Positions 1 through 64,000 of a stretch of DNA of 64,000 bases are shown one piece after another (within the stretch, counting starts at the first letter, position 1; each line of letters opens with the position of its first letter). The position numbers and the translations under genes were made by a program. Where the stretch lies: assembly GCF_001659605.2 (NCBI RefSeq), contig NC_035162.2:28263526-28327525 (forward strand), written 5' to 3'. Under the pieces are notes generated by a model, which saw only the letters and a program-made list of their open reading frames with translations, made no database searches and was not told the origin of the DNA. The stretch is from Manihot esculenta. Taxonomy: Eukaryota > Streptophyta > Magnoliopsida > Malpighiales > Euphorbiaceae.

Positions 1-325
1 ATCTCCAAGTTTAGGTCGTCTCCCTCTCGATCTTCAAGAGGTAAGAGCCGATCTTAAGCTCCTTATGTGTTTTAAGTAAGTGTTATGCAAGATCTATGGG
101 TAGAAATGCATGTTAGGGCATATGTTGAGTTATGGATATATATTGATGTTTTGAGCAATGTGTGTTGTTTGAGTATGTTTGAAGTGTTGTAGATGGGGTA
201 TATGCATGTTTGAGGCCCCTAGGAACTTATATGCATGACTTGGTTGGAGTATATACTTGATTTGTGGTTTTGGGAGGCAGGAGGTTCAAGTGAACCAAGT
301 TTCTGCCCGTTTGGCAGAAACCAGG

Positions 326-510
326 TTCGGCAGCCGAAGGGAGTTTCGGCCGCCGAACCCCTCTTGTGGAGGCAGCTTTCGGCTGCCGAAGGTGCCCCCG
401 AAAAGAGACTTTCGTCTCTGTCTGGCACTTTCGGCCGCCGAAGGTGCCGCCGAACCTGCCTGAGTTTCGTCTCTGTCCAGGACTTTCGGCCGCCGAAGGT
501 GCCGCCGAAA
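326..510. repeat. CpG-rich palindrome array in Tek-H LTR
   Basis: Several copies or near-copies of the 13-mer TTCGGCCGCCGAA lie close together, alternating with a TTTCGTCTCTG motif. The 13-mer is its own reverse complement except for the central base. Each copy contains a GCCGCC core on one strand. Short ORFs here with Phe-Gly-Gly or Ser-Ala-Ala-Glu repeats are by-products of the array. Confidence 0.8.
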
Positions 511-638
511 GTGCCCTGTTCAGCCACTCCATGCATATCTCTATGTGATATTTTCAGGATGTTTTAGGGGGTTTTTGGGGAATACTTTAGAGTTATGTTC
601 AAGTATGTTTGGTCCCTCATTTGAGTCCACCTGTGTAG

Positions 639-706
639 GTTCGGACCCGAGGAACCGAGGACCCCAGCAGTGAGTTCAGCTGCGGTGTTGTCAGAGTCAG
701 CCAGAG
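639..706 (+). other. Mini-exon-like block in Tek-H LTR (68 nt)
   Basis: The block is preceded by an acceptor-like CTGTGTAG and followed by a donor-like GAG then GTGAGT. An upstream donor-like AAGAG followed by GTAAG is at 36-45, and a pyrimidine-rich acceptor-like tract ends in CAG at 1210. The same arrangement recurs in every other Tekay-type LTR complete enough to show it. Splicing is inferred, not shown. Confidence 0.45.
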
Positions 707-872
707 GTGAGTGGAACTAAAACTAAATCTTTTAAATTAAATGCTTTATCATGTTCCATGCATCATGATTATGCAATAGGATGATTGCATTAGTTTTCAC
801 GAATATGCCGCATTGCATAAATTGTTGTTGATGTGGGTGAATGTTGGATGACCCAATTAGTCCAAGACAGGA

Positions 873-1060
873 AGACCAGGCCCCATGCTACAGGCCTGGC
901 ACAGAGTAAGAAAGACCAGGCCCCATTCTACAGGCCTGGCACAGAGTAAGGCACGGTTATGGGACTCGAAGACCAGGAGCCCAGAGGAGGCCCTGGAAAA
1001 TGGTAAGTAATGTATGTTCTGACAGGAAAGACCAGGACCCCATTCTACAGGCCTGGCACA
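873..1060 (+). repeat. CCAGG/CCTGG hairpin-type tandem repeats in Tek-H LTR
   Basis: Four units each begin GACCAGG and end CCTGGC or CCTGG, so each unit can pair with itself. The bases between the arms vary. Counterparts with different internal sequence occupy the same LTR position in Tek-A, B, C, D and F. Confidence 0.7.
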
Positions 1061-1680
1061 GAGTTAACTTGGACTAATTGGTGACAAGTTCACCAAACCC
1101 TTATGTGAATTGTTTGTGTTATGATGCATTTCATAGAGCATAGTGTTAATGTGTTTTAATAGCTCTACTCACTGGGCTTTTAGCTCACCCCTCTCCCTTT
1201 ACCCCCTCAGGCTTGCAGGTACAGTATAGTGCGGGAGTCCGGATAGAGTAAAGAAGTTATGCCTTTGTAATAGCTAGAAATGGACATGATCAAAATTGTA
1301 ATGTAAAAGTACAGTATAGTTATGTAATGAGTTTTATGGATGTTAGTATGTGCTTGACCATAGATTGTTGTATCCCTCTTTATACATGATCTTAGAGATT
1401 TTGATGATGTTTATGTAAACCAGCTCAACACAGGTTATGTTACCCCTTGAGGGCACAGATGAGATCCCACAGAGGGATCAATGTCATATTAATATTTATG
1501 CACAGGTTGAGTTTGGTTGATGAGTATGCAAAGGAAAGTTTTAATTTTTATGCTCATTGTTGATCATGTATGGGGTTATACAGGTTCACAGGCTTTATGT
1601 CAGGCTTGCTACGGGTCCCGGCGGCCTTAAGTCGACCCGGATCCTAGCGCCGGTAGCGGTCCGATTTTCGGGTCGTTACA

Positions 1681-2813
1681 ATATCTGAGCTTGTTCGAAT
1701 GTACCGTGCATCACACTCGGGTAACCGAACGTTTGCCCAGGGGGACAGTGAGAAATGCTTATGGGAATCAACTTGTTCAGTTCCCCTATAATAGCGGGAC
1801 AGATCTTGGCCTTTTCTGCCAAACTCACATTCCGAGCTGTGAGAATTCCTCCGGGCTGAAGACCAGAGTAGTAGGATAGGTGATAACGATGTAATCGTAG
1901 ATGATGATGTATGTGGTTATGTAAATCCTTTAAGGATAGTCTTTCATCCCGTAGTGTAGGCCTTTGTAACGTGCTGTAATGTACTTTTCTTTTAATGAAG
2001 TTCTTGTTCTGCTCTCATGCTTAAGCTGTTCTTCTTTTATCATGTGTGAAATACTTTAGATTGCTCGCCTTATAATTTTAACCAATTGAGCTCTATCCTG
2101 CTTTTTCCCGAGCTGATCTAACCTATCTGCGAGCTCTGATGAGTTGAACTCCGGATCCACTTAGCCAACTGGGCTTTCAAGTTTCCGAACTGGACTGTCT
2201 GACCGACCTGTGAGATCGGTCTTTACTCCGATGAATTGAGCTTTGAGTCTCCTTCGTCCGACCGGGCTCTCAGGTCATGTTGTCCGAGCTGGACTGAACG
2301 ACCCGAGAGTTCTGTCTTTGCTTAGTGAAATGAGCTCTGAGTTTCCTTTAGCTGGCCGAGCTCCCAAGTCATGCTGTCCGAGCTGGACTAATCCGACCTC
2401 TGAGCTCGGCTTCTGATGAGTTAAACTCTAAGCTCTCAGCTCAGTATGGATCCGAGGTATCCTTGTCGTCTCTTTCCGATCTCGTAACCCTTTTTTTATC
2501 AACAAGTCAAATCTTATATGTATTCTACGTGATGAGTAGGTCTAACCTTTAGCATGCTTTCATCTGCTTGCATCTTTGAGTTTTTCCTTCTATTTCCTTG
2601 ATACTTACCACGGATGTGGTGAAGTGGTGAATCTTGTGGGTTAAGTTGTCTTGGCTGGAAATCAGGTCCGAACAAGTTGGACTTGCCTGGCCTTTTAAGT
2701 GATGGGCTATCATTGTGGACCTGGCCCTTGATAGATGTAGACAAGCCCAGCGATCATCCTTTTGCCCCTTTACCTTCTCTCCGGTTATTACTTAACCGTT
2801 GAGAGGGTAAACT
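1681..2813 (+). other. Tat-1 segment upstream of the antisense gene; possible second antisense-gene tail
   Basis: No complete gene is recognisable. A 62-codon ORF (1691-1879) matches nothing I know. Around 1920-2030 the sequence resembles the 3' end of the neighbouring antisense gene (6003-6095): both have GTAA, then TCCTTTAAGGA, a TC-rich stretch, GTAAT and TTAATGAA. GAGCTC-rich repeats follow both. This may be the tail of a duplicated antisense gene cut by Tek-H. 2500-2813 would hold the promoter and 5' leader of the gene at 3006. Confidence 0.4.
2050..2470. repeat. Degenerate GAGCTC/CCGAGCTGG-rich repeat block, left copy
   Basis: Short imperfect repeats of CCGAGCTGGACT, GAGCTCTGA and similar words recur roughly every 100-130 bp. 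A comparable block lies at 6180-6600, on the other side of the antisense gene. No coding potential is seen. Confidence 0.5.
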
Positions 2814-3005
2814 TTGAGAGCAATTAATGGTCGCGTCGCTCCAAAACAAAACTGTTCAGATCAACGTTCCGTCTCATCATTGCCTTTCATTTCGAATTCT
2901 TTCTGTCTTCCGAAGAAATTAGCTCTCTTCTGCTCTCTGTCTCCCTGCAACTCCTTCTGCTTTTCTCACCTTATTGCATTTTCAGGTACGCTTCCTTGTT
3001 CTTCC

Positions 3006-6000
3006 ATGGCAAGTTTAAAGCTTCCTGATGTTTTTGACCTTGAGTCGCATATTACACCTTCCAACATAACTAATCACATTTCCCGGAGGCTTTTAGATAC
3101 TCCGTTATATCTTATTCGAGCACCTCTTCCAAATGAGAGGATAGTTCTTCCTTACCCTCGCCCTCCTGGTTTGGTGGATCCCCAAGAGGTTCGTAGCATA
3201 GTGTTTTTCCTGAAGCAGAGAGAATTTGGTCTACCGTTACCTTTTACCCCTTTCTTTGTTGAGGTCTTTGAATACTTTGGGGTAACTCCTCGAATGTTAT
3301 CCCCAAATTCCATTTTATTCATGTTCTGTTTCGAGTCTATCTGTCTAGGTTGGGGTTTCGCACCTACGGCCTGTCTGGTTGTCACTTTTTTCCGCCTGGT
3401 TAGGGCGAAGCAAAACTTCTATTACTTTTCCCCTCGTAATGGGCTGTCTCTTCTTACGGGCTACAAGGATTCTATAAAGGGATGGGTAGAGAATTTCCTT
3501 ATGGCCGAGTTAAAACTAGGGTCCTGCCGATCGTGGGATGTGGACCTAAGGTGGGGGGAGATCTATCCGGGCTGCAACGATCTGCCCGAATTGAGTCTTA
3601 TTGAGCAGGTCGGGCTGCTTCGGCTGACTTCCGTTGAGAGGAAGTATGATGTCGAGAAGTGTATGTTTGCGTCCAACCTTAGGGATATCCGGGACACGGG
3701 TATAGTGCTTTGTCCGACTATTTTGTTTTTTCTTTGCTCATAACATCATGAAGTATGCTAACTCTTTATAACTTCGTGTTTCTTGTAGCTTCTGAGGTTA
3801 AAATGGATGGCATCAAATTCCCCAAGAATTTTGACCTGTCTCGGGAGAACATGCATGCAATTTTTGATGCCTTTGGGGATGGGCGTTCTGTAACTGAGAT
3901 TGCTGCAGAGCTGGCTCAGGCCGCTTCCTCGAAGAAGGTCAGCCGACCTCCCGTCAAAGCTTCTTCTCGAACTTCCAAGCCGAGCTCTCGCAGCATCAAA
4001 TCAGCTCGGCCGTCTAGCCATGGTGGGTCGAGCTCAACCTCGGCGTCTGCTGAAGGATCTAGATCCGTTCCAGCCTCCTCAGAGGTCGCGGGGGGAACTT
4101 CCCTAGCTATTGTGGAGCAGACCCAAGCTACTGAACAAGTGGGGCAGGGTGCCGTCCATTCTACTGAGGGGGTGTTAGGGGGGGAATTTAAGTCCCCTGT
4201 TGAAGACAAGGAGACCTCTGGAACAGGGATGGAGATCATCCTCCTAGAGGATCAAAGTCCAGAGGTTTCTGGTGAAGGTGCCCCTGCCCCTGTGAGGACT
4301 GAGCCTGAGGGATCTGAGGGTGTCCCCTCAAAGACCGGGGACAAGCGTCCGACCCCTTCTGGAACGCCTGTCCCATCTCCTGCTCGTAAGAAATCCAAGA
4401 CTGCTGCGGGTCCTTCCCCACCTCTTTCTACCATTGGGAAGGGGAAGGGTGTTTCTTCTGTTCCTTCGTCGTCCCCTACTGACAGCATTCTGGACCTGTC
4501 AAGCATTTCCTCTGAGTCTCCGGCCTCTGCTGTTGCCGCACTTCTCCGGGAGCGGATGTTCGGCGGGATAACAGAGGCTTCGGATCCTCGTCTTCTGGCC
4601 CTGACTGGTCACTTGGCCAGTTCTACCAAGGAGCAGGTGTCCTTCCAATCTCGCTCTCGTGAGGAGCTCGGATCTACGATTGGAGAAATGCTTCTGATGG
4701 TAAGTTATTTTTTCTTTTCACTTCTCTTTGAGTTTGCTCTGTTTCTTTTCTTGACAATTGTTCTTCCGTACTAGATGTTAGGCCTGGTTATGGAGGTGGA
4801 TGCCCGTGACCTCTCTCTCCGGGAGTCCGTGGACCGCCGGATCGAAGAAGCGCGCCGCGATGAAAACCTGACTGCCACCAGCGACGCGAGGGGCCACCTG
4901 GCAGCGGCCCGGGAGCAGATCCAGTCTCTCCAGGTGGAGTTACATTCTGCGCTGGAGGCCTCTAAAAAAGCTGAGGACAGAGCGGTTGAGGCGGCAGGGC
5001 ATAGCAAATCCCTGGAATCAGAGCTGTCTCGTACTCGCAGGGTTCTCCAGGAGTCTGATGAGAGGGCAGCTGAAGTGGAAGCTCGTTGTGTAGAGGTTGT
5101 AAAACAGCTGTCCTCTATGACAACGGCCCTTCAGGAGAGGGATGAGACTGTTGGCCAAAAAGCCGAGGTCCATCGCCAACATGAGGCCTTAAAGGCTGAT
5201 TTTGAGGGGCTTCAAGCTCACCTGAATGAGGTGAAGGCTCAGAGGGAAAGTGCCCTAGCCCGGGTGGAGGTCCTTGAGCAGGAATTGGGCATAAGTTCTG
5301 AACGTATCAAAGATCTGTCTTCATCGGCCGAAGAGTTCAACCTTCGCCAACAACAGCTGAAAAATGAAGTCAGGGCTTTGGAACGTAAATGTTTAGCCCT
5401 GCTTGAGGTGGTAAAGTATGTCGAAGGGAAGGCTCAGCTGAAGCGTGAACAATATATAGCGGAGTATCAGGAGTCTGATGAGCTGAAGGTTAAAATTGAT
5501 CAGGCCTGTGAAGCTCATCTTCAGGACTACAAAGACTCTTCTGAGTTTGAGGAATTTGTAGCCGAGGCTTGTGAAGAACATCTTGATGAGTATAAAGCTT
5601 CTAGTGAAATGAAACAGGCTATCCTTGATAAGGCCTACCGCATGTATGTAACTGGCTACAATCGCGGTTTAAGAGAAGCTAGACAGGCTCCTGATATTCC
5701 TTTAGCCAAGCTTCGTAGGCGCGAAGTGGACTCAGATGGCGAGTCAGTGCTATACGGGGAGGATGATTTCCCTTTGCCCCGAGGGGATTCTCGGAGGAAC
5801 ATAGACCGGCCAGCTGAGTCTTCATCAGGGGAATCCGAGATAGGGTCGGAGGAGGATGATCCTGATTCTGAAAAAGACGGCCTCCACCTTGGGTCAGAAG
5901 TTGCCCCTTCTATTAATGTTGAGAGCTCTGTCCCAAGGGACACCGAGCTTCCTTCGGAGGTGGCTGTAAATAGAGATAATGCAGGCGAGGGTGTTCTTAC

Positions 6001-6052
6001 TGATGTAAGTCCTTTAAGGACTATTTATCCGCCTGCCTCGCCGGAGGGATAA
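3006..6052 (+). CDS. Antisense extra gene of Tat-1 (Transposase_28-like, coiled coil), spliced join 3006-3699, 3789-4699, 4775-6052
   Basis: The three exons join in frame to 960 codons plus TAA or equivalent stop. Intron 1 splits one codon (phase 1); intron 2 is 75 bp and would read through to a stop if retained. The start at 3006 has a good context (TTCC before ATGG); an in-frame ATG also exists at 2814. Residues 1-220 (DVFDLESHIT, LPNERIVLPYPRP, KQREFGLPLPFTPFFVE) resemble the plant 'putative gypsy type transposon' domain, Pfam Transposase_28. Residues 260-500 are Ser/Pro/Ala-rich with a basic patch near 430. Residues 550-870 are a long predicted coiled coil, and the last 70 are acidic. Its strand is opposite to gag-pol, so its introns are not removed from the genomic RNA. 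The family's function is unknown. The frame is undamaged despite the element being broken by a 28-kb insertion. Confidence 0.8.
3700..3788 (+). other. Intron 1 of the Tat-1 antisense gene (89 bp, GT-AG)
   Basis: The donor is GTATAGTG and the acceptor TTCTTGTAG. The exon 1 frame (position 0 mod 3) and exon 2 frame (2 mod 3) become continuous only after removal, giving GCT (Ala) across the junction. Confidence 0.75.
4700..4774 (+). other. Intron 2 of the Tat-1 antisense gene (75 bp, GT-AG)
   Basis: A consensus GTAAGT donor and a T-rich tract lead to an ACTAG acceptor. Its length is a multiple of three and its own last three bases form an in-frame TAG, so an unspliced transcript would end the protein here. 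Confidence 0.8.
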
Positions 6053-6179
6053 ATTGTAATAGCTATTAATGAAATATTAGTTTCCTTCTTGTTTTTCATA
6101 TTTCTTGACATTTATCTCTACTTTTCGTATTCGTGATGTAAACTACATATTTTCATTCATAAGCTCTGAATTAATCTTA

Positions 6180-6600
6180 AGTTGTGAGCTTAGCTCTCAG
6201 CTGATAGTCTGAGAGATCAAATCTTATACCGTTTTAATGGTAACTATCATGTCAGTTTTTGGTTTTTAGTTCTTCGTTCTTGGTTGTGACTTCGTATATT
6301 TATTCCGGATAAACTGATTTAGGCTTTGATTATAGCCTTTTTATCCTCCTAAGGATTTTACGAGTCTTTCTATGGAGGGAGCTCGGCCTTTCTCTTTTGC
6401 CTTCGTATCTTGATCCTTTAAGGATATGAGTCTATCCGAGCTGAGAGCTCGGTCTTGGGCCTTTGTGAATATTGGTCTGAGCTGAGAGCTCAACCTTGAG
6501 TTTTGTAAGAATATAAGTCTATCCGAGCTGGGAGCTCGGCCCCTTTTTTTTTTTTTTTTTTTTTTTACAGCTCTGGGCTCTTCTCTTTCCGAGGTCGGAA
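6180..6600. repeat. Degenerate GAGCTC repeat block, right copy, with poly-T run
   Basis: CCGAGCTGAGAGCTCGG-like words recur at about 6430, 6475 and 6525. A run of 22 T lies at 6545-6566. The block sits between the stop of the antisense gene and the 76-bp array. Confidence 0.5.
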
Positions 6601-6670
6601 TTGGATTTTATAAGTTGTTCCTGTGGAGAAATTTTTCCTTTCGGGAGGCTCTTAAGTCCTTCACCGACCT

Positions 6671-7726
6671 AGGAGATCTTACGGGATCCTGTTTTTCTTT
6701 GAATTTCCGGGACGACCTTGGGGCCTCGCCGGTTGTTTTTGACTTCAGGAGATCTTACGGGATCCTGTTTTTCTTTGAATTTCCGGGATGACCTCGGGGC
6801 CTCGCCGGTTGTTTTTGACTTCAGGAGATCTTACGGGATCTTGTTTTTCTTTGAATTTCCGGGACGACCTCGGGGCCTCGCCGGTTGTTTTTGACTTCAG
6901 GAGATCTTACGGGATCCTGTTTTTCTTTGAATTTCCGGGACGACCTCGGGGCCTCGCCGGTTGTTTTTGACTTCAGGAGATCTTACGGGATCCTGTTTTT
7001 CTTTGAATTTCCGGGACGACCTCGGGGCCTCGCCGGTTGTTTTTGACTTCAGGAGATCTTACGGGATCCTGTTTTTCTTTGAATTTTCGGGACGACCTCG
7101 GGGCCTCGCCGGTTGTTTTTGACTTCAGGAGATCTTACGGGATCCTGTTTTTCTTTGAATTTCCGGGACGACCTCGGGGCCTCGCCGGTTGTTTTTGACT
7201 TCAGGAGATCTTACGGGATCCTATTTTTCTTTGAATTTCCGGGACGACCTCGGGGCCTCGCCGGTTGTTTTTGACTTCAGGAGATCTTACGGGATCCTGT
7301 TTTTCTTTGAATTTCCGGGACGACCTCGGGGCCTCGCCGGTTGTTTTTGACTTCAGGAGATCTTACGGGATCCTATTTTTCTTTGAATTTCCGGGACGAC
7401 CTCGGGGCCTCGCCGGTTGTTTTTGACTTCAGGAGATCTTACGGGATCCTGTTTTTCTTTGAATTTCCGGGACGACCTCGGGGCCTCGCCGGTTGTTTTT
7501 GACTTCAGGAGATCTTACGGGATCCTGTTTTTCTTTGAATTTCCGGGACGACCTCGGGGCCTCGCCGGTTGTTTTTGCCTTCAGGAGATCTTACGGGATC
7601 CTGTTTTTCTTTGAATTTCCGGGACGACCTCGGGGCCTCGCCGGTTGTTTTTGCCTTCAGGAGATCTTACGGGATCCTGTTTTTCTTTGAATTTCCGGGA
7701 CGACCTCGGGGCCTCGCCGGTTGTTT
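6671..7726. repeat. 76-bp tandem array, about 14 copies, in the Tat-1 3' untranslated region
   Basis: The unit begins near AGGAGATCTTACGGGATCC and ends CCTCGCCGGTTGTTTTTG, with the same sites recurring every 76 bp from 6671 to 7726. Units differ by only a few substitutions, for example TGCCTTC for TGACTTC in the last copies. Because 76 is not a multiple of three, short ORFs across it shift frame and are not genes. It lies between the stop codons of pol (-) and the antisense gene (+). Such arrays are known in 3' regions of Tat-lineage elements. Confidence 0.95.
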
Positions 7727-7898
7727 GTACAAAATTCAGGCTTATTGGCCTTACTGTCGCTTCGTCATCTCAGCTGGTTTTGTGCCTAGCTGAGGCCTTG
7801 TTTCATGTAGAACGTTATTCATAAAGATAATCACATTGTATAAACGATCTTTATTTTCTCATGTCTGTCAAAATACAACGTTTTTCTTTACGAATATT

Positions 7899-10800
7899 TC
7901 AAGGAAAATACCTTTTTAGGTGCTGGATGTTCCAAGCGTGGGGCTCGGGGTTTCCTTGCATATCTTCGATTCGGTATACCCCGGGCTTAACCACTTTTGT
8001 CACCTTGAATGGACCTTCCCAGGTCGGTGCTAGCTTGCCTGCGGCTGCTCTTTTTCCTGTAGCTTCCAGGTTTCTTAAAGTCAGGTCTCCCACCTTCAAG
8101 CTTCTTTCTCTGACCTTTTGATTGTAATATCTTGCCGCTCGTTGTTGATAAGCAGCAGTTCGGACTTGGGCTTCTTCCCTAACTTCCTCAAGAGCATCTA
8201 GGTTGCTCCTTAATTTGTCCCCATTAGCGTTCTCACTAACGAATTGAACTCGATGAGTGGGGATCTTCAACTCAACTGGGACTACAGCCTCTGTGCCATA
8301 AGCAAGTGCAAACGGGGTTTCTTGAGTAGGCGCTCTGGGAGTAGTTCGGAGTGCCCATAGAGTGCTATTGAGTTCTTCTGCCCAATTCTCCTTTGCGCCA
8401 TCCAGCCGTTTCTTTAATCCTTGAAGGATAGCTCTATTAGTGACTTCCGTTTGGCCATTAGTCTGAGGGTGAGCCACGGAGGAGAACTTATGCCATATGC
8501 CCATGTTCGTCGTAAAGGCTCTGAAAGTGCTGCAGTCAAATTGTCTGCCGTTGTCTGAGATAAGTACTCTTGGTATGCCAAATCTGCAGATGATATGTCC
8601 CCATACGAAATCTATCATCTTGCGAGCTGTGATTGTGGCTATTGCTTCTGCCTCTGGCCATTTCGAGAAATATTCCACAGCCACCACTACGAATTTCCTT
8701 TGCCCCGTAGTCTTGGGGAAAGGTCCCAGGATGTCAATTCCCCATTGTGAGAAAGGCCATGGACTGGATATGCTTGCTTGAGGAGTGGCAGGGGTCCTGA
8801 TGGCATTAGCAAATCTTTGACATACGTCACACCTCCGGACAAACTCCTCTGCTTCTTTTTTAACAGTGGGCCAGTAGTATCCTTGCCTGAATATTTTGTT
8901 AGCTAATGTCCCTGCTCCCTCGTGAGCCCCACATAGGCCTCTATGTATTTCCTCCATTACCTTTGCAGCTTCTTCCGGACTCACACACCGGAGCCATGGG
9001 CTGGACTTCCCTTTTCTGTATAAAGTTCCCCTTATTACTTGGTAATTGGCAGCTCGAGCTGCTATCTTTTTGGCTTCAACTGTATCTTCGGGGAGTTCGC
9101 CCTTTTCCAAGTATCTCAGGTATGGAGTCATCCAAGTTGGGCCCTGCTCCACCTGCAGTACTGTGTTTGTCTTCTTGAAAGCAGGTGTGCTGACATGCTG
9201 TATGTATACTTCATCAGGGAGCTGCTCTAACTCTTCTTTGGTCAGTCGACTAAGCAGGTCTGCCTCCTCATTTTCATCTCGAGGTATCCTCTGAAATCTC
9301 GTAGTAACTCCTCGGCTTGTGAGGTCGGCTTCCACAGTTTTTACTTTATCAAGATAACTCTGCATGATGGGATCTCTGGCCTGATATACTCCCGTCACCT
9401 GGTTGATTACCAGCTGAGAGTCACTATTTACTTCGAGGTCGGTTACCCCTATTTCCAAAGCTACCAACATTCCGTTCACCAAGGCTTCATATTCGGCCAC
9501 ATTATTAGAAGCTTTGAATTCTAGCCGTAAGGCATAACATACTTTAAAGCCCTCTGGCCCCTTAAGTATTATCCCAGCGCCACTGCCCTCAGAGCCTGAT
9601 GCTCCGTCTACATATAGCTTCCAGCTGGACTCTTGGGAAAGCTCTCCCTCTCCTTCTTTTCTTGGTATCTCCGAGGATGATCCTTCCTTCTCCTCGTTGA
9701 ATGAGCATTCTGCTATGAAGTCAGCCAGCGCTTGAGATTTTATAGCTGTCCGAGGTCGGTACTCCAGACAGTAAGGGCTGATTTCCACGGACCATGCTAA
9801 CATCCGTCCTGAAGTTTCCGGCCTACGTATGATCTTCTTTAAAGGTTGGTCCGTCATCACAACTCCTTGGTGGCCTTCCAGATAAACTTTGAATTTCCGG
9901 ACTGCTAACAACAAGGCATACGCCAATTTTTCAATGTTCGAGTATCTGACCTCAGTGTCTCTGAGTACCTTACTGACATAGAAAACAGGTTTCTGCTCCC
10001 CTTCTTCCACTCTTACTAGTACTGCGCTGATTGCTTGCTCTGAGGCTGCCAAGTATATCAGGAGTTCTTCCCCTTTTATGGGGCTGCTGAGCACGTGAGG
10101 CGAGCTGAGGTATTCCTTAAGCTCTGTAAATGCTTTTTGGCAGTCTTCTGTCCATTCAAAATTCGAAACCTTCCTCAATTTTTTGAAGAATGGCAAACAC
10201 TTTTCTGCCGACCTTGACATAAACCGGTGAAGCGCCACCACTTTCCCGGTTAATCTCTGGACGTCCCTTACACAGGTCGGCTCTGGCATATTTAATATGG
10301 CTTCCACTTTCTCCGGATTGGGCTCAATGCCTTTTCCACTTACCATGTATCCCAAGAACTTTCCTCCCCTGATGAAGAAAGCACACTTTGCTGGATTCAA
10401 CTTCATCCTGTATTGATCTAACACCCCAAATATCTCCCTTAAATCCGTTATGTGTTGTTGAAAAGTTGAACTTTTAACCACCATGTCATCCACATACACT
10501 TCTACATTCCTACCGATCTGGTTCTTAAAAATTTTATTCATTAATCGTTGGTAAGTTGCCCCGGCGTTTCTTAATCCGAAGGGCATAGCTCTGTAGCAGT
10601 AAGTCCCGTCTTCAGTTATAAATGAGGTCTTCTCCTCATCCGTCTTTTCCATTGGGATTTGGTGGTAACCAGACATAGCATCCAAAGAAGACATATAATC
10701 AAAACCGGCCGTTGAGTCGACCATCTTATTAATATCGGGGAGGGGGTAACAATCTTTAGGGCAGGCCTTATTCAGGTCGGTAAAATCTATACACATCCTG

Positions 10801-11656
10801 TATTTGCCATTGGCTTTTTTGACTAACACAGGATTTGCCAACCACTGTGGGTACATAACCTCCCTAATAAAGCCTGCCTCTTCTAGTTTCTGCACTTCTT
10901 CCTGGGTAGCCTGCTGCTTCTCTCTTCCCACTACTCTCTTCTTTTGTTTTACTGGTCTGGCCTCGGGGAGGACATTCAATCGGTGTGTCATTACTTTGGG
11001 GTCAATGCCCGGCATGTCTGAGGGCTTCCATGCGAAGGTCGGCGAGTGACTTCGGATCAGGGCCATGGCTTCACCTTTTTGTTCTTTGGTGAGGCCGGCA
11101 TTGAGACTGAAGACCTTACTCGCTTCTTCTTCTGATAGAGAGAAGGTCTCCAGCTCTCCTACGGGTTCTGTCCGGGCTTCCTTTGTCTCATCCCTGACCT
11201 CCAAAACTTCCGAATCAAGCGCTTCTCCGGTTGAGTTCGGTTCCGTCACTGTGGCCAAGTATACTGCCCTTGCTTCTTCCTGGCTGCCCCGGACCATTCC
11301 CACTCCTCCTTCCGTTGGGAACTTGAGTGCCAGATACCTGATGCTAGTGACAGCTTCGAAGTTGAACAACGCCGGCCTCCCCAAAATCGCATTGTAGCTT
11401 AGTGAGAGTTTGACCACCAAAAACACCTCATGATGGGTGCGAGCCCTGGGTGCTTCTCCCAAGGTAAGGGCCAGCTTCACCTTCCCTTCCACAAGTACCG
11501 GTGCTCCTCCTATCCCTTTGATGGGTGACTGGTCCCGAACCAGCTGTTCCTCTGGGATTCCCATCTGCTGGAAAACCCGATATGGCAATAAATTGACCTT
11601 ACTCCCATCATCCACTAGAACCTTCTTCACCCGGAAATTATGAATGACTGCTTCAA
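7899..11656 (-). CDS. pol: Tat-1 Pol: protease (partial), RT, RNase H, second RNase H, integrase
   Basis: The frame is open for about 1,250 codons up to the Tek-A insertion at 11657. In order it shows a protease site LVDDGS (about 11600-11617); RT with YVDD (about 10485-10496) and a preceding MPFGLRNAGATYQ block; a gypsy-type RNase H; a second, archaeal-type RNase H starting LYVDGASG and containing SNNVAEYEAL; integrase zinc finger (HEGAGTLA to CDVC) and catalytic core (GIDILGPF, ISDNG, TNGQTE, roughly 8440-8745); and a C-terminal GPFKV block ending near HLKRYF. No stop or frameshift is visible. The upstream protease half is on the far side of Tek-A, at 39794 onward. Any ORF call extending to 11765 wrongly includes Tek-A LTR sequence. 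Confidence 0.92.
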
Positions 11657-13952
11657 TGTAACGACCCGAAAATCGGACCGCTACCGGCGCTAGGATCCAG
11701 GTCGGCTTAAGGCCGCCGGGACCCGTAGCAAGCCTGACATAACCTGTAAACCTGTATAATCCCATACATGATCGACAACATGCATAAAAATTTAAACTTT
11801 TCTTTCATCATCCAACTCAACCTGAACATACATGCATAACCATAATCATGACCCCTCTGTGGGATCTCAACAATGCCTCAAAGAGCACTATAACGTGAGA
11901 TGAGTTGGCTTACATCTGTATCATCAATTGTCTAAGATCATGCATCAACAAGGGATTACAATACTCATAGGGTCAAGCACATCTATAACCTCAATATATC
12001 TCATTACATAACATACTGAATCTCTTACATTACATAATACAATTGTCATGTCCACAATCTAACTATTACATCAACATACTACAAAAACTCTGGCTAACCT
12101 TCTGGTCTACCCTGTACCTGCACAACTGGGGTTAGGGGAGAGGGGTGAGCTACAAAGCCCAGTGAGCAGAATAGTAAAACATTTAAAACATATGATAACA
12201 TGAAATGCATCACATCACAGCTAATCACATCAAGGATGAACTTGTCACCAATAGTCCCCTACATGGACCAACTGTGCCAGGGGCGTAGAATGGGCCTCAC
12301 TGGTCTTTCTCTTACATAACATAACATAACATGGTCCAACTGTGCCAGGGGCGTAGAATGGGCCTCACTGGTCTTTCTCTCACATAGTGCCAGGGGCGTA
12401 GAATGGGCCTCACTGGTCTTCCATATCGTATCATCATCATCATAGCATAGGGGGACTAATGGATCATTCAACATCCATCCACATCATCAAACATAATATG
12501 CAATGCACATATTCGTGGATACTAATGCAAACAACCTACTATATCTCATGGCATTCATGATGCATGGATCATGCTCAAAATTCATATTTCATTTATTTTA
12601 AAACTTAAAGTTTATTCCACTCACCTCTGGCTAGCTCTGACAAACTCTGTAGCAGCTGGCTCACTGCTGGGGTCCTCGGTTCCTCGGGTCCGAACCTACA
12701 CAGGTGGACTCCAATGAGGGACCAAACATACATAAACATAACTCTAACATACTCCCCAAAAACCCCCTAAAACACCATGAAACAATCACATAAAAACATG
12801 TAAGAAATGGCTGAACAGGGCACTTTCGGCAGCAGGTTCGGCGGCCGAAAGTCCCTCCAGAGCCGAAAGTCAGGCAGGTTCGGCGGCACCTTCGGCGGCC
12901 GAAACTCCTAGACAGAGGCGAAACTCATGCATGTTCGGCGGCACCTTCGGCGGCCGAAAGTCCCAGACAGAGACGAAAGTCTCTTTTCGGGGGCAACTTC
13001 GGCAGCCGAAAGGCCTGCCTCACCAGCCATGTTCGGCGGCCGAAAGTGCCTTCGGCTGCCGAACCTGGTTTCTGCCAAAGGGCAGAAACTTGGCTCCTTT
13101 GTGCATTTTCGCCTCCAAACTCACCAATCATGCATATACCTCAGTTAAATCATGCATACAAGTTCCTAGGGGCCTCAAAACATCAAATACCCCAACTACA
13201 ACACTTCAAGCATACTCAAACATGCCACATTGTTCAAGAATCACATAAAACCTAACATTTGCTTAAAAACTCATACAACCCTATACATGCCATTCTACCC
13301 CATAAAATCACTTAAAACTTACTTAAAACACATGAGGAGCTTAAGATCGGCTCTTACCTCTTGAAGATCGAGAGGGAGACGACCTAAACTTGGAGATCCA
13401 CGAAAATGAGCTCCTGAGTTCCCAAAGCTCCAAAACTTGTTTCAACAGTTCAAAACCTTCAGTGCAAGCTTAAAACTCAAGAAAAATGGTGGGGATTTGG
13501 AGGAAAAACACTAGATTTGCAAAGGGAAGGTCGGAAGCTTGCTGTGGCCGAAAATGGGAGAAAGCTCGCCCATTTCGGCTAAGTGCCCCTTTTATAGGCG
13601 GCTGGCCAGGCCACGTTCGGGGGCCGAATGTGCCTCCGCATCCATGAAATGTTCGGCGGCCGAACTTGACTTTCGGCGGCCGAACCTAGACTGCCCTCAC
13701 TCATGCTTTCGGGGGCCTAACGTGCCTCCAAAATGCATGCACGTTCGGCGGCCGAACTTGACTTTCGGCGGCCGAACCTGGGTTTTCCTCCAAAGACTTT
13801 TCAGGCAAAAACTCATTTAATTTCAAACTTAAAACTATTAAAACATGAAAACATTTTTATAAAACATGATTCTACCCTTCTAGAGATCTCCGACATCCGA
13901 GATTCCACCGGACGGTAGGAATTCCGATACCGGAGTCTAGCCGGGTATTACA
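11657..13952 (-). repeat. Tek-A 3' LTR (2296 bp)
   Basis: Termini are TGTAATACCC at 13952 and GGTCGTTACA at 11657 on the minus strand. It has a TATA box (TATAAAAG) at 13590-13597, palindrome arrays at 12826-13061 and 13613-13779, a mini-exon-like block at 12625-12695, and hairpin repeats at about 12267-12422. Confidence 0.95.
13590..13597 (-). promoter_or_regulatory. TATA box in Tek-A 3' LTR
   Basis: TATAAAAG on the minus strand lies just downstream of the first palindrome cluster (13613-13779). The same relation recurs in the 5' LTR (39405-39412) and in Tek-D and Tek-F. Confidence 0.65.
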
Positions 13953-13987
13953 TTCTCCCCCCTTAAGAACATTCGTCCCCGAATGTA
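13953..13987 (-). promoter_or_regulatory. Polypurine tract and adjacent inverted repeat of Tek-A
   Basis: On the minus strand AAGGGGGGAGAA abuts the 3' LTR and is the plus-strand primer of reverse transcription. Directly upstream is an inverted repeat, ACATTCG...CGAATGT, separated by a few bases. The same pair of signals occurs in Tek-B, C, D and F. Confidence 0.8.
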
Positions 13988-14061
13988 CCTCAACTAGCAC
14001 ACATAGCATGGCATAAAACATAACATACATACAAAACACATAAATACATAGGGATCTAACC

Positions 14062-16593
14062 TTAAAAGAGATGAGGGTACTGCTGGAGCATAGACTCCCG
14101 TGTCTCCCAAGTGCATTCTTCTAAATTGTGGTGGTTCCACAGGACTTTCACCATCGAGATTTCCTTGTTTCTTAACTTTCTGATCTGGGTGTCTATGATC
14201 CGTACTGGCTGTTCAACATAGGTGAGATCCTCTTGGACCTCCACATCAGGCTCACTAAGAACCTTGCTCGGATCGGACACAAACTTCCTCAACATTGAAA
14301 CATGGAAAACCGGATGGATTCTTTCCATCGAAGCAGGTAAATCCAGCTTGTACGACACATTCCCAATCTTTTGCGAGATTTCAAAGGGTCCGATGTATCG
14401 TGGGGTTAGTTTACCTTTCTTCCCAAAGCGAACCACTCCTTTCATTGGAGACACCTTGAGCAATACCAGATCCCCCTCCTGAAACTCTAACTGTCTTCTG
14501 CGGACGTCTGCATAACTCTTCTGTCTGCTGGCAGCAGTCTTGATTCTCTCTCTGATTAAGGGCACCACCCTGCTGGTGATCTCTATTAGCTCAGGCCCTG
14601 CCAAGGCCTTTTCTCCAACTTCCTCCCAGCAAACAGGTGATCTGCACTTCCTTCCGTACAAAGCTTCATATGGAGCCATCCCGATGCTAGCATGATGGCT
14701 GTTGTTGTAGGCAAACTCCACCAAAGGTAGATGCTACCTCCAAGAACCGCCAAAGTCCAGCACACACATTCTGAGCATATCCTCGATAGTCTGGATGGTC
14801 CTTTCTGACTGTCCATCAGTCTGGGGGTGGAAGGCAGTACTGAAGTCCAACCTAGTACCCATGGCATTCTGCAGACTCCGCAAAAACCTGGAGGTGAACT
14901 GGGGCCCTCTATCTGACACTATCGAAACAGGAACCCCATGCAGCCTGACGATCTCATCCACATATACCTGCGCCAACTTGTCCACAGAATAGCCACTCCT
15001 GACAGGAATGAAGTGAGCAGATTTGGTGAGTCTATCCACAATCACCCATATGGAGTCCACTCTGTTGGACGCCGCCGGTAACCCCACTACGAAGTCCATA
15101 GCTATATTCTCCCATTTCCACTCTGGAATAGGTAGCGGGTTAAGCATTCCAGCCGGCTTCTGATGTTCCAGCTTCACCCTCTGACACACTTCGCAGGCTG
15201 ACACGAACTGTGCCACTTCTTTCTTCATAGCTGGCCACCAATAAACCTTCTTCAAATCTTGATACATCTTGGTGGCTCCGGGGTGAATGCTGTATCTTGC
15301 ATTATGAGCCTCTCTCATAATGTCTCCTTTTAGCCCAATGTCATCTGGTACACACAATCGACTCCCATAGCGGAGGATCCCCTTACTGTCAAATCTGAAC
15401 TCACTGTCCTTGCCTGACTGAACAGTCCTGGCAATCTTCACTAACTCTGGGTCCTCATGCTGTTTCTGAGCCACTTGCTCCAGAAACACAGGTGTCACTC
15501 TCATCTGGGCCACTAAAGCACCGGTACCAGACAACTCTAACTGTAGACCTTCATCAATGAGCTTGTAGAACTCCTTCACCACTGGCCTCCTCTCTGCCGA
15601 TATGTGGGATAAACTACCGAGTGATTTCCGGCTTAAGGCGTCTGCCACAACATTCGCCTTACCCGGATGGTACTGAATCTTGCAATCATAGTCACTCAGC
15701 AGCTCTACCCATCTCCTCTGCCTCAAATTCAGATCCCTCTGACTCAAGATGTACTGCAGGCTCTTATGATCTGTAAAGATCTCACATTTTACCCCATAGA
15801 GGTAGTGCCTCCACATCTTGAGTGCAAAGATTACTGCTGCCATCTCAAGGTCATGTGTGGGGTAATTCAACTCATGCTTCTTCAGCTGCCTAGAAGCATA
15901 AGCGATCACCCTCTCATTCTGCATCAGTACACAACCCAGTCCCACACGGGACGCATCACAAAAGACTGTAAAGTCCTCATCACTAGATGGCAGAGCTAAC
16001 ACTGGTGCTGAAGTCAACCTCTTCTTAAGCTCTTCAAAACTCTCTTCGCACTGGTCGGTCCACAGAAACTTCTGATTCTTCCTGGTCAGTCTGGTCAGAG
16101 GAGCTGCTATCTTTGAGAAGTCCTGAACGAACCTCCTGTAGTAACCTGCCAAACCCAAGAAACTTCTAATCTCTGTCACTGAAGTGGGTCTAGGCCAGTT
16201 AGCCACAGTTTCCGTCTTCTTAGGGTCCACCTCAATCCCATTCTCTGACACTACATGCCCCAAGAACGAAATGCTCCTCAGCCAGAACTCACATTTAGAG
16301 AACTTGGCATACAAGCCATGTTCCCTCAAAGTCTGCAAGACCAACCGCAGATGATGGGCATGCTCCTCTGCATTCCTGGAATACACTAAGATATCATCTA
16401 TGAAGACAATAACAAAGTGATCCAGGTACTGGCTAAACACTCTGTTCATGAGATCCATGAATGCTGCAGGGGCGTTGGTTAACCCGAACGGCATTACAAG
16501 GAACTCAAAATGCCCATATCTGGTCCTGAAGGCTGTCTTCGGCACATCCTCATCCCTTATCCTTAGCTGATGGTACCCCGATCTTAGATCTAT
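14062..16593 (-). pseudogene. pol: Tek-A pol, 3' half (RT thumb side, RNase H, integrase, chromodomain) with one stop
   Basis: From the Tek-B insertion the frame runs through RT ([10 protein letters not shown]), RNase H ([10 protein letters not shown]), integrase zinc finger ([10 protein letters not shown] to CEVC) and DDE core (VSDRGPQF). A TAG at 14734-14736 stands where Tek-B and Tek-D have a CAG (Gln) after GGSWR. The same frame then continues to 14062 through the integrase C-terminus and a chromodomain-like end (KVLWNHHNLEECTWE). A chromodomain with a tRNA-iMet primer and LTRs over 2 kb indicates the Tekay/Del clade. Confidence 0.9.
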
Positions 16594-18761
16594 TGTAATA
16601 CCCGGCTAGAGTCCGGCACCGGAATTCCTGTTGTCTGATAGAATCCGGGGTGTCGGAATTCTAAAAAGGGTAGGATTTATGTTTTACTAGGTGTTATGAT
16701 GTGTTTAAATGTTTTAAGGTTAAGGGAAATGAGTTTGGAGTTGAAATGACCTAAGGCAGATGAGCCAAGTTCGGCCGCCGAAAGTAAGTTCGGCCGCCGA
16801 AAGTGTTTGGCTTCCGAAGGGAAGTTCGGCCCCCGAATGTTGCATGGTGTTGCATGCGATTGGGCAGCCGACATTGAGTTGGCCAGCCCGCTGAGTCATG
16901 GCTTTTGACAGATGTTGGCCTCAGATTCTTGCCATGAATTAGCCACGTCTTCTATGACTCATCTGCAAGTGTTTTGAGCAGCTCATGCAGGAGTTTGCTC
17001 ATTCACCAAGTTTTGAGAGTTTTAGCAAAAAGTGAGTTTGAGAGAGTTTGAGAGTGGGAGAGGAGGTGATCCGTTTTCCCTTGTTCAGAGTGTGTAGTTT
17101 CTTACTACAGGAGGTAAGTGATGTTCTTGAATGTGTTTTCTAAAGGTTTTAGGGGGATTTGTGGAAGGAGATGCATGTTTAGGTTCTTAATGATAGTTTT
17201 GTTGAGTTATGCATGTATACATGTGTATATGTTATGTTTGTTTTGTTGTTTGGGGTTATTAGCTAGTCTTGGACCCCTGTGATCATATACATGAGTATAT
17301 GTATGGTGAGGAGGTGACGTTTGCATGGTTTGAGAAGTTGAAGGAAAGAAGGAGATGGTTTGCCGTTGAAACTGAGTTCTGGATGAACTCAGGTTCGGCA
17401 GCCGAAAGTTCATTCGGCCGCCGAACCTCTTGCATGGTGGCTTAGGCTGCCACAGCTTGCCCCCGAGTGTTTTGCATGTTCGGCTCTGTTTGGGGGATTC
17501 GGCCGCCGAAGGTGCCGCCGAAGGTACTTGAGTTTCGTCTCTGGAGAGGACAATCGGCCGCCGAACCTGCCGCCGAAAGTGTCCTGTCCAGCTTTCTTTT
17601 GCATGCTTTGCATGGATAGTTAAGTGAGTTTCAGGGGATTCTTGGAGAGTTTAATAGAGATATTGATAAGTTAGTTTGGTCCCTCATTTGAGTCTATCTG
17701 TATAGGTACAGACCAGAGGAACCAGAGAGAGCAGCAGTGAGTACTGCTCCAGAGTTTCAGAACCTGCAGAGTCAGTCAGTCCAGATAGCCAGAGGTGAGT
17801 GGAACTAAACTTATGACTTTTAATTGAATCACAAACTGCTTTTAGCATGTCTCATGCATCATGTTTATGCCATAGGTTGATTGCATTAGTATTCACGAAT
17901 ATGTTGCATTGCATTGTTATTTGATGATGTGAGTAAATGCTGAATGATCCAATAGTCACAGACAGGAAGACCAGGAGCCTTTGACTACGCCCTGGCACGT
18001 ATAGCAAAGACCAGGAGCCTTTGACTACGCCCTGGCAGGTATATAGTAAAGTCCAGGAGCCTTTGACTACGCCCTGGCAATGGTAAGTTCACAGGTGTTA
18101 TATACACATATACATATATGACAGGAAGACCAGGTGCTCGATTCTACGCCCTGGCACAGAGTTACTGGGACTATGTGGTGACAGGTTTACTCTTGATGTG
18201 GCTTGTCTGTGATATGGTGCATTCCATGAGATCATATTTTACTGAGATGTTTTACTATTCTACTCACTGGGCTATAGAGCTCATCCCACTCCCTTACCCC
18301 AGTTTTGCAGGTTCAGTGTACAGTGTACAGGGACAGTTCAGCAGAGTACAGAAAAAGTAAAGAGATCTGTAATAGCTTAGAGTGGACATGTAATTTAAAG
18401 AGATGTAATAGTTGTTGCTTGACCTAGTGACCTAGTGAAGTATGTGTTGTACATGATCTGTATATGTATATATGTTTTCCTGTATGTGAAAACCAGGCTT
18501 AACAGGTATGAGATAGCCCATCTAGAGCAAGCTCTAGTCAGGGATACAGAGTACAGAGTACATGAGTACAGAGTACAGAGATAGTGCATGCACAGGTTAA
18601 GCTTTGGTTCAACAAAGAGTTTTATTTTTTTACAGAAAATGTATGATCATGTATGAGATTTACAGGTACACAGAGAGTATAGTAGGCTTGCTACGGGTTC
18701 TGGCGGCCTTAAGCCGACCTGAATCCTAGCGCCGGTGACGGTCCTTTTTGGGGTCGTTACA
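16594..18761 (+). repeat. Tek-B 5' LTR (2168 bp)
   Basis: It starts TGTAATACCC and ends GTCGTTACA. It has palindrome motifs at 16771-16840 and 17395-17580, a donor-like GAGGTAAGT at 17111-17119, a mini-exon-like block at 17706-17794 and four hairpin-type repeats at about 17967-18156. I see no clear TATA box. Confidence 0.95.
17706..17794 (+). other. Mini-exon-like block in Tek-B LTR (89 nt)
   Basis: It is bounded by an acceptor-like CTGTATAG and a donor-like CAGAG then GTGAGT. The borders match those of Tek-H, D, F, A, C and G although the interior sequence has diverged. The copy in the 3' LTR lies 7401 bp further on. Confidence 0.45.
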
Positions 18762-18764
18762 GAT

Positions 18765-18776
18765 TGGTATCAGAGC
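18765..18776 (+). promoter_or_regulatory. Primer-binding site of Tek-B (initiator Met tRNA)
   Basis: TGGTATCAGAGC follows the 5' LTR after a three-base spacer. It is complementary to the 3' end of plant tRNA-iMet, the usual primer of chromoviruses. Confidence 0.9.
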
Positions 18777-18982
18777 CCTAGGTTCACATGATCGGACCTA
18801 TAGAGACAGTGTTGGGCTCAGACAGGGTAGAAGTGGTCAAGTACAATAGGAAATCATGTCCACTAGGATAGGGTCGTGAGTCCTATCTGCTATGATATGC
18901 CATGAGTGTTGTATGTGTATGATTGTTATGTGATATTTATATGCTAAAGTGGTATGTTATATGTTGTGTTTCCAGAGTAAAG

Positions 18983-21900
18983 ATGCGAGGAACTCGTCGA
19001 TCAGCTCGATTGACTGGAGTCCCACCAGAGAGTGAGAGACCAGTTGCTCGTCCTCCTGCATTGCCAAGGGCAAGGTCTCAGAGATCTAGCAGGGAAGGTA
19101 CGTCAATAGACCCAAGAAGGTCTGTAGACGAGAGCAGAAGAGGAACAGTTAGGGGAGGAAGATCAGAGGAAAGGAGGGAAGCTATGGAGATTGATCAGTC
19201 TAGAGATGACAGCATGGGTATAGGCAGTTTTGAGGAAGGTATGGGAGAGTCGCAGGGAGGTGCTCAGGCCTCAGGTTTTGGCTATCCATCCTTGTTTCAG
19301 GAGCCAGAGTATCCGATGGAGGGGATGTCGGAGTACTCTCGATTTGACCCATATCCTACATACATGCCATATATGCCATATCCTCATTATTACCCATCAT
19401 ATCCTATGTATCCCTCTTCCCCTATACATCCAAGTGCAGCACACCTAGAGCCAAATGAACCAAATGACCCAGTACCACCACCAGAACCAGTAGCCCCTGT
19501 TGTTGACAGACATGAACCTAGCTCATCTGGAGGTAAAGTCCAAATGACGGAGTACTTGAAATTGGATGCTCCTAAATACAACACAGGAGATGATCCATTT
19601 GATTACCTCAGAGCAGTTAGGATGATAACTAGTGAATTGGGAGCAGATGATAGGAGAGCCATTGAGATGGCAGGTTTCACAATAAAATGCAAGAAAGCCA
19701 GAGAATGGTTTAAGAATTATGTGGAGCCTAAAATGGACAGCATGTCATGGGGAGAGTTCGCCAATGAGTTTGCAGGGTGGGCTTTTCCTGACAGTTCGAG
19801 GGAGATGAAAGTAATTGAATTTGAACAGTTGAGACAGACAGACGAGATGAGTGTTGATGAATTTACAGATAAGTTTCTGGATCTGCTTCAGTACGTGGGT
19901 CAAGCCTATGATACTGATCAGAAGAAAGCAAGGAGATATACCATGAGACTTCATCCCAGGTATGCTTCCTTGATTCTTCCAGCAGAAAAGGAGAGTTTCC
20001 ATACGATAGTAGACGCAGCCAGGAAAATGGAAGCTAGTGCCAATATTCAGAAACAGTCACAGGCACAAGCTTCGGGTTCTAAGGCCCCCAGTTCAGGTTC
20101 TACAGGCAGTAAGAGATGGGATAGAGCGAGAGGAACAAGGAAAGGGTTCTGGAATAAAGTCAAGTCAGGTCTGGGAATAGGTAGTGGCTCAAGCTCTGGC
20201 ACAGCTCCAGTCTGCAGACGATGCGGAAAACCACATGGAGGAGTTTGTCGGTTGGGATCTACAGCTTGTTTTCGCTGTGGACAGGAAGGGCATATTGCTC
20301 GGGATTGTCCGCAGATGACTTTTGTACCATCCCAGCAGATGAGTTCAGGCAGTGTGGTACAGCCAGTTGTACGGCCAGCAGCCCCAGTCATGCCTCAGAC
20401 TAGTGGCAGAGGTAGAGGGAGAGGGGTAGCCTCTACTTCAGCAGCAGGTTCCCGAGGTGGAAATCCGGTAGCCCCAGCACGGATTTTCACAGTGACACAG
20501 GAGGAGGCTAACACGTCGAACACAGTGGTGTCAGGTAATCTCATCATTGGGTGTTCAGTTGTGTATGCTTTGATGGACCCCGGTGCTTCTCATTCCTTTA
20601 TTGCTTCGAGAGCCATAGAGCGATTGGGTTTGATAAGTTCTGAGTTAGAGTATCCTCTCTGGGTCAGTGGACCTAGATGTGACCCATCAGTGGCAGTGTC
20701 AGTCTGTCGTTTCAGTCCAGTGTTCATAGAGGGTAGATGCCTTCCAGCTGACCTGGTGGTTCTAGATTTGACAGATTTTGATGTCATTCTAGGGATGGAT
20801 TGGCTATCTGCATATAGTGCTACTTTGGACTGTAGAGAAAAGCTAGTGAGTCTCAGAGACCAGGATGGGTCAGAGTGTGTCTTCAGAGGAGACAGGAGAG
20901 GTACACCCAGAGGTATGATTTCAGCCCTTCAGGCTCGTCGGTTGCTTAGGAGGGGTTGTCAGGGGTTTCTAGCTCATGTGAGAGAGCTAGACAGTCAGGT
21001 AAGGGAACCAGCCACAGTACCAGTAGTACGAGAGTTTCTCGATATGTTCCCAGACGATTTGCCAGGACTACCACCTGATAGGGAGATAGGGTTTGAAATT
21101 GAATTACTGCCAGGTACTAGACCTATCTCTATTCCTCCCTACAGGATGGCGCCAGCTGAGTTAATAGAGTTGAAAGCACAGTTGCAGGACTTGGTAGATA
21201 AGGGTTTCATCCGCCCTAGTACCTCACCTTGGGGTGCTCCAGTGCTCTTTGTCAGAAAGAAGGATGGATCCCTCAGACTTTGTATCGACTACAGACAGTT
21301 GAACAAGGTCACTATCAAGAATAGATATCCCTTACCTCGGATTGATGATCTATTTGACCAGCTAGCTGGAGCAGGTTGTTTCTCGAAAATAGATCTGAGA
21401 TCTGGGTATCATCAGTTGAGAGTCAGAGAGGCAGATGTGCCTAAGACAGCTTTTAGGACCAGATATGGGCATTATGAGTTCTTAGTGATGCCGTTCGGGT
21501 TGACTAACGCCCCTGCAGCATTTATGGATCTCATGAACAGGGTATTCAGTGAGTTTCTGGATCACTTTGTCATTGTGTTTATCGATGATATCTTAGTGTA
21601 TTCCAGAGATGCAGAGGAGCATGCCCAGCATCTGAGGATCGTTTTACAGACACTGCGAGAGCATGGTTTATATGCCAAGTTCTCGAAGTGTGAGTTTTGG
21701 TTACGGAGCATTGCCTTCTTGGGACATGTGGTATCAGCAGAGGGTATTGAGGTAGACCCCAAGAAGATAGAGGCTGTAGCTAACTGGCCCAGACCCACGA
21801 CAGTGACTGAGATGAAAAGCTTTCTGGGACTGGCGGGTTACTACAGGAGGTTCGTTCAGAACTTCTCAAAGATAGCAGCTCCTATGACCAAACTGACTCA

Positions 21901-22864
21901 GAAGAACCAGAAGTTTATCTGGTCAGACCAGTGTGAAGAGAGCTTTGAGGAGCTCAAGAGGAGATTGACAACAGCACCAGTGTTAGCTCTGCCTGTCAGT
22001 AATGAGGACTTCACAGTGTTCTGTGATGCATCTCGAGTGGGATTGGGTTGTGTATTGATGCAGAGTGATAGGGTAATAGCTTATGCTTCTAGACAGTTGA
22101 AGAAGCACGAGTTGAATTACCCTACCCATGACCTAGAGATGGCAGCAGTTATCTTTGCACTTAAGATGTGGCGGCATTACCTCTACGGGGTTAAATGCGA
22201 GATCTTCACTGATCACAAGAGTTTACAGTACATCTTAAGTCAGAGAGAGCTAAATTTGAGGCAGAGGAGATGGGTAGAATTGCTCAATGATTATGATTGT
22301 AAGATCCAATATCATCCGGGTAAGGCGAATGTTGTCGCAGACGCCCTAAGCCGGAAATCACTAGGCAGTTTATCCCATATAGCAGCAGAGCGGAGACCAG
22401 TTGTGATGGAGCTTTATAAGCTCTTTGACGAGGGATTACAGTTAGAGTTGTCTGGTACAGGTGCATTGATAGCACAGATGAGAGTGACACCTATGTTTCT
22501 AGAGCAGATAGCTCAGAGACAGCATGAGGACCCTGAATTGATGAAAATCGCCAGGACTATTCAGTCAGGCAATAGTGCAGAGTTCAGATGTGACAGTAAA
22601 GGGATCCTTCGCTATGGGAGTCGACTTTGTGTACCAGATAGGGGCAGTGTGAAGGAAGACATTATGAGGGAAGCTCATAATGCGAGGTATAGTGTTCACC
22701 CAGGAGCCACCAAGATGTATCAGGATCTGAAAAGGGTCTATTGGTGGCCAGCCATGAAGAAAGAAGTGGCGCAGTTCGTGACAGCCTGTGAGGTTTGTCA
22801 GAGGGTGAAATTAGAGCATCAGAAACCAGCAGGAATGCTTAACCCATTACCGATTCCAGAGTAG
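18983..22864 (+). CDS. gag-pol: Tek-B Gag-Pol: gag, zinc knuckle, protease, RT, RNase H, integrase zinc finger
   Basis: The start is ATG at 18983 (MRGTRR), shared with Tek-A, C and F; an upstream in-frame ATG at 18923 lies before an acceptor-like TTTCCAG. Over 1,293 codons: gag core ([11 protein letters not shown], about 240-310); a CxxC half-motif followed by the CCHC knuckle [14 protein letters not shown] (about 428); aspartic protease DPGASHSF (about 531); RT with [16 protein letters not shown] and FIDD (about 866); RNase [11 protein letters not shown] (about 1010); integrase HHCC finger (about 1238). It ends at a TAG at 22862-22864 where Tek-A, D and F have TGG (Trp). Confidence 0.95.
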
Positions 22865-23920
22865 AAATGGGAGAACATAGCCATGGATTTTGTAGTGGGT
22901 TTACCAGTAGCGTCCAACAGGATAGACTCGATATGGGTGATTATGGACAGACTCACGAAATCTGCTCATTTTCTTCCAGTACGGAGTAACTATTCTGTGG
23001 ATAAGTTGGCACAGGTCTATCTGGATGAGATAGTGAGGTTACATGGAGTTCCAGTGTCTATAGTTTCAGACAGAGGACCTCAGTTTACTTCTCGCTTTTG
23101 GCGGAGTCTGCAAAGTGCAATGGGCACGAGATTAGAGTTTAGTACTGCTTTCCACCCACAGACTGATGGACAGTCAGAAAGGACCATCCAGACCATAGAG
23201 GATATGCTTCGCCTTTGTGTGTTAGACTTTGGCGGTTCTTGGAGGCAGCATCTACCTTTGGTGGAGTTTGCCTATAATAACAGTCATCATGCTAGCATTG
23301 GGATGGCTCCTTATGAAGCATTATATGGGAGGAAGTGCAGATCACCTGTTTGCTGGGAAGAGGTAGGAGAGAAGGCTCTTGCAGGGCCAGAGTTAGTAGA
23401 CATTACCAGTAGAATGGTGCCCATGATCAGAGAGAGAATCAGAACAGCTCAGAGTAGACAGAAAAGTTATGCAGACGTTCGCAGAAAGCAGTTAGAGTTC
23501 CAAGAGGGTAATTGGGTATTGCTGAAAGTGTCTCCAATGAAAGGAGTGGTTCGTTTTGGAAAGAAAGGTAAATTGGCTCCACGGTACATTGGACCCTTTG
23601 AGGTGTTGCAGAGGATCGGAAATGTGTCGTATAAGCTGGATTTACCTGTTTCTATGGAAAGAATTCACCCAGTATTTCATGTTTCTATGCTACGACAGTT
23701 TGTGTCAGATCCGAATCAGGTTCTAAGTGAGCCTGAGGTGGAGATTCATACAGATCTCACCTATATAGAGCAGCCAGTGCGGATTCTGGACACGCAGATC
23801 AGACAGCTAAGGAACAAGGAGATTCCGATGGTGAAAGTGTTGTGGAACCACCATAACCTAGAAGAGTGCACCTGGGAGACGCGAGAGTCGATGCTCCAGC
23901 AATATCCCTATTTGTTTTGA
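22865..23920 (+). CDS. pol: Tek-B Pol remainder: integrase catalytic core, C-terminal domain, chromodomain
   Basis: This is the same frame as the upstream ORF, separated only by the single TAG. It contains the DDE core ([28 protein letters not shown]), the GPFEVLQRIGN C-terminal block and the chromodomain-like end IPMVKVLWNHHNLEECTWE, with a stop after QQYPYLF. The first internal ATG is at 22883. It would not be made unless the UAG is read through, so the element is probably inactive or mobile only in trans. Confidence 0.93.
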   Translation, partial: KWENIAMDFVVGLPVASNRIDSIWVIMDRLTKSAHFLPVRSNYSVDKLAQVYLDEIVRLHGVPVSIVSDRGPQFTSRFWRSLQSAMGTRLEFSTAFHPQTDGQSERTIQTIEDMLRLCVLDFGGSWRQHLPLVEFAYNNSHHASIGMAPYEALYGRKCRSPVCWEEVGEKALAGPELVDITSRMVPMIRERIRTAQSRQKSYADVRRKQLEFQEGNWVLLKVSPMKGVVRFGKKGKLAPRYIGPFEVLQRIGNVSYKLDLPVSMERIHPVFHVSMLRQFVSDPNQVLSEPEVEIHTDLTYIEQPVRILDTQIRQLRNKEIPMVKVLWNHHNLEECTWETRESMLQQYPYLF

Positions 23921-23956
23921 GGTTAGTTCCCTCCTTGTGTTTTGTTTTGTGTTTTA

Positions 23957-23994
23957 GGAACATCCGAGGACGAATGTTCTTAAGGAGGGGAGAA
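23957..23994 (+). promoter_or_regulatory. Polypurine tract and upstream inverted repeat of Tek-B
   Basis: GGAACATCCG...CGAATGTTC is followed by TTAAGGAGGGGAGAA, which abuts the 3' LTR. Here one arm of the inverted repeat carries a mismatch (ATCC for ATTC). Confidence 0.75.
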
Positions 23995-26162
23995 TGTAAT
24001 ACCCGGCTAGAGTCCGGCACCGGAATTCCTGTTGTCTGATGGAATCCGGGGTGTCGAAATTCTAAAAAGGGTAGGATTTATGTTTTACTAGGTGTTATGA
24101 TGTGTTTAAATGTTTTAAGGTTAAGGGAAGTGAGTTTGGAGTTGAAATGACCTAAGGCAGATGAGCCAAGTTCGGCCGCCGAAAGTAAGTTCGGCCGCCG
24201 AAAGTGTTTGGCTTCCGAAGGGAAGTTCGGCCCCCGAATGTTGCATGGTGTTGCATGCGATTGGGCAGCCGACATTGAGTTGGCCAGCCCGCTGAGTCAT
24301 GGCTTTTGACAGATGTTGGCCTCAGATTCTTGCCATGAATTAGCCACGTCTTCTATGACTCATCTGCAAGTGTTTTGAGCAGCTCATGCAGGAGTTTGCT
24401 CATTCACCAAGTTTTGAGAGTTTTAGCAAAAAGTGAGTTTGAGAGAGTTTGAGAGTGGGAGAGGAGGTGATCCGTTTTCCCTTGTTCAGAGTGTGTAGTT
24501 TCTTACTACAGGAGGTAAGTGATGTTCTTGAATGTGTTTTCTAAAGGTTTTAGGGGGATTTGTGGAAGGAGATGCATGTTTAGGTTCTTAATGATAGTTT
24601 TGTTGAGTTATGCATGTATACATGTGTATATGTTATGTTTGTTTTGTTGTTTGGGGTTATTAGCTAGTCTTGGACCCCTGTGATCATATACATGAGTATA
24701 TGTATGGTGAGGAGGTGACGTTTGCATGGTTTGAGAAGTTGAAGGAAAGAAGGAGATGGTTTGCCGTTGAAACTGAGTTCTGGATGAACTCAGGTTCGGC
24801 AGCCGAAAGTTCATTCGGCCGCCGAACCTCTTGCATGGTGGCTTAGGCTGCCACAGCTTGCCCCCGAGTGTTTTGCATGTTCGGCTCTGTTTGGGGGATT
24901 CGGCCGCCGAAGGTGCCGCCGAAGGTACTTGAGTTTCGTCTCTGGAGAGGACAATCGGCCGCCGAACCTGCCGCCGAAAGTGTCCTGTCCAGCTTTCTTT
25001 TGCATGCTTTGCATGGATAGTTAAGTGAGTTTCAGGGGATTCTTGGAGAGTTTAATAGAGATATTGATAAGTTAGTTTGGTCCCTCATTTGAGTCTATCT
25101 GTATAGGTACAGACCAGAGGAACCAGAGAGAGCAGCAGTGAGTACTGCTCCAGAGTTTCAGAACCTGCAGAGTCAGTCAGTCCAGATAGCCAGAGGTGAG
25201 TGGAACTAAACTTATGACTTTTAATTGAATCACAAACTGCTTTTAGCATGTCTCATGCATCATGTTTATGCCATAGGTTGATTGCATTAGTATTCACGAA
25301 TATGTTGCATTGCATTGTTATTTGATGATGTGAGTAAATGCTGAATGATCCAATAGTCACAGACAGGAAGACCAGGAGCCTTTGACTACGCCCTGGCACG
25401 TATAGCAAAGACCAGGAGCCTTTGACTACGCCCTGGCAGGTATATAGTAAAGTCCAGGAGCCTTTGACTACGCCCTGGCAATGGTAAGTTCACAGGTGTT
25501 ATATACACATATACATATATGACAGGAAGACCAGGTGCTCGATTCTACGCCCTGGCACAGAGTTACTGGGACTATGTGGTGACAGGTTTACTCTTGATGT
25601 GGCTTGTCTGTGATATGGTGCATTCCATGAGATCATATTTTACTGAGATGTTTTACTATTCTACTCACTGGGCTATAGAGCTCATCCCACTCCCTTACCC
25701 CAGTTTTGCAGGTTCAGTGTACAGTGTACAGGGACAGTTCAGCAGAGTACAGAAAAAGTAAAGAGATCTGTAATAGCTTAGAGTGGACATGTAATTTAAA
25801 GAGATGTAATAGTTGTTGCTTGACCTAGTGACCTAGTGAAGTATGTGTTGTACATGATCTGTATATGTATATATGTTTTCCTGTATGTGAAAACCAGGCT
25901 TAACAGGTATGAGATAGCCCATCTAGAGCAAGCTCTAGTCAGGGATACAGAGTACAGAGTACATGAGTACAGAGTACAGAGATAGTGCATGCACAGGTTA
26001 AGCTTTGGTTCAGCAAAGAGTTTTATTTTTTTACAGAAAATGTATGATCATGTATGAGATTTACAGGTACACAGAGAGTATAGTAGGCTTGCTACGGGTT
26101 CTGGCGGCCTTAAGCCGACCTGAATCCTAGCGCCGGTGACGGTCCTTTTTGGGGTCGTTACA
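23995..26162 (+). repeat. Tek-B 3' LTR (2168 bp)
   Basis: It has the same length as the 5' LTR. Differences seen are near offsets 45-60 (two), 136, and one in the last 150 bp (GGTTCAGC for GGTTCAAC). It is followed by the TCTAT duplication and the resumed Tek-A RT gene. Confidence 0.96.
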
Positions 26163-26167
26163 TCTAT

Positions 26168-27120
26168 TTTGGAGAAACAACCCGCTCCGGCTAGCTGGTC
26201 GAATAGATCATCGATCCTAGGCAATGGGTACCTATTCTTGGTAGTGACTTTGTTCAACTGCCTGTAGTCGATACAAAGTCTAAGGGATCCATCCTTCTTC
26301 CTCACAAACAAGACCGGAGCACCCCAAGGTGAGGTACTCTGTCGGATGAAACCCTTTTCTACCAGCTCTTGCAATTGCTCTTTCAACTCCTTCAACTCGG
26401 CTGGGGCCATCCTGTAGGGAGGGATAGAGATCGGTCTAGTTCCAGGCACCAACTCTATCTCGAACTCTATCTCCCTAGCAGGTGGTAAACCTGGAAGCTC
26501 ATCCGGAAAAACATCCTGAAACTCTCGGACAACTGGCACCGAGGCCGGCTCCCTGACCTGACTATCTAGCTCTCTCACATGAGCCAAGTACCCCTGACAT
26601 CCCTTCCTAAGCAACCTACGAGCCTGAAGAGCTGATATCAGACCTCTAGGTGTGCCCCTCTTGTCTCCTCTGAAGACGACCTCTGACCCGTTCTGATCTC
26701 TGAACCTGACTACCTTGTCCCTGCAGTCCAAGGTAGCACCATGGGTAGATAGCCAATCCATCCCTAGAATGACGTCAAAGTCTGTCAAATCTAGAACCAC
26801 AAGGTCGGCGGAGAGGCATCTTCCCTCAATAAAAACTGGACTGTACTGGCAGACTGACACTGCCACTGACGGGTCACACTTGGGTCCACTGACCCATAGG
26901 GGACACTCTAACCCAGAGACTATCAGACCCAACCTCTCAACGGCTCTCGGAGCAATAAATGAATGAGATGCACTCGGGTCCATTAATGCATACACATCAG
27001 AACACCCAATGACGAGATTACCTGACACCACGGTGTTGGATGTGTTAGCCTCCTGCTGTGTCATGGTGAAGATCCTGGCTGGAGCTGATGGACCTTCACC
27101 TCGGGAACCAGAAGAAGAGG
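26168..27120 (-). pseudogene. pol: Tek-A pol, 5' half (protease and N-terminal RT) between Tek-B and Tek-C
   Basis: The open frame reads from the gag/protease linker ([15 protein letters not shown]) through the protease site (MDPSASHSF, where the usual Gly of DPGA is Ser) to RT ([25 protein letters not shown]). It stops exactly at the Tek-B insertion and resumes at 16593. Its upstream continuation is at 35726. Confidence 0.9.
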
Positions 27121-27125
27121 CTGCC

Positions 27126-29399
27126 TGTAACGACCCGGAAACCGGTACCCCTCAGTAACGGTCCGAACCATCACTGGCACTAGGATCCAGATCGGCTTAA
27201 GGCCGCCGGGACCCGTAGCAAGCCGACTATACTCTCTGTGTACCTGATAAATCCCAGACATGATACAAATAGACTCAACAATCCTGTAAAACTCTGTAGG
27301 CTTAACTACTGCTACTCAGATATGTCAATCTGAAATGGCCCTCCGGGCCTATACCAGGGACTACTATCTGCTGTGGGTCATGGGAATGAAACCCTTTTAA
27401 TCTGTAACACATTCCACTGGTATCTCATCGAAGTCATACATTAAGCCTAACTCACACATTTCTCATCAAGAAACGTAAAACAGGATTCATGTACAGGGGA
27501 TTAAGCAAACATCACACAACAGCAAAAACACTAGGGAAAGCACAAGTCTATCCGTATATGACAGTACAGATCTAGACATTACATGACCGTTAATCTGTTA
27601 ATTACATCATGTCCACTACACTATTACAGCATACATTCAAGCACAACTTTCCTCTGTCCTCTTGCTGACTTTGATTTCCCATAGCTATCTCAAGACCTGC
27701 AAAACTGGGGTTAAGGGAGTGGGATGAGCTCTAGAGCCCAGTGAGGAGGAACACTAAAACAGTTCATTAAGTACATGCTCTCATGAAATGCATCACATCA
27801 CAAACATATCATCTCAAGGATGAATTTGTCACCAATAACCCTCAACTACATGTTATAATAATGCCAACTGTGCCAAGGAGACTATGTCATCACCTGGTCT
27901 ACACTTATCTCTCTGATATCACACCATGACTAACTGTGCCAAGGAGACGAGGTCTCACCTGGTCTACACTTAACTCTGATTTGACAGCCCAGCTGTCTCA
28001 CTCATAGTACCAGGAGCGACCTGGACTATCCAGGGGCGACCTGGTATGGCTATCTCATGCCATAATTCTGTATCTGCTCTCTGTCAAGGGCTAAGGATCA
28101 TCCAACATTCATCCACAGGAACAACAACATATGCAATGCATCATATTCGTGAAGTCTAATGCACACAACCTAATATATAACATGGCAGTTTATGATGTAT
28201 GGATCATGCTAGAATCATGTCATTTCTTAAGATCAATATTCAGTTTAGTTCCACTCACCTGTAGCCACTGCTTGGCTAACTCTGGGCTACCTCTAACTCT
28301 GAAACAGCTACGACGACTGCTAAACACCTCGGTTCCTCGGGTCCAATCCTACAATGGAGGACGCAAATGAGGCACCAAACATACTCTATACAACTGAGAA
28401 ACAACTCCCCAAACCCCTCTAGACTACCTCAAAATATGCATGCAAAACAAGCAAAGGAAGGCTGGACAGGGCACCTTCGGCGGCACCTTCGGCGGCCGAA
28501 TGTCTCCTCCAGAGACGAAAGTCAGGCATGTTCGGCGGCCTAACTTGGACTTTCGGCGGCCGAACCTGAGTTCATCCAGAACTCAGTTTCGTGCACAAGG
28601 ACGCCTGCCAGTCCCTCCATCACCTGCTCAGCCCTCAATACATGCAGTTAACCCCTCTAAAACATGCATAAACACTTAAACAAGCATAAAGGAGCATCAA
28701 ACAACTTAAATGCCAACAAAACAATACACATAACATGCTTACACCATTAAAACATCAAAACTATACCTAACACCTATATAAACAACTCTACCCTTAACCT
28801 CCTTACAAGCTGTTCATAAACCATGAAAACAAGTTAAAAGCTTCCCTTACCTCTTGAAACCAGATGCTGGGACAACCTAAACACTGAACTATGGCCACCA
28901 CGACTTCACCTTCACCACACCTCCAACACTCTTCTTTTCTCTCAAAACCTTTCAAACCACTTAGACACAACCAACCCTCTGCATAAGCTGATAAAAGTTT
29001 GCAGATGAGTCATGGGAGACGTGGCCTAACCTCTGGCAATGATCTGGAGGTGAACACCTGGCCAAATCACTGGCTGAGGAGTGCACAATAGCTGGCTGAC
29101 CAGCTCAGCTTCGGCTGCCGAATCGCATGCAAAACCATGCAACATTCGGGGGCCGAACTTGAGTTTCGGGGGCCGAACATTGGGCACTTTCGGCGGCCGA
29201 ACTTACCTTCGGCGGCCGAACCTGGCCTTTGTCCCCAAAGCCTTTTCTTTTCACAACGCAATCCTATTCTATGCCAAATCTTACAAAGTCTTAAAAAAAC
29301 ATTTAGCAACTCTTTCAAATACCTTACTAGCAGTCTCTGACATCCCCGAAGTCCACCGGACGGTAGGAATTCCGATGTCTGACTTAGCTGGGTATTACA
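27126..29399 (-). repeat. Tek-C 3' LTR (2274 bp)
   Basis: Minus-strand termini are TGTAATACCC-like (at 29399, with one change, ACCCAGC for ACCCGGC) and GGTCGTTACA. It has a mini-exon-like block at 28259-28348, palindromes at 28474-28566 and 29107-29223, and hairpin repeats around 27870-28050. Confidence 0.95.
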
Positions 29400-31900
29400 T
29401 TCTTCCCCCCTTTAAAAACATTCGTCCTCGAATGTTTACAATAACAATAACATAGATGCAAATAAGCAAGTATGGAAAGCCTAACACTTTTTTCTACGAA
29501 GAGACACAGATACCCCTGGAGTAAAACTCTTGGGTTGGCTATACGTTCTGACTCTGCTGACCCTTCACTGCTTAATCTGTGTCCACACTCTACCTGGATT
29601 ACTGATCACTCCTGTCTGTACATAGTCCACTTGACTCTCTTTGCTACCTACTGACTTCCCTTTCTCTTTACCTTTTCTCAGTTCTATGCACACTACTCTG
29701 GTTACACTCACCTTTGCTTCTCTGTACTCACCCGATCAGAGGAGCAACAGCTCTCAGGAAAGGTTAGATGACGTGATTATAGCTTTCTCTATGGTGACAC
29801 ATCACGAGTCACACAGACATGCCCCGAAACCGAACTCAAATTACAGAACTTGGCCTCTATGTCGTGTTCTCTTATCTACACCTACACCACGTAGTAGATA
29901 AGGGGCATGCTTCTCTATTCTAGTCTACACTTTTGCTGCGCCACTCTAATCCTTGCCCGCCTTTCTTCTTCTTTTCTATCCTGACTTTTTCTCTTTTGAT
30001 CCGTCTAACTACACTGGACTATCGCTAGCTCTTTCGCTCTTTAGCTCGTCTCTCTAGGATACACTGATAAGCGACTTTTAACTGAGGGCAGCTAACATCT
30101 CATCTGCCTTTCCCAGTAAATACTATCTTGTAGACGCAGAGTCGCTGAGCAGTGTTACCCCTTACCTCTGGTTTACTCATCTATTACACTGACTTTTCTC
30201 TCTTATTCGCAACATCTAGTTCCCACCCACCTCTTAGATCTATCGTGGAGGCTAGCGGTCTCCACCGCTCTGCGTGGGAACACCTGTCTTTGGTAGTGAC
30301 CTTGTGCACTACTCACAGTTATGACAAGTTCCAAAGTTTCATCCGTCGTTTCTTACACCGACATTGGAACAGTCCAGGGTGTAGTACTAAGTCGGATAGA
30401 ATCCTTATCTACCAAGTTCACACTGTTCTACTATCTTTCTTACTTATGCAACTACTTTTCTAACTCTTACATGCTACAGGTACCACGTCAAAGGAAGAGG
30501 TGAAAATGAGTCTAGTCTCCATCCTCACTTAACTTTCAGACTCTATATTGTTTTACCAATGGTAACCCTGTTAGCCTGTCTGGGATAACACATATAACTC
30601 TCTTTCTCTCTTTCTGATTATGGGTATTGCGACTGGTTCCCTGACCTGGCTCCTATGCTCTCACCCAAGAGCAAGAAAACCCCTGATGACCTTTCCTTCA
30701 CGAGCCTGTAGGGCTGCTATCAAACTTCTGGGTATGCTATACTGTCCCCTCAAAGGACTAACTCTGACCCATCCGAGCCTCTGAACTCTGAACTTTCCTA
30801 CCTTATCTTTGCAGACTTAGGTAGGTCCTCGAGTAGCTAGCCAATCCGCCCTAGGTTGACATCACCAGTCACCCCTAGAACCATAAGGTCAGCTGGAAGG
30901 CATCTACTACTCTCAACACCTCTAATCGATACTGACTCACTGACTCTACCTCAGATGAATCACACTTGGGTTCACTAACCCAGAGAAAACACTCTAAGCC
31001 CAGAAGTTATCAAACCCCCCTCTATCTACGGCTCTCAAAACAACAGGGAAAGAAACATCAGGGTCCACTAGAACCTACACATCTGAACACCCTCAAGTGA
31101 ACGTATCTGACGTCACCGTGTTTGATATGGAGACCTACGAAGTCAGGATGAAGATCCAAGCTAAAGCTAATGCATCTTTCCTCGGGAACCGACCAAAGAA
31201 AAGGAGAACTCTCTCCTCCTGCCTCAACCCCTGTCCTGACACATGGCTAGAGCTACAGGCTGAGTTACACTACTAGAAGTCATCTGCTGGGACTGTGCCA
31301 ACCAGGGCCGCAGTAGGACACTCACAGAACATGAGTCCTTCCTGCTCGCATCTATACATGCCGTAGTCCCATACCAACAGACTACTTTTGTGTACACTCC
31401 ACGCCTTCCGCATCCAGAACTATCTAACCTGAAATCTCTTTCTACACTTTCTTACTTTACATTATTCTACTCTGTTCTTTCTCTGCTTTGTTCTACCTCA
31501 TTTACTCTTCTCTTTGCTTACTTGTCTCTTTCTTACCTTTCTTCTTTTTCTTACTTTTCTAGGTTTTACTCTTTCTTTCTTACACGTAAGGTCTCTACTT
31601 AGAGATGAGAGATCACTCTTTCTAGCTGGATTGATAAAATCCACAGCTATAGCTATCAAGCTCTTTCCTGACTCACTAACCTTTAACGACGCACTCGTTA
31701 TCGCTGACCATTGAACTCTCTTACACTTTACTATTTTCATATCAACTGATAGTCTACTAGTGTAAACCATACACATCAGAACACTCAAAAGTGAGCTTAC
31801 CTGGCACCACTGTGTTCGGTGTGTCTGTCTCTGGCTGAACCTGGGTGAAAATCCGAGCCAGAACTGACGGATCTTTACTTAAGGCACCGACTGAAGAAGG
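29400..31900 (-). pseudogene. Eroded pol/protease relic inside Tek-C
   Basis: No long ORF survives. Patches still align by eye with Tek-A: the polypurine tract and inverted repeat (29400-29440), RT near 30290-30420 (TTGGTAGTGAC), the protease region 30640-31170 and the gag knuckle region 31190-31370. The protease start appears a second time at about 31768-31870, so part of the interior is duplicated. 31420-31600 is a pyrimidine-rich stretch on the + strand with no homology I recognise. Confidence 0.6.
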
Positions 31901-31927
31901 GCCTACCCCTCTTTCGCTACCTCTGCC

Positions 31928-33170
31928 CTATACCGAGGCTGGAGCTTCTGGTGGAATTAGATTATCTGAGGATGTCTGTGGGAACTGTGCTGAAACGATC
32001 GTAGTGGGACACTCTCGTGCCACGTGCCCCTCCTGTCCGCACCTGAAACATGCTGTTGTCCCAACCCGACAGACTCCTTTGTGCCTCCTACCACACGTCG
32101 CACAGCTAGAACTACCCCAACCAGAACTCGAACCCTCACGACAACCTATGCCAAACTGTACCCTATTCCAAAACTCTCTTTTCTTTGACCCTTTTAGGCC
32201 TCTCACTTTCTTTTTATTCTTTGCAACAACCTCACCCAAAGGGAAACGATCACTGTTTTCTGGGTCAGTTTCTACATTCATATTTTCTGTCTGCCCTGGC
32301 TGCTCACATTCACTCTCTTTACGCTCCCTTACGCTATCTGGACAAGCCCATCCTGCAAACTCTGAAGCAAACTGCTCCCAGGATAAGCTTTCTACCCTCG
32401 GGTCCACATACTGGGTGAACCATTCCCTTGTCTTTTCACATTTCACTGTGACCCCTGCCATCTGAATGGCTCTACTCTCACTGACGCCCAACTCATCAGT
32501 TATCATCTTAACCATTCTAAGATACTCCAAAGGGTCATCACCTGTCTCAAATATAGGCACATCCAACCTCACATAATCTGTCATCTGCACCATACTTCCT
32601 CCAGGTGACCTAGACTTAGGTGTTTGGACAACTGTGGCTACTGGTTCTACTGGTAGTGGAGGAGATGCAACATGCCCTGGGTTAGGGTTTACTGACCCTG
32701 GGTAACAAAAGAAGGGTGGAAACATGGTATACTGTGGATATGACGGTGGATATGGCGGGTAAAAGGAAGGATAGGGCATAAAGGTGGGATATGGGTTATA
32801 CCTAGGCACCTCTGATGTACTTCTCATCGGGTACTCTGCCCCCCACTGGTAGGGTGGATACTGAGGTGGAACAAATCTCGAGGTCTGAGTGCCTCCTTGG
32901 GACTCACCCATATCTCCTCCCCAACCTGCTCTTGCCAAAGCTACCATCTCTACTCTGCTCATCCTCCTCTATTCCTCTCATACACCCTGACATACCACTC
33001 TGAACGACTCCCCTTCTACTCTCATCAACAGACCTTCTAGGGTCCCTTGATGTACCTTCTCTGCTTATACTATCTGATGTTGCCCTTTGCAGAATGGGGA
33101 GATGAGCATCCATGTCCTCATTCTCCGGCGGAGCTCCTGTCAATCTAACAGATCGACGAGTTCCTCTCAT
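31928..33170 (-). pseudogene. gag: Tek-C gag, frameshifted and internally deleted
   Basis: It starts at the conserved MRGTRRS (33170), changes frame near 32930, and continues through the PYP-rich region, the gag core (TREWFTQYVDP, EFAGWACPDS) and an intact zinc knuckle ([14 protein letters not shown]). About 80 residues present in Tek-B between the core and the basic linker are missing. The ORFs cannot be one functional Gag. Confidence 0.8.
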
Positions 33171-33431
33171 CCTGCCTCTGTAAAGCACAACATCACACAA
33201 ACATATCAGCAAATGATCCATGTGAGAATACATGAATCCACAACACATATAAAGAACATATCAATAATGCACATGCAACTCATCATGGCATTCCACATCA
33301 GCATGCAAGACAGGACTCCACATCCTATCCTAGTGGACATGATTTTAACTTATTGTGCTTCCCTTCCTATACAAGACAACACCTCTTTCCGATGTGGGAT
33401 ATCTCAACACACCGTACTCTTGAGGCCCTAA

Positions 33432-33443
33432 GCTCTGATACCA
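33432..33443 (-). promoter_or_regulatory. Primer-binding site of Tek-C (initiator Met tRNA)
   Basis: TGGTATCAGAGC lies on the minus strand three bases from the 5' LTR. It is perfectly conserved although the coding interior is not. Confidence 0.9.
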
Positions 33444-33446
33444 ATC

Positions 33447-35720
33447 TGTAACGACCCGGAAACCGGTACCCCTCAGTAACGGTCCGAACCATCACTGGCA
33501 CTAGGATCCAGATCGGCTTAAGGCCGCCGGGACCCGTAGCAAGCCGACTATACTCTCTGTGTACCTGATAAATCCCAGACATGATACAAATAGACTCAAC
33601 AATCCTGTAAAACTCTGTAGGCTTAACTACTGCTACTCAGATATGTCAATCTGAAATGGCCCTCCGGGCCTATACCAGGGACTACTATCTGCTGTGGGTC
33701 ATGGGAATGAAACCCTTTTAATCTGTAACACATTCCACTGGTATCTCATCGAAGTCATACATTAAGCCTAACTCACACATTTCTCATCAAGAAACGTAAA
33801 ACAGGATTCATGTACAGGGGATTAAGCAAACATCACACAACAGCAAAAACACTAGGGAAAGCACAAGTCTATCCGTATATGACAGTACAGATCTAGACAT
33901 TACATGACCGTTAATCTGTTAATTACATCATGTCCACTACACTATTACAGCATACATTCAAGCACAACTTTCCTCTGTCCTCTTGCTGACTTTGATTTCC
34001 CATAGCTATCTCAAGACCTGCAAAACTGGGGTTAAGGGAGTGGGATGAGCTCTAGAGCCCAGTGAGGAGGAACACTAAAACAGTTCATTAAGTACATGCT
34101 CTCATGAAATGCATCACATCACAAACATATCATCTCAAGGATGAATTTGTCACCAATAACCCTCAACTACATGTTATAATAATGCCAACTGTGCCAAGGA
34201 GACTATGTCATCACCTGGTCTACACTTATCTCTCTGATATCACACCATGACTAACTGTGCCAAGGAGACGAGGTCTCACCTGGTCTACACTTAACTCTGA
34301 TTTGACAGCCCAGCTGTCTCACTCATAGTACCAGGAGCGACCTGGACTATCCAGGGGCGACCTGGTATGGCTATCTCATGCCATAATTCTGTATCTGCTC
34401 TCTGTCAAGGGCTAAGGATCATCCAACATTCATCCACAGGAACAACAACATATGCAATGCATCATATTCGTGAAGTCTAATGCACACAACCTAATATATA
34501 ACATGGCAGTTTATGATGTATGGATCATGCTAGAATCATGTCATTTCTTAAGATCAATATTCAGTTTAGTTCCACTCACCTGTAGCCACTGCTTGGCTAA
34601 CTCTGGGCTACCTCTAACTCTGAAACAGCTACGACGACTGCTAAACACCTCGGTTCCTCGGGTCCAATCCTACAATGGAGGACGCAAATGAGGCACCAAA
34701 CATACTCTATACAACTGAGAAACAACTCCCCAAACCCCTCTTGACTACCTCAAAATATGCATGCAAAACAAGCAAAGGAAGGCTGGACAGGGCACCTTCG
34801 GCGGCACCTTCGGCGGCCGAATGTCTCCTCCAGAGACGAAAGTCAGGCATGTTCGGCGGCCTAACTTGGACTTTCGGCGGCCGAACCTGAGTTCATCCAG
34901 AACTCAGTTTCGTGCACAAGGACGCCTGCCAGTCCCTCCATCACCTGCTCAGCCCTCAATACATGCAGTTAACCCCTCTAAAACATGCATAAACACTTAA
35001 ACAAGCATAAAGGAGCATCAAACAACTTAAATGCCAACAAAACAATACACATAACATGCTTACACCATTAAAACATCAAAACTATACCTAACACCTATAT
35101 AAACAACTCTACCCTTAACCTCCTTACAAGCTGTTCATAAACCATGAAAACAAGTTAAAAGCTTCCCTTACCTCTTGAAACCAGATGCTGGGACAACCTA
35201 AACACTGAACTATGGCCACCACGACTTCACCTTCACCACACCTCCAACACTCTTCTTTTCTCTCAAAACCTTTCAAACCACTTAGACACAACCAACCCTC
35301 TGCATAAGCTGATAAAAGTTTGCAGATGAGTCATGGGAGACGTGGCCTAACCTCTGGCAATGATCTGGAGGTGAACACCTGGCCAAATCACTGGCTGAGG
35401 AGTGCACAATAGCTGGCTGACCAGCTCATCTTCGGCTGCCGAATCGCATGCAAAACCATGCAACATTCGGGGGCCGAACTTGAGTTTCGGGGGCCGAACA
35501 TTGGGCACTTTCGGCGGCCGAACTTACCTTCGGCGGCCGAACCTGGCCTTTGTCCCCAAAGCCTTTTCTTTTCACAACGCAATCCTATTCTATGCCAAAT
35601 CTTACAAAGTCTTAAAAAAACATTTAGCAACTCTTTCAAATACCTTACTAGCAGTCTCTGACATCCCCGAAGTCCACCGGACGGTAGGAATTCCGATGTC
35701 TGACTTAGCCGGGTATTACA
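33447..35720 (-). repeat. Tek-C 5' LTR (2274 bp)
   Basis: It is the equal-length partner of 27126-29399. Differences seen are near 34741, 35430 and 35710. Confidence 0.95.
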
Positions 35721-35725
35721 CTGCC

Positions 35726-37208
35726 CCTCTCCCTCTACCTCTGCCACTGCCCTGAGTTGTGGCTGGAACTGCTGGCTGTACCACATTACCAGAAGCTGTC
35801 TGCTGGGGTTGGCCCATAAAAGGTGCTCTAGGACAATCCCGAGCTATGTGTCCCTCCTGTCCACATCTGAAACATGCATTAGTCCCAGCTCGACACACTC
35901 CCCTGTGTGGTCTTCCACATCTCTGGCATTCTGTACCATCTGAGCCTGAGCTCGAGCCACCGCCAAATCCCAGACCGGATTTCAACTTGTTCCAAAACTT
36001 ATTCTTCTTCGGCTTCTTGGTGGTACTGCTCCACCTCTTGCTGCCTAAAGCTGCTGCACTAAAAGAAGAAGAGCCTGGGGTCTTAACCCCTGAAGACTGG
36101 GTCACTGATTGTTTCACTGACCCCTCAACTATAGCACTTGCCTCCATTCTGCGAGCCATATCCACCACAGTGTGGAAACTTTCTCTCTCAGCTGACTGAA
36201 CCAACGAGGAGTACCTGGAATGCAGCTTCATAACATATTTCTTGGCTTTCTTCGTATCTGAATCTAGAGCTTGCCCTGAAAAAGGCAATAGCTCCAAGAA
36301 TTTATCCGTGAACTCTCTACATCCATGTGCTCTGACTGCCTCAGTTGCTCAAACTCAATCATCTTCAGTTCTCTAGAACTGTCTGGAAAAGCCCATCCAG
36401 CGAACTCATTCGCAAATTCTTCCCATGTCATACCGTCTATTCTCGGGTCCACATAACACTTGAACCATTCCCGTGCCTTCTTGCACTTTAAAGTGAACCC
36501 TGCCATCTGAATGGCCCTGTTGTCACTTGCCCCTAGCTCATCAGTTATTGTCTTCACCACTCTCAGATACTCAAAGGGGTCATCCCCTGACTTGTACTTG
36601 GGAGCATCCAACTTGAGGTAATCTGTCATCTTTACCTTGCTCCCATCGACTGAGCTAGGTCTAGGAGGTTGAGTAACTGGGGCTGCTGGTTCTGAAGGTG
36701 GTGGAGGTGGAGGTGCAGCATTCCCCGAGGTGGGGTTTGCCGGGTTTGGATAGAAGGGTGAGGGTGGATAAGCTGGGTACTATGTGTAGGGTGGATAGAA
36801 AGGTGGATAAGGCATGTAGGTAGGGTAGGGGTTAAAGCTGGAGTAATCCGATGTACCTCCCATCGGATACCCTGAACCCTGTGGGAAGGGTGGATAATGG
36901 GGTGGAAAACCATACCCCGAGGCCTGAACGCCTCCCTGAGACTCCCCTGTCCCTTCTTCCTGCATGCTCACATCCAGGTTCCCATCCCTCCTCTGATCCT
37001 CTTCCATAACCTCCCTCACATCTGAAGAACTTCCTCCTCTATCTGTCCCCCTTCTGCTAGCATCAAAAGACCTTCTAGGGTCCCTTGACACTCTCTCTCT
37101 GTTGGCTCTACAAGACATTGCCCTAGGCAATGTAGGAGGACGGGCGCTCGTGCCCTCATCCTCAGGTGGCACTCCAGTCAATCGTGCAGATCGACGAGTT
37201 CCTCTCAT
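35726..37208 (-). pseudogene. gag: Tek-A gag with one stop and one frameshift
   Basis: It starts at [10 protein letters not shown] (37208), runs to a TAG at 36780-36782 where Tek-F has CAG, continues in the same frame to the core ([24 protein letters not shown]), and shifts frame near 36310 in the block that reads VDEFTDKFL in Tek-B. It then proceeds through the knuckle [14 protein letters not shown] to the Gly-Arg tail, where Tek-C interrupts it. An acceptor-like TTTTCAG stands 8 nt before the ATG. Confidence 0.88.
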
Positions 37209-37457
37209 CCTGTTTTCTGAAAACAGTACACATCATACAAACATTAGCATCATATGGTTCATGTGGGCACACATGAACCCTCATCACATATACATCATTC
37301 ATATCATTAATGCACATGCATAAAGTCATGGCATTTCACATCATCATGCAAGACAGGACTCAACATCCCATCCTAGTGGACATGACCTTCCTATTGTGCT
37401 TGACCTTCTAGAACATCTATGAGCCCGACACTCTAGGTCCGACCATATGAACCTAGG

Positions 37458-37469
37458 GCTCTGATACCA
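37458..37469 (-). promoter_or_regulatory. Primer-binding site of Tek-A (initiator Met tRNA)
   Basis: TGGTATCAGAGC on the minus strand is three bases from the 5' LTR that begins at 37473. Confidence 0.9.
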
Positions 37470-37472
37470 TTC

Positions 37473-39788
37473 TGTAACGACCCGAAAATCGGACCACTAC
37501 CGGCGCTAGGATCCAGGTCGGCTTAAGGCCGCCGGGACCCGTAGCAAGCCTGACATAACCTGTAAACCTGTATAATCCCATACATGATCGACAACATGCA
37601 TAAAAATTTAAACTTTTCTTTCATCATCCAACTCAACCTGAACATACATGCATAACCATAATCATGACCCCTCTGTGGGATCTCAACAATGCCTCAAAGA
37701 GCACTATAACGTGAGATGAGTTGGCTTACATCTGTATCATCAATTGTCTAAGATCATGCATCAACAAGGGATTACAATACTCATAGGGTCAAGCACATCT
37801 ATAACCTCAATATATCTCATTACATAACATACTGAATCTCTTACATTACATAATACAATTGTCATGTCCACAATCTAACTATTACATCAACATACTACAA
37901 AAACTCTGGCTAACCTTCTGGTCTACCCTGTACCTGCACAACTGGGGTTAGGGGAAAGGGGTGAGCTACAAAGCCCAGTGAGCAGAATAGTAAAACATTT
38001 AAAACATATGATAACATGAAATGCATCACATCACAGCTAATCACATCAAGGATGAACTTGTCACCAATAGTCCCCTACATGGACCAACTGTGCCAGGGGC
38101 GTAGAATGGGCCTCACTGGTCTTTCTCTTACATAACATAACATAACATGGTCCAACTGTGCCAGGGGCGTAGAATGGGCCTCACTGGTCTTTCTCTCACA
38201 TAGTGCCAGGGGCGTAGAATGGGCCTCACTGGTCTTCCATATCGTATCATCATCATCATAGCATAGGGGGACTAATGGATCATTCAACATCCATCCACAT
38301 CATCAAACATAATATGCAATGCACATATTCGTGGATACTAATGCAAACAACCTACTATATCTCATGGCATTCATGATGCATGGATCATGCTCAAAATTCA
38401 TATTTCATTTATTTTAAAACTTAAAGTTTATTCCACTCACCTCTGGCTAGCTCTGACAAACTCTGTAGCAGCTGGCTCACTGCTGGGGTCCTCGGTTCCT
38501 CGGGTCTGAACCTACACAGGTGGACTCCAATGAGGGACCAAACAAACATAAACATAACTCTAACATACTCCCCAAAAACCCCCTAAAACACCATGAAACA
38601 ATCACATAAAAACATGTAAGAAATGGCTGAACAGGGCACTTTCGACGGCAGGTTCGGCGGCCGAAAGTCCCTCCAGAGCCGAAAGTCAGGCAGGTTCGGC
38701 GGCACCTTCGGCGGCCGAAACTCCCAGACAGAGGCGAAACTCATGCATGTTCGGCGGCACCTTCGGCGGCCGAAAGTCCCAGACAGAGACGAAAGTCTCT
38801 TTTCGGGGGCAACTTCGGCAGCCGAAAGGCCTGCCTCACCAGCCATGTTCGGCGGCCGAAAGTGCCTTCGGCTGCCGAACCTGGTTTCTGCCAAAGGGCA
38901 GAAACTTGGCTCCTTTGTGCATTTTCGCCTCCAAACTCACCAATCATGCATATACCTCAGTTAAATCATGCATACAAGTTCCTAGGGGCCTCAAAACATC
39001 AAATACCCCAACTACAACACTTCAAGCATACTCAAACATGCCACATTGTTCAAGAATCACATAAAACCTAACATTTGCTTAAAAACTCATACAACCCTAT
39101 ACATGCCATTCTACCCCATAAAATCACTTAAAACTTACTTAAAACACATGAGGAGCTTAAGATCGGCTCTTACCTCTTGAAGATCGAGAGGGAGACGACC
39201 TAAACTTGGAGATCCACGAAAATGAGCTCCTGAGTTCCCAAAGCTCCAAAACTTGTTTCAACAGTTCAAAACCTTCAGTGCAAGCTTAAAACTCAAGAAA
39301 AATGGTGGGGATTTGGAGGAAAAACACTAGATTTGCAAAGGGAAGGTCGGAAGCTTGCTGTGGCCGAAAATGGGAGAAAGCTCGCCCATTTCGGCTAAGT
39401 GCCCCTTTTATAGGCGGCTGGTCAAGCCACGTTCGGGGGCCGAATGTGCCTCCGCATCCATGAAATGTTCGGCGGCCGAACTTGACTTTCGGCGGCCGAA
39501 CTTGACTTTCGGCGGCCGAACCTGGACTGCCCTCACTCATGCTTTCGGGGGCCTAACGTGCCTCCAAAACGCATGCACGTTCGGCGGCCGAACTTGACTT
39601 TCGGCGGCCGAACCTGGGTTTTCCTCCAAAGACTTTTCAGGCAAAAACTCATTTAATTTCATACTTAAAACTATTAAAACATGAAAACATTTTTATAAAA
39701 CATGATTCTACCCTTCTAGAGATCTCCGACATCCGAGATTCCACCGGACGGTAGGAATTCCGATACCGGAGTCTAGCCGGGTATTACA
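37473..39788 (-). repeat. Tek-A 5' LTR (2316 bp)
   Basis: It is 20 bp longer than the 3' LTR because one more CTTGACTTTCGGCGGCCGAA unit is present near 39480-39500. The TATA box is at 39405-39412. The TTCAA duplication and Tat-1 protease sequence follow. Confidence 0.95.
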
Positions 39789-39793
39789 TTCAA

Positions 39794-41611
39794 TGACAAG
39801 CGCGTCATCATGGGGCATCTGAATGCCCTGTGCATCCTCCGAAGAGAAAGCGATGGTCATGGGAGAGTGTTCAATGATCTGCATAACCTCGCCATTGCTG
39901 GTCTCCCCTTCCCGGTTTCTCTTCTTTCCTCGACGGTTCATCCGTCCTCCAGTTCCTCCAACAATCATATTAATAGTCCCACTGGACCCATCATTCACTG
40001 GTCTAGCTCCAGTTCTCCTGGGTATCTGGGCTGCCGGGCCGGGTTGAGGCCTCTGCCCCTCCGGTTTCTTCACAAAATTTTTGAGATGCCCCCTTTTTAT
40101 CAATCTTTCAATCTCCGCGATTAACTGAAAACAGTTATTTGTATCGTGGCCATGCGTCCGGTGGTATTGACAATACTTGTCAGGATTCCTCTAATCTGCT
40201 TCCGACTTCAAAGGTGTGGGCCACTGGAGAAACTCCTTATCCTGGACAGCCATGAGCACCTCGGCTCTGGACGCATTTAATGGAGTCGGTTTCTCCGGGA
40301 CCCAAGGAGGGAGCACTCTTGGTTCGAGAACCCGAGGAGGAGGAGGTCGTTGATCCCTTCTTTCCCAGGCCTGCTTGTACGGCTCAAGCCTCTTTCCACG
40401 CTTCTTCTCGTGTTTCTCCGACCTCCCTTCCTCCGGGGCTTTCTCTTTTCCTTCCACCCCTTTGGCAAATCTGCTCGTTACTAAGGCGTCATCCTGCCTT
40501 ATATACTTTTCCGCCCTCTTCATCAACTCGGCCAGTGAGGTCGGAGGTTTCCTGCTCAGAGAACCAAAGAACTCGGCAGAGGTTGTTCCCTTTTGCATGG
40601 CCTCTACCGCCCTTCCTTCGTCAAGCTCGGGAATCTGCAGGGCCTCCGTATTGAAACGGGCGACATACTCTCTGAGGGATTCACCAGCTTTTTGTCTCAC
40701 TGTTTCCAGATAGCTCATCTTCCTATCTGCTGGCACCCCGGCTACGAACCGACTAATGAAGCGGGTGGCCAGATCTCCGAAACTTTGAATGCTTCCGGCC
40801 TCCAGGCTGTTTAACCACGCCCTCGCTGGTCCCGAGAGCGTTGTTGGGAACACCTTGCACATCAGAGCATCTGACAGAGTTTGCAACTCCATGAAGGTCT
40901 TATAGTTCATGACATGCTCTCTCGGGTTACCAGCCCCATTATAGGCCGCCATCGGCGGCATCATAAACTTTTTGGGAACGGTCTCCTGCTGCATTAACTT
41001 TGAGAAGGGAGAAGAAGTAGGCAAGGAGGTTTGACTCTGATCTTTCTTACCTAGCTCGGCTAGGAGCTGCTCCTTCAACCTTTTCAGCTTTTGGTTCATT
41101 TTCTCGTCTTCCGGGCTGGATCTTTTGCCCAAACTACATTCTTCCTCCTCTGTTTCAGTTCCCGTTTCCCTGGTTGTTTCAGCAGAATAGTCATTCACCT
41201 CTTCATTTTCTATCCACTCTCTTGCCCTTCTCCCATGGATTCGGGCCTCCGGTTCTTCCTCTTCTCTGGCATTGTGGTTGTTAGTTTGGAGGCGGGCAGA
41301 GGTAGGTTGGGGTTCATCGGTTCTGGTTCCTCTACTACTGGGAGTGCATTTACTGGGGTGCTAAGTCCCCTCTGTTGCATTATCTGCCCCAACCAGTGAG
41401 CAGTGGTTTGTAGCTGGAGAGCCATGGTTTGAATGTCTTGGTTAGACAGGGTCATGGTGGGAGTATTCCCTGCCAGGCTTGGCGAGGGATTAAGAGAGAT
41501 AGGTGTTTGGTTATTCAACGTTGTAGGGCTAGAAAAGGAGAACTGCTGCCCATCTTGGGCAGAGCTCAGGTCATTTGGAATATTAAGGTTACTGTCTTGA
41601 TGGTTTGCCAT
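39794..41611 (-). pseudogene. gag: Tat-1 gag and start of protease, with a frameshift and one stop
   Basis: The start is ATG at 41611 (MANHQDSN). A frameshift near 41270 moves the reading to the frame of 41198-40191, which carries the gag core (PPMAAYNGAGNPREHV, ARAWLNSLEAGSI, YLETVRQKAGESLREYVARF). A TAG at 40191-40193 interrupts it just before a CxxH...GH...C knuckle-like motif (CQYHRTHGHDTNNC). The frame then stays open through a linker to HDDALVIE, where Tek-A cuts the protease; the next residues are at 11656. Confidence 0.85.
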
Positions 41612-41675
41612 CGTGGATCTCAATGGGTTTTGAAAGTGAAAACTCCGGTGATGAAAAGATCTCCTTCGTTTCCCA

Positions 41676-41687
41676 CAGACGGCGCCA
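41676..41687 (-). promoter_or_regulatory. Primer-binding-site-like sequence of Tat-1
   Basis: On the minus strand TGGCGCCGTCTG follows the LTR end after about five bases. Plant Tat/Athila-type elements commonly have TGGCGCC here; I cannot name the tRNA with certainty. Confidence 0.65.
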
Positions 41688-41692
41688 ATTTA

Positions 41693-42186
41693 TGATCTGA
41701 GATCCAATAGAATAGGGTTTTACCAGGGTTTTTCTATTACAGAATAAGGCTTAAGCTTTCTGAGGAGGGGACTCCTCTTTTATACATTGTCTTGCTTGCT
41801 GGTGACGTGTAAAGGTCTCTCCAGGATTGGGCCACGCGTCTCTGCCATGCGGATTCGGAGGTACTAGGGTATCAGCCGCCTGCTCCATGCGTAACGGCCT
41901 CTGATTCTCCCCGTGCATACGTTCGAGCGGATCTGCCAGGTTGTCTGGTGAATATTTTTCTGGATCCTGGGCTGGACCGAGAGTTGGGCCGGGTGCTAAG
42001 CCTGAGGGGAGAGGGCCTGCTCCGTGCGGACCGGGCCGGCTTGAGTGAGGAAGATGGGTCGAGCCCGGCCTTGAAGGTTGGATGAGCCAGGCTTGTTATG
42101 TATATCAGGTGTGTGGGCCTCTACGTCATGGGCCTTGGGCTGTGGTCAAGCCCCTGGTCCGGGGTGAAGGAATCCAGCGGTCATCA
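41693..42186 (-). repeat. Tat-1 5' LTR (about 494 bp)
   Basis: The inner end reads ...CAGATCA on the minus strand, next to the PBS. A TATA box (TATAAAAG) is at 41777-41784. The outer end is placed at about 42186 because Tek-D gag homology (CATAGTGGATATGAC) starts there; it may be off by a few bases. No matching copy was found at 1681-2813. Confidence 0.65.
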
Positions 42187-42189
42187 CAT

Positions 42190-45100
42190 GCCATAGTGGA
42201 TATGACTCGGAGGATGGAGGCTAGTGCGATCATCGAAGGGAAAGTCAAGCAGTCAGTGGCACAGCCTTCTGGTTCCAAGACCCCAGGAGGGGGTAGGTTA
42301 GACCCTTCTTCTCTGAGTTCAGGCAGTAAGAAGTGGGACAGAGGCTCCCGAAAGTCCAAGAAGAACAAATTCTGGAGCAAGATCAAGTCAGGTCTGGGAT
42401 TAGGGAGTGGCTCGAGCTCGGGTGCAGGTATTACAACATGTATGAAGTGTGGGAAGCCGCACAAGGGAGTATGTCTGGTTGGGACGATAGCCTGCTTCAG
42501 ATGTGGACAGGAGGGACACATGGCACGGGAGTGTCCTAGAGTAGCTTCTATGGCACAGTCTCAGCAGATAGCTTCTGGTAGTGTGGCTCAGCCAGTAGCT
42601 CCAGCCGCGACTCAGGCTAGTGGCAGAGGCCGAGGAAGAGGGGCAGCCTCTTCTTCAGCGGGCTTCAGGGGTGAGGGTCCGTCAACTCCAGCACGGATCT
42701 TCACCATGACTCAGCAGGAGGCAAACACATCCAACACCGTGGTGTCAGGTAATCTCATCATTGGTTGTTCTGATGTGTATGCATTATTGGACCCTGGTGC
42801 ATCTCATTCTTTCATTGCTCCGAGGGCCGTCGAGAGGTTAGGATTGATGGTCTCTGGGTTAGAGTGTCCCCTATGGGTCAGTGGACCCAAGTGTGACCCA
42901 TCAGTGGCAGAGTCAGTCTGCCAGTATAGTCCAGTTTTTGTGGAGGGAAGATGCCTGTCCGCCGACCTTGTGGTTCTAGATTTGACAGATTTTGACGTCA
43001 TTCTAGGGATGGATTGGCTATCTACCCATGGTGCTACCTTGGACTGCAGAGACAAGGTAGTCAAGTTCAGATGTCAGGATGGGTCAGAGGTTGTCTTCAG
43101 AGGAGACAGGGGGAGTACACCTAGAGGTTTGATATCAGTCCTTCAGGCTCGTAGGTTGCTCAGGATGGGTTGTCAGGGTTTTCTAGCTCATGTGAGAGAG
43201 CTAGATAGTCATGTCAGATAGCCCGCCTCAGTGCCCGTGGTCAGTGAGTTCTTAGACGTTTTGCCAGACGAGCTGCCAGGTTTACCACCTGCTAGGGAGA
43301 TAGAGTTTGAAATTGAACTGATGCCTGGAACTAGACCGATCTCTATCCCTCACTACAGAATGGCACCAGCAGAATTGAAAGAGTTGAAAGAACAGTTACA
43401 AGAGCTGGTAGATAGGGGTTTCATCCGACCGAGTACCTCACCTTGGGGTGCTCCAGTGCTATTTGTGAAAAAGAAAGATGGATCCCTTAGACTTTGTATC
43501 AACTACAGGCAGTTGAACAAGGTCACTACCAAGAATAAGTACCCGTTGCTAAGGATCGACGATCTATTTGACCAGCTAGCCGGAGCAGGTTGTTTCTCTA
43601 AAATAGATATGAGATCGGAGTACCATCAGCTAAGGATAAGAGAAGAGGATGTGCCGAAGACAACTTTCAGGACCAGATATGGGCATTATGAGTTCCTTGT
43701 AATGCCGTTCGGGTTAACCAACGCCCCTGCAGCATTCATGGATCTCATGAATAGAGTGTTTAGTCAATACCTGCATCACTTCGTTATTGTCTTCATAGAT
43801 GATATCTTAGTGTACTCCAGGAATGCAGAGGAGCATGCCCATCATCTGAGGTTGGCTTTGCAGACCTTGAGGGAACATGGCTTGTATGCCAAGTTCTCCA
43901 AATGTAAGTTCTGGCTGAGGAGCATTTCATTCTTGGGGCATGTGGTGTCAGAAAATGGAATCGAGGTAGACCCCAAGAAAGTGGAAGCTATAGCAAACTG
44001 GCCTAGACTCACTACTGTGACAGAGATTAAGAGCTTCTTGGGTTTAGCAGGTTACTACAGGAGGTTCGTCCAGGACTTCTCTAAAATTGCAGCTCCTATG
44101 ACCAGACTGACTAAGAAGAACCGGAGGTTTGTGTGGACCGACCAGTGTGAGGAGAGCTTTGAGGAGCTAAAGAAGAGGTTGAATTCAGCACCAGTGTTAG
44201 CTCTGCCATCTAGTAATGAAGACTTCTCAGTCTATTGTGATGCATCCCGTGTGGGACTGGGTTGTGTGCTGATGCAGAATGAAAGGGTGATTGCTTATGC
44301 TTCTAGACAGCTAAAGAAGCACGAGTTGAATTACCCTACACATGACCTAGAGATGGCAGCGGTAATCTTTGCACTCAAGATGTGGAGGCATTACCTTTAT
44401 GGGGTAAAATGTGAGATCTTCACAGATCATAAAAGCCTGCAGTATATCCTGAGTCAGAGAGATTTGAATTTGAGGCAGAGAAGATGGGTAGAACTGCTCA
44501 GTGACTATGATTGCAAGATCCAGTACCATCCGGGTAAGGCGAATGTTGTGGCAGACGCCTTAAGCCGAAAATCACTTGGCAGTTTGTCCCATATTTCAGC
44601 AGAGAGGAGGCCAGTAGTGAGGGAGCTGTTCAAGCTTATGAATGAAGGTCTACAGTTGGAGTTGTCTGGTACAGGTGCTTTAGTTGCCCAGATGAGAGTG
44701 GCACCCGTGTTTCTGGAGCAGGTGGCTCAGAAACAGCATGAGGACCCAGAGTTAGTGAAGATTGCCAGGACTGTTCAGTCAGGCAAAGATAGTGAGTTCA
44801 GATTCGACAACAAAGGGATCCTCCACTATGGAAACAGATTGTGTGTACCAGATGACGTAGGGCTGAAAGGAGACATTATGAGAGAGGCTCATAATGCCAG
44901 ATACAGCGTTCACCCCGGAGCCACCAAGATGTATCAAGATTTGAAGAAGGTTTATTGGTGGCCAGCTATGAAAAGAGAAGTGGCACAGTTTGTGTCAGCC
45001 TGCAAAGTGTGTCAGAGGGTGAAACTGGAACATCAGAAGCCGGCTGGAATGCTTAACCCACTACCTATTCCAGAGTGGAAATGGGAGAATATAACTATGG

Positions 45101-46134
45101 ACTTCGTGGTGGGGCTACTGGCGGCGTCGAACAGATTGGACTCCATATGGGTGATTGTGGACAGACTCACCAAATCTGCTCACTTCATCCCTGTCAGGAG
45201 TGGCTATTCTGTGGACAAGTTAGCGCAGGTGTATGTTGATGAGATCGTCAGGCTGCATGGGGTCCCTGTTTCAATAGTGTCTGACCGAGGGCCCCAGTTT
45301 ACCTCTAGGTTTTGGCGGAGTCTGCAGAATGCTATGGGTACCAGGTTGGATTTTAGCACTGCCTTCCATCCACAGACGGACGGACAATCAGAGAGGACCA
45401 TTCAGACAATAGAGGATATGCTCAGAATGTGCGTGCTGGATTTTGGCGGTTCTTGGAGGCAGCATCTACCTTTGGTGGAGTTTGCCTACAATAATAGCCA
45501 TCATGCTAGCATCGGGATGGCTCCATATGAAGCTTTATATGAGAGGAAGTGCAGGTCACCTGTTTGCTGGAAAGAAGTTGGAGAAAAGGCCTTGGCAGGG
45601 CCTGAGCTTGTAGAGATCACCAGCAGGGTGGTGCCCATAATCCGAGAAAGGATTAAGATTGCTACAAGCAGGCAAAAGAGTTATGCAGATGTCCGCAGAA
45701 GGCAAGTAGAGTTTCAGGAGGGGGATTTGGTATTGCTCAAGGTGTCTCCAATGAAAGGGGTGATTCGGTTTGGGAAAAAGGGTAAGCTAGCTCCGCGGTA
45801 CATCAGACCCTTTGAAGTCTTGCAAAAGATTGGGAATGTATCGTACAAGCTGGACTTGCCTGCTTCAACGGAGAGAATCCATCTGGTTTTCCACGTTTCT
45901 ATGTTGAGGAAGTTCGTGTCGGATCCGGGCAAGGTTCTTAGTGAGCCTAATGTGGAGATCCAAGAGGATCTCACCTATGTTGAACAGCCAGTATGGATCC
46001 TAGACACCTAGATCAGAAAGCTAAGGAACAAGGAAATCCCGATGGTCAAAGTCCTTTGGAATCACCACAACATCGAAGAGTGTACCTGGGAGACACGGGA
46101 GTCCATGCTCCAGCAATATCCTCATCTCTTTTAA
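42190..46134 (+). pseudogene. gag-pol: Tek-D gag(partial)-pol with two in-frame stops
   Basis: One frame carries the gag end (VDMTRRMEASAI), knuckle [14 protein letters not shown], protease [21 protein letters not shown], RNase H, the HHCC and DDE integrase, and the chromodomain-like end. TAG stops are at 43219-43221 (GAG in Tek-F) and 46009-46011 (CAG in Tek-B), the latter removing the chromodomain. Unusual residues in conserved blocks are CINYRQ for CIDYRQ and [10 protein letters not shown] for [10 protein letters not shown] in RT, and CKVCQ for CEVCQ in the integrase finger. Confidence 0.9.
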
Positions 46135-46193
46135 GGTGTGTTGTTATGTGCTTTGTATGAATGTTTATGTTTTATGCCATGTTAGGTTTGTTT

Positions 46194-46233
46194 GGTGAAC
46201 ATTCAGGGACGAATGTTCTTAAGGGGGGAAGAA
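46194..46233 (+). promoter_or_regulatory. Polypurine tract and inverted repeat of Tek-D
   Basis: GAACATTC...GAATGTTC is followed by TTAAGGGGGGAAGAA, which ends at the LTR start 46234. Confidence 0.8.
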
Positions 46234-46572
46234 TGTAATACCCGGCTAGACTCCGGTATCGAAATTCCTACCGTCCGGTGGAATCTCGGATGTCGAAAAC
46301 CTCTAGAAGGGGTAAAACCATGTTTTCATAAAATGTTTTAATGTATTTTATGGTTTTAAGCAAGAAAGAAATTAAGTTTTGAATGAAAATGGTCTTGTGA
46401 GGAAGACTTAGGTTCGGCCGCCGAACATGCATGCACTTCGGGAGTGATTTAGGCCCCCGAAAGCATAAGTGAGGGAAGTCCAGGTTCGGCCACCGAACCT
46501 TATGTTCGGCCGCCGAACATGGGATGCATGCGGAGGCACGTTCGGCTCCCGAATGTGGCCTGGCCAGCCACC

Positions 46573-46579
46573 TATAAAG
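46573..46579 (+). promoter_or_regulatory. TATA box of Tek-D LTR
   Basis: TATAAAG lies about 20 bp downstream of the first palindrome cluster, which places the cluster in U3 and the rest of the LTR in the transcribed leader. Confidence 0.65.
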
Positions 46580-47473
46580 GGGTCCCTTAGCCGAAATGGG
46601 CAAGTTTTCTCCCCATTTTCGGCCAAGGTGAGCTCTCCGCCATCCCTCGCCGATTTTGAGTCCTTTTCTTCAAATCTTTCATGATTTTTATAAGTTTGCA
46701 ACTTTGTTTTGAAGATCTTTGAGCATAAAGCGAGTTTTGAAGCTTGAAAGACTCAGGAGCTCTCTCCCTCCGTTCTCCAAGTTTAGGTCACCTCCCCTCT
46801 CGATCTTCAAGAGGTAAGGGTTGATCTTGAACTCTTTTTATGTTTTAAACAAGTTTTATGAAGATCTATGGGTAGAAATGCATGTTAGGTTATATTGAAG
46901 TTCTTGGGTTCATGTTTAGTTTTTGAGCAATGTATGATGTTTGTGGTTGTTTGATGTGTTGTAGTTGGGGTTTAAGGTAGTTTGAAGCCCCTAGGAGCTG
47001 ATATATGTTTCTATGCATGTTTTGGTTGGGTTGGATGCATGATTGAAAGGTTGGGAGGCATTTGTGCATGTTGGAGCTGAGTTTCTGCCACTTTGGAGAA
47101 ACTCAGGTTCGGCCGCCGAAGGGACTTTCGGCCGCCGAACCCGCTTATGGAGGCAGCATTCGGCTGCCTAAGCCTGCCCCCGAAAGAGGACTTTCGTCTC
47201 TGGAGGGCAGTTTCGGCCGCCGAAGGTGCCCCCGAACATGTATGAGTTTCGTCTCTGTCTGGGGGTTCGGCCGCCGAAGATGCCGCCGAACCTGCCTGAC
47301 TTTCGGCTCTGGAGGGACTTTTGGCCGCCGAACCTGCCGCCGAAAGTGCCCTGTTCAGCCTTCCTTTGCATGTTTTCTATAGATGTTTTGAGGTGTTTTA
47401 GGGGGTTTTTGGGGGAGTACTTTAGAGTCATGTTTATGTATGTTGGGTCCCTCATTTGAGTCCACCTGTGTAG

Positions 47474-47545
47474 GTTCGGGCCCGAGGAACCGAGGACCCC
47501 AGCAGTGAGATAGCTGCTTTCGAGTCTTATCAGAGCTAGCCAGAG
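47474..47545 (+). other. Mini-exon-like block in Tek-D LTR (72 nt)
   Basis: The acceptor-like CTGTGTAG precedes it and CAGAG then GTGAGT follows. The upstream donor-like AAGAG then GTAAG is at 46809-46818. Confidence 0.45.
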
Positions 47546-48475
47546 GTGAGTGGAATAACTCTCTATGATTTCAAAATAAATAATGAATGTTTTAGCATGA
47601 TTCACGCATCATGAATGCCATGAGATATATTAGGGTGCTTGCATTAGAATTCACGAATATGTTGCATTGCATATTATGTTGTTGATGTGGATGAATGTTG
47701 AATGATCCATTAGCCCTTATATGGTATGATATGACAGACTATGGAAGTCCGGGTGAGCCTGCACTACGCCCCCGGCATGATTGGATATGTATGTTATGCT
47801 ATGGAAGTCCAGGTGTACCTGCACTACGCCCCTGGCATGATTAGACGGTATGGAGGGCTAAGTGGTGACAAGTTCATCCTTGACGTGAAATGTTTGTGTT
47901 GTGATGCATTCCATGATATCATATGTCTTAAATACTATGTTTTATTATTCTGCTCACTGGGCTCTAATAGCTCACCTCTCTCCCTTAACCCCCAGGTTTG
48001 CAGGTACAGGGTAGACCAGGAGGTCAGCAGGAATAGAGCCTTGTGTATGTAATAGTTAGAAGTGGACATGAATATGATGTAATGTAAAAGTATAGTTGAA
48101 TGTAATGTAATGATGTTATTGAGGATAGAATGTGCTTGACCATAGTATGTTGAAATCCCTTTTTAGATACATGATCTCAAAATGTTTATGGATGTTTATG
48201 TTTAACCAAACTTAATGCATGATTATGTCACCCCATTGGAGCTTTGATGAGGACTCCAAGGTGGGTTTAATGTTAATGTCTATGTATGGTGTATGCACAG
48301 GTTGAGTTTGGTTTATGAATGAAAAAGAAAAGTCCAAAATTTTTATGTATGTGTTGATCATGTATGGGATTAAACAGGTTTACAGGATGAATGTTAGGCT
48401 TGCTACGGGTCCCGGTGGCCTTATGCTGACCTGGATCCTAGCACCGATAGCGGTCCGGATTTTCAGGTCGTTACA

Positions 48476-49010
48476 CAAGTGCTAAAGAAAAGGCTCGATA
48501 AAGGCCACGACAACTGGCCTAAGAAATTGCCCATATACTTTTGGCATACAGAACGACCTCGAGAACAGCCATGGGGAAAACACCTTTGTCTCTTGTGTAT
48601 GGGACCGAGGCAGTGATTCTAATGGAAATCTAGGTAAGTAGTTTCAAGACACAGCACCTTGAGATTTCAGGAAATCCTAAAGAAATACAATTCAATTTGG
48701 ATCAAGCTAAATTTTTACGAGAAAAGACTGCAATCAGAATAGCGATTTATAAGAATAAAATGTCTAGAATTTTCAACAGTAGCGTTAGGCCACATGCTTT
48801 CAATGTTGGGGACTTAGTCCTTAAAAGAGCAGACGTAACATTCAGTAATGCCGGGTCTAGTAAGTTGAGCAAAAACTGAAAAAGACCATTTAGGGTCTCG
48901 AAGGTTATTCATCCAAGGTCTTATAAGCTGGCCAAGTTAGATGGTTGAGTCATTCCTCATCTTGGAATATTTGTAATCTAAAAAAATTTTATCAATAACA
49001 GTTAACGAGG
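48476..49010 (+). pseudogene. Tat-2 integrase C-terminal relic
   Basis: Conceptual translation gives VLKKRLDKGHDNWP, matching GLKKRLDGAKENWA in Tat-1. An open stretch at 48697-48879 (FLREKTAIRIA, FNVGDLVLKRA) and then PFRVSKVIHPRSYKL match the Tat-1 integrase end. Several stops and frameshifts are present, so it is dead. It stops at Tek-D on the left. Confidence 0.8.
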
Positions 49011-49086
49011 TATTTTTACATGTGTTGTGTTCTTTAGTAACGAGGAACGTTGAATTGCCTTCTTCAAAAAGATTAAAGAGCATTCA

Positions 49087-49895
49087 TTAAGGGCCACAAG
49101 GTAGGTTCTGCCAGGCCATAAGCCAGATGTCAGTCCCGCTAGGCCATAAGGCAGGTTCTGTTAGGCAATAATTCGGGTGTTAGTCCTACTAAATAAGGCA
49201 TTTTATGCCAGGCCATAAGGTCACTCCGCTATGCCATAATTCAAGTGTCAGTCCTGCTAAACAAAGCATCTTATGCCAAGCCACAAGGTGGGTTCTGCTA
49301 GGCCATAATCTGGGTATTAGTCCCGCTAAATAAGGTATCTTATGCCAGGCCACACGGCGGATTCCGTCAGGCTATAATTTAGGTGTTAGTTCCGCTAAAC
49401 AAGGTATCTTATGCTAGGCCACAAGGTGGGTTCCAGGCCATAATCCGTGTGTCAATCCCACTAAGTAAGGCATTTTATGCCAAGCCACAAGGCAGTTCTG
49501 CTAGACTACAATCCGAATGTTAGTCCCACTAAACAAGGCATCTTATGCTAAGCCAAAAGGAGGGTTTCCGTTAGACTCGATGACTGGGTGTTAGTTCCAT
49601 TAACTAAGGCACTTTATGCCTAACCACGAGGTGGGTATCCACTAGGCCTAATGACCGGGTGTTAATCTCATATTCATAAAAATATTTCTAAGGCATTATG
49701 CCCAGGCAGCAGGACGGGTTTCGCTAGGCCACACGTATTAGTGTTAATCCCATTCTGCAAATTTTTCAAGTTATTTTACGGTCATAAAGAGGGCACTAGT
49801 TAGGTCAGTGACCAAGTGTTATGTCCTATTATTAAGCCTATTTGTCATTTTTTAGCAAAGACAGTGAGCACCTGGTTCTTCGATTGGGTGTTAAT
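49087..49895. repeat. Degenerate 69-bp tandem array of Tat-2 (about 11-12 copies)
   Basis: The unit contains AGGCCACAAGGTGGGTTC, then TAGTCCCGCTAAA and CTTATGCCA. Adjacent clean units are 69 bp apart; later units are more diverged and of variable length. It sits just after the integrase end, as the 76-bp array does in Tat-1. Confidence 0.85.
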
Positions 49896-49900
49896 CCCTT

Positions 49901-51672
49901 TGTAATATCTGACTAGACCCCGGCATCGGAATTCATACTTTTCGGCGATTTACCGTTGGAATTTTGAATTCAAGGATGTCGGAGTTTCCTGGAAGGGTAA
50001 AAGAAAGGGTTTTCCAAAATGTTTTTAGTGTTTTGTTTAAGAAACGTTGAAGTTTTGAAAAGAAAAGACTAAGGAGGGAAATGCAAGGTTCGACCGCCGA
50101 ACCTCACTTTCGGCCGCCGAAGGTGGCTTGCTTTCGTTGCCACCGAAGCCCAAGTTCGGCTTCCAAACGTGGTGAAGCTATGGAAACAGCTCTGGCCGCT
50201 GAAGGTGGTTGACCGACCACCTATAAAAGGGTCTCTTATCCGGATTTGAGGTGAGTTTTCTCTCTCTTTTCGAGTATAGGTGAGTTCTTGACCTCCTTTG
50301 GTTGATTTCTTGGTTTTCTTTCAAGTTGAGCAAGTTTTAAGTAGTTTTTATGTTGGTTTTGAAGTTTTTGAGCAAAGAAGCAAAGTTGTGAGGCTTGGAG
50401 AGTCTGGATCTATTTTCCCTTGCATCTCCGAGTTTTGACCATTAATCCTCTCGATCTTCAAAAGGTAAGCATAGATCCTCACCTTTTCTTATGGTTTAAG
50501 TGTGTTTTGAAGGGTTTAAGTGAGGTTTTTGCATGTTTATGCATGGTTTGCATGGATAGGGTTTATGTTGATCATAAGCCATATGTGTGTATATGTGTTG
50601 TTTTTGGGGGTTTGAGCTAGTTCTAAGCCCTTATATGTATGCAGAAGGGTATATGCATGTGTTTGAGTCTACCTGTGTAGGATCGGACCCGAGGAACCAA
50701 GGAGGCCCTTAGAGTTAGCTGGTTCAGAGGTATTCCAGCGTCTACTAGAGGTGAGTAGAACTAAACTATGTTTTACATTCAATGAACGGTTTTAGTATGA
50801 CTCATGCATCATAATGCTATGTATATGACTCATGCATCATAATGCCATGTATATATGTTAGGTTGTTTGCATTAGTATTCACGAATATGATGCATTGCAT
50901 AATATGTTGTTGACGTGGATGGATATTGGAGGATCCTTTAACCCTTGATGTGATATGATATGATATGAGATGGAAAGACCAGGTGTGGCCTAATCGCCCC
51001 TGGCACAGTGGAAGAGAATACCAGGTGTGGCCTAATCGCCCCTGGCATAGTGGACATGTTACGATCTATAGAGGGTTATTGGTGACAAGTCCATCCATGA
51101 TGTTACTTGTTTGTGATGTGATGCATTTCATGGAAGCATGTTTTATTAAATGATTTTATTAGTGCTATACTCACTGAGCTCTAGTAGCTCACCCCTTTTC
51201 CCTAACCCCTAGGTTTGCAGGGCCAGAGATAGCATGGGATAGCTACAGGAGAAAAGTTTATGTAATAGTTTAGTAGTGGACATGTATTGTAAAATGATGT
51301 AAAACTATGTAATGTATATTGATGATAGAATTGTGCTTGGCCCTAGAGTTGGTTGATCCCTTTTGTACATGATCTGTATATTCTTATGTTTTATAATGAT
51401 ATATGATGAGAACCAAGCTTAAGATATGTAATGATGACCCAACTAGAGCATTTGATGAGGGCTGTAGTATGGGGTTTATGTGTACAGAGATGGTGTGCAT
51501 GCACAGGTTAAGCTTGGTAGATGTAAAGTTTCAAAATTTTTATGGAAATGGTTGATCATGTATGGGATTTACCAGGTTTACAGAATGCATAGTAGGCTTG
51601 TTACGGGTTCTAGCGACCTTAAGTCGATCTGAATCCTAGCACCGGTAGCGGTCCGATCTCCGGATCGTTACA
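49901..51672 (+). repeat. Tek-F 5' LTR (1772 bp)
   Basis: The start has decayed to TGTAATATCTGAC where the 3' LTR keeps TGTAATACCCGGC. The TATA box is at 50222-50229 and the mini-exon-like block at 50681-50750. Two copies of the 43-bp hairpin-type repeat lie at about 50976-51052. This family has far fewer palindromes than the others. Confidence 0.93.
50681..50750 (+). other. Mini-exon-like block in Tek-F LTR (70 nt)
   Basis: Acceptor-like CTGTGTAG precedes it and TAGAG then GTGAGT follows. The copy in the 3' LTR is 57799-57868, of the same length. The upstream donor-like GTAAGC is at 50465. Confidence 0.45.
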
Positions 51673-51675
51673 GAT

Positions 51676-51687
51676 TTGTATCAGAGC
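51676..51687 (+). promoter_or_regulatory. Mutated primer-binding site of Tek-F
   Basis: TTGTATCAGAGC stands in place of TGGTATCAGAGC, one mismatch next to the LTR end. Confidence 0.7.
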
Positions 51688-51932
51688 TCTAGGTTCATAT
51701 GGTTGGACCTAGAGAGTGTTGGGCTCATAGATGTTATAGAAGCGCAAGCACAATAGAATCAATCATGTCCACTAGGATAGGATGTAGAGTCCTGTCTTGC
51801 TGATGATGTGAAATGCCATGACTTTTTGCATGTGCATTCATGATATGTTATGTATGTTATGGGTTCATGTGTTTTCACATAGACAATATGATGCTAATGT
51901 TATGTGTATGTGTTGTGTTTTTAGAAGTCAGA

Positions 51933-54900
51933 ATGCGAGGTACTCGTCGATTTGCACGATTGACTGGAGTTCCACCAGAGGATGAGGGCATGGAAGCCCG
52001 TCCCCCTACTTTGCCAAGGGCAATGTCTGGCAGGACAAGCAGAGAAGGTACATCAAGGGACCCTAGAAGGTCTTTTGATGCAAGCAGAAGAGGAACAGTT
52101 CAGGGTGAAGAGCCTGAGGATGTGAGGGAGGCTATGGATGTGGATCAGAGAGAAGGAAGTGTGGGTGTTGGCATATCTGAGGAGGGTATGGGAGAATCTC
52201 AGGGAGGCGTCCAGGCCTCGGGGTTTGGTTATCCACCCCAATATCAGCCTTTCTTTCAGGGCCCAGGGTATTCGATGGGGGGTACATCGGATTACTCTAG
52301 CTTTAACCCATATCCCACCTTCATGCCATATCCTCCTTTTTACCCACCATATCCACAGTACCCTATGTATCCACCCTCACCCTTTTTCCTAAGTCCAGCA
52401 ACTCCTTATCCAGGAAGTGTTGTACCTCCTCCGCCACCAGCAGAACCAGTTATCCCTATTATACAAACACCTAAACCTAGCTCGCCGGTGAGGAGCAAGG
52501 TAAAGATGACAGATTACTTAAAACTGGATGCTCCTAAGTATAAAATAGGAGGTGATCCATTTGAGTATCTGAAAATGGTGAAAATGATAGCAGATGAGCT
52601 GGGGGCAGATGATACTAGAGACATTCAGATGGCGGGGTTCACTCTAAAGTGCAAGAAAGCAAAGGAGTGGTTTAATAATTATGTGGACCCTAGGTTAGAT
52701 AACATGTCTTGGGAGGAGATTGCTAATGAATTTGCTGGGTGGGCTTTTCCAGACAGCTCCAGAGAGCTAAAGATGATAGAGTTTGAGCAGCTGAGGCAGT
52801 CTGAAGATATGAGTGTCGATGAGTACACTGATAAGTTCTTGGAGTTGTTGCAGTATGCGGGTCAAGCTTATGATACAGATCAGAAGAAAGCGAAGAGGTA
52901 TACCATGAGGCTTCATCCCAGGTATTTCTCCCTGATCCTAGCAGCAGAGAGGGAGAGCTTCCACGTCATAGTGGATGCAGCTAGAAAAATGGAGGCTAGT
53001 GCCATTATTCAGGGGACAGTTAAGCAGTCTGGGGTACAGTCTTCAGGTTCTAAGACCCCAGGTGGGGGACAGCTAGATCCCTCTTCTCAGAGTGCAGCAG
53101 CTTCAGGCAGTAAAAAGGGAGATAGAGGCCTCAGAAGAGCGAAGAAGAACAAGTTCTGGAATCGCTTGAAGTCAGGTCTGGGTTTAGGGAGTGGCTCGAG
53201 CTCAGGTTCAGGTGGTGCTGAGTGTATGAGGTGCGGGAAGCCGCACAAGGGAGTGTGTCGGTTTGGGACTACAGCCTGCTTCAGATGTGGGTAGGAGGGA
53301 CACATGGCTCGGGAGTGTCCGAGGGCGCCTTTCATGGCATCGTCCCAGCAGACAGCTCCAGGCAATATGGCTCAGCCAGTCGCTCCAGCCATGACTCAGG
53401 GCAGTAGCAGAGGCAGAGGGAGAGGAGCAACCTCTTCTTCAGCAGGTTCCCGAGGTGAAGGTCCATCAGCTCCAGCTCGGATCTTCACTATGACACAGCA
53501 GGAGGCTAACGCATCAAACACAGTGGTGTCAGGTAATCTCATCATTGGGTGTTCTGATGTGTATGCTTTATTGGACCCTAGTGCTTCTCATTCCTTTATT
53601 GCACCGAGAGCCGTAGAGCGAGTGAGTTTGATGGCTTCTGGGTTAAAGTGTCCCCTTTGGGTCAGTGGGCCCAAGTGTGATCCATCAGTGGCAGAGTCAA
53701 TTTGCCGGTTTAGTCCTGTGTTTATTGAGGGTAGATGTCTTCCAACCGACCTTGTGGTTCTAGATTTGACGGATTTTGATGTCATTCTATGGATGGATTG
53801 GCTATCCGCTCATGATGCTACCTTGGACTGTAGAGACAAGGTAGTCAGGTTCAGAGACCAGGATGGATCAGAGTTTGTCTTCAGAGGAGATAGGAGGGGT
53901 ATGCCTAGAGGTTTGATATTAGCCCTGCAGGCTTGTAGGTTGCTCAGGAGGGGTTGTCAGGGGTATCTAGCTCATGTGAGAGAGCTTGACAATCAAGTTA
54001 GGGAGCCCGTCTCAGTGCCCGTAGTCAGGGAGTTTCCAGATGTTTTCCCAGACGAGCTTCCAAGACTACCACCTGCTAGGGAGATAGAGTTTGAAATAGA
54101 AGTCATACCTGGAACCAGACCGATCTCTATCCCTCCCACCAGCAAAATTGCAAGAGTTAAAGGAGCAGTTGCAAGAATTGGTAGATAAGGGTTTCATCCG
54201 ACCGAGTACCTCACCTTGGGGTGCTCCAGTTCTGTTTGTAAAGAAGAAGGATGGATCCTTGAGACTTTGTATCGACTACAAGCAATTGAACAAAGTCACT
54301 ACCAAGAACATGTATCCTCTACCCAGGATCGACGATCTATTTGACCAGCTAGCAGGAGCAGGTTGTTTCTCCAAAATAGATCTAAGATCTGGGTATCATC
54401 ATTTGAGAATCAGAGAAGAGGATGTGCCAAAGACAGCGTTCAGGACCAGATATGGGCATTATGAGTTCCTAGTGATGCCGTTCGGGTTAACTAATGCCCC
54501 TGCCACATTCATGGACCTCATGAATAGAGTTTTTAGCCAGTATCTGGATCACTTTGTGATTGTCTTTATTGATGATATCTTAGTGTATTCCAGGAATGTA
54601 GAGGAGCATGCCCATCATTTGAGGTTAGTATTGCAGAACTTGAGGGAGCATGGCTTGTATGCCAAGTTCTCCAAGTGTGAGTTCTGGTTAAGGAGCATTT
54701 CTTTCTTGGGGCATGTTATATTAGACCAAGGAATTGAAGTGGACCCTAAGAAGATAGAAGCTGTAGCTAGCTGGCCTAGACCCACGACAGTGTCAGAGAT
54801 TTAAAGCTTTCTGGGTTTGGCAGGCTATTACAGGAGGTTCGTTCAGGACTTCTCTAAGATTGCTGCTTCTATGACCAAGTTAACCAAGAAGAATAAGATT

Positions 54901-56905
54901 TTTGTGTGGTCTGACCAATGTGAAGAAAGTTTTGAAGAGCTTAAGAAAAGGTTGACTTCAGCACCGGTGTTAGCTTTGCCTATCAACAATGAAGACTTCA
55001 CAGTGTTTTGTGATGCGTCCGAGTGGGACTGGGTTGTGTGTTGATGCAGAATGAGAAGGTAATTGCTTATGCTTCTAGGCAAATTGAAGAAGCACGAGTT
55101 GAATTATCCTACACATGACCTAGAGATGGCAGCTGTGATCTTTGCACTCAAGATGTGGAGACATTACCTTTATGGAGTTAAATGTGAGATCTTTACAGAT
55201 CATAAAAGCTTGCAGTACATCTTGAGTCATAGAGAGTTGAATTTGAGGCAGAGGAGATGGGTAGAACTGCTTAGTGACTATGATTGTACGATTCAGTACC
55301 ATCCGGGTAAGTCAAATGTTGTGGCAGATACTCTAAGCCGGAAATCACTTGGCAATTTGTCCCACATCGCAGTAGAGAGAAGACCGGTGGTGAGAGATTC
55401 TATAAGCTCATTGATGAGGGGCTGCAGTTAGAGTTGACTGGTACAGGTGCCTTAGTCGCTCAGATGAGAGTGACGCCTGTGTTTCTAGAGCATGTGGCTC
55501 AGAAACAGCACGAGGACCTAGAGTTGGTAAAGATTGCCAGGACTGTTCAGTCAGGCAGCAATGGTGAGTTTAGATTTGACAACAAAGGGATCCTCCGCTA
55601 TGGAACCAGGTTATGTGTACCAGATGATGTGAGCCTGAAAGGAGACATTATGAGGGAAGCTCATAATGCCAGGTACAGTGTTCACCCTGGAGCCACCAAG
55701 ATGTACTAGGATCTAAAGAGAGTTTATTAGTGGCCAGCTATGAAGAGAGAGGTGGCACAGTTTGTGTCAGCTTGCGAGGTATGTCAGAGGGTGAAGCTGG
55801 AACATCAGAAGCCGGCTGGAATGCTTAACCCACTACCGATTCCAGAGTGGAAATGGGAGAATATAGCCATGGATTTTGTAGTGGGGTTACCGGCAGCATC
55901 TAACAGACTAGACTCCATATGGGTGATTGTGGACAGACTGACCAAATCTACTCATTTCATCCCTGTCAGGAGTGGCTACTTTGTAGACAAGTTGGCCCAG
56001 GTGTTTATTGATGAAGTAGTCAGGTTGCATGGGGCTCCTGTTTCAATTGTGTCTGATCGAGGACCCCAGTTCACCTCTAGGTTTTGGCGGAGTCTGCAGA
56101 ATGCTATGGGTACAAGGTGGGACTTTAGCACTGCTTTCCATCCACAGACTGACAGACAGTCATAGAGGACCATCCAGACTATTAAAGATATGCTCCGAAT
56201 GTGTGTGCTAGATTTTGGCGGTTCTTGGAGGCAGCATCTACCTTTGGTGGAGTTTGTCTACAATAACAGCTATCATGCTAGCATAGAGATGGCTCCATAT
56301 GAAGCTCTTTATGGGAGGAAGTGCAGGTCACCTGTTTGTTGGGAAGAAGTTGGAGAGAGGTCCTTAGCAGGGCCTGAGTTGATTGAGATCACCAGCAGGG
56401 TAGTGCCTATTATCAGAGAAAGAATCAAAATTGCTGTGAGTCGGCAGAAAAGCTAAGCAGATGTCCGCAGGAAGCATCTAGATTTCCAAGAGGGAGATTT
56501 GGTGTTGCTCAAAGTGTCTCTAATGAAAGGGGTGGTTCGTTTTGGGAAGAAAGGTAAGTTAGCCCCACGGTACATCGGACCCTTCGAGATCTTGCAGAAG
56601 ATTGAGAATGTATCGTATAAGTTAGATTTACCTGCTTCTATGGAAAGAATCCATCCAGTTTTCCATGTTTCATGCTACGAAAGTTCGTGTCAGATTCGAG
56701 CAAGGTTCTTAGTGAGCCTGATGTAGAGATCCTTGGAGATCTCACCTATGTTGAGCAGCCAGTGCGGATTCTAGACACATAGATCAGAAAGTTTAGAAAT
56801 AAGGAAATTCCGATGGTGAAAGTCCTTTGGAACCACCACAATATTGAAGAATGTACCTGGGAGACGCGGGAGTCCATGCTCCAGCAATACCCTTATCTCT
56901 TTTAA
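51933..56905 (+). pseudogene. gag-pol: Tek-F gag-pol, multiply disrupted
   Basis: It starts at MRGTRRF (51933), 8 nt after an acceptor-like TTTTTAG. Domain order is as in Tek-B. Disruptions seen are a TAG inside the zinc knuckle (53292-53294, CAG elsewhere), a deletion with frameshift near 54140 before RT, TAA at 54802-54804, frameshifts near 55020 and 55080, stops near 55708 and 55729, TAG at 56163-56165, TAA at 56454-56456 and a frameshift near 56670. Chromodomain-like codons still end at 56905. Confidence 0.9.
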
Positions 56906-56979
56906 GGTTAGTTTTTGTGTGTTTCTTTATGTGCTTTCTATGTTTATGTGTTTATGTTCTTCTTTGCATGTGTTAGTGA

Positions 56980-57017
56980 GGAACATTCGGGGACGAATGT
57001 TCTTAAGCGGGGGAGAA
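56980..57017 (+). promoter_or_regulatory. Polypurine tract and inverted repeat of Tek-F
   Basis: GAACATTCG and CGAATGTTC flank a short loop and are followed by TTAAGCGGGGGAGAA. One pyrimidine interrupts the tract. Confidence 0.75.
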
Positions 57018-58832
57018 TGTAATACCCGGCTAGACCCCGGCGTCGGAATTCATACTTTTCGACGGGTTTACCGTTGGAATTTTGAATTCAAGGATGTCGG
57101 AGTTTCCTGGAAGGGTAAAAGAAAGGGTTTTCCAAAATGTTTTTAGTGTTTTGTTTAAGAAACGTTGAAGTTTTGAAAAGAAAAGACTAAGGAGGGAAAT
57201 GCAAGGTTCAGCCGCCGAACCTCACTTTCGGCCGCCGAAGGTGGCTTGCTTTCGTTGCCACCGAAGCCCAAGTTCGGCTTCCGAACGTGGTGAAGCTGTG
57301 GAAACAGCTCTGGCCGTCGAAGGTGGTTGACCGGCCACCTATAAAAGGGTCCCTTATCCATATTTGAGGTGAGTTTTCTCTCTCTTTCTAGGTATAGGTG
57401 AGTTCTTGACCTCCTTTGGTTGATTTCTTGGTTTTCTTTCAAGTTGAGCAAGTTTTAAGTAGTTTTTATGTTGGTTTTGAAGTTTTTGAGCAAAGAAGCA
57501 AAGTTGTGAGGCTTGGAGAGTCTAGATCTGTTTTTCCTTGCATCTCCGAGTTTTGACCATCAATCCTCTCGATCTTCAAGAGGTAAGCATGGATCCTCAC
57601 CTTTTCTTATGGTTTAAGTGTGTTTTGAAGGGTTTAAGTGAGGTTTTTGCATGTTTATGCATGGTTTGCATGGGTAGGGTTTATGTTGATCATAAGCCAT
57701 ATGTGTGTATATGTGTTGTTTTTGGGGGTTTGAGCTAGTTCTAGGCCCTTATATGTATGCAGAAGGGTATATGCATGTGTTTGAGTCCACCTGTGTAGGA
57801 TCGGACCCGAGGAACCAATGAGGCCCTCAGAGTTAGCTGGTTCAGAGGTATTCCAGCGTCTACTAGAGGTGAGTAGAACTAAACTATGTTTTACATTCAA
57901 TGAATAGTTTTAGCATGACTCATGCATCATAATGCTATGTATATGACTCATGCATCATAATGCCATGTATATATGTTAGGTTGTTTGCATTAGTATTCAC
58001 GAATATGATGCATTGCATAATATGTTGTTGATGTGGATGGATATTGGAGGATCCTTTAACCCTTGATGTGATATGATATGATATGAGATGGAAAGACCAG
58101 GTGTGGCCTAATCGCCCCTGGCACAGAGTAAGAGAAGACCAGGTGTGGCCTAATTGCCCCTGGCATAGTGGAAGAGAAGACTAGGTGTGGCCTAATCGCT
58201 CCTGGCACAGTGGACATGTTACGATCTGTAGAGGGTTATTGGTGACAAGTCCATCCGTGATGTTACTTGTTTGTGATGTGATGCATTTCATGGAAGCATG
58301 TTTTATTAAATGATTTTATTAGTGCTCTACTCATTGGGCTCTAGTAGCTCACCCCTTTTCCCTAACCCCCAGGTTTGCAGGGCCAGAGATAGCATGGGAT
58401 AGCTACAGGAGAAAAGTTTATGTAATAGTTCAGTAGTGGACATGTATTGTAAAATGATGTAAAACTATGTACTGTATATTGATGATAGAATTGTGCTTAG
58501 CCCTAGAGTTGGTTGATCCCTTTTGTACATGATCTGTATATTCTTATGTTTTATAATGATATATGATGAGAACCAAGCTTAAGATATGTAATGATGACCC
58601 AACTAGAGCATTTGATGAGGGCTCTAGTATGGGGTTTATGTGTACAGAGATGGTGTGCATGCACAGGTTAAGCTTGGTAGATGTAAAGTTTCAAAATTTT
58701 TATGGAAATGGTTGATCATGTATGGGATTTACCAAGTTTACATAATGCATAGTAGGCTTGCTACGGATTCCGGCGACCTTAAGTCGATCTGAATCCTAGC
58801 GCCGGTAGCGGTCCGGTTCCTGGGTCGTTACA
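57018..58832 (+). repeat. Tek-F 3' LTR (1815 bp)
   Basis: It carries three copies of the 43-bp hairpin-type repeat (about 58094-58215) against two in the 5' LTR, which accounts for the length difference. The TATA box is at 57340-57347. Confidence 0.93.
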
Positions 58833-58999
58833 CCCTTGGCCACTTTTTTAGAAATTATTTAAGACTTGGTTGGCAGAGAGTTATGGATGAGTACCAATCA
58901 TTCGCACACTCAATAAAAATAAATGATAAGATGTGCAAAATATATAAATATGTTTTCATTAAAAATTACAAAAAGTTACATGAGAGGAAGGATGTTTTC

Positions 59000-59668
59000 A
59001 ACTTTTTTCCTCCTAAGTCCCTATTACATCAGTGTTTTTTACATCTATTATACTATTTGCAAGGACCCGCTCGGTGGGATTTTCCTTAGCTTGTCCCTCT
59101 TCCTCTTGCTCATCCTCATCACTCTCCTCTTCCGGGAAGATATTGTCTATCTAGGTAAGGTCTTCAGAAGGGAACCGTTTCTCCAACCACCTTCCCAACC
59201 TTGCCTTCAAAATTACTCTTGCATAATCCAACACACTCTCTAAGAGTCTCAGCACTGGGAACCGTTAAAGAGGCCAACACCATGGCTAGCACAAAGCTCT
59301 CTCATAAGTTTAATATAATTAAGCTTATTGCAATCCTCAGCCAATACACAGAGCTAGACAATATGTTTCTCGATCACTTTTGCACCTTAATAAAGACCCG
59401 CCTTCAGTTGCTCTTTGTAAACCATGATGGTATTCTCAGCAAGAATCTAGTCATCCACACGAATAATTAGAAGTGGAGCGAAGACGCTGAAGAATTCTCG
59501 AGAGATGCAATATTGGTCATGAAGGCGTTCTATATCTCTCTCTGTTAATATGGAAGGGATGTCACTGATTAAGCTGCCTTCGATTTCATGAGCCGCTCTT
59601 AGTGAAATGATAGGAGCTGAGGCACAGATGGGGGCCACTGGAGGAGGAGTTTGAGGTGAAACTTTCAC
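59000..59668 (-). pseudogene. Tat-2 antisense extra gene relic
   Basis: On the minus strand, opposite to Tat-2, a stretch starting near 59668 reads EGSLISDIPSILTERDIERL, typical of N-termini of plant Transposase_28-like proteins. KEQLKAGL then appears after a frame change near 59425, and a Glu/Asp-rich tail (FPEEESDEDEQEEE) lies near 59090-59140. The order N-terminus, middle, acidic tail fits an eroded, shortened copy of the gene seen intact at 3006-6052. The resemblance is weak in the middle. Confidence 0.45.
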
Positions 59669-60127
59669 TAGAAGAAAGAGAAGAAGAAGAAGTATTCCTA
59701 TTCATTGCAAAAGGGAAAAATAAATAGAAATTACCAGTAAGGAAGTGTGAACGAAAAAGAGGAATGGCCGATTCTTTTCTAAAGCAAAGATGTCAGTGAT
59801 ATTTGGAGGAGAAGAAGGGCTCTTATGCGGTTTGGACGGTAGGCTTTAAATGTAGGTCGAGGAACCAAGCAATCATCGTTAAAGGAACTGGCATAGGCAA
59901 AGCAATGCAAGTAAGGGAGGCCAATCTAGATGTGCCACATACCCTAGATTGTGAAGACAAACCATCACCTTCGAATCTAAAGAATTGAAGACCAACGGGG
60001 GGACCTCTGATGTAACACAACAATCGCCTAAAGTAAGCCATAAGCTATCACCATAAGACAGGGCAACGTGGCAAAGGGATGATAAGGCAATACGTGATCC
60101 CACCCGTGGAAGGAAAGACCCGAACAC
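59669..60127. other. Tat-2 sequence between antisense relic and 3' LTR
   Basis: No gene is recognised. By analogy it would contain the promoter of the antisense gene (reading left) and the Tat-2 polypurine tract; I could not place either. Confidence 0.3.
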
Positions 60128-60538
60128 TGTAGCACCCAGTTCTTTATCAAGACTTACCTTCGCCTAAAAAACACGAGTCTTCACATAAAGTTACCGTTAA
60201 CAGATACAATCCAGCAGATCTCCATTAAGCCTGTAACCACGGGATCCCTGATCAATTAGTCTATGGGATCTCCTATCAATTAGTCAGCACCAACCGGATT
60301 TCCAAAAAATACTATAATTAACTCAATCTTCTTACAGTATAAAAGCTAACGATTGCAGAGACAAATGTACACAATTCTTACACAATAGCTCTTGAATTCT
60401 AAGCAATTCATTATACTTGCCCTATTCTTCAGTTTACTAACTTAAGCGTCGAAGTGGCCATTGTAGGTGCCAACCACCTTATGTTCTCTTTCTTGCAGGA
60501 TTAACCAATTGCAGTACAACTCTATTTTGACCATATCA
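60128..60538 (+). repeat. Putative Tat-2 3' LTR (about 411 bp)
   Basis: It starts TGTAGCACCC and has a TATA box (TATAAAAG) at 60338-60345. Then come ACTTAAGCGTCGAAGTGG and, further on, TCTTTCTTGCAGG, both typical of short plant Tat-type LTRs. The end is placed at a CA near 60538. Only one copy is in the window, so the borders are estimates. Confidence 0.5.
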
Positions 60539-61628
60539 GTTAGGAAAACTAAATTAAAGGAAGTGAACTTCTTAAAAATTAAAAAGAGTACTAGAAATAA
60601 GTCAAATTTTACTTATTTACTAGAAATTAAAGTTTTTGAATTGAATTACTTCTAACCAAATAAGAATTTAGATCTTAAATTTATGGATATTAAAACTCTA
60701 TGTTTCTCCTTAGATCTTTATACACCTACAAGTAAAATCCTTAAATACCATAATTTTTCTCCAAAATTCTCTAATATAGTCAAAGGAAACATCAAGTATA
60801 CTTATAAGTTTGTTATATATTTATCATTGATTCGAAGCAAGAGGTAGTCATTGTTCTTGCAGAGGTTAATTTTCAATTGTTAAGAGTAGATGTATATGTC
60901 TGTTAGTAACATGCCCTACAATGAATCTATTGGTTGTAGTTGAATATTATTTTTTTTAATGTATTTTAAGTATTTAAATACATTATATAAAATCTGTTAT
61001 TTATCTTTGGTGTTAATTTAATTGAATCTCGAGTAAAGATAAGGTTCATAAGATTATATTACAATGCAAAGAAAATTATAATGTGGTTATAATTGTGAGA
61101 TTCTTATTGCATTTAAGTAATGTCTCCAAATGTTTCTAGTTGATATTCTTATCATGATTGGACAATAATTAGAGCTGTTGAAATTAGTACATATTATATT
61201 CTTTCCTTTTAGAGGAGGCAACTGATCTCATAGGTTGAGATATGTGAGATGTCTATAACTAATATGTAGATACTTAATTTATAAATAAGTGCACTGAACT
61301 GATTTACTTGAGAAATCCATATAAAAAATAACTTGTATCTATAGATTACGCAAGTGATGATTGTGTAAGTTATCCTTTGACTTGAAATCAATAAATAATC
61401 TTATATAGAGACTTTTATGTTTAGATTCATCTTACACGTTTCTTGGTTTATAAGTAATGAATGGAGATGAATTAGATATATTAGGTACTATATGAAGGTG
61501 TTTATATAATTGAGATTAGATTCATTACCCTAGTTAAATTAGGGAATATCTCATTTGTTCTCTGCTAGCATTGATCATGAAATTCTTATGCAAGGTAGAA
61601 CTAAATTAGCAAATGAGATTTGGAATTT
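60539..61628. other. AT-rich stretch without recognisable genes
   Basis: No ORF worth calling and no protein homology were seen. TGTTAGTAACATGCCC at 60901 and phrases such as AAGTGCACTGAACTGA suggest an old Copia-type LTR, but this is only a resemblance. It may be the nearest thing to original host sequence in the window. Confidence 0.3.
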
Positions 61629-61633
61629 CATTC

Positions 61634-61909
61634 TGTAACAGCCCGGCCCCGTACGACCGGCCCTGTTACCGCTCACAGCCCGTGACCTTCCTCTGGGCCC
61701 AGCCACTGTGAGCAGCTCTTAACATCCCTTCACCCTCACGGGTTCCAGGCAGGATTTGTCCCTCGGGGGAGCCATTACGGCCCGCCCTAGCCCGAGTGGA
61801 TTTGGCCCAATTCCTTCCTCTGGGAATTAGGTCGCCTCCCCCACTGCTCGAACCCTTGACCTCCCACTTTAAGGGAATAGTCTGGTGAGAGTGAGTACCA
61901 ATTGTTCCA
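61634..61909 (-). mobile_element. SINE-like copy 1 (276 bp, minus)
   Basis: On the minus strand it starts TGGAACAATTGGTACTC, like a tRNA A box. A B box (GGGTTCGAGC) follows about 54 nt after the start. Both together mark a tRNA-derived Pol III head. It is preceded by CATTC (61629-61633). Confidence 0.6.
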
Positions 61910-61910
61910 A

Positions 61911-62186
61911 TGGAACAATTGGTACTCACTCTCACCAGACTATTCCCTTAAAGTGGGAGGTCAAGGGTTCGAGCAGTGGGGGAGGCGACCTAATTCCCAG
62001 AGGAAGGAATTGGGCCAAATCCACTCGGGCTAGGGCGGGCCGTAATGGCTCCCCCGAGGGACAAATCCTGCCTGGAACCCGTGAGGGTGAAGGGATGTTA
62101 AGAGCTGCTCACAGTGGCTGGGCCCAGAGGAAGGTCACGGGCTGTGAGCGGTAACAGGGTCGGTCGTACGGGGCCGGGCTGTTACA
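61911..62186 (+). mobile_element. SINE-like copy 2 (276 bp, plus), inverted partner of copy 1
   Basis: It is the reverse complement of copy 1 with one difference noticed (GGGTCGG for GGGCCGG near 62160). The two heads meet at a single A (61910). The A box is near 61911-61922 and the B box near 61964-61973. The identical 89-codon ORFs on the two strands are a by-product of this symmetry. Confidence 0.6.
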
Positions 62187-62210
62187 TAAAAAGGCGCCTT
62201 TTTATGTAAC
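62183..62210. repeat. Perfect short palindrome joining SINE-like copies 2 and 3
   Basis: A 28-bp stretch, TTACATAAAAAGGC followed by its reverse complement, spans the junction. It is made of the two TGTAA ends plus a central AAAAAGGCGCCTTTTT. Confidence 0.8.
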
Positions 62211-62502
62211 AGCCCGGACGTGATCCCCGGCACTGTTACCGTTCACACCCAGGGCTATCCCTCGCCTGGCCTCTTGCCACCTCGGGCTTTCCACTGGCGT
62301 ATGAACAGCTCTTAACATCCCTTCACCCTCACGGGTTCCGGGCAGGATTTGTCCCTCGGGGGAGCCATTACGGCCCGCCCTAGCCCGAGTGGATTTGGCC
62401 CAATTCCTTCCTCTGGGAATTAGGTCGCCTCCCCCACTGCTCGAACCCTTGACCTCCCACTTTAAGGGAATAGTCTGGTGAGAGTGAGTACCAATTGTTC
62501 CA
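62205..62502 (-). mobile_element. SINE-like copy 3 (298 bp, minus), diverged tail
   Basis: It has the same orientation as copy 1. The head half, from the Pol III boxes to GGGTTCCGGGCAGG, is nearly identical, but the distal 100 bp differ (CGGACGTGATCCCC). CATTC at 62501-62505 overlaps its last two bases and may be the TSD of the composite or of the adjacent LTR. Confidence 0.55.
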
Positions 62503-62505
62503 TTC

Positions 62506-64000
62506 TGTAACGACCCGGAATCCGATACCCCTCTGTAACGGCCCGAACCATCACCGGCGCTAGGATCCAGATCGGCTTAAGGCCGCCGGGACCCGTAGCA
62601 AGCCAACATACATACTATTTCCTGGTAAAATCCCGTGCATGAACAAAAACTTAAACATAAAGCCTGAAATCTGAACATACACCAAGCTTGATCCGTATGC
62701 TACAACATAACTGTGAACATAAACTTTCCCATGCTAGAGCCCTCATCAAATGCTCTAGCTGGGTCAAGATTACATACATCAAGCCTGGTTCTCAACTCAA
62801 CATAAAAACATTTCATAATCATGCATCAACAGGGATTAACCAAACTATAGGGCCAAGCACACGCTAATCCATAAACATTAACTCTACTATCAGCTACATA
62901 CATTATCTCAAATTACATTACCTCAACTTATAATACAAGTCCACTTCTAAAACTACTAAACTGATACATAAACATAAACTATTACATAAAACACACGTCT
63001 CTTAATCTTTACCCTGCTGACTTCTGAGCTCTGACTTAAACCTGCAACACTGGGGTTAGGGGGGAGGGGTGAGCTAAAAAGCCCAGTGAGTAGAAACAGA
63101 GAAAACAGTTCATTAATTATGATTTCATTTTACCAAAAACATTTGCTTTAATTCCTCCATTTTTAGGTATATTATTATTCATTTAACTTCTTCTTTCTTT
63201 TTCTTATTCATGCTTTCATGAAATGCGTCATAACACAGAGAAATCACATAATCTTGTCCGTCTCGGGGCTTATGCAAGATTTATTCCCCACGGACCCTGG
63301 TTTCTGAGAGTCTGTCTTTTTGCATGCATCTTTCCTCTCAGAGGATGGACATGACATCAAAAATCCCTCTGTCGGTGCCCGGCTCCCCCATAGGAGCTCA
63401 CAAAGGCCTGTAACATACATGACATGGTGTCTGGTCCACAGAGAGCTCACATGGACTTTCCTACATGTACTTGTCCGGCTCTCAAAGGACTAAGACAAGA
63501 CTCGTGACAGATATGGGCTATTGAAGTCGCCTCGGTCCACCCTACCTCAGCATCAACATGAAATAATGCAATGCAACATATTCGTGAACTAGTGCAATCA
63601 ACCTACTATACATAATCATGATGCATGCTCATGCTTTAGGCGTTAGATTTCGTGCATAAAAGATTAAGTTTAGTTCTACTCACCTCCTGGCAGACGCTGA
63701 CTGACTCTGCAACTGCTAGCACTACTGGCTTCCTCGGTCCCTCGGGTCCGATCCTACACAGGTGGACTCGAATGAGGTGCCAAACACACTCTAACAACTC
63801 ATAAACATACCCCCAAAAACCCCTCAAAACATCACTAAAACATGCATGGAAAACACCCAAGAAACGGCTGGACAGGGCACTTTCGGCGGCACCTTCGGCG
63901 GCCGAAAGTCTCTTCCAGAGACGAAACTCGGGTAGGTTCGGCGGCAGGTTCGGCGGCCGAAACCCTAGGACAGAAACGAAAGTCCCTCCTTCGGGGGCAC
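62506..64000 (-). repeat. Tek-G: LTR of a Tekay-type element, truncated by window end
   Basis: On the minus strand it ends GGGTCGTTACA at 62506, with the CTAGCGCCGGTGATGG block typical of the group. The mini-exon-like block is 63684-63753 and a palindrome array runs from about 63880 to the window end. A run of 63110-63230 is unusually AT-rich. It is a distinct family, not a copy of Tek-A to F. Confidence 0.85.
63684..63753 (-). other. Mini-exon-like block in Tek-G LTR (70 nt)
   Basis: On the minus strand CTGTGTAG precedes it and CAGGAG then GTGAGT follows, as in the other LTRs. Confidence 0.45.

What the first reader, a model, noticed from the sequence alone, without database searches (positions are those of the whole stretch)
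16594..63753. Conserved splice-like leader in all Tekay-type LTRs: donor, 68-90 nt mini-exon, donor, acceptor next to gag ATG
In Tek-H, A, B, C, D and F the LTR has a donor-like GAG/AAG then GTAAG (for example 41, 17114, 46814, 50465), then an acceptor-like TGTAG or TATAG. A 68-90 nt block follows, ending in AG then GTGAGT (639-706, 12625-12695, 17706-17794, 28259-28348, 47474-47545, 50681-50750). Tek-G shows the mini-exon and second donor (63684-63753). A T-rich tract ending YAG stands 7-8 nt before the gag ATG in all four elements where it is visible (18975, 51924, and minus strand at 37217 and 33178). Splicing would remove most of a 2-kb leader with many upstream ATGs. Because the LTRs keep these segments, the transposing RNA must be unspliced, so two RNA classes are predicted.
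Basis: partly seen in the sequence, partly recalled or inferred. Interest (0 to 1): 0.8.

Follow-up and report, generated by a model that had tools for sequence, protein, structure and literature searches.

The report
Leader introns inside retrotransposon LTRs
A very abundant group of plant jumping genes appears to carry two introns at the front of its RNA, so that splicing strips out dozens of false start signals to make a protein-coding message while only the unspliced RNA can be copied into a new insertion.

Summary
In 7 divergent Tekay-type families (LTRs 57-78% identical) both donors are invariant (7 of 7 and 8 of 8 columns); flanks are 54-69% identical. Donors rank 1-4 among 120-236 GT sites per leader. 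TATA lies 238-242 nt before donor 1 in A, D and F, and 240 nt in H and G once DNA beyond the window was read. Taken as exons, the leader drops from 64-109 upstream ATGs to 0-2 in 4 elements. I then sampled 20 of 5,787 LTR-end/PBS junctions in the 640-Mb host genome: a CAG acceptor stands 5-11 nt before gag in 20 of 20; AG|GTGAGT follows the mini-exon in 18 of 18 LTRs that reach it; 17 mini-exons hold 0 ATG in 1,336 nt. Best reading: a two-intron leader; intron 2 carries the primer-binding site, so spliced RNA is mRNA only and genomic RNA must be unspliced. No RNA was examined. Acceptor 1 is weak and not invariant, so mini-exon use may vary. Maize CRM4-derived cDNAs are the nearest published precedent seen.

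The parts
16594..18761 (+). 5' LTR of element B (3' LTR 23995-26162, 99.8% identical; 5-bp TSD TCTAT)
17114..17705 (+). B intron 1 (donor GAG|GTAAGT ... acceptor TATAG|G)
17706..17794 (+). B mini-exon, 89 nt, no ATG
17795..18975 (+). B intron 2 (donor GAG|GTGAGT ... acceptor TTTCCAG), contains LTR end and PBS
18983..18985 (+). B gag ATG, 7 nt after the acceptor
23995..26162 (+). 3' LTR of B; donor 1 at 24514|24515, mini-exon 25107-25195
37473..39788 (-). 5' LTR of element A (3' LTR 11657-13952; TSD TTCAA); TATA 39412
38512..39173 (-). A intron 1
38441..38511 (-). A mini-exon, 71 nt
37217..38440 (-). A intron 2, contains PBS; acceptor TTTTCAG; branch-like CTAAT
12625..12695 (-). mini-exon in the 3' LTR of A
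33447..35720 (-). 5' LTR of element C (3' LTR 27126-29399; TSD CTGCC)
34670..35171 (-). C intron 1
34580..34669 (-). C mini-exon, 90 nt
33178..34579 (-). C intron 2, contains PBS; acceptor TTTACAG; branch-like CTGAT
28259..28348 (-). mini-exon in the 3' LTR of C
49901..51672 (+). 5' LTR of element F (3' LTR 57018-58832, 94%; TSD CCCTT); TATA 50222
50465..50680 (+). F intron 1, only 216 nt
50681..50750 (+). F mini-exon, 70 nt
50751..51924 (+). F intron 2, contains PBS; acceptor TTTTTAG; branch-like CTAAT
57799..57868 (+). mini-exon in the 3' LTR of F
46234..48475 (+). 3' LTR of element D; TATA 46573, donor 1 at 46813|46814, mini-exon 47474-47545
1..1680 (+). LTR of element H, cut by the window edge; donor 1 at 40|41, mini-exon 639-706
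   Evidence: TATA found in the flank L036
62533..64000 (-). LTR of element G, cut by the window edge; mini-exon 63684-63753; donor 1 and TATA lie just beyond the edge
   Evidence: flank L035

Best explanation
These are two spliceosomal leader introns of Tekay-type chromoviruses. Transcription starts in the LTR just after the TATA box. Exon 1 (about 200 nt) ends at donor 1; intron 1 (216-710 nt in the copies measured) lies wholly in the LTR; a 68-90 nt ATG-free mini-exon follows; donor 2 joins to an acceptor 5-11 nt before the gag ATG, so intron 2 (about 1.1-1.5 kb) removes the rest of the LTR, the primer-binding site and the leader. The spliced RNA starts gag at its first to fourth AUG and is the mRNA; it has no PBS and cannot be copied. 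Unspliced RNA carries the PBS and tens of upstream AUGs, so it is poorly translated and serves as genomic RNA. Shown here: site positions, conservation, spacing, uATG pattern, recurrence in the genome. Inferred: actual splicing, transcription start, use of the mini-exon, division into mRNA and genomic RNA.
For: Donors invariant across the window families, flanks 0.54-0.69 identical. Donor 1, donor 2 ranks among GT sites: A 1,2 of 200; B 1,4 of 207; C 3,2 of 236; F 1,2 of 165; D 1,2 of 161; H 2,3 of 131; G donor 2 is 1 of 120 (weights recalled). TATA to donor 1 is 238, 240 and 242 nt in A, D, F; reading beyond the window, H and G have both a TATA and donor 1, 240 nt apart (2 of 2), although intron 1 varies from 216 to 662 nt in the window. 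In the sample the 6 of 17 loci with a CTATAAA give 234-249 nt. uATGs: A 109 to 0, B 64 to 2, C 72 to 1, F 88 to 1; 0 in 7 mini-exons against a mean of 21.4 for random same-length segments of the same leaders. Gag acceptor in 4 of 4 window elements and in the 2 outside elements that reach gag, combined p 2.5e-7 against all 2,726 ATGs of the window (elements are related). Genome sample: acceptor 20 of 20, best between PBS and gag in 17 of 20; AGGTGAGT 17 of 17 in an alignment anchored on the mini-exon, not on the donor, plus L050; 0 ATG in 1,336 nt of mini-exon against 40.3 per kb in intron 2.
Against: No RNA evidence. Acceptor 1 is weak (rank 8-31) and 3 of 17 sampled loci lack its TAG, keeping only an AG five bases on. 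A strong donor 1 was found in 14 of 17 sampled loci (15 of 18 with L050), and there it was picked as the best-scoring GT in a range; the gag acceptors were likewise picked as the best AG in the last 14 nt. B and C have no TATA at the aligned place, so their exon 1 start was assumed; 11 of 17 sampled loci show no CTATAAA. Exon 1 is not ATG-free (5 in 990 nt; 11.8 per kb in the sample). Mini-exon ATG absence is no more than its base composition predicts (dinucleotide shuffles 1.2, P 0.24). Introns are ATG-rich, but so is U3. Outside element L003 has the weakest acceptor of the six (top 7%) and no strong donor in its last 1,233 nt of LTR. Other LTR blocks of unknown role are as conserved. A triticale Nanopore study found its one Ty3/gypsy GAG-RNA without introns (PMC7765848, passage; clade not stated there).
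Confidence: 0.85

Rival explanations
1. Splicing is real but its main product is different: the mini-exon is usually skipped (donor 1 straight to the gag acceptor), or donor 2 joins a third conserved acceptor inside the LTR (TTGCAG|G, e.g. B LTR offset 1717) followed by a short terminal exon and a UGUA-rich poly(A)-like region, making short LTR-only RNAs.
For: Acceptor 1 is the weakest site. The third acceptor, with a pyrimidine tract, and TGTAATAG after it are present in 7 of 7 families; TGTAA motifs cluster just after it, 2-5 within 110 nt.
Against: In the 5' LTR that path leaves many ATGs before gag. The mini-exon itself is kept in 18 of 18 sampled LTRs that reach it, hard to explain if always skipped.
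Confidence: 0.08
2. The conserved donor-like sites bind U1 snRNP to stop premature polyadenylation in the 5' LTR, or are transcription-factor sites, and are not spliced.
For: Unpaired donors can do this in other systems (recalled). Other LTR blocks are conserved without splice character.
Against: Does not explain the acceptor next to gag (20 of 20), the branch-like CTAAT/CTGAT/CTGAC in A, C, F and L001, or the uATG pattern.
Confidence: 0.04
3. The long leader is bypassed in translation by ribosome shunting, an IRES or a second promoter near gag, and the splice-like sites are secondary.
For: Two-promoter RNA pools are known for BARE (PMC3735527, discussion part 1 of 2 read).
Against: 64-109 upstream ATGs; by eye no TATA-like block is conserved between PBS and gag (alignment, not tested further); TATA-donor 1 spacing is near constant.
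Confidence: 0.02
4. Chance or shared descent of non-functional motifs.
For: The seven families are related, so sites are not independent.
Against: LTRs are 57-78% identical and flanks diverge while the donors do not; donor 2 stays in the genome sample, where pairwise identity around it is 0.56-0.93.
Confidence: 0.01

Closest known systems
Maize CRM4-derived tandem repeat cDNAs (another chromovirus clade; PMC3648361, passages read)
   Same: Polyadenylated cDNAs with 5' ends 18, 40 and 43 nt after the TATA box; all three had most of the UTR spliced out and one had an extra splice in the LTR.
   Different: Tandem repeats derived from a CRM element, not an intact element; conservation of sites, a gag-adjacent acceptor and uATG removal are not described in the passages seen.
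BARE1 of barley (PMC3735527, abstract and discussion part 1 of 2 read)
   Same: Separate RNA pools for translation and for reverse transcription; one capped pool is spliced.
   Different: Ty1/copia; the 104-nt intron lies in gag and favours Gag over Pol; pools come from two promoters.
Ogre (Tat lineage), EVADE (copia), CRR
   Same: Plant LTR elements with spliced RNA, as stated in PMC12786077 and PMC6317226 (passages) and PMC3735527.
   Different: As described there, introns lie in or between coding regions (Ogre between ORFs, EVADE removes protease, CRR removes RT). None is described as a leader intron inside the LTR.
Retroviral 5' leader donor
   Same: Strong donor in the leader; intron-bearing RNA is the genome.
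   Different: In orthoretroviruses the donor lies after the PBS and gag comes from unspliced RNA (recalled); here gag itself would come from the spliced RNA and the introns begin in the LTR.

Membership tests
Tekay clade chromovirus | gag-PR-RT-RH-INT domain order of Ty3/gypsy | tested here: met
   Pfam on element B: gag, zf-CCHC, RVP_2, RVT_1, RT_RNaseH, H2C2, then rve and SH3_Tf2-1 in the second frame; B's frame is interrupted between 22864 and 22883
Tekay clade chromovirus | C-terminal chromodomain | tested here: inconclusive
   Chromo match at the C-terminus of B's second frame, E 9.3e-5, 22.7 bits, under the 25.1-bit cut-off
Tekay clade chromovirus | 5-bp target-site duplication | tested here: met
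   Perfect 5-bp TSDs in 4 of 4 complete elements
Tekay clade chromovirus | long LTRs | tested here: inconclusive
   LTRs 1.77-2.32 kb: longer than the CRM and Reina LTRs in the table rows seen of PMC3605345 (about 0.4-1.3 kb), shorter than its complete Tekay LTRs (2.6-3.0 kb)
Tekay clade chromovirus | RT/INT phylogenetic position | not tested
LTR retrotransposon with spliced leader | donors and acceptors in order, conserved beyond flanks | tested here: met
   met for both donors and the gag acceptor, only partly for acceptor 1
LTR retrotransposon with spliced leader | spliced RNA observed | not testable with these tools
   No RNA data; a genomic search for a processed exon 1-mini-exon junction did not complete (twelve tries)
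LTR retrotransposon with separate mRNA and genomic RNA pools | spliced form lacks PBS, unspliced form keeps it | tested here: met
   On paper only: PBS lies between donor 2 and the gag acceptor in 4 of 4 complete leaders of the window; the RNA pools themselves are not testable here

The most novel reading that the evidence does not exclude
Leader splicing is a clade-wide RNA-fate switch of Tekay chromoviruses, perhaps older than the clade: splicing converts an AUG-laden, PBS-bearing genomic RNA into a PBS-less gag-pol mRNA, so how much is spliced sets the balance of translation and copying. Because the promoter, exon 1, mini-exon and both donors sit in the LTR, every 3' LTR and solo LTR is also a portable promoter-plus-donor cassette that could splice into neighbouring host exons.
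Probability: 0.4. Interest if true: 0.8.

Novelty: new variant of a known kind. Interest (0 to 1): 0.68.

Why it matters
How LTR elements divide one RNA between translation and copying is an open question; a 2025 review says plant LTR elements generally lack introns, with exceptions including Ogre and EVADE (PMC12786077, passages). Here donor 2 and its mini-exon are found in 18 of 18 sampled LTRs that reach them, and the gag acceptor in 20 of 20, in a genome with 5,787 such LTR-PBS junctions. This gives exact junctions to look for in existing long-read RNA, explains a 2-kb leader with up to 109 upstream ATGs, warns that annotated gag starts and 5' UTRs of these elements may be wrong if introns are ignored, and predicts LTR-driven chimeric host transcripts at two fixed donors.

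Tried and rejected
Relatives in viral contigs: two LTR patterns gave 0 matches; gag and pol gave 6 and 1 stretches, none confirmed. Plasmids and phages by protein: only distant RTs below 60% identity, not used. Bacterial assemblies gave four loci: L001 and L003 reach the gag start and were used; L002 could not be translated over the match and its match starts at position 691, so no gag start is in view; L004 has only a 303-nt match; both were dropped. L003's LTR part gave no strong donor: told as a result against. 'Introns are specially ATG-enriched' was rejected, because U3 shows the same excess. Mini-exon ATG absence as independent proof was rejected, because composition explains it. A TATA in all families was rejected: B and C lack it at that place. 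The Rfam and tRNA scans of the window gave 0 matches. A first count on the 30 B-like loci ignored strand and was replaced. A donor-2 motif count in the genome and a search for splice-joined (processed) copies in the genome did not complete. Of the 20 sampled loci, L054 and L056 were left out of the LTR counts because other sequence interrupts their LTR before the mini-exon; L050's first match was a neighbouring LTR, and its own sites were read; it is not in the counts. Papers not held: two looked up by DOI. Papers in which only passages were searched and nothing on leader splicing of Tekay was shown: PMC3059260 and PMC4079200 (no 'splic' at all), PMC9097378, PMC11728184 (no 'splic'), PMC12112155.
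Full report
What is there. The window lies in a 640-Mb genome of 86 contigs. The window is a nest of Ty3/gypsy elements. Four are complete with perfect 5-bp target duplications: B (LTRs 99.8% identical), A (98.6%), C (99.7%) and F (94%). D has only its 3' LTR here, and H and G are cut by the window edges. Element B codes for gag, protease, RT, RNase H and integrase, with a chromodomain match below its cut-off.

The observation. All sites named in the finding exist at the stated places. In the 11 LTR copies of 7 families the order is TATA (A, D, F in the window; H and G just outside it), donor 1 (CARRAG|GTAAG), acceptor 1 (TRTAG|G), a 68-90 nt mini-exon, donor 2 (AG|GTGAGT), LTR end, PBS, and an acceptor 7-8 nt before the gag ATG in the four elements where that part is present.

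Test 1, conservation. The LTRs are 57-78% identical between families. Donor 1 (7 of 7 columns, 6 families) and donor 2 (8 of 8, 7 families) are invariant; flanking stretches average 0.69 and 0.59 around donor 1 and 0.54 after donor 2; the mini-exon body averages 0.65. Of 1,703 usable 7-position windows 32 are fully invariant, forming 16 runs, two of which are the donors. Other runs (for example CACGAATATG, TGTAATAG, and GGCCGCCGAA repeats) have no splice character, so conservation alone does not prove splicing.

Test 2, strength. With weights recalled from plant consensus, the two donors rank 1-4 among 120-236 GT sites of each leader. The gag acceptor ranks 7, 3, 3 and 2 in A, B, C and F; acceptor 1 only 8-31. 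Acceptor 1 is the weak link.

Test 3, spacing. TATA to donor 1 is 238, 240 and 242 nt in A, D and F while intron 1 is 216-662 nt long. The model predicts a donor 1 for G and a TATA for H and G beyond the window edges. I fetched those flanks: both have TATA and donor 1, 240 nt apart (2 of 2); I noticed the equal spacing only on reading that result. Exon 1 so defined has 2 ATGs in G and 1 in H. In the genome sample below, 6 of 17 loci show CTATAAA, at 234-249 nt; the other 11 do not.

Test 4, upstream ATGs. Assuming the start 31 nt after TATA (A, D, F) or, without TATA, 160 nt before donor 1 (B, C), the leader holds 109, 64, 72 and 88 ATGs unspliced and 0, 2, 1 and 1 spliced in A, B, C and F. 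Exon 1 has 5 in 990 nt over 6 families (H only 40 nt), the mini-exon 0 in 530 nt over 7, intron 1 118 in 3,230 nt, intron 2 256 in 4,981 nt in 4 elements and 157 in 3,055 nt of 3 partial ones. Random same-length segments of the same leaders give 21.4 on average, and none of 20,000 draws reached 0. The mini-exon is T-poor (14-22% against 30-41% in the introns), and with its own composition 0 ATG is not surprising (dinucleotide shuffles 1.2, P 0.24). ATG excess also marks U3, so the informative part is the exon-intron contrast.

Test 5, outside elements. Two relatives sitting as plant contamination in bacterial assemblies show a gag-adjacent acceptor: L001 with branch-like CTGAC and CCTAG one base before ATG, and L003 with CTATAG four bases before ATG. 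Against 2,726 ATGs of the window, the six gag ATGs (A, B, C, F, L001, L003) each lie in the top 0.4-7% for an acceptor within 9 nt, L003 being the weakest; combined p 2.5e-7. A, B, C and F are related, so this is generous. L003's visible LTR has no strong donor, a result against, or a sign that the 5' part differs outside this group.

Test 6, genome sample. The exact LTR-end plus PBS string occurs 5,787 times in the genome, its reversed control 0 times. I took every fifth of the first 100 listed places, all on the first 10.6 Mb of contig C1, 20 loci; this is not a genome-wide random sample. In 20 of 20 a CAG with a T-rich tract lies 5-11 nt before the gag ATG (picked as the best AG in the last 14 nt); it is the best acceptor between PBS and gag in 17 of 20 and second or third in the other 3. 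In 17 loci the mini-exon core was found and aligned without using the donor: AGGTGAGT is invariant in 17 of 17, while acceptor 1's TAG is present in 14 of 17; L042, L047 and L048 keep only an AG five bases on. L050 is an eighteenth case. L054 and L056 have LTRs interrupted before this region. Among the 17, mini-exons hold 0 ATG in 1,336 nt, against 40.3 per kb in intron 2; in the 14 with a strong donor 1, intron 1 has 30.5 and exon 1 11.8 ATG per kb, and leaders go from 54-109 ATGs unspliced to 1-3 spliced. Thirty close relatives of B contain the acceptor 1 and donor 2 motifs in 30 of 30 and the donor 1 motif in 29 of 30, a weak test because they are 98-100% identical to the query. Three further gag starts in 40 kb beside the window also show the acceptor.

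Mechanism. The best account is a two-intron leader: promoter, exon 1, intron 1, mini-exon, and intron 2 that ends beside the gag ATG. Since intron 2 contains the PBS (4 of 4), spliced RNA cannot prime cDNA; since the LTR copies keep intron 1 and donor 2 (10 of 10 and 11 of 11), the RNA that transposed was unspliced there. So spliced RNA is mRNA and unspliced RNA is the genome. The sequence facts are shown; splicing and RNA fates are inferred. A third acceptor with TGTAATAG behind it (7 of 7 families) hints that the 3' LTR or solo LTRs may also make a short spliced RNA; this is open.

Known or new. A review says plant LTR elements generally lack introns, with exceptions including Ogre and EVADE (PMC12786077, passages); BARE1 splices in gag and CRR removes RT (PMC3735527, discussion part 1 of 2). 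The nearest case is three maize cDNAs from CRM4-derived tandem repeats with most of the UTR spliced out and one with a further splice in the LTR (PMC3648361, passages). A triticale Nanopore study found its one Ty3/gypsy GAG-RNA without introns (PMC7765848, passage). A sunflower survey found no Tekay element in its expressed set (PMC7730604, passages), which may be why this has been hard to see. A beet chromovirus study that includes Tekay (PMC3605345) and a study of the chromovirus LORE1 (PMC2832683) contain no word beginning with 'splic'.

Noticed in passing
LTR offset 1855 in A, 1717 in B, 1703 in C, 1320 in F, 1770 in D, 1218 in H part, 959 in G part: A third acceptor-like site (pyrimidine tract, tandem AGs ending TGCAG|G) followed 40-68 nt later by an invariant TGTAATAG and a TGTAA-rich stretch, in 7 of 7 families; could be a terminal exon and poly(A) region inside the LTR.
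   Followed up: partly
U3 and intron 1 of the LTRs, e.g. A5 offsets 182-189, 906-915, 1086-1136: A repeated near-palindromic GTTCGGCCGCCGAA motif occurs many times in U3 and intron 1 (alignments).
   Followed up: no
LTR offset 1456-1475 of A5: CACGAATATG..GCATTGCAT, two runs invariant in 7 of 7 families inside intron 2, no role known to me.
   Followed up: no
7899-11765 (-) and 6519-7806: Another Ty3/gypsy polyprotein with an extra RNase H match (RVT_3), Tat/Retand-like by recall, beside an array of 76-bp tandem repeats.
   Followed up: no
61631-62189 and 62302-62502: Near-perfect (99%) inverted repeat with 279-nt arms 1 nt apart, and a further 201-nt copy close by, next to LTR G.
   Followed up: no
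3755-4774 and 4775-6052 (+): Two adjacent open frames; the first matched no Pfam or NCBIfam model, the second only weakly MscS-porin and SMC models, below their cut-offs.
   Followed up: no
L048 (G000:C1:3035521-3038271): An LTR in which the stretch from U3 to intron 1 appears deleted (LTR-start-like sequence stands just before the mini-exon), with mini-exon, donor 2 and gag acceptor present.
   Followed up: no
L001, L002, L003 (bacterial assemblies in genome contigs): Plant-like chromovirus pol sequences inside records named as bacteria, evidently contamination.
   Followed up: partly
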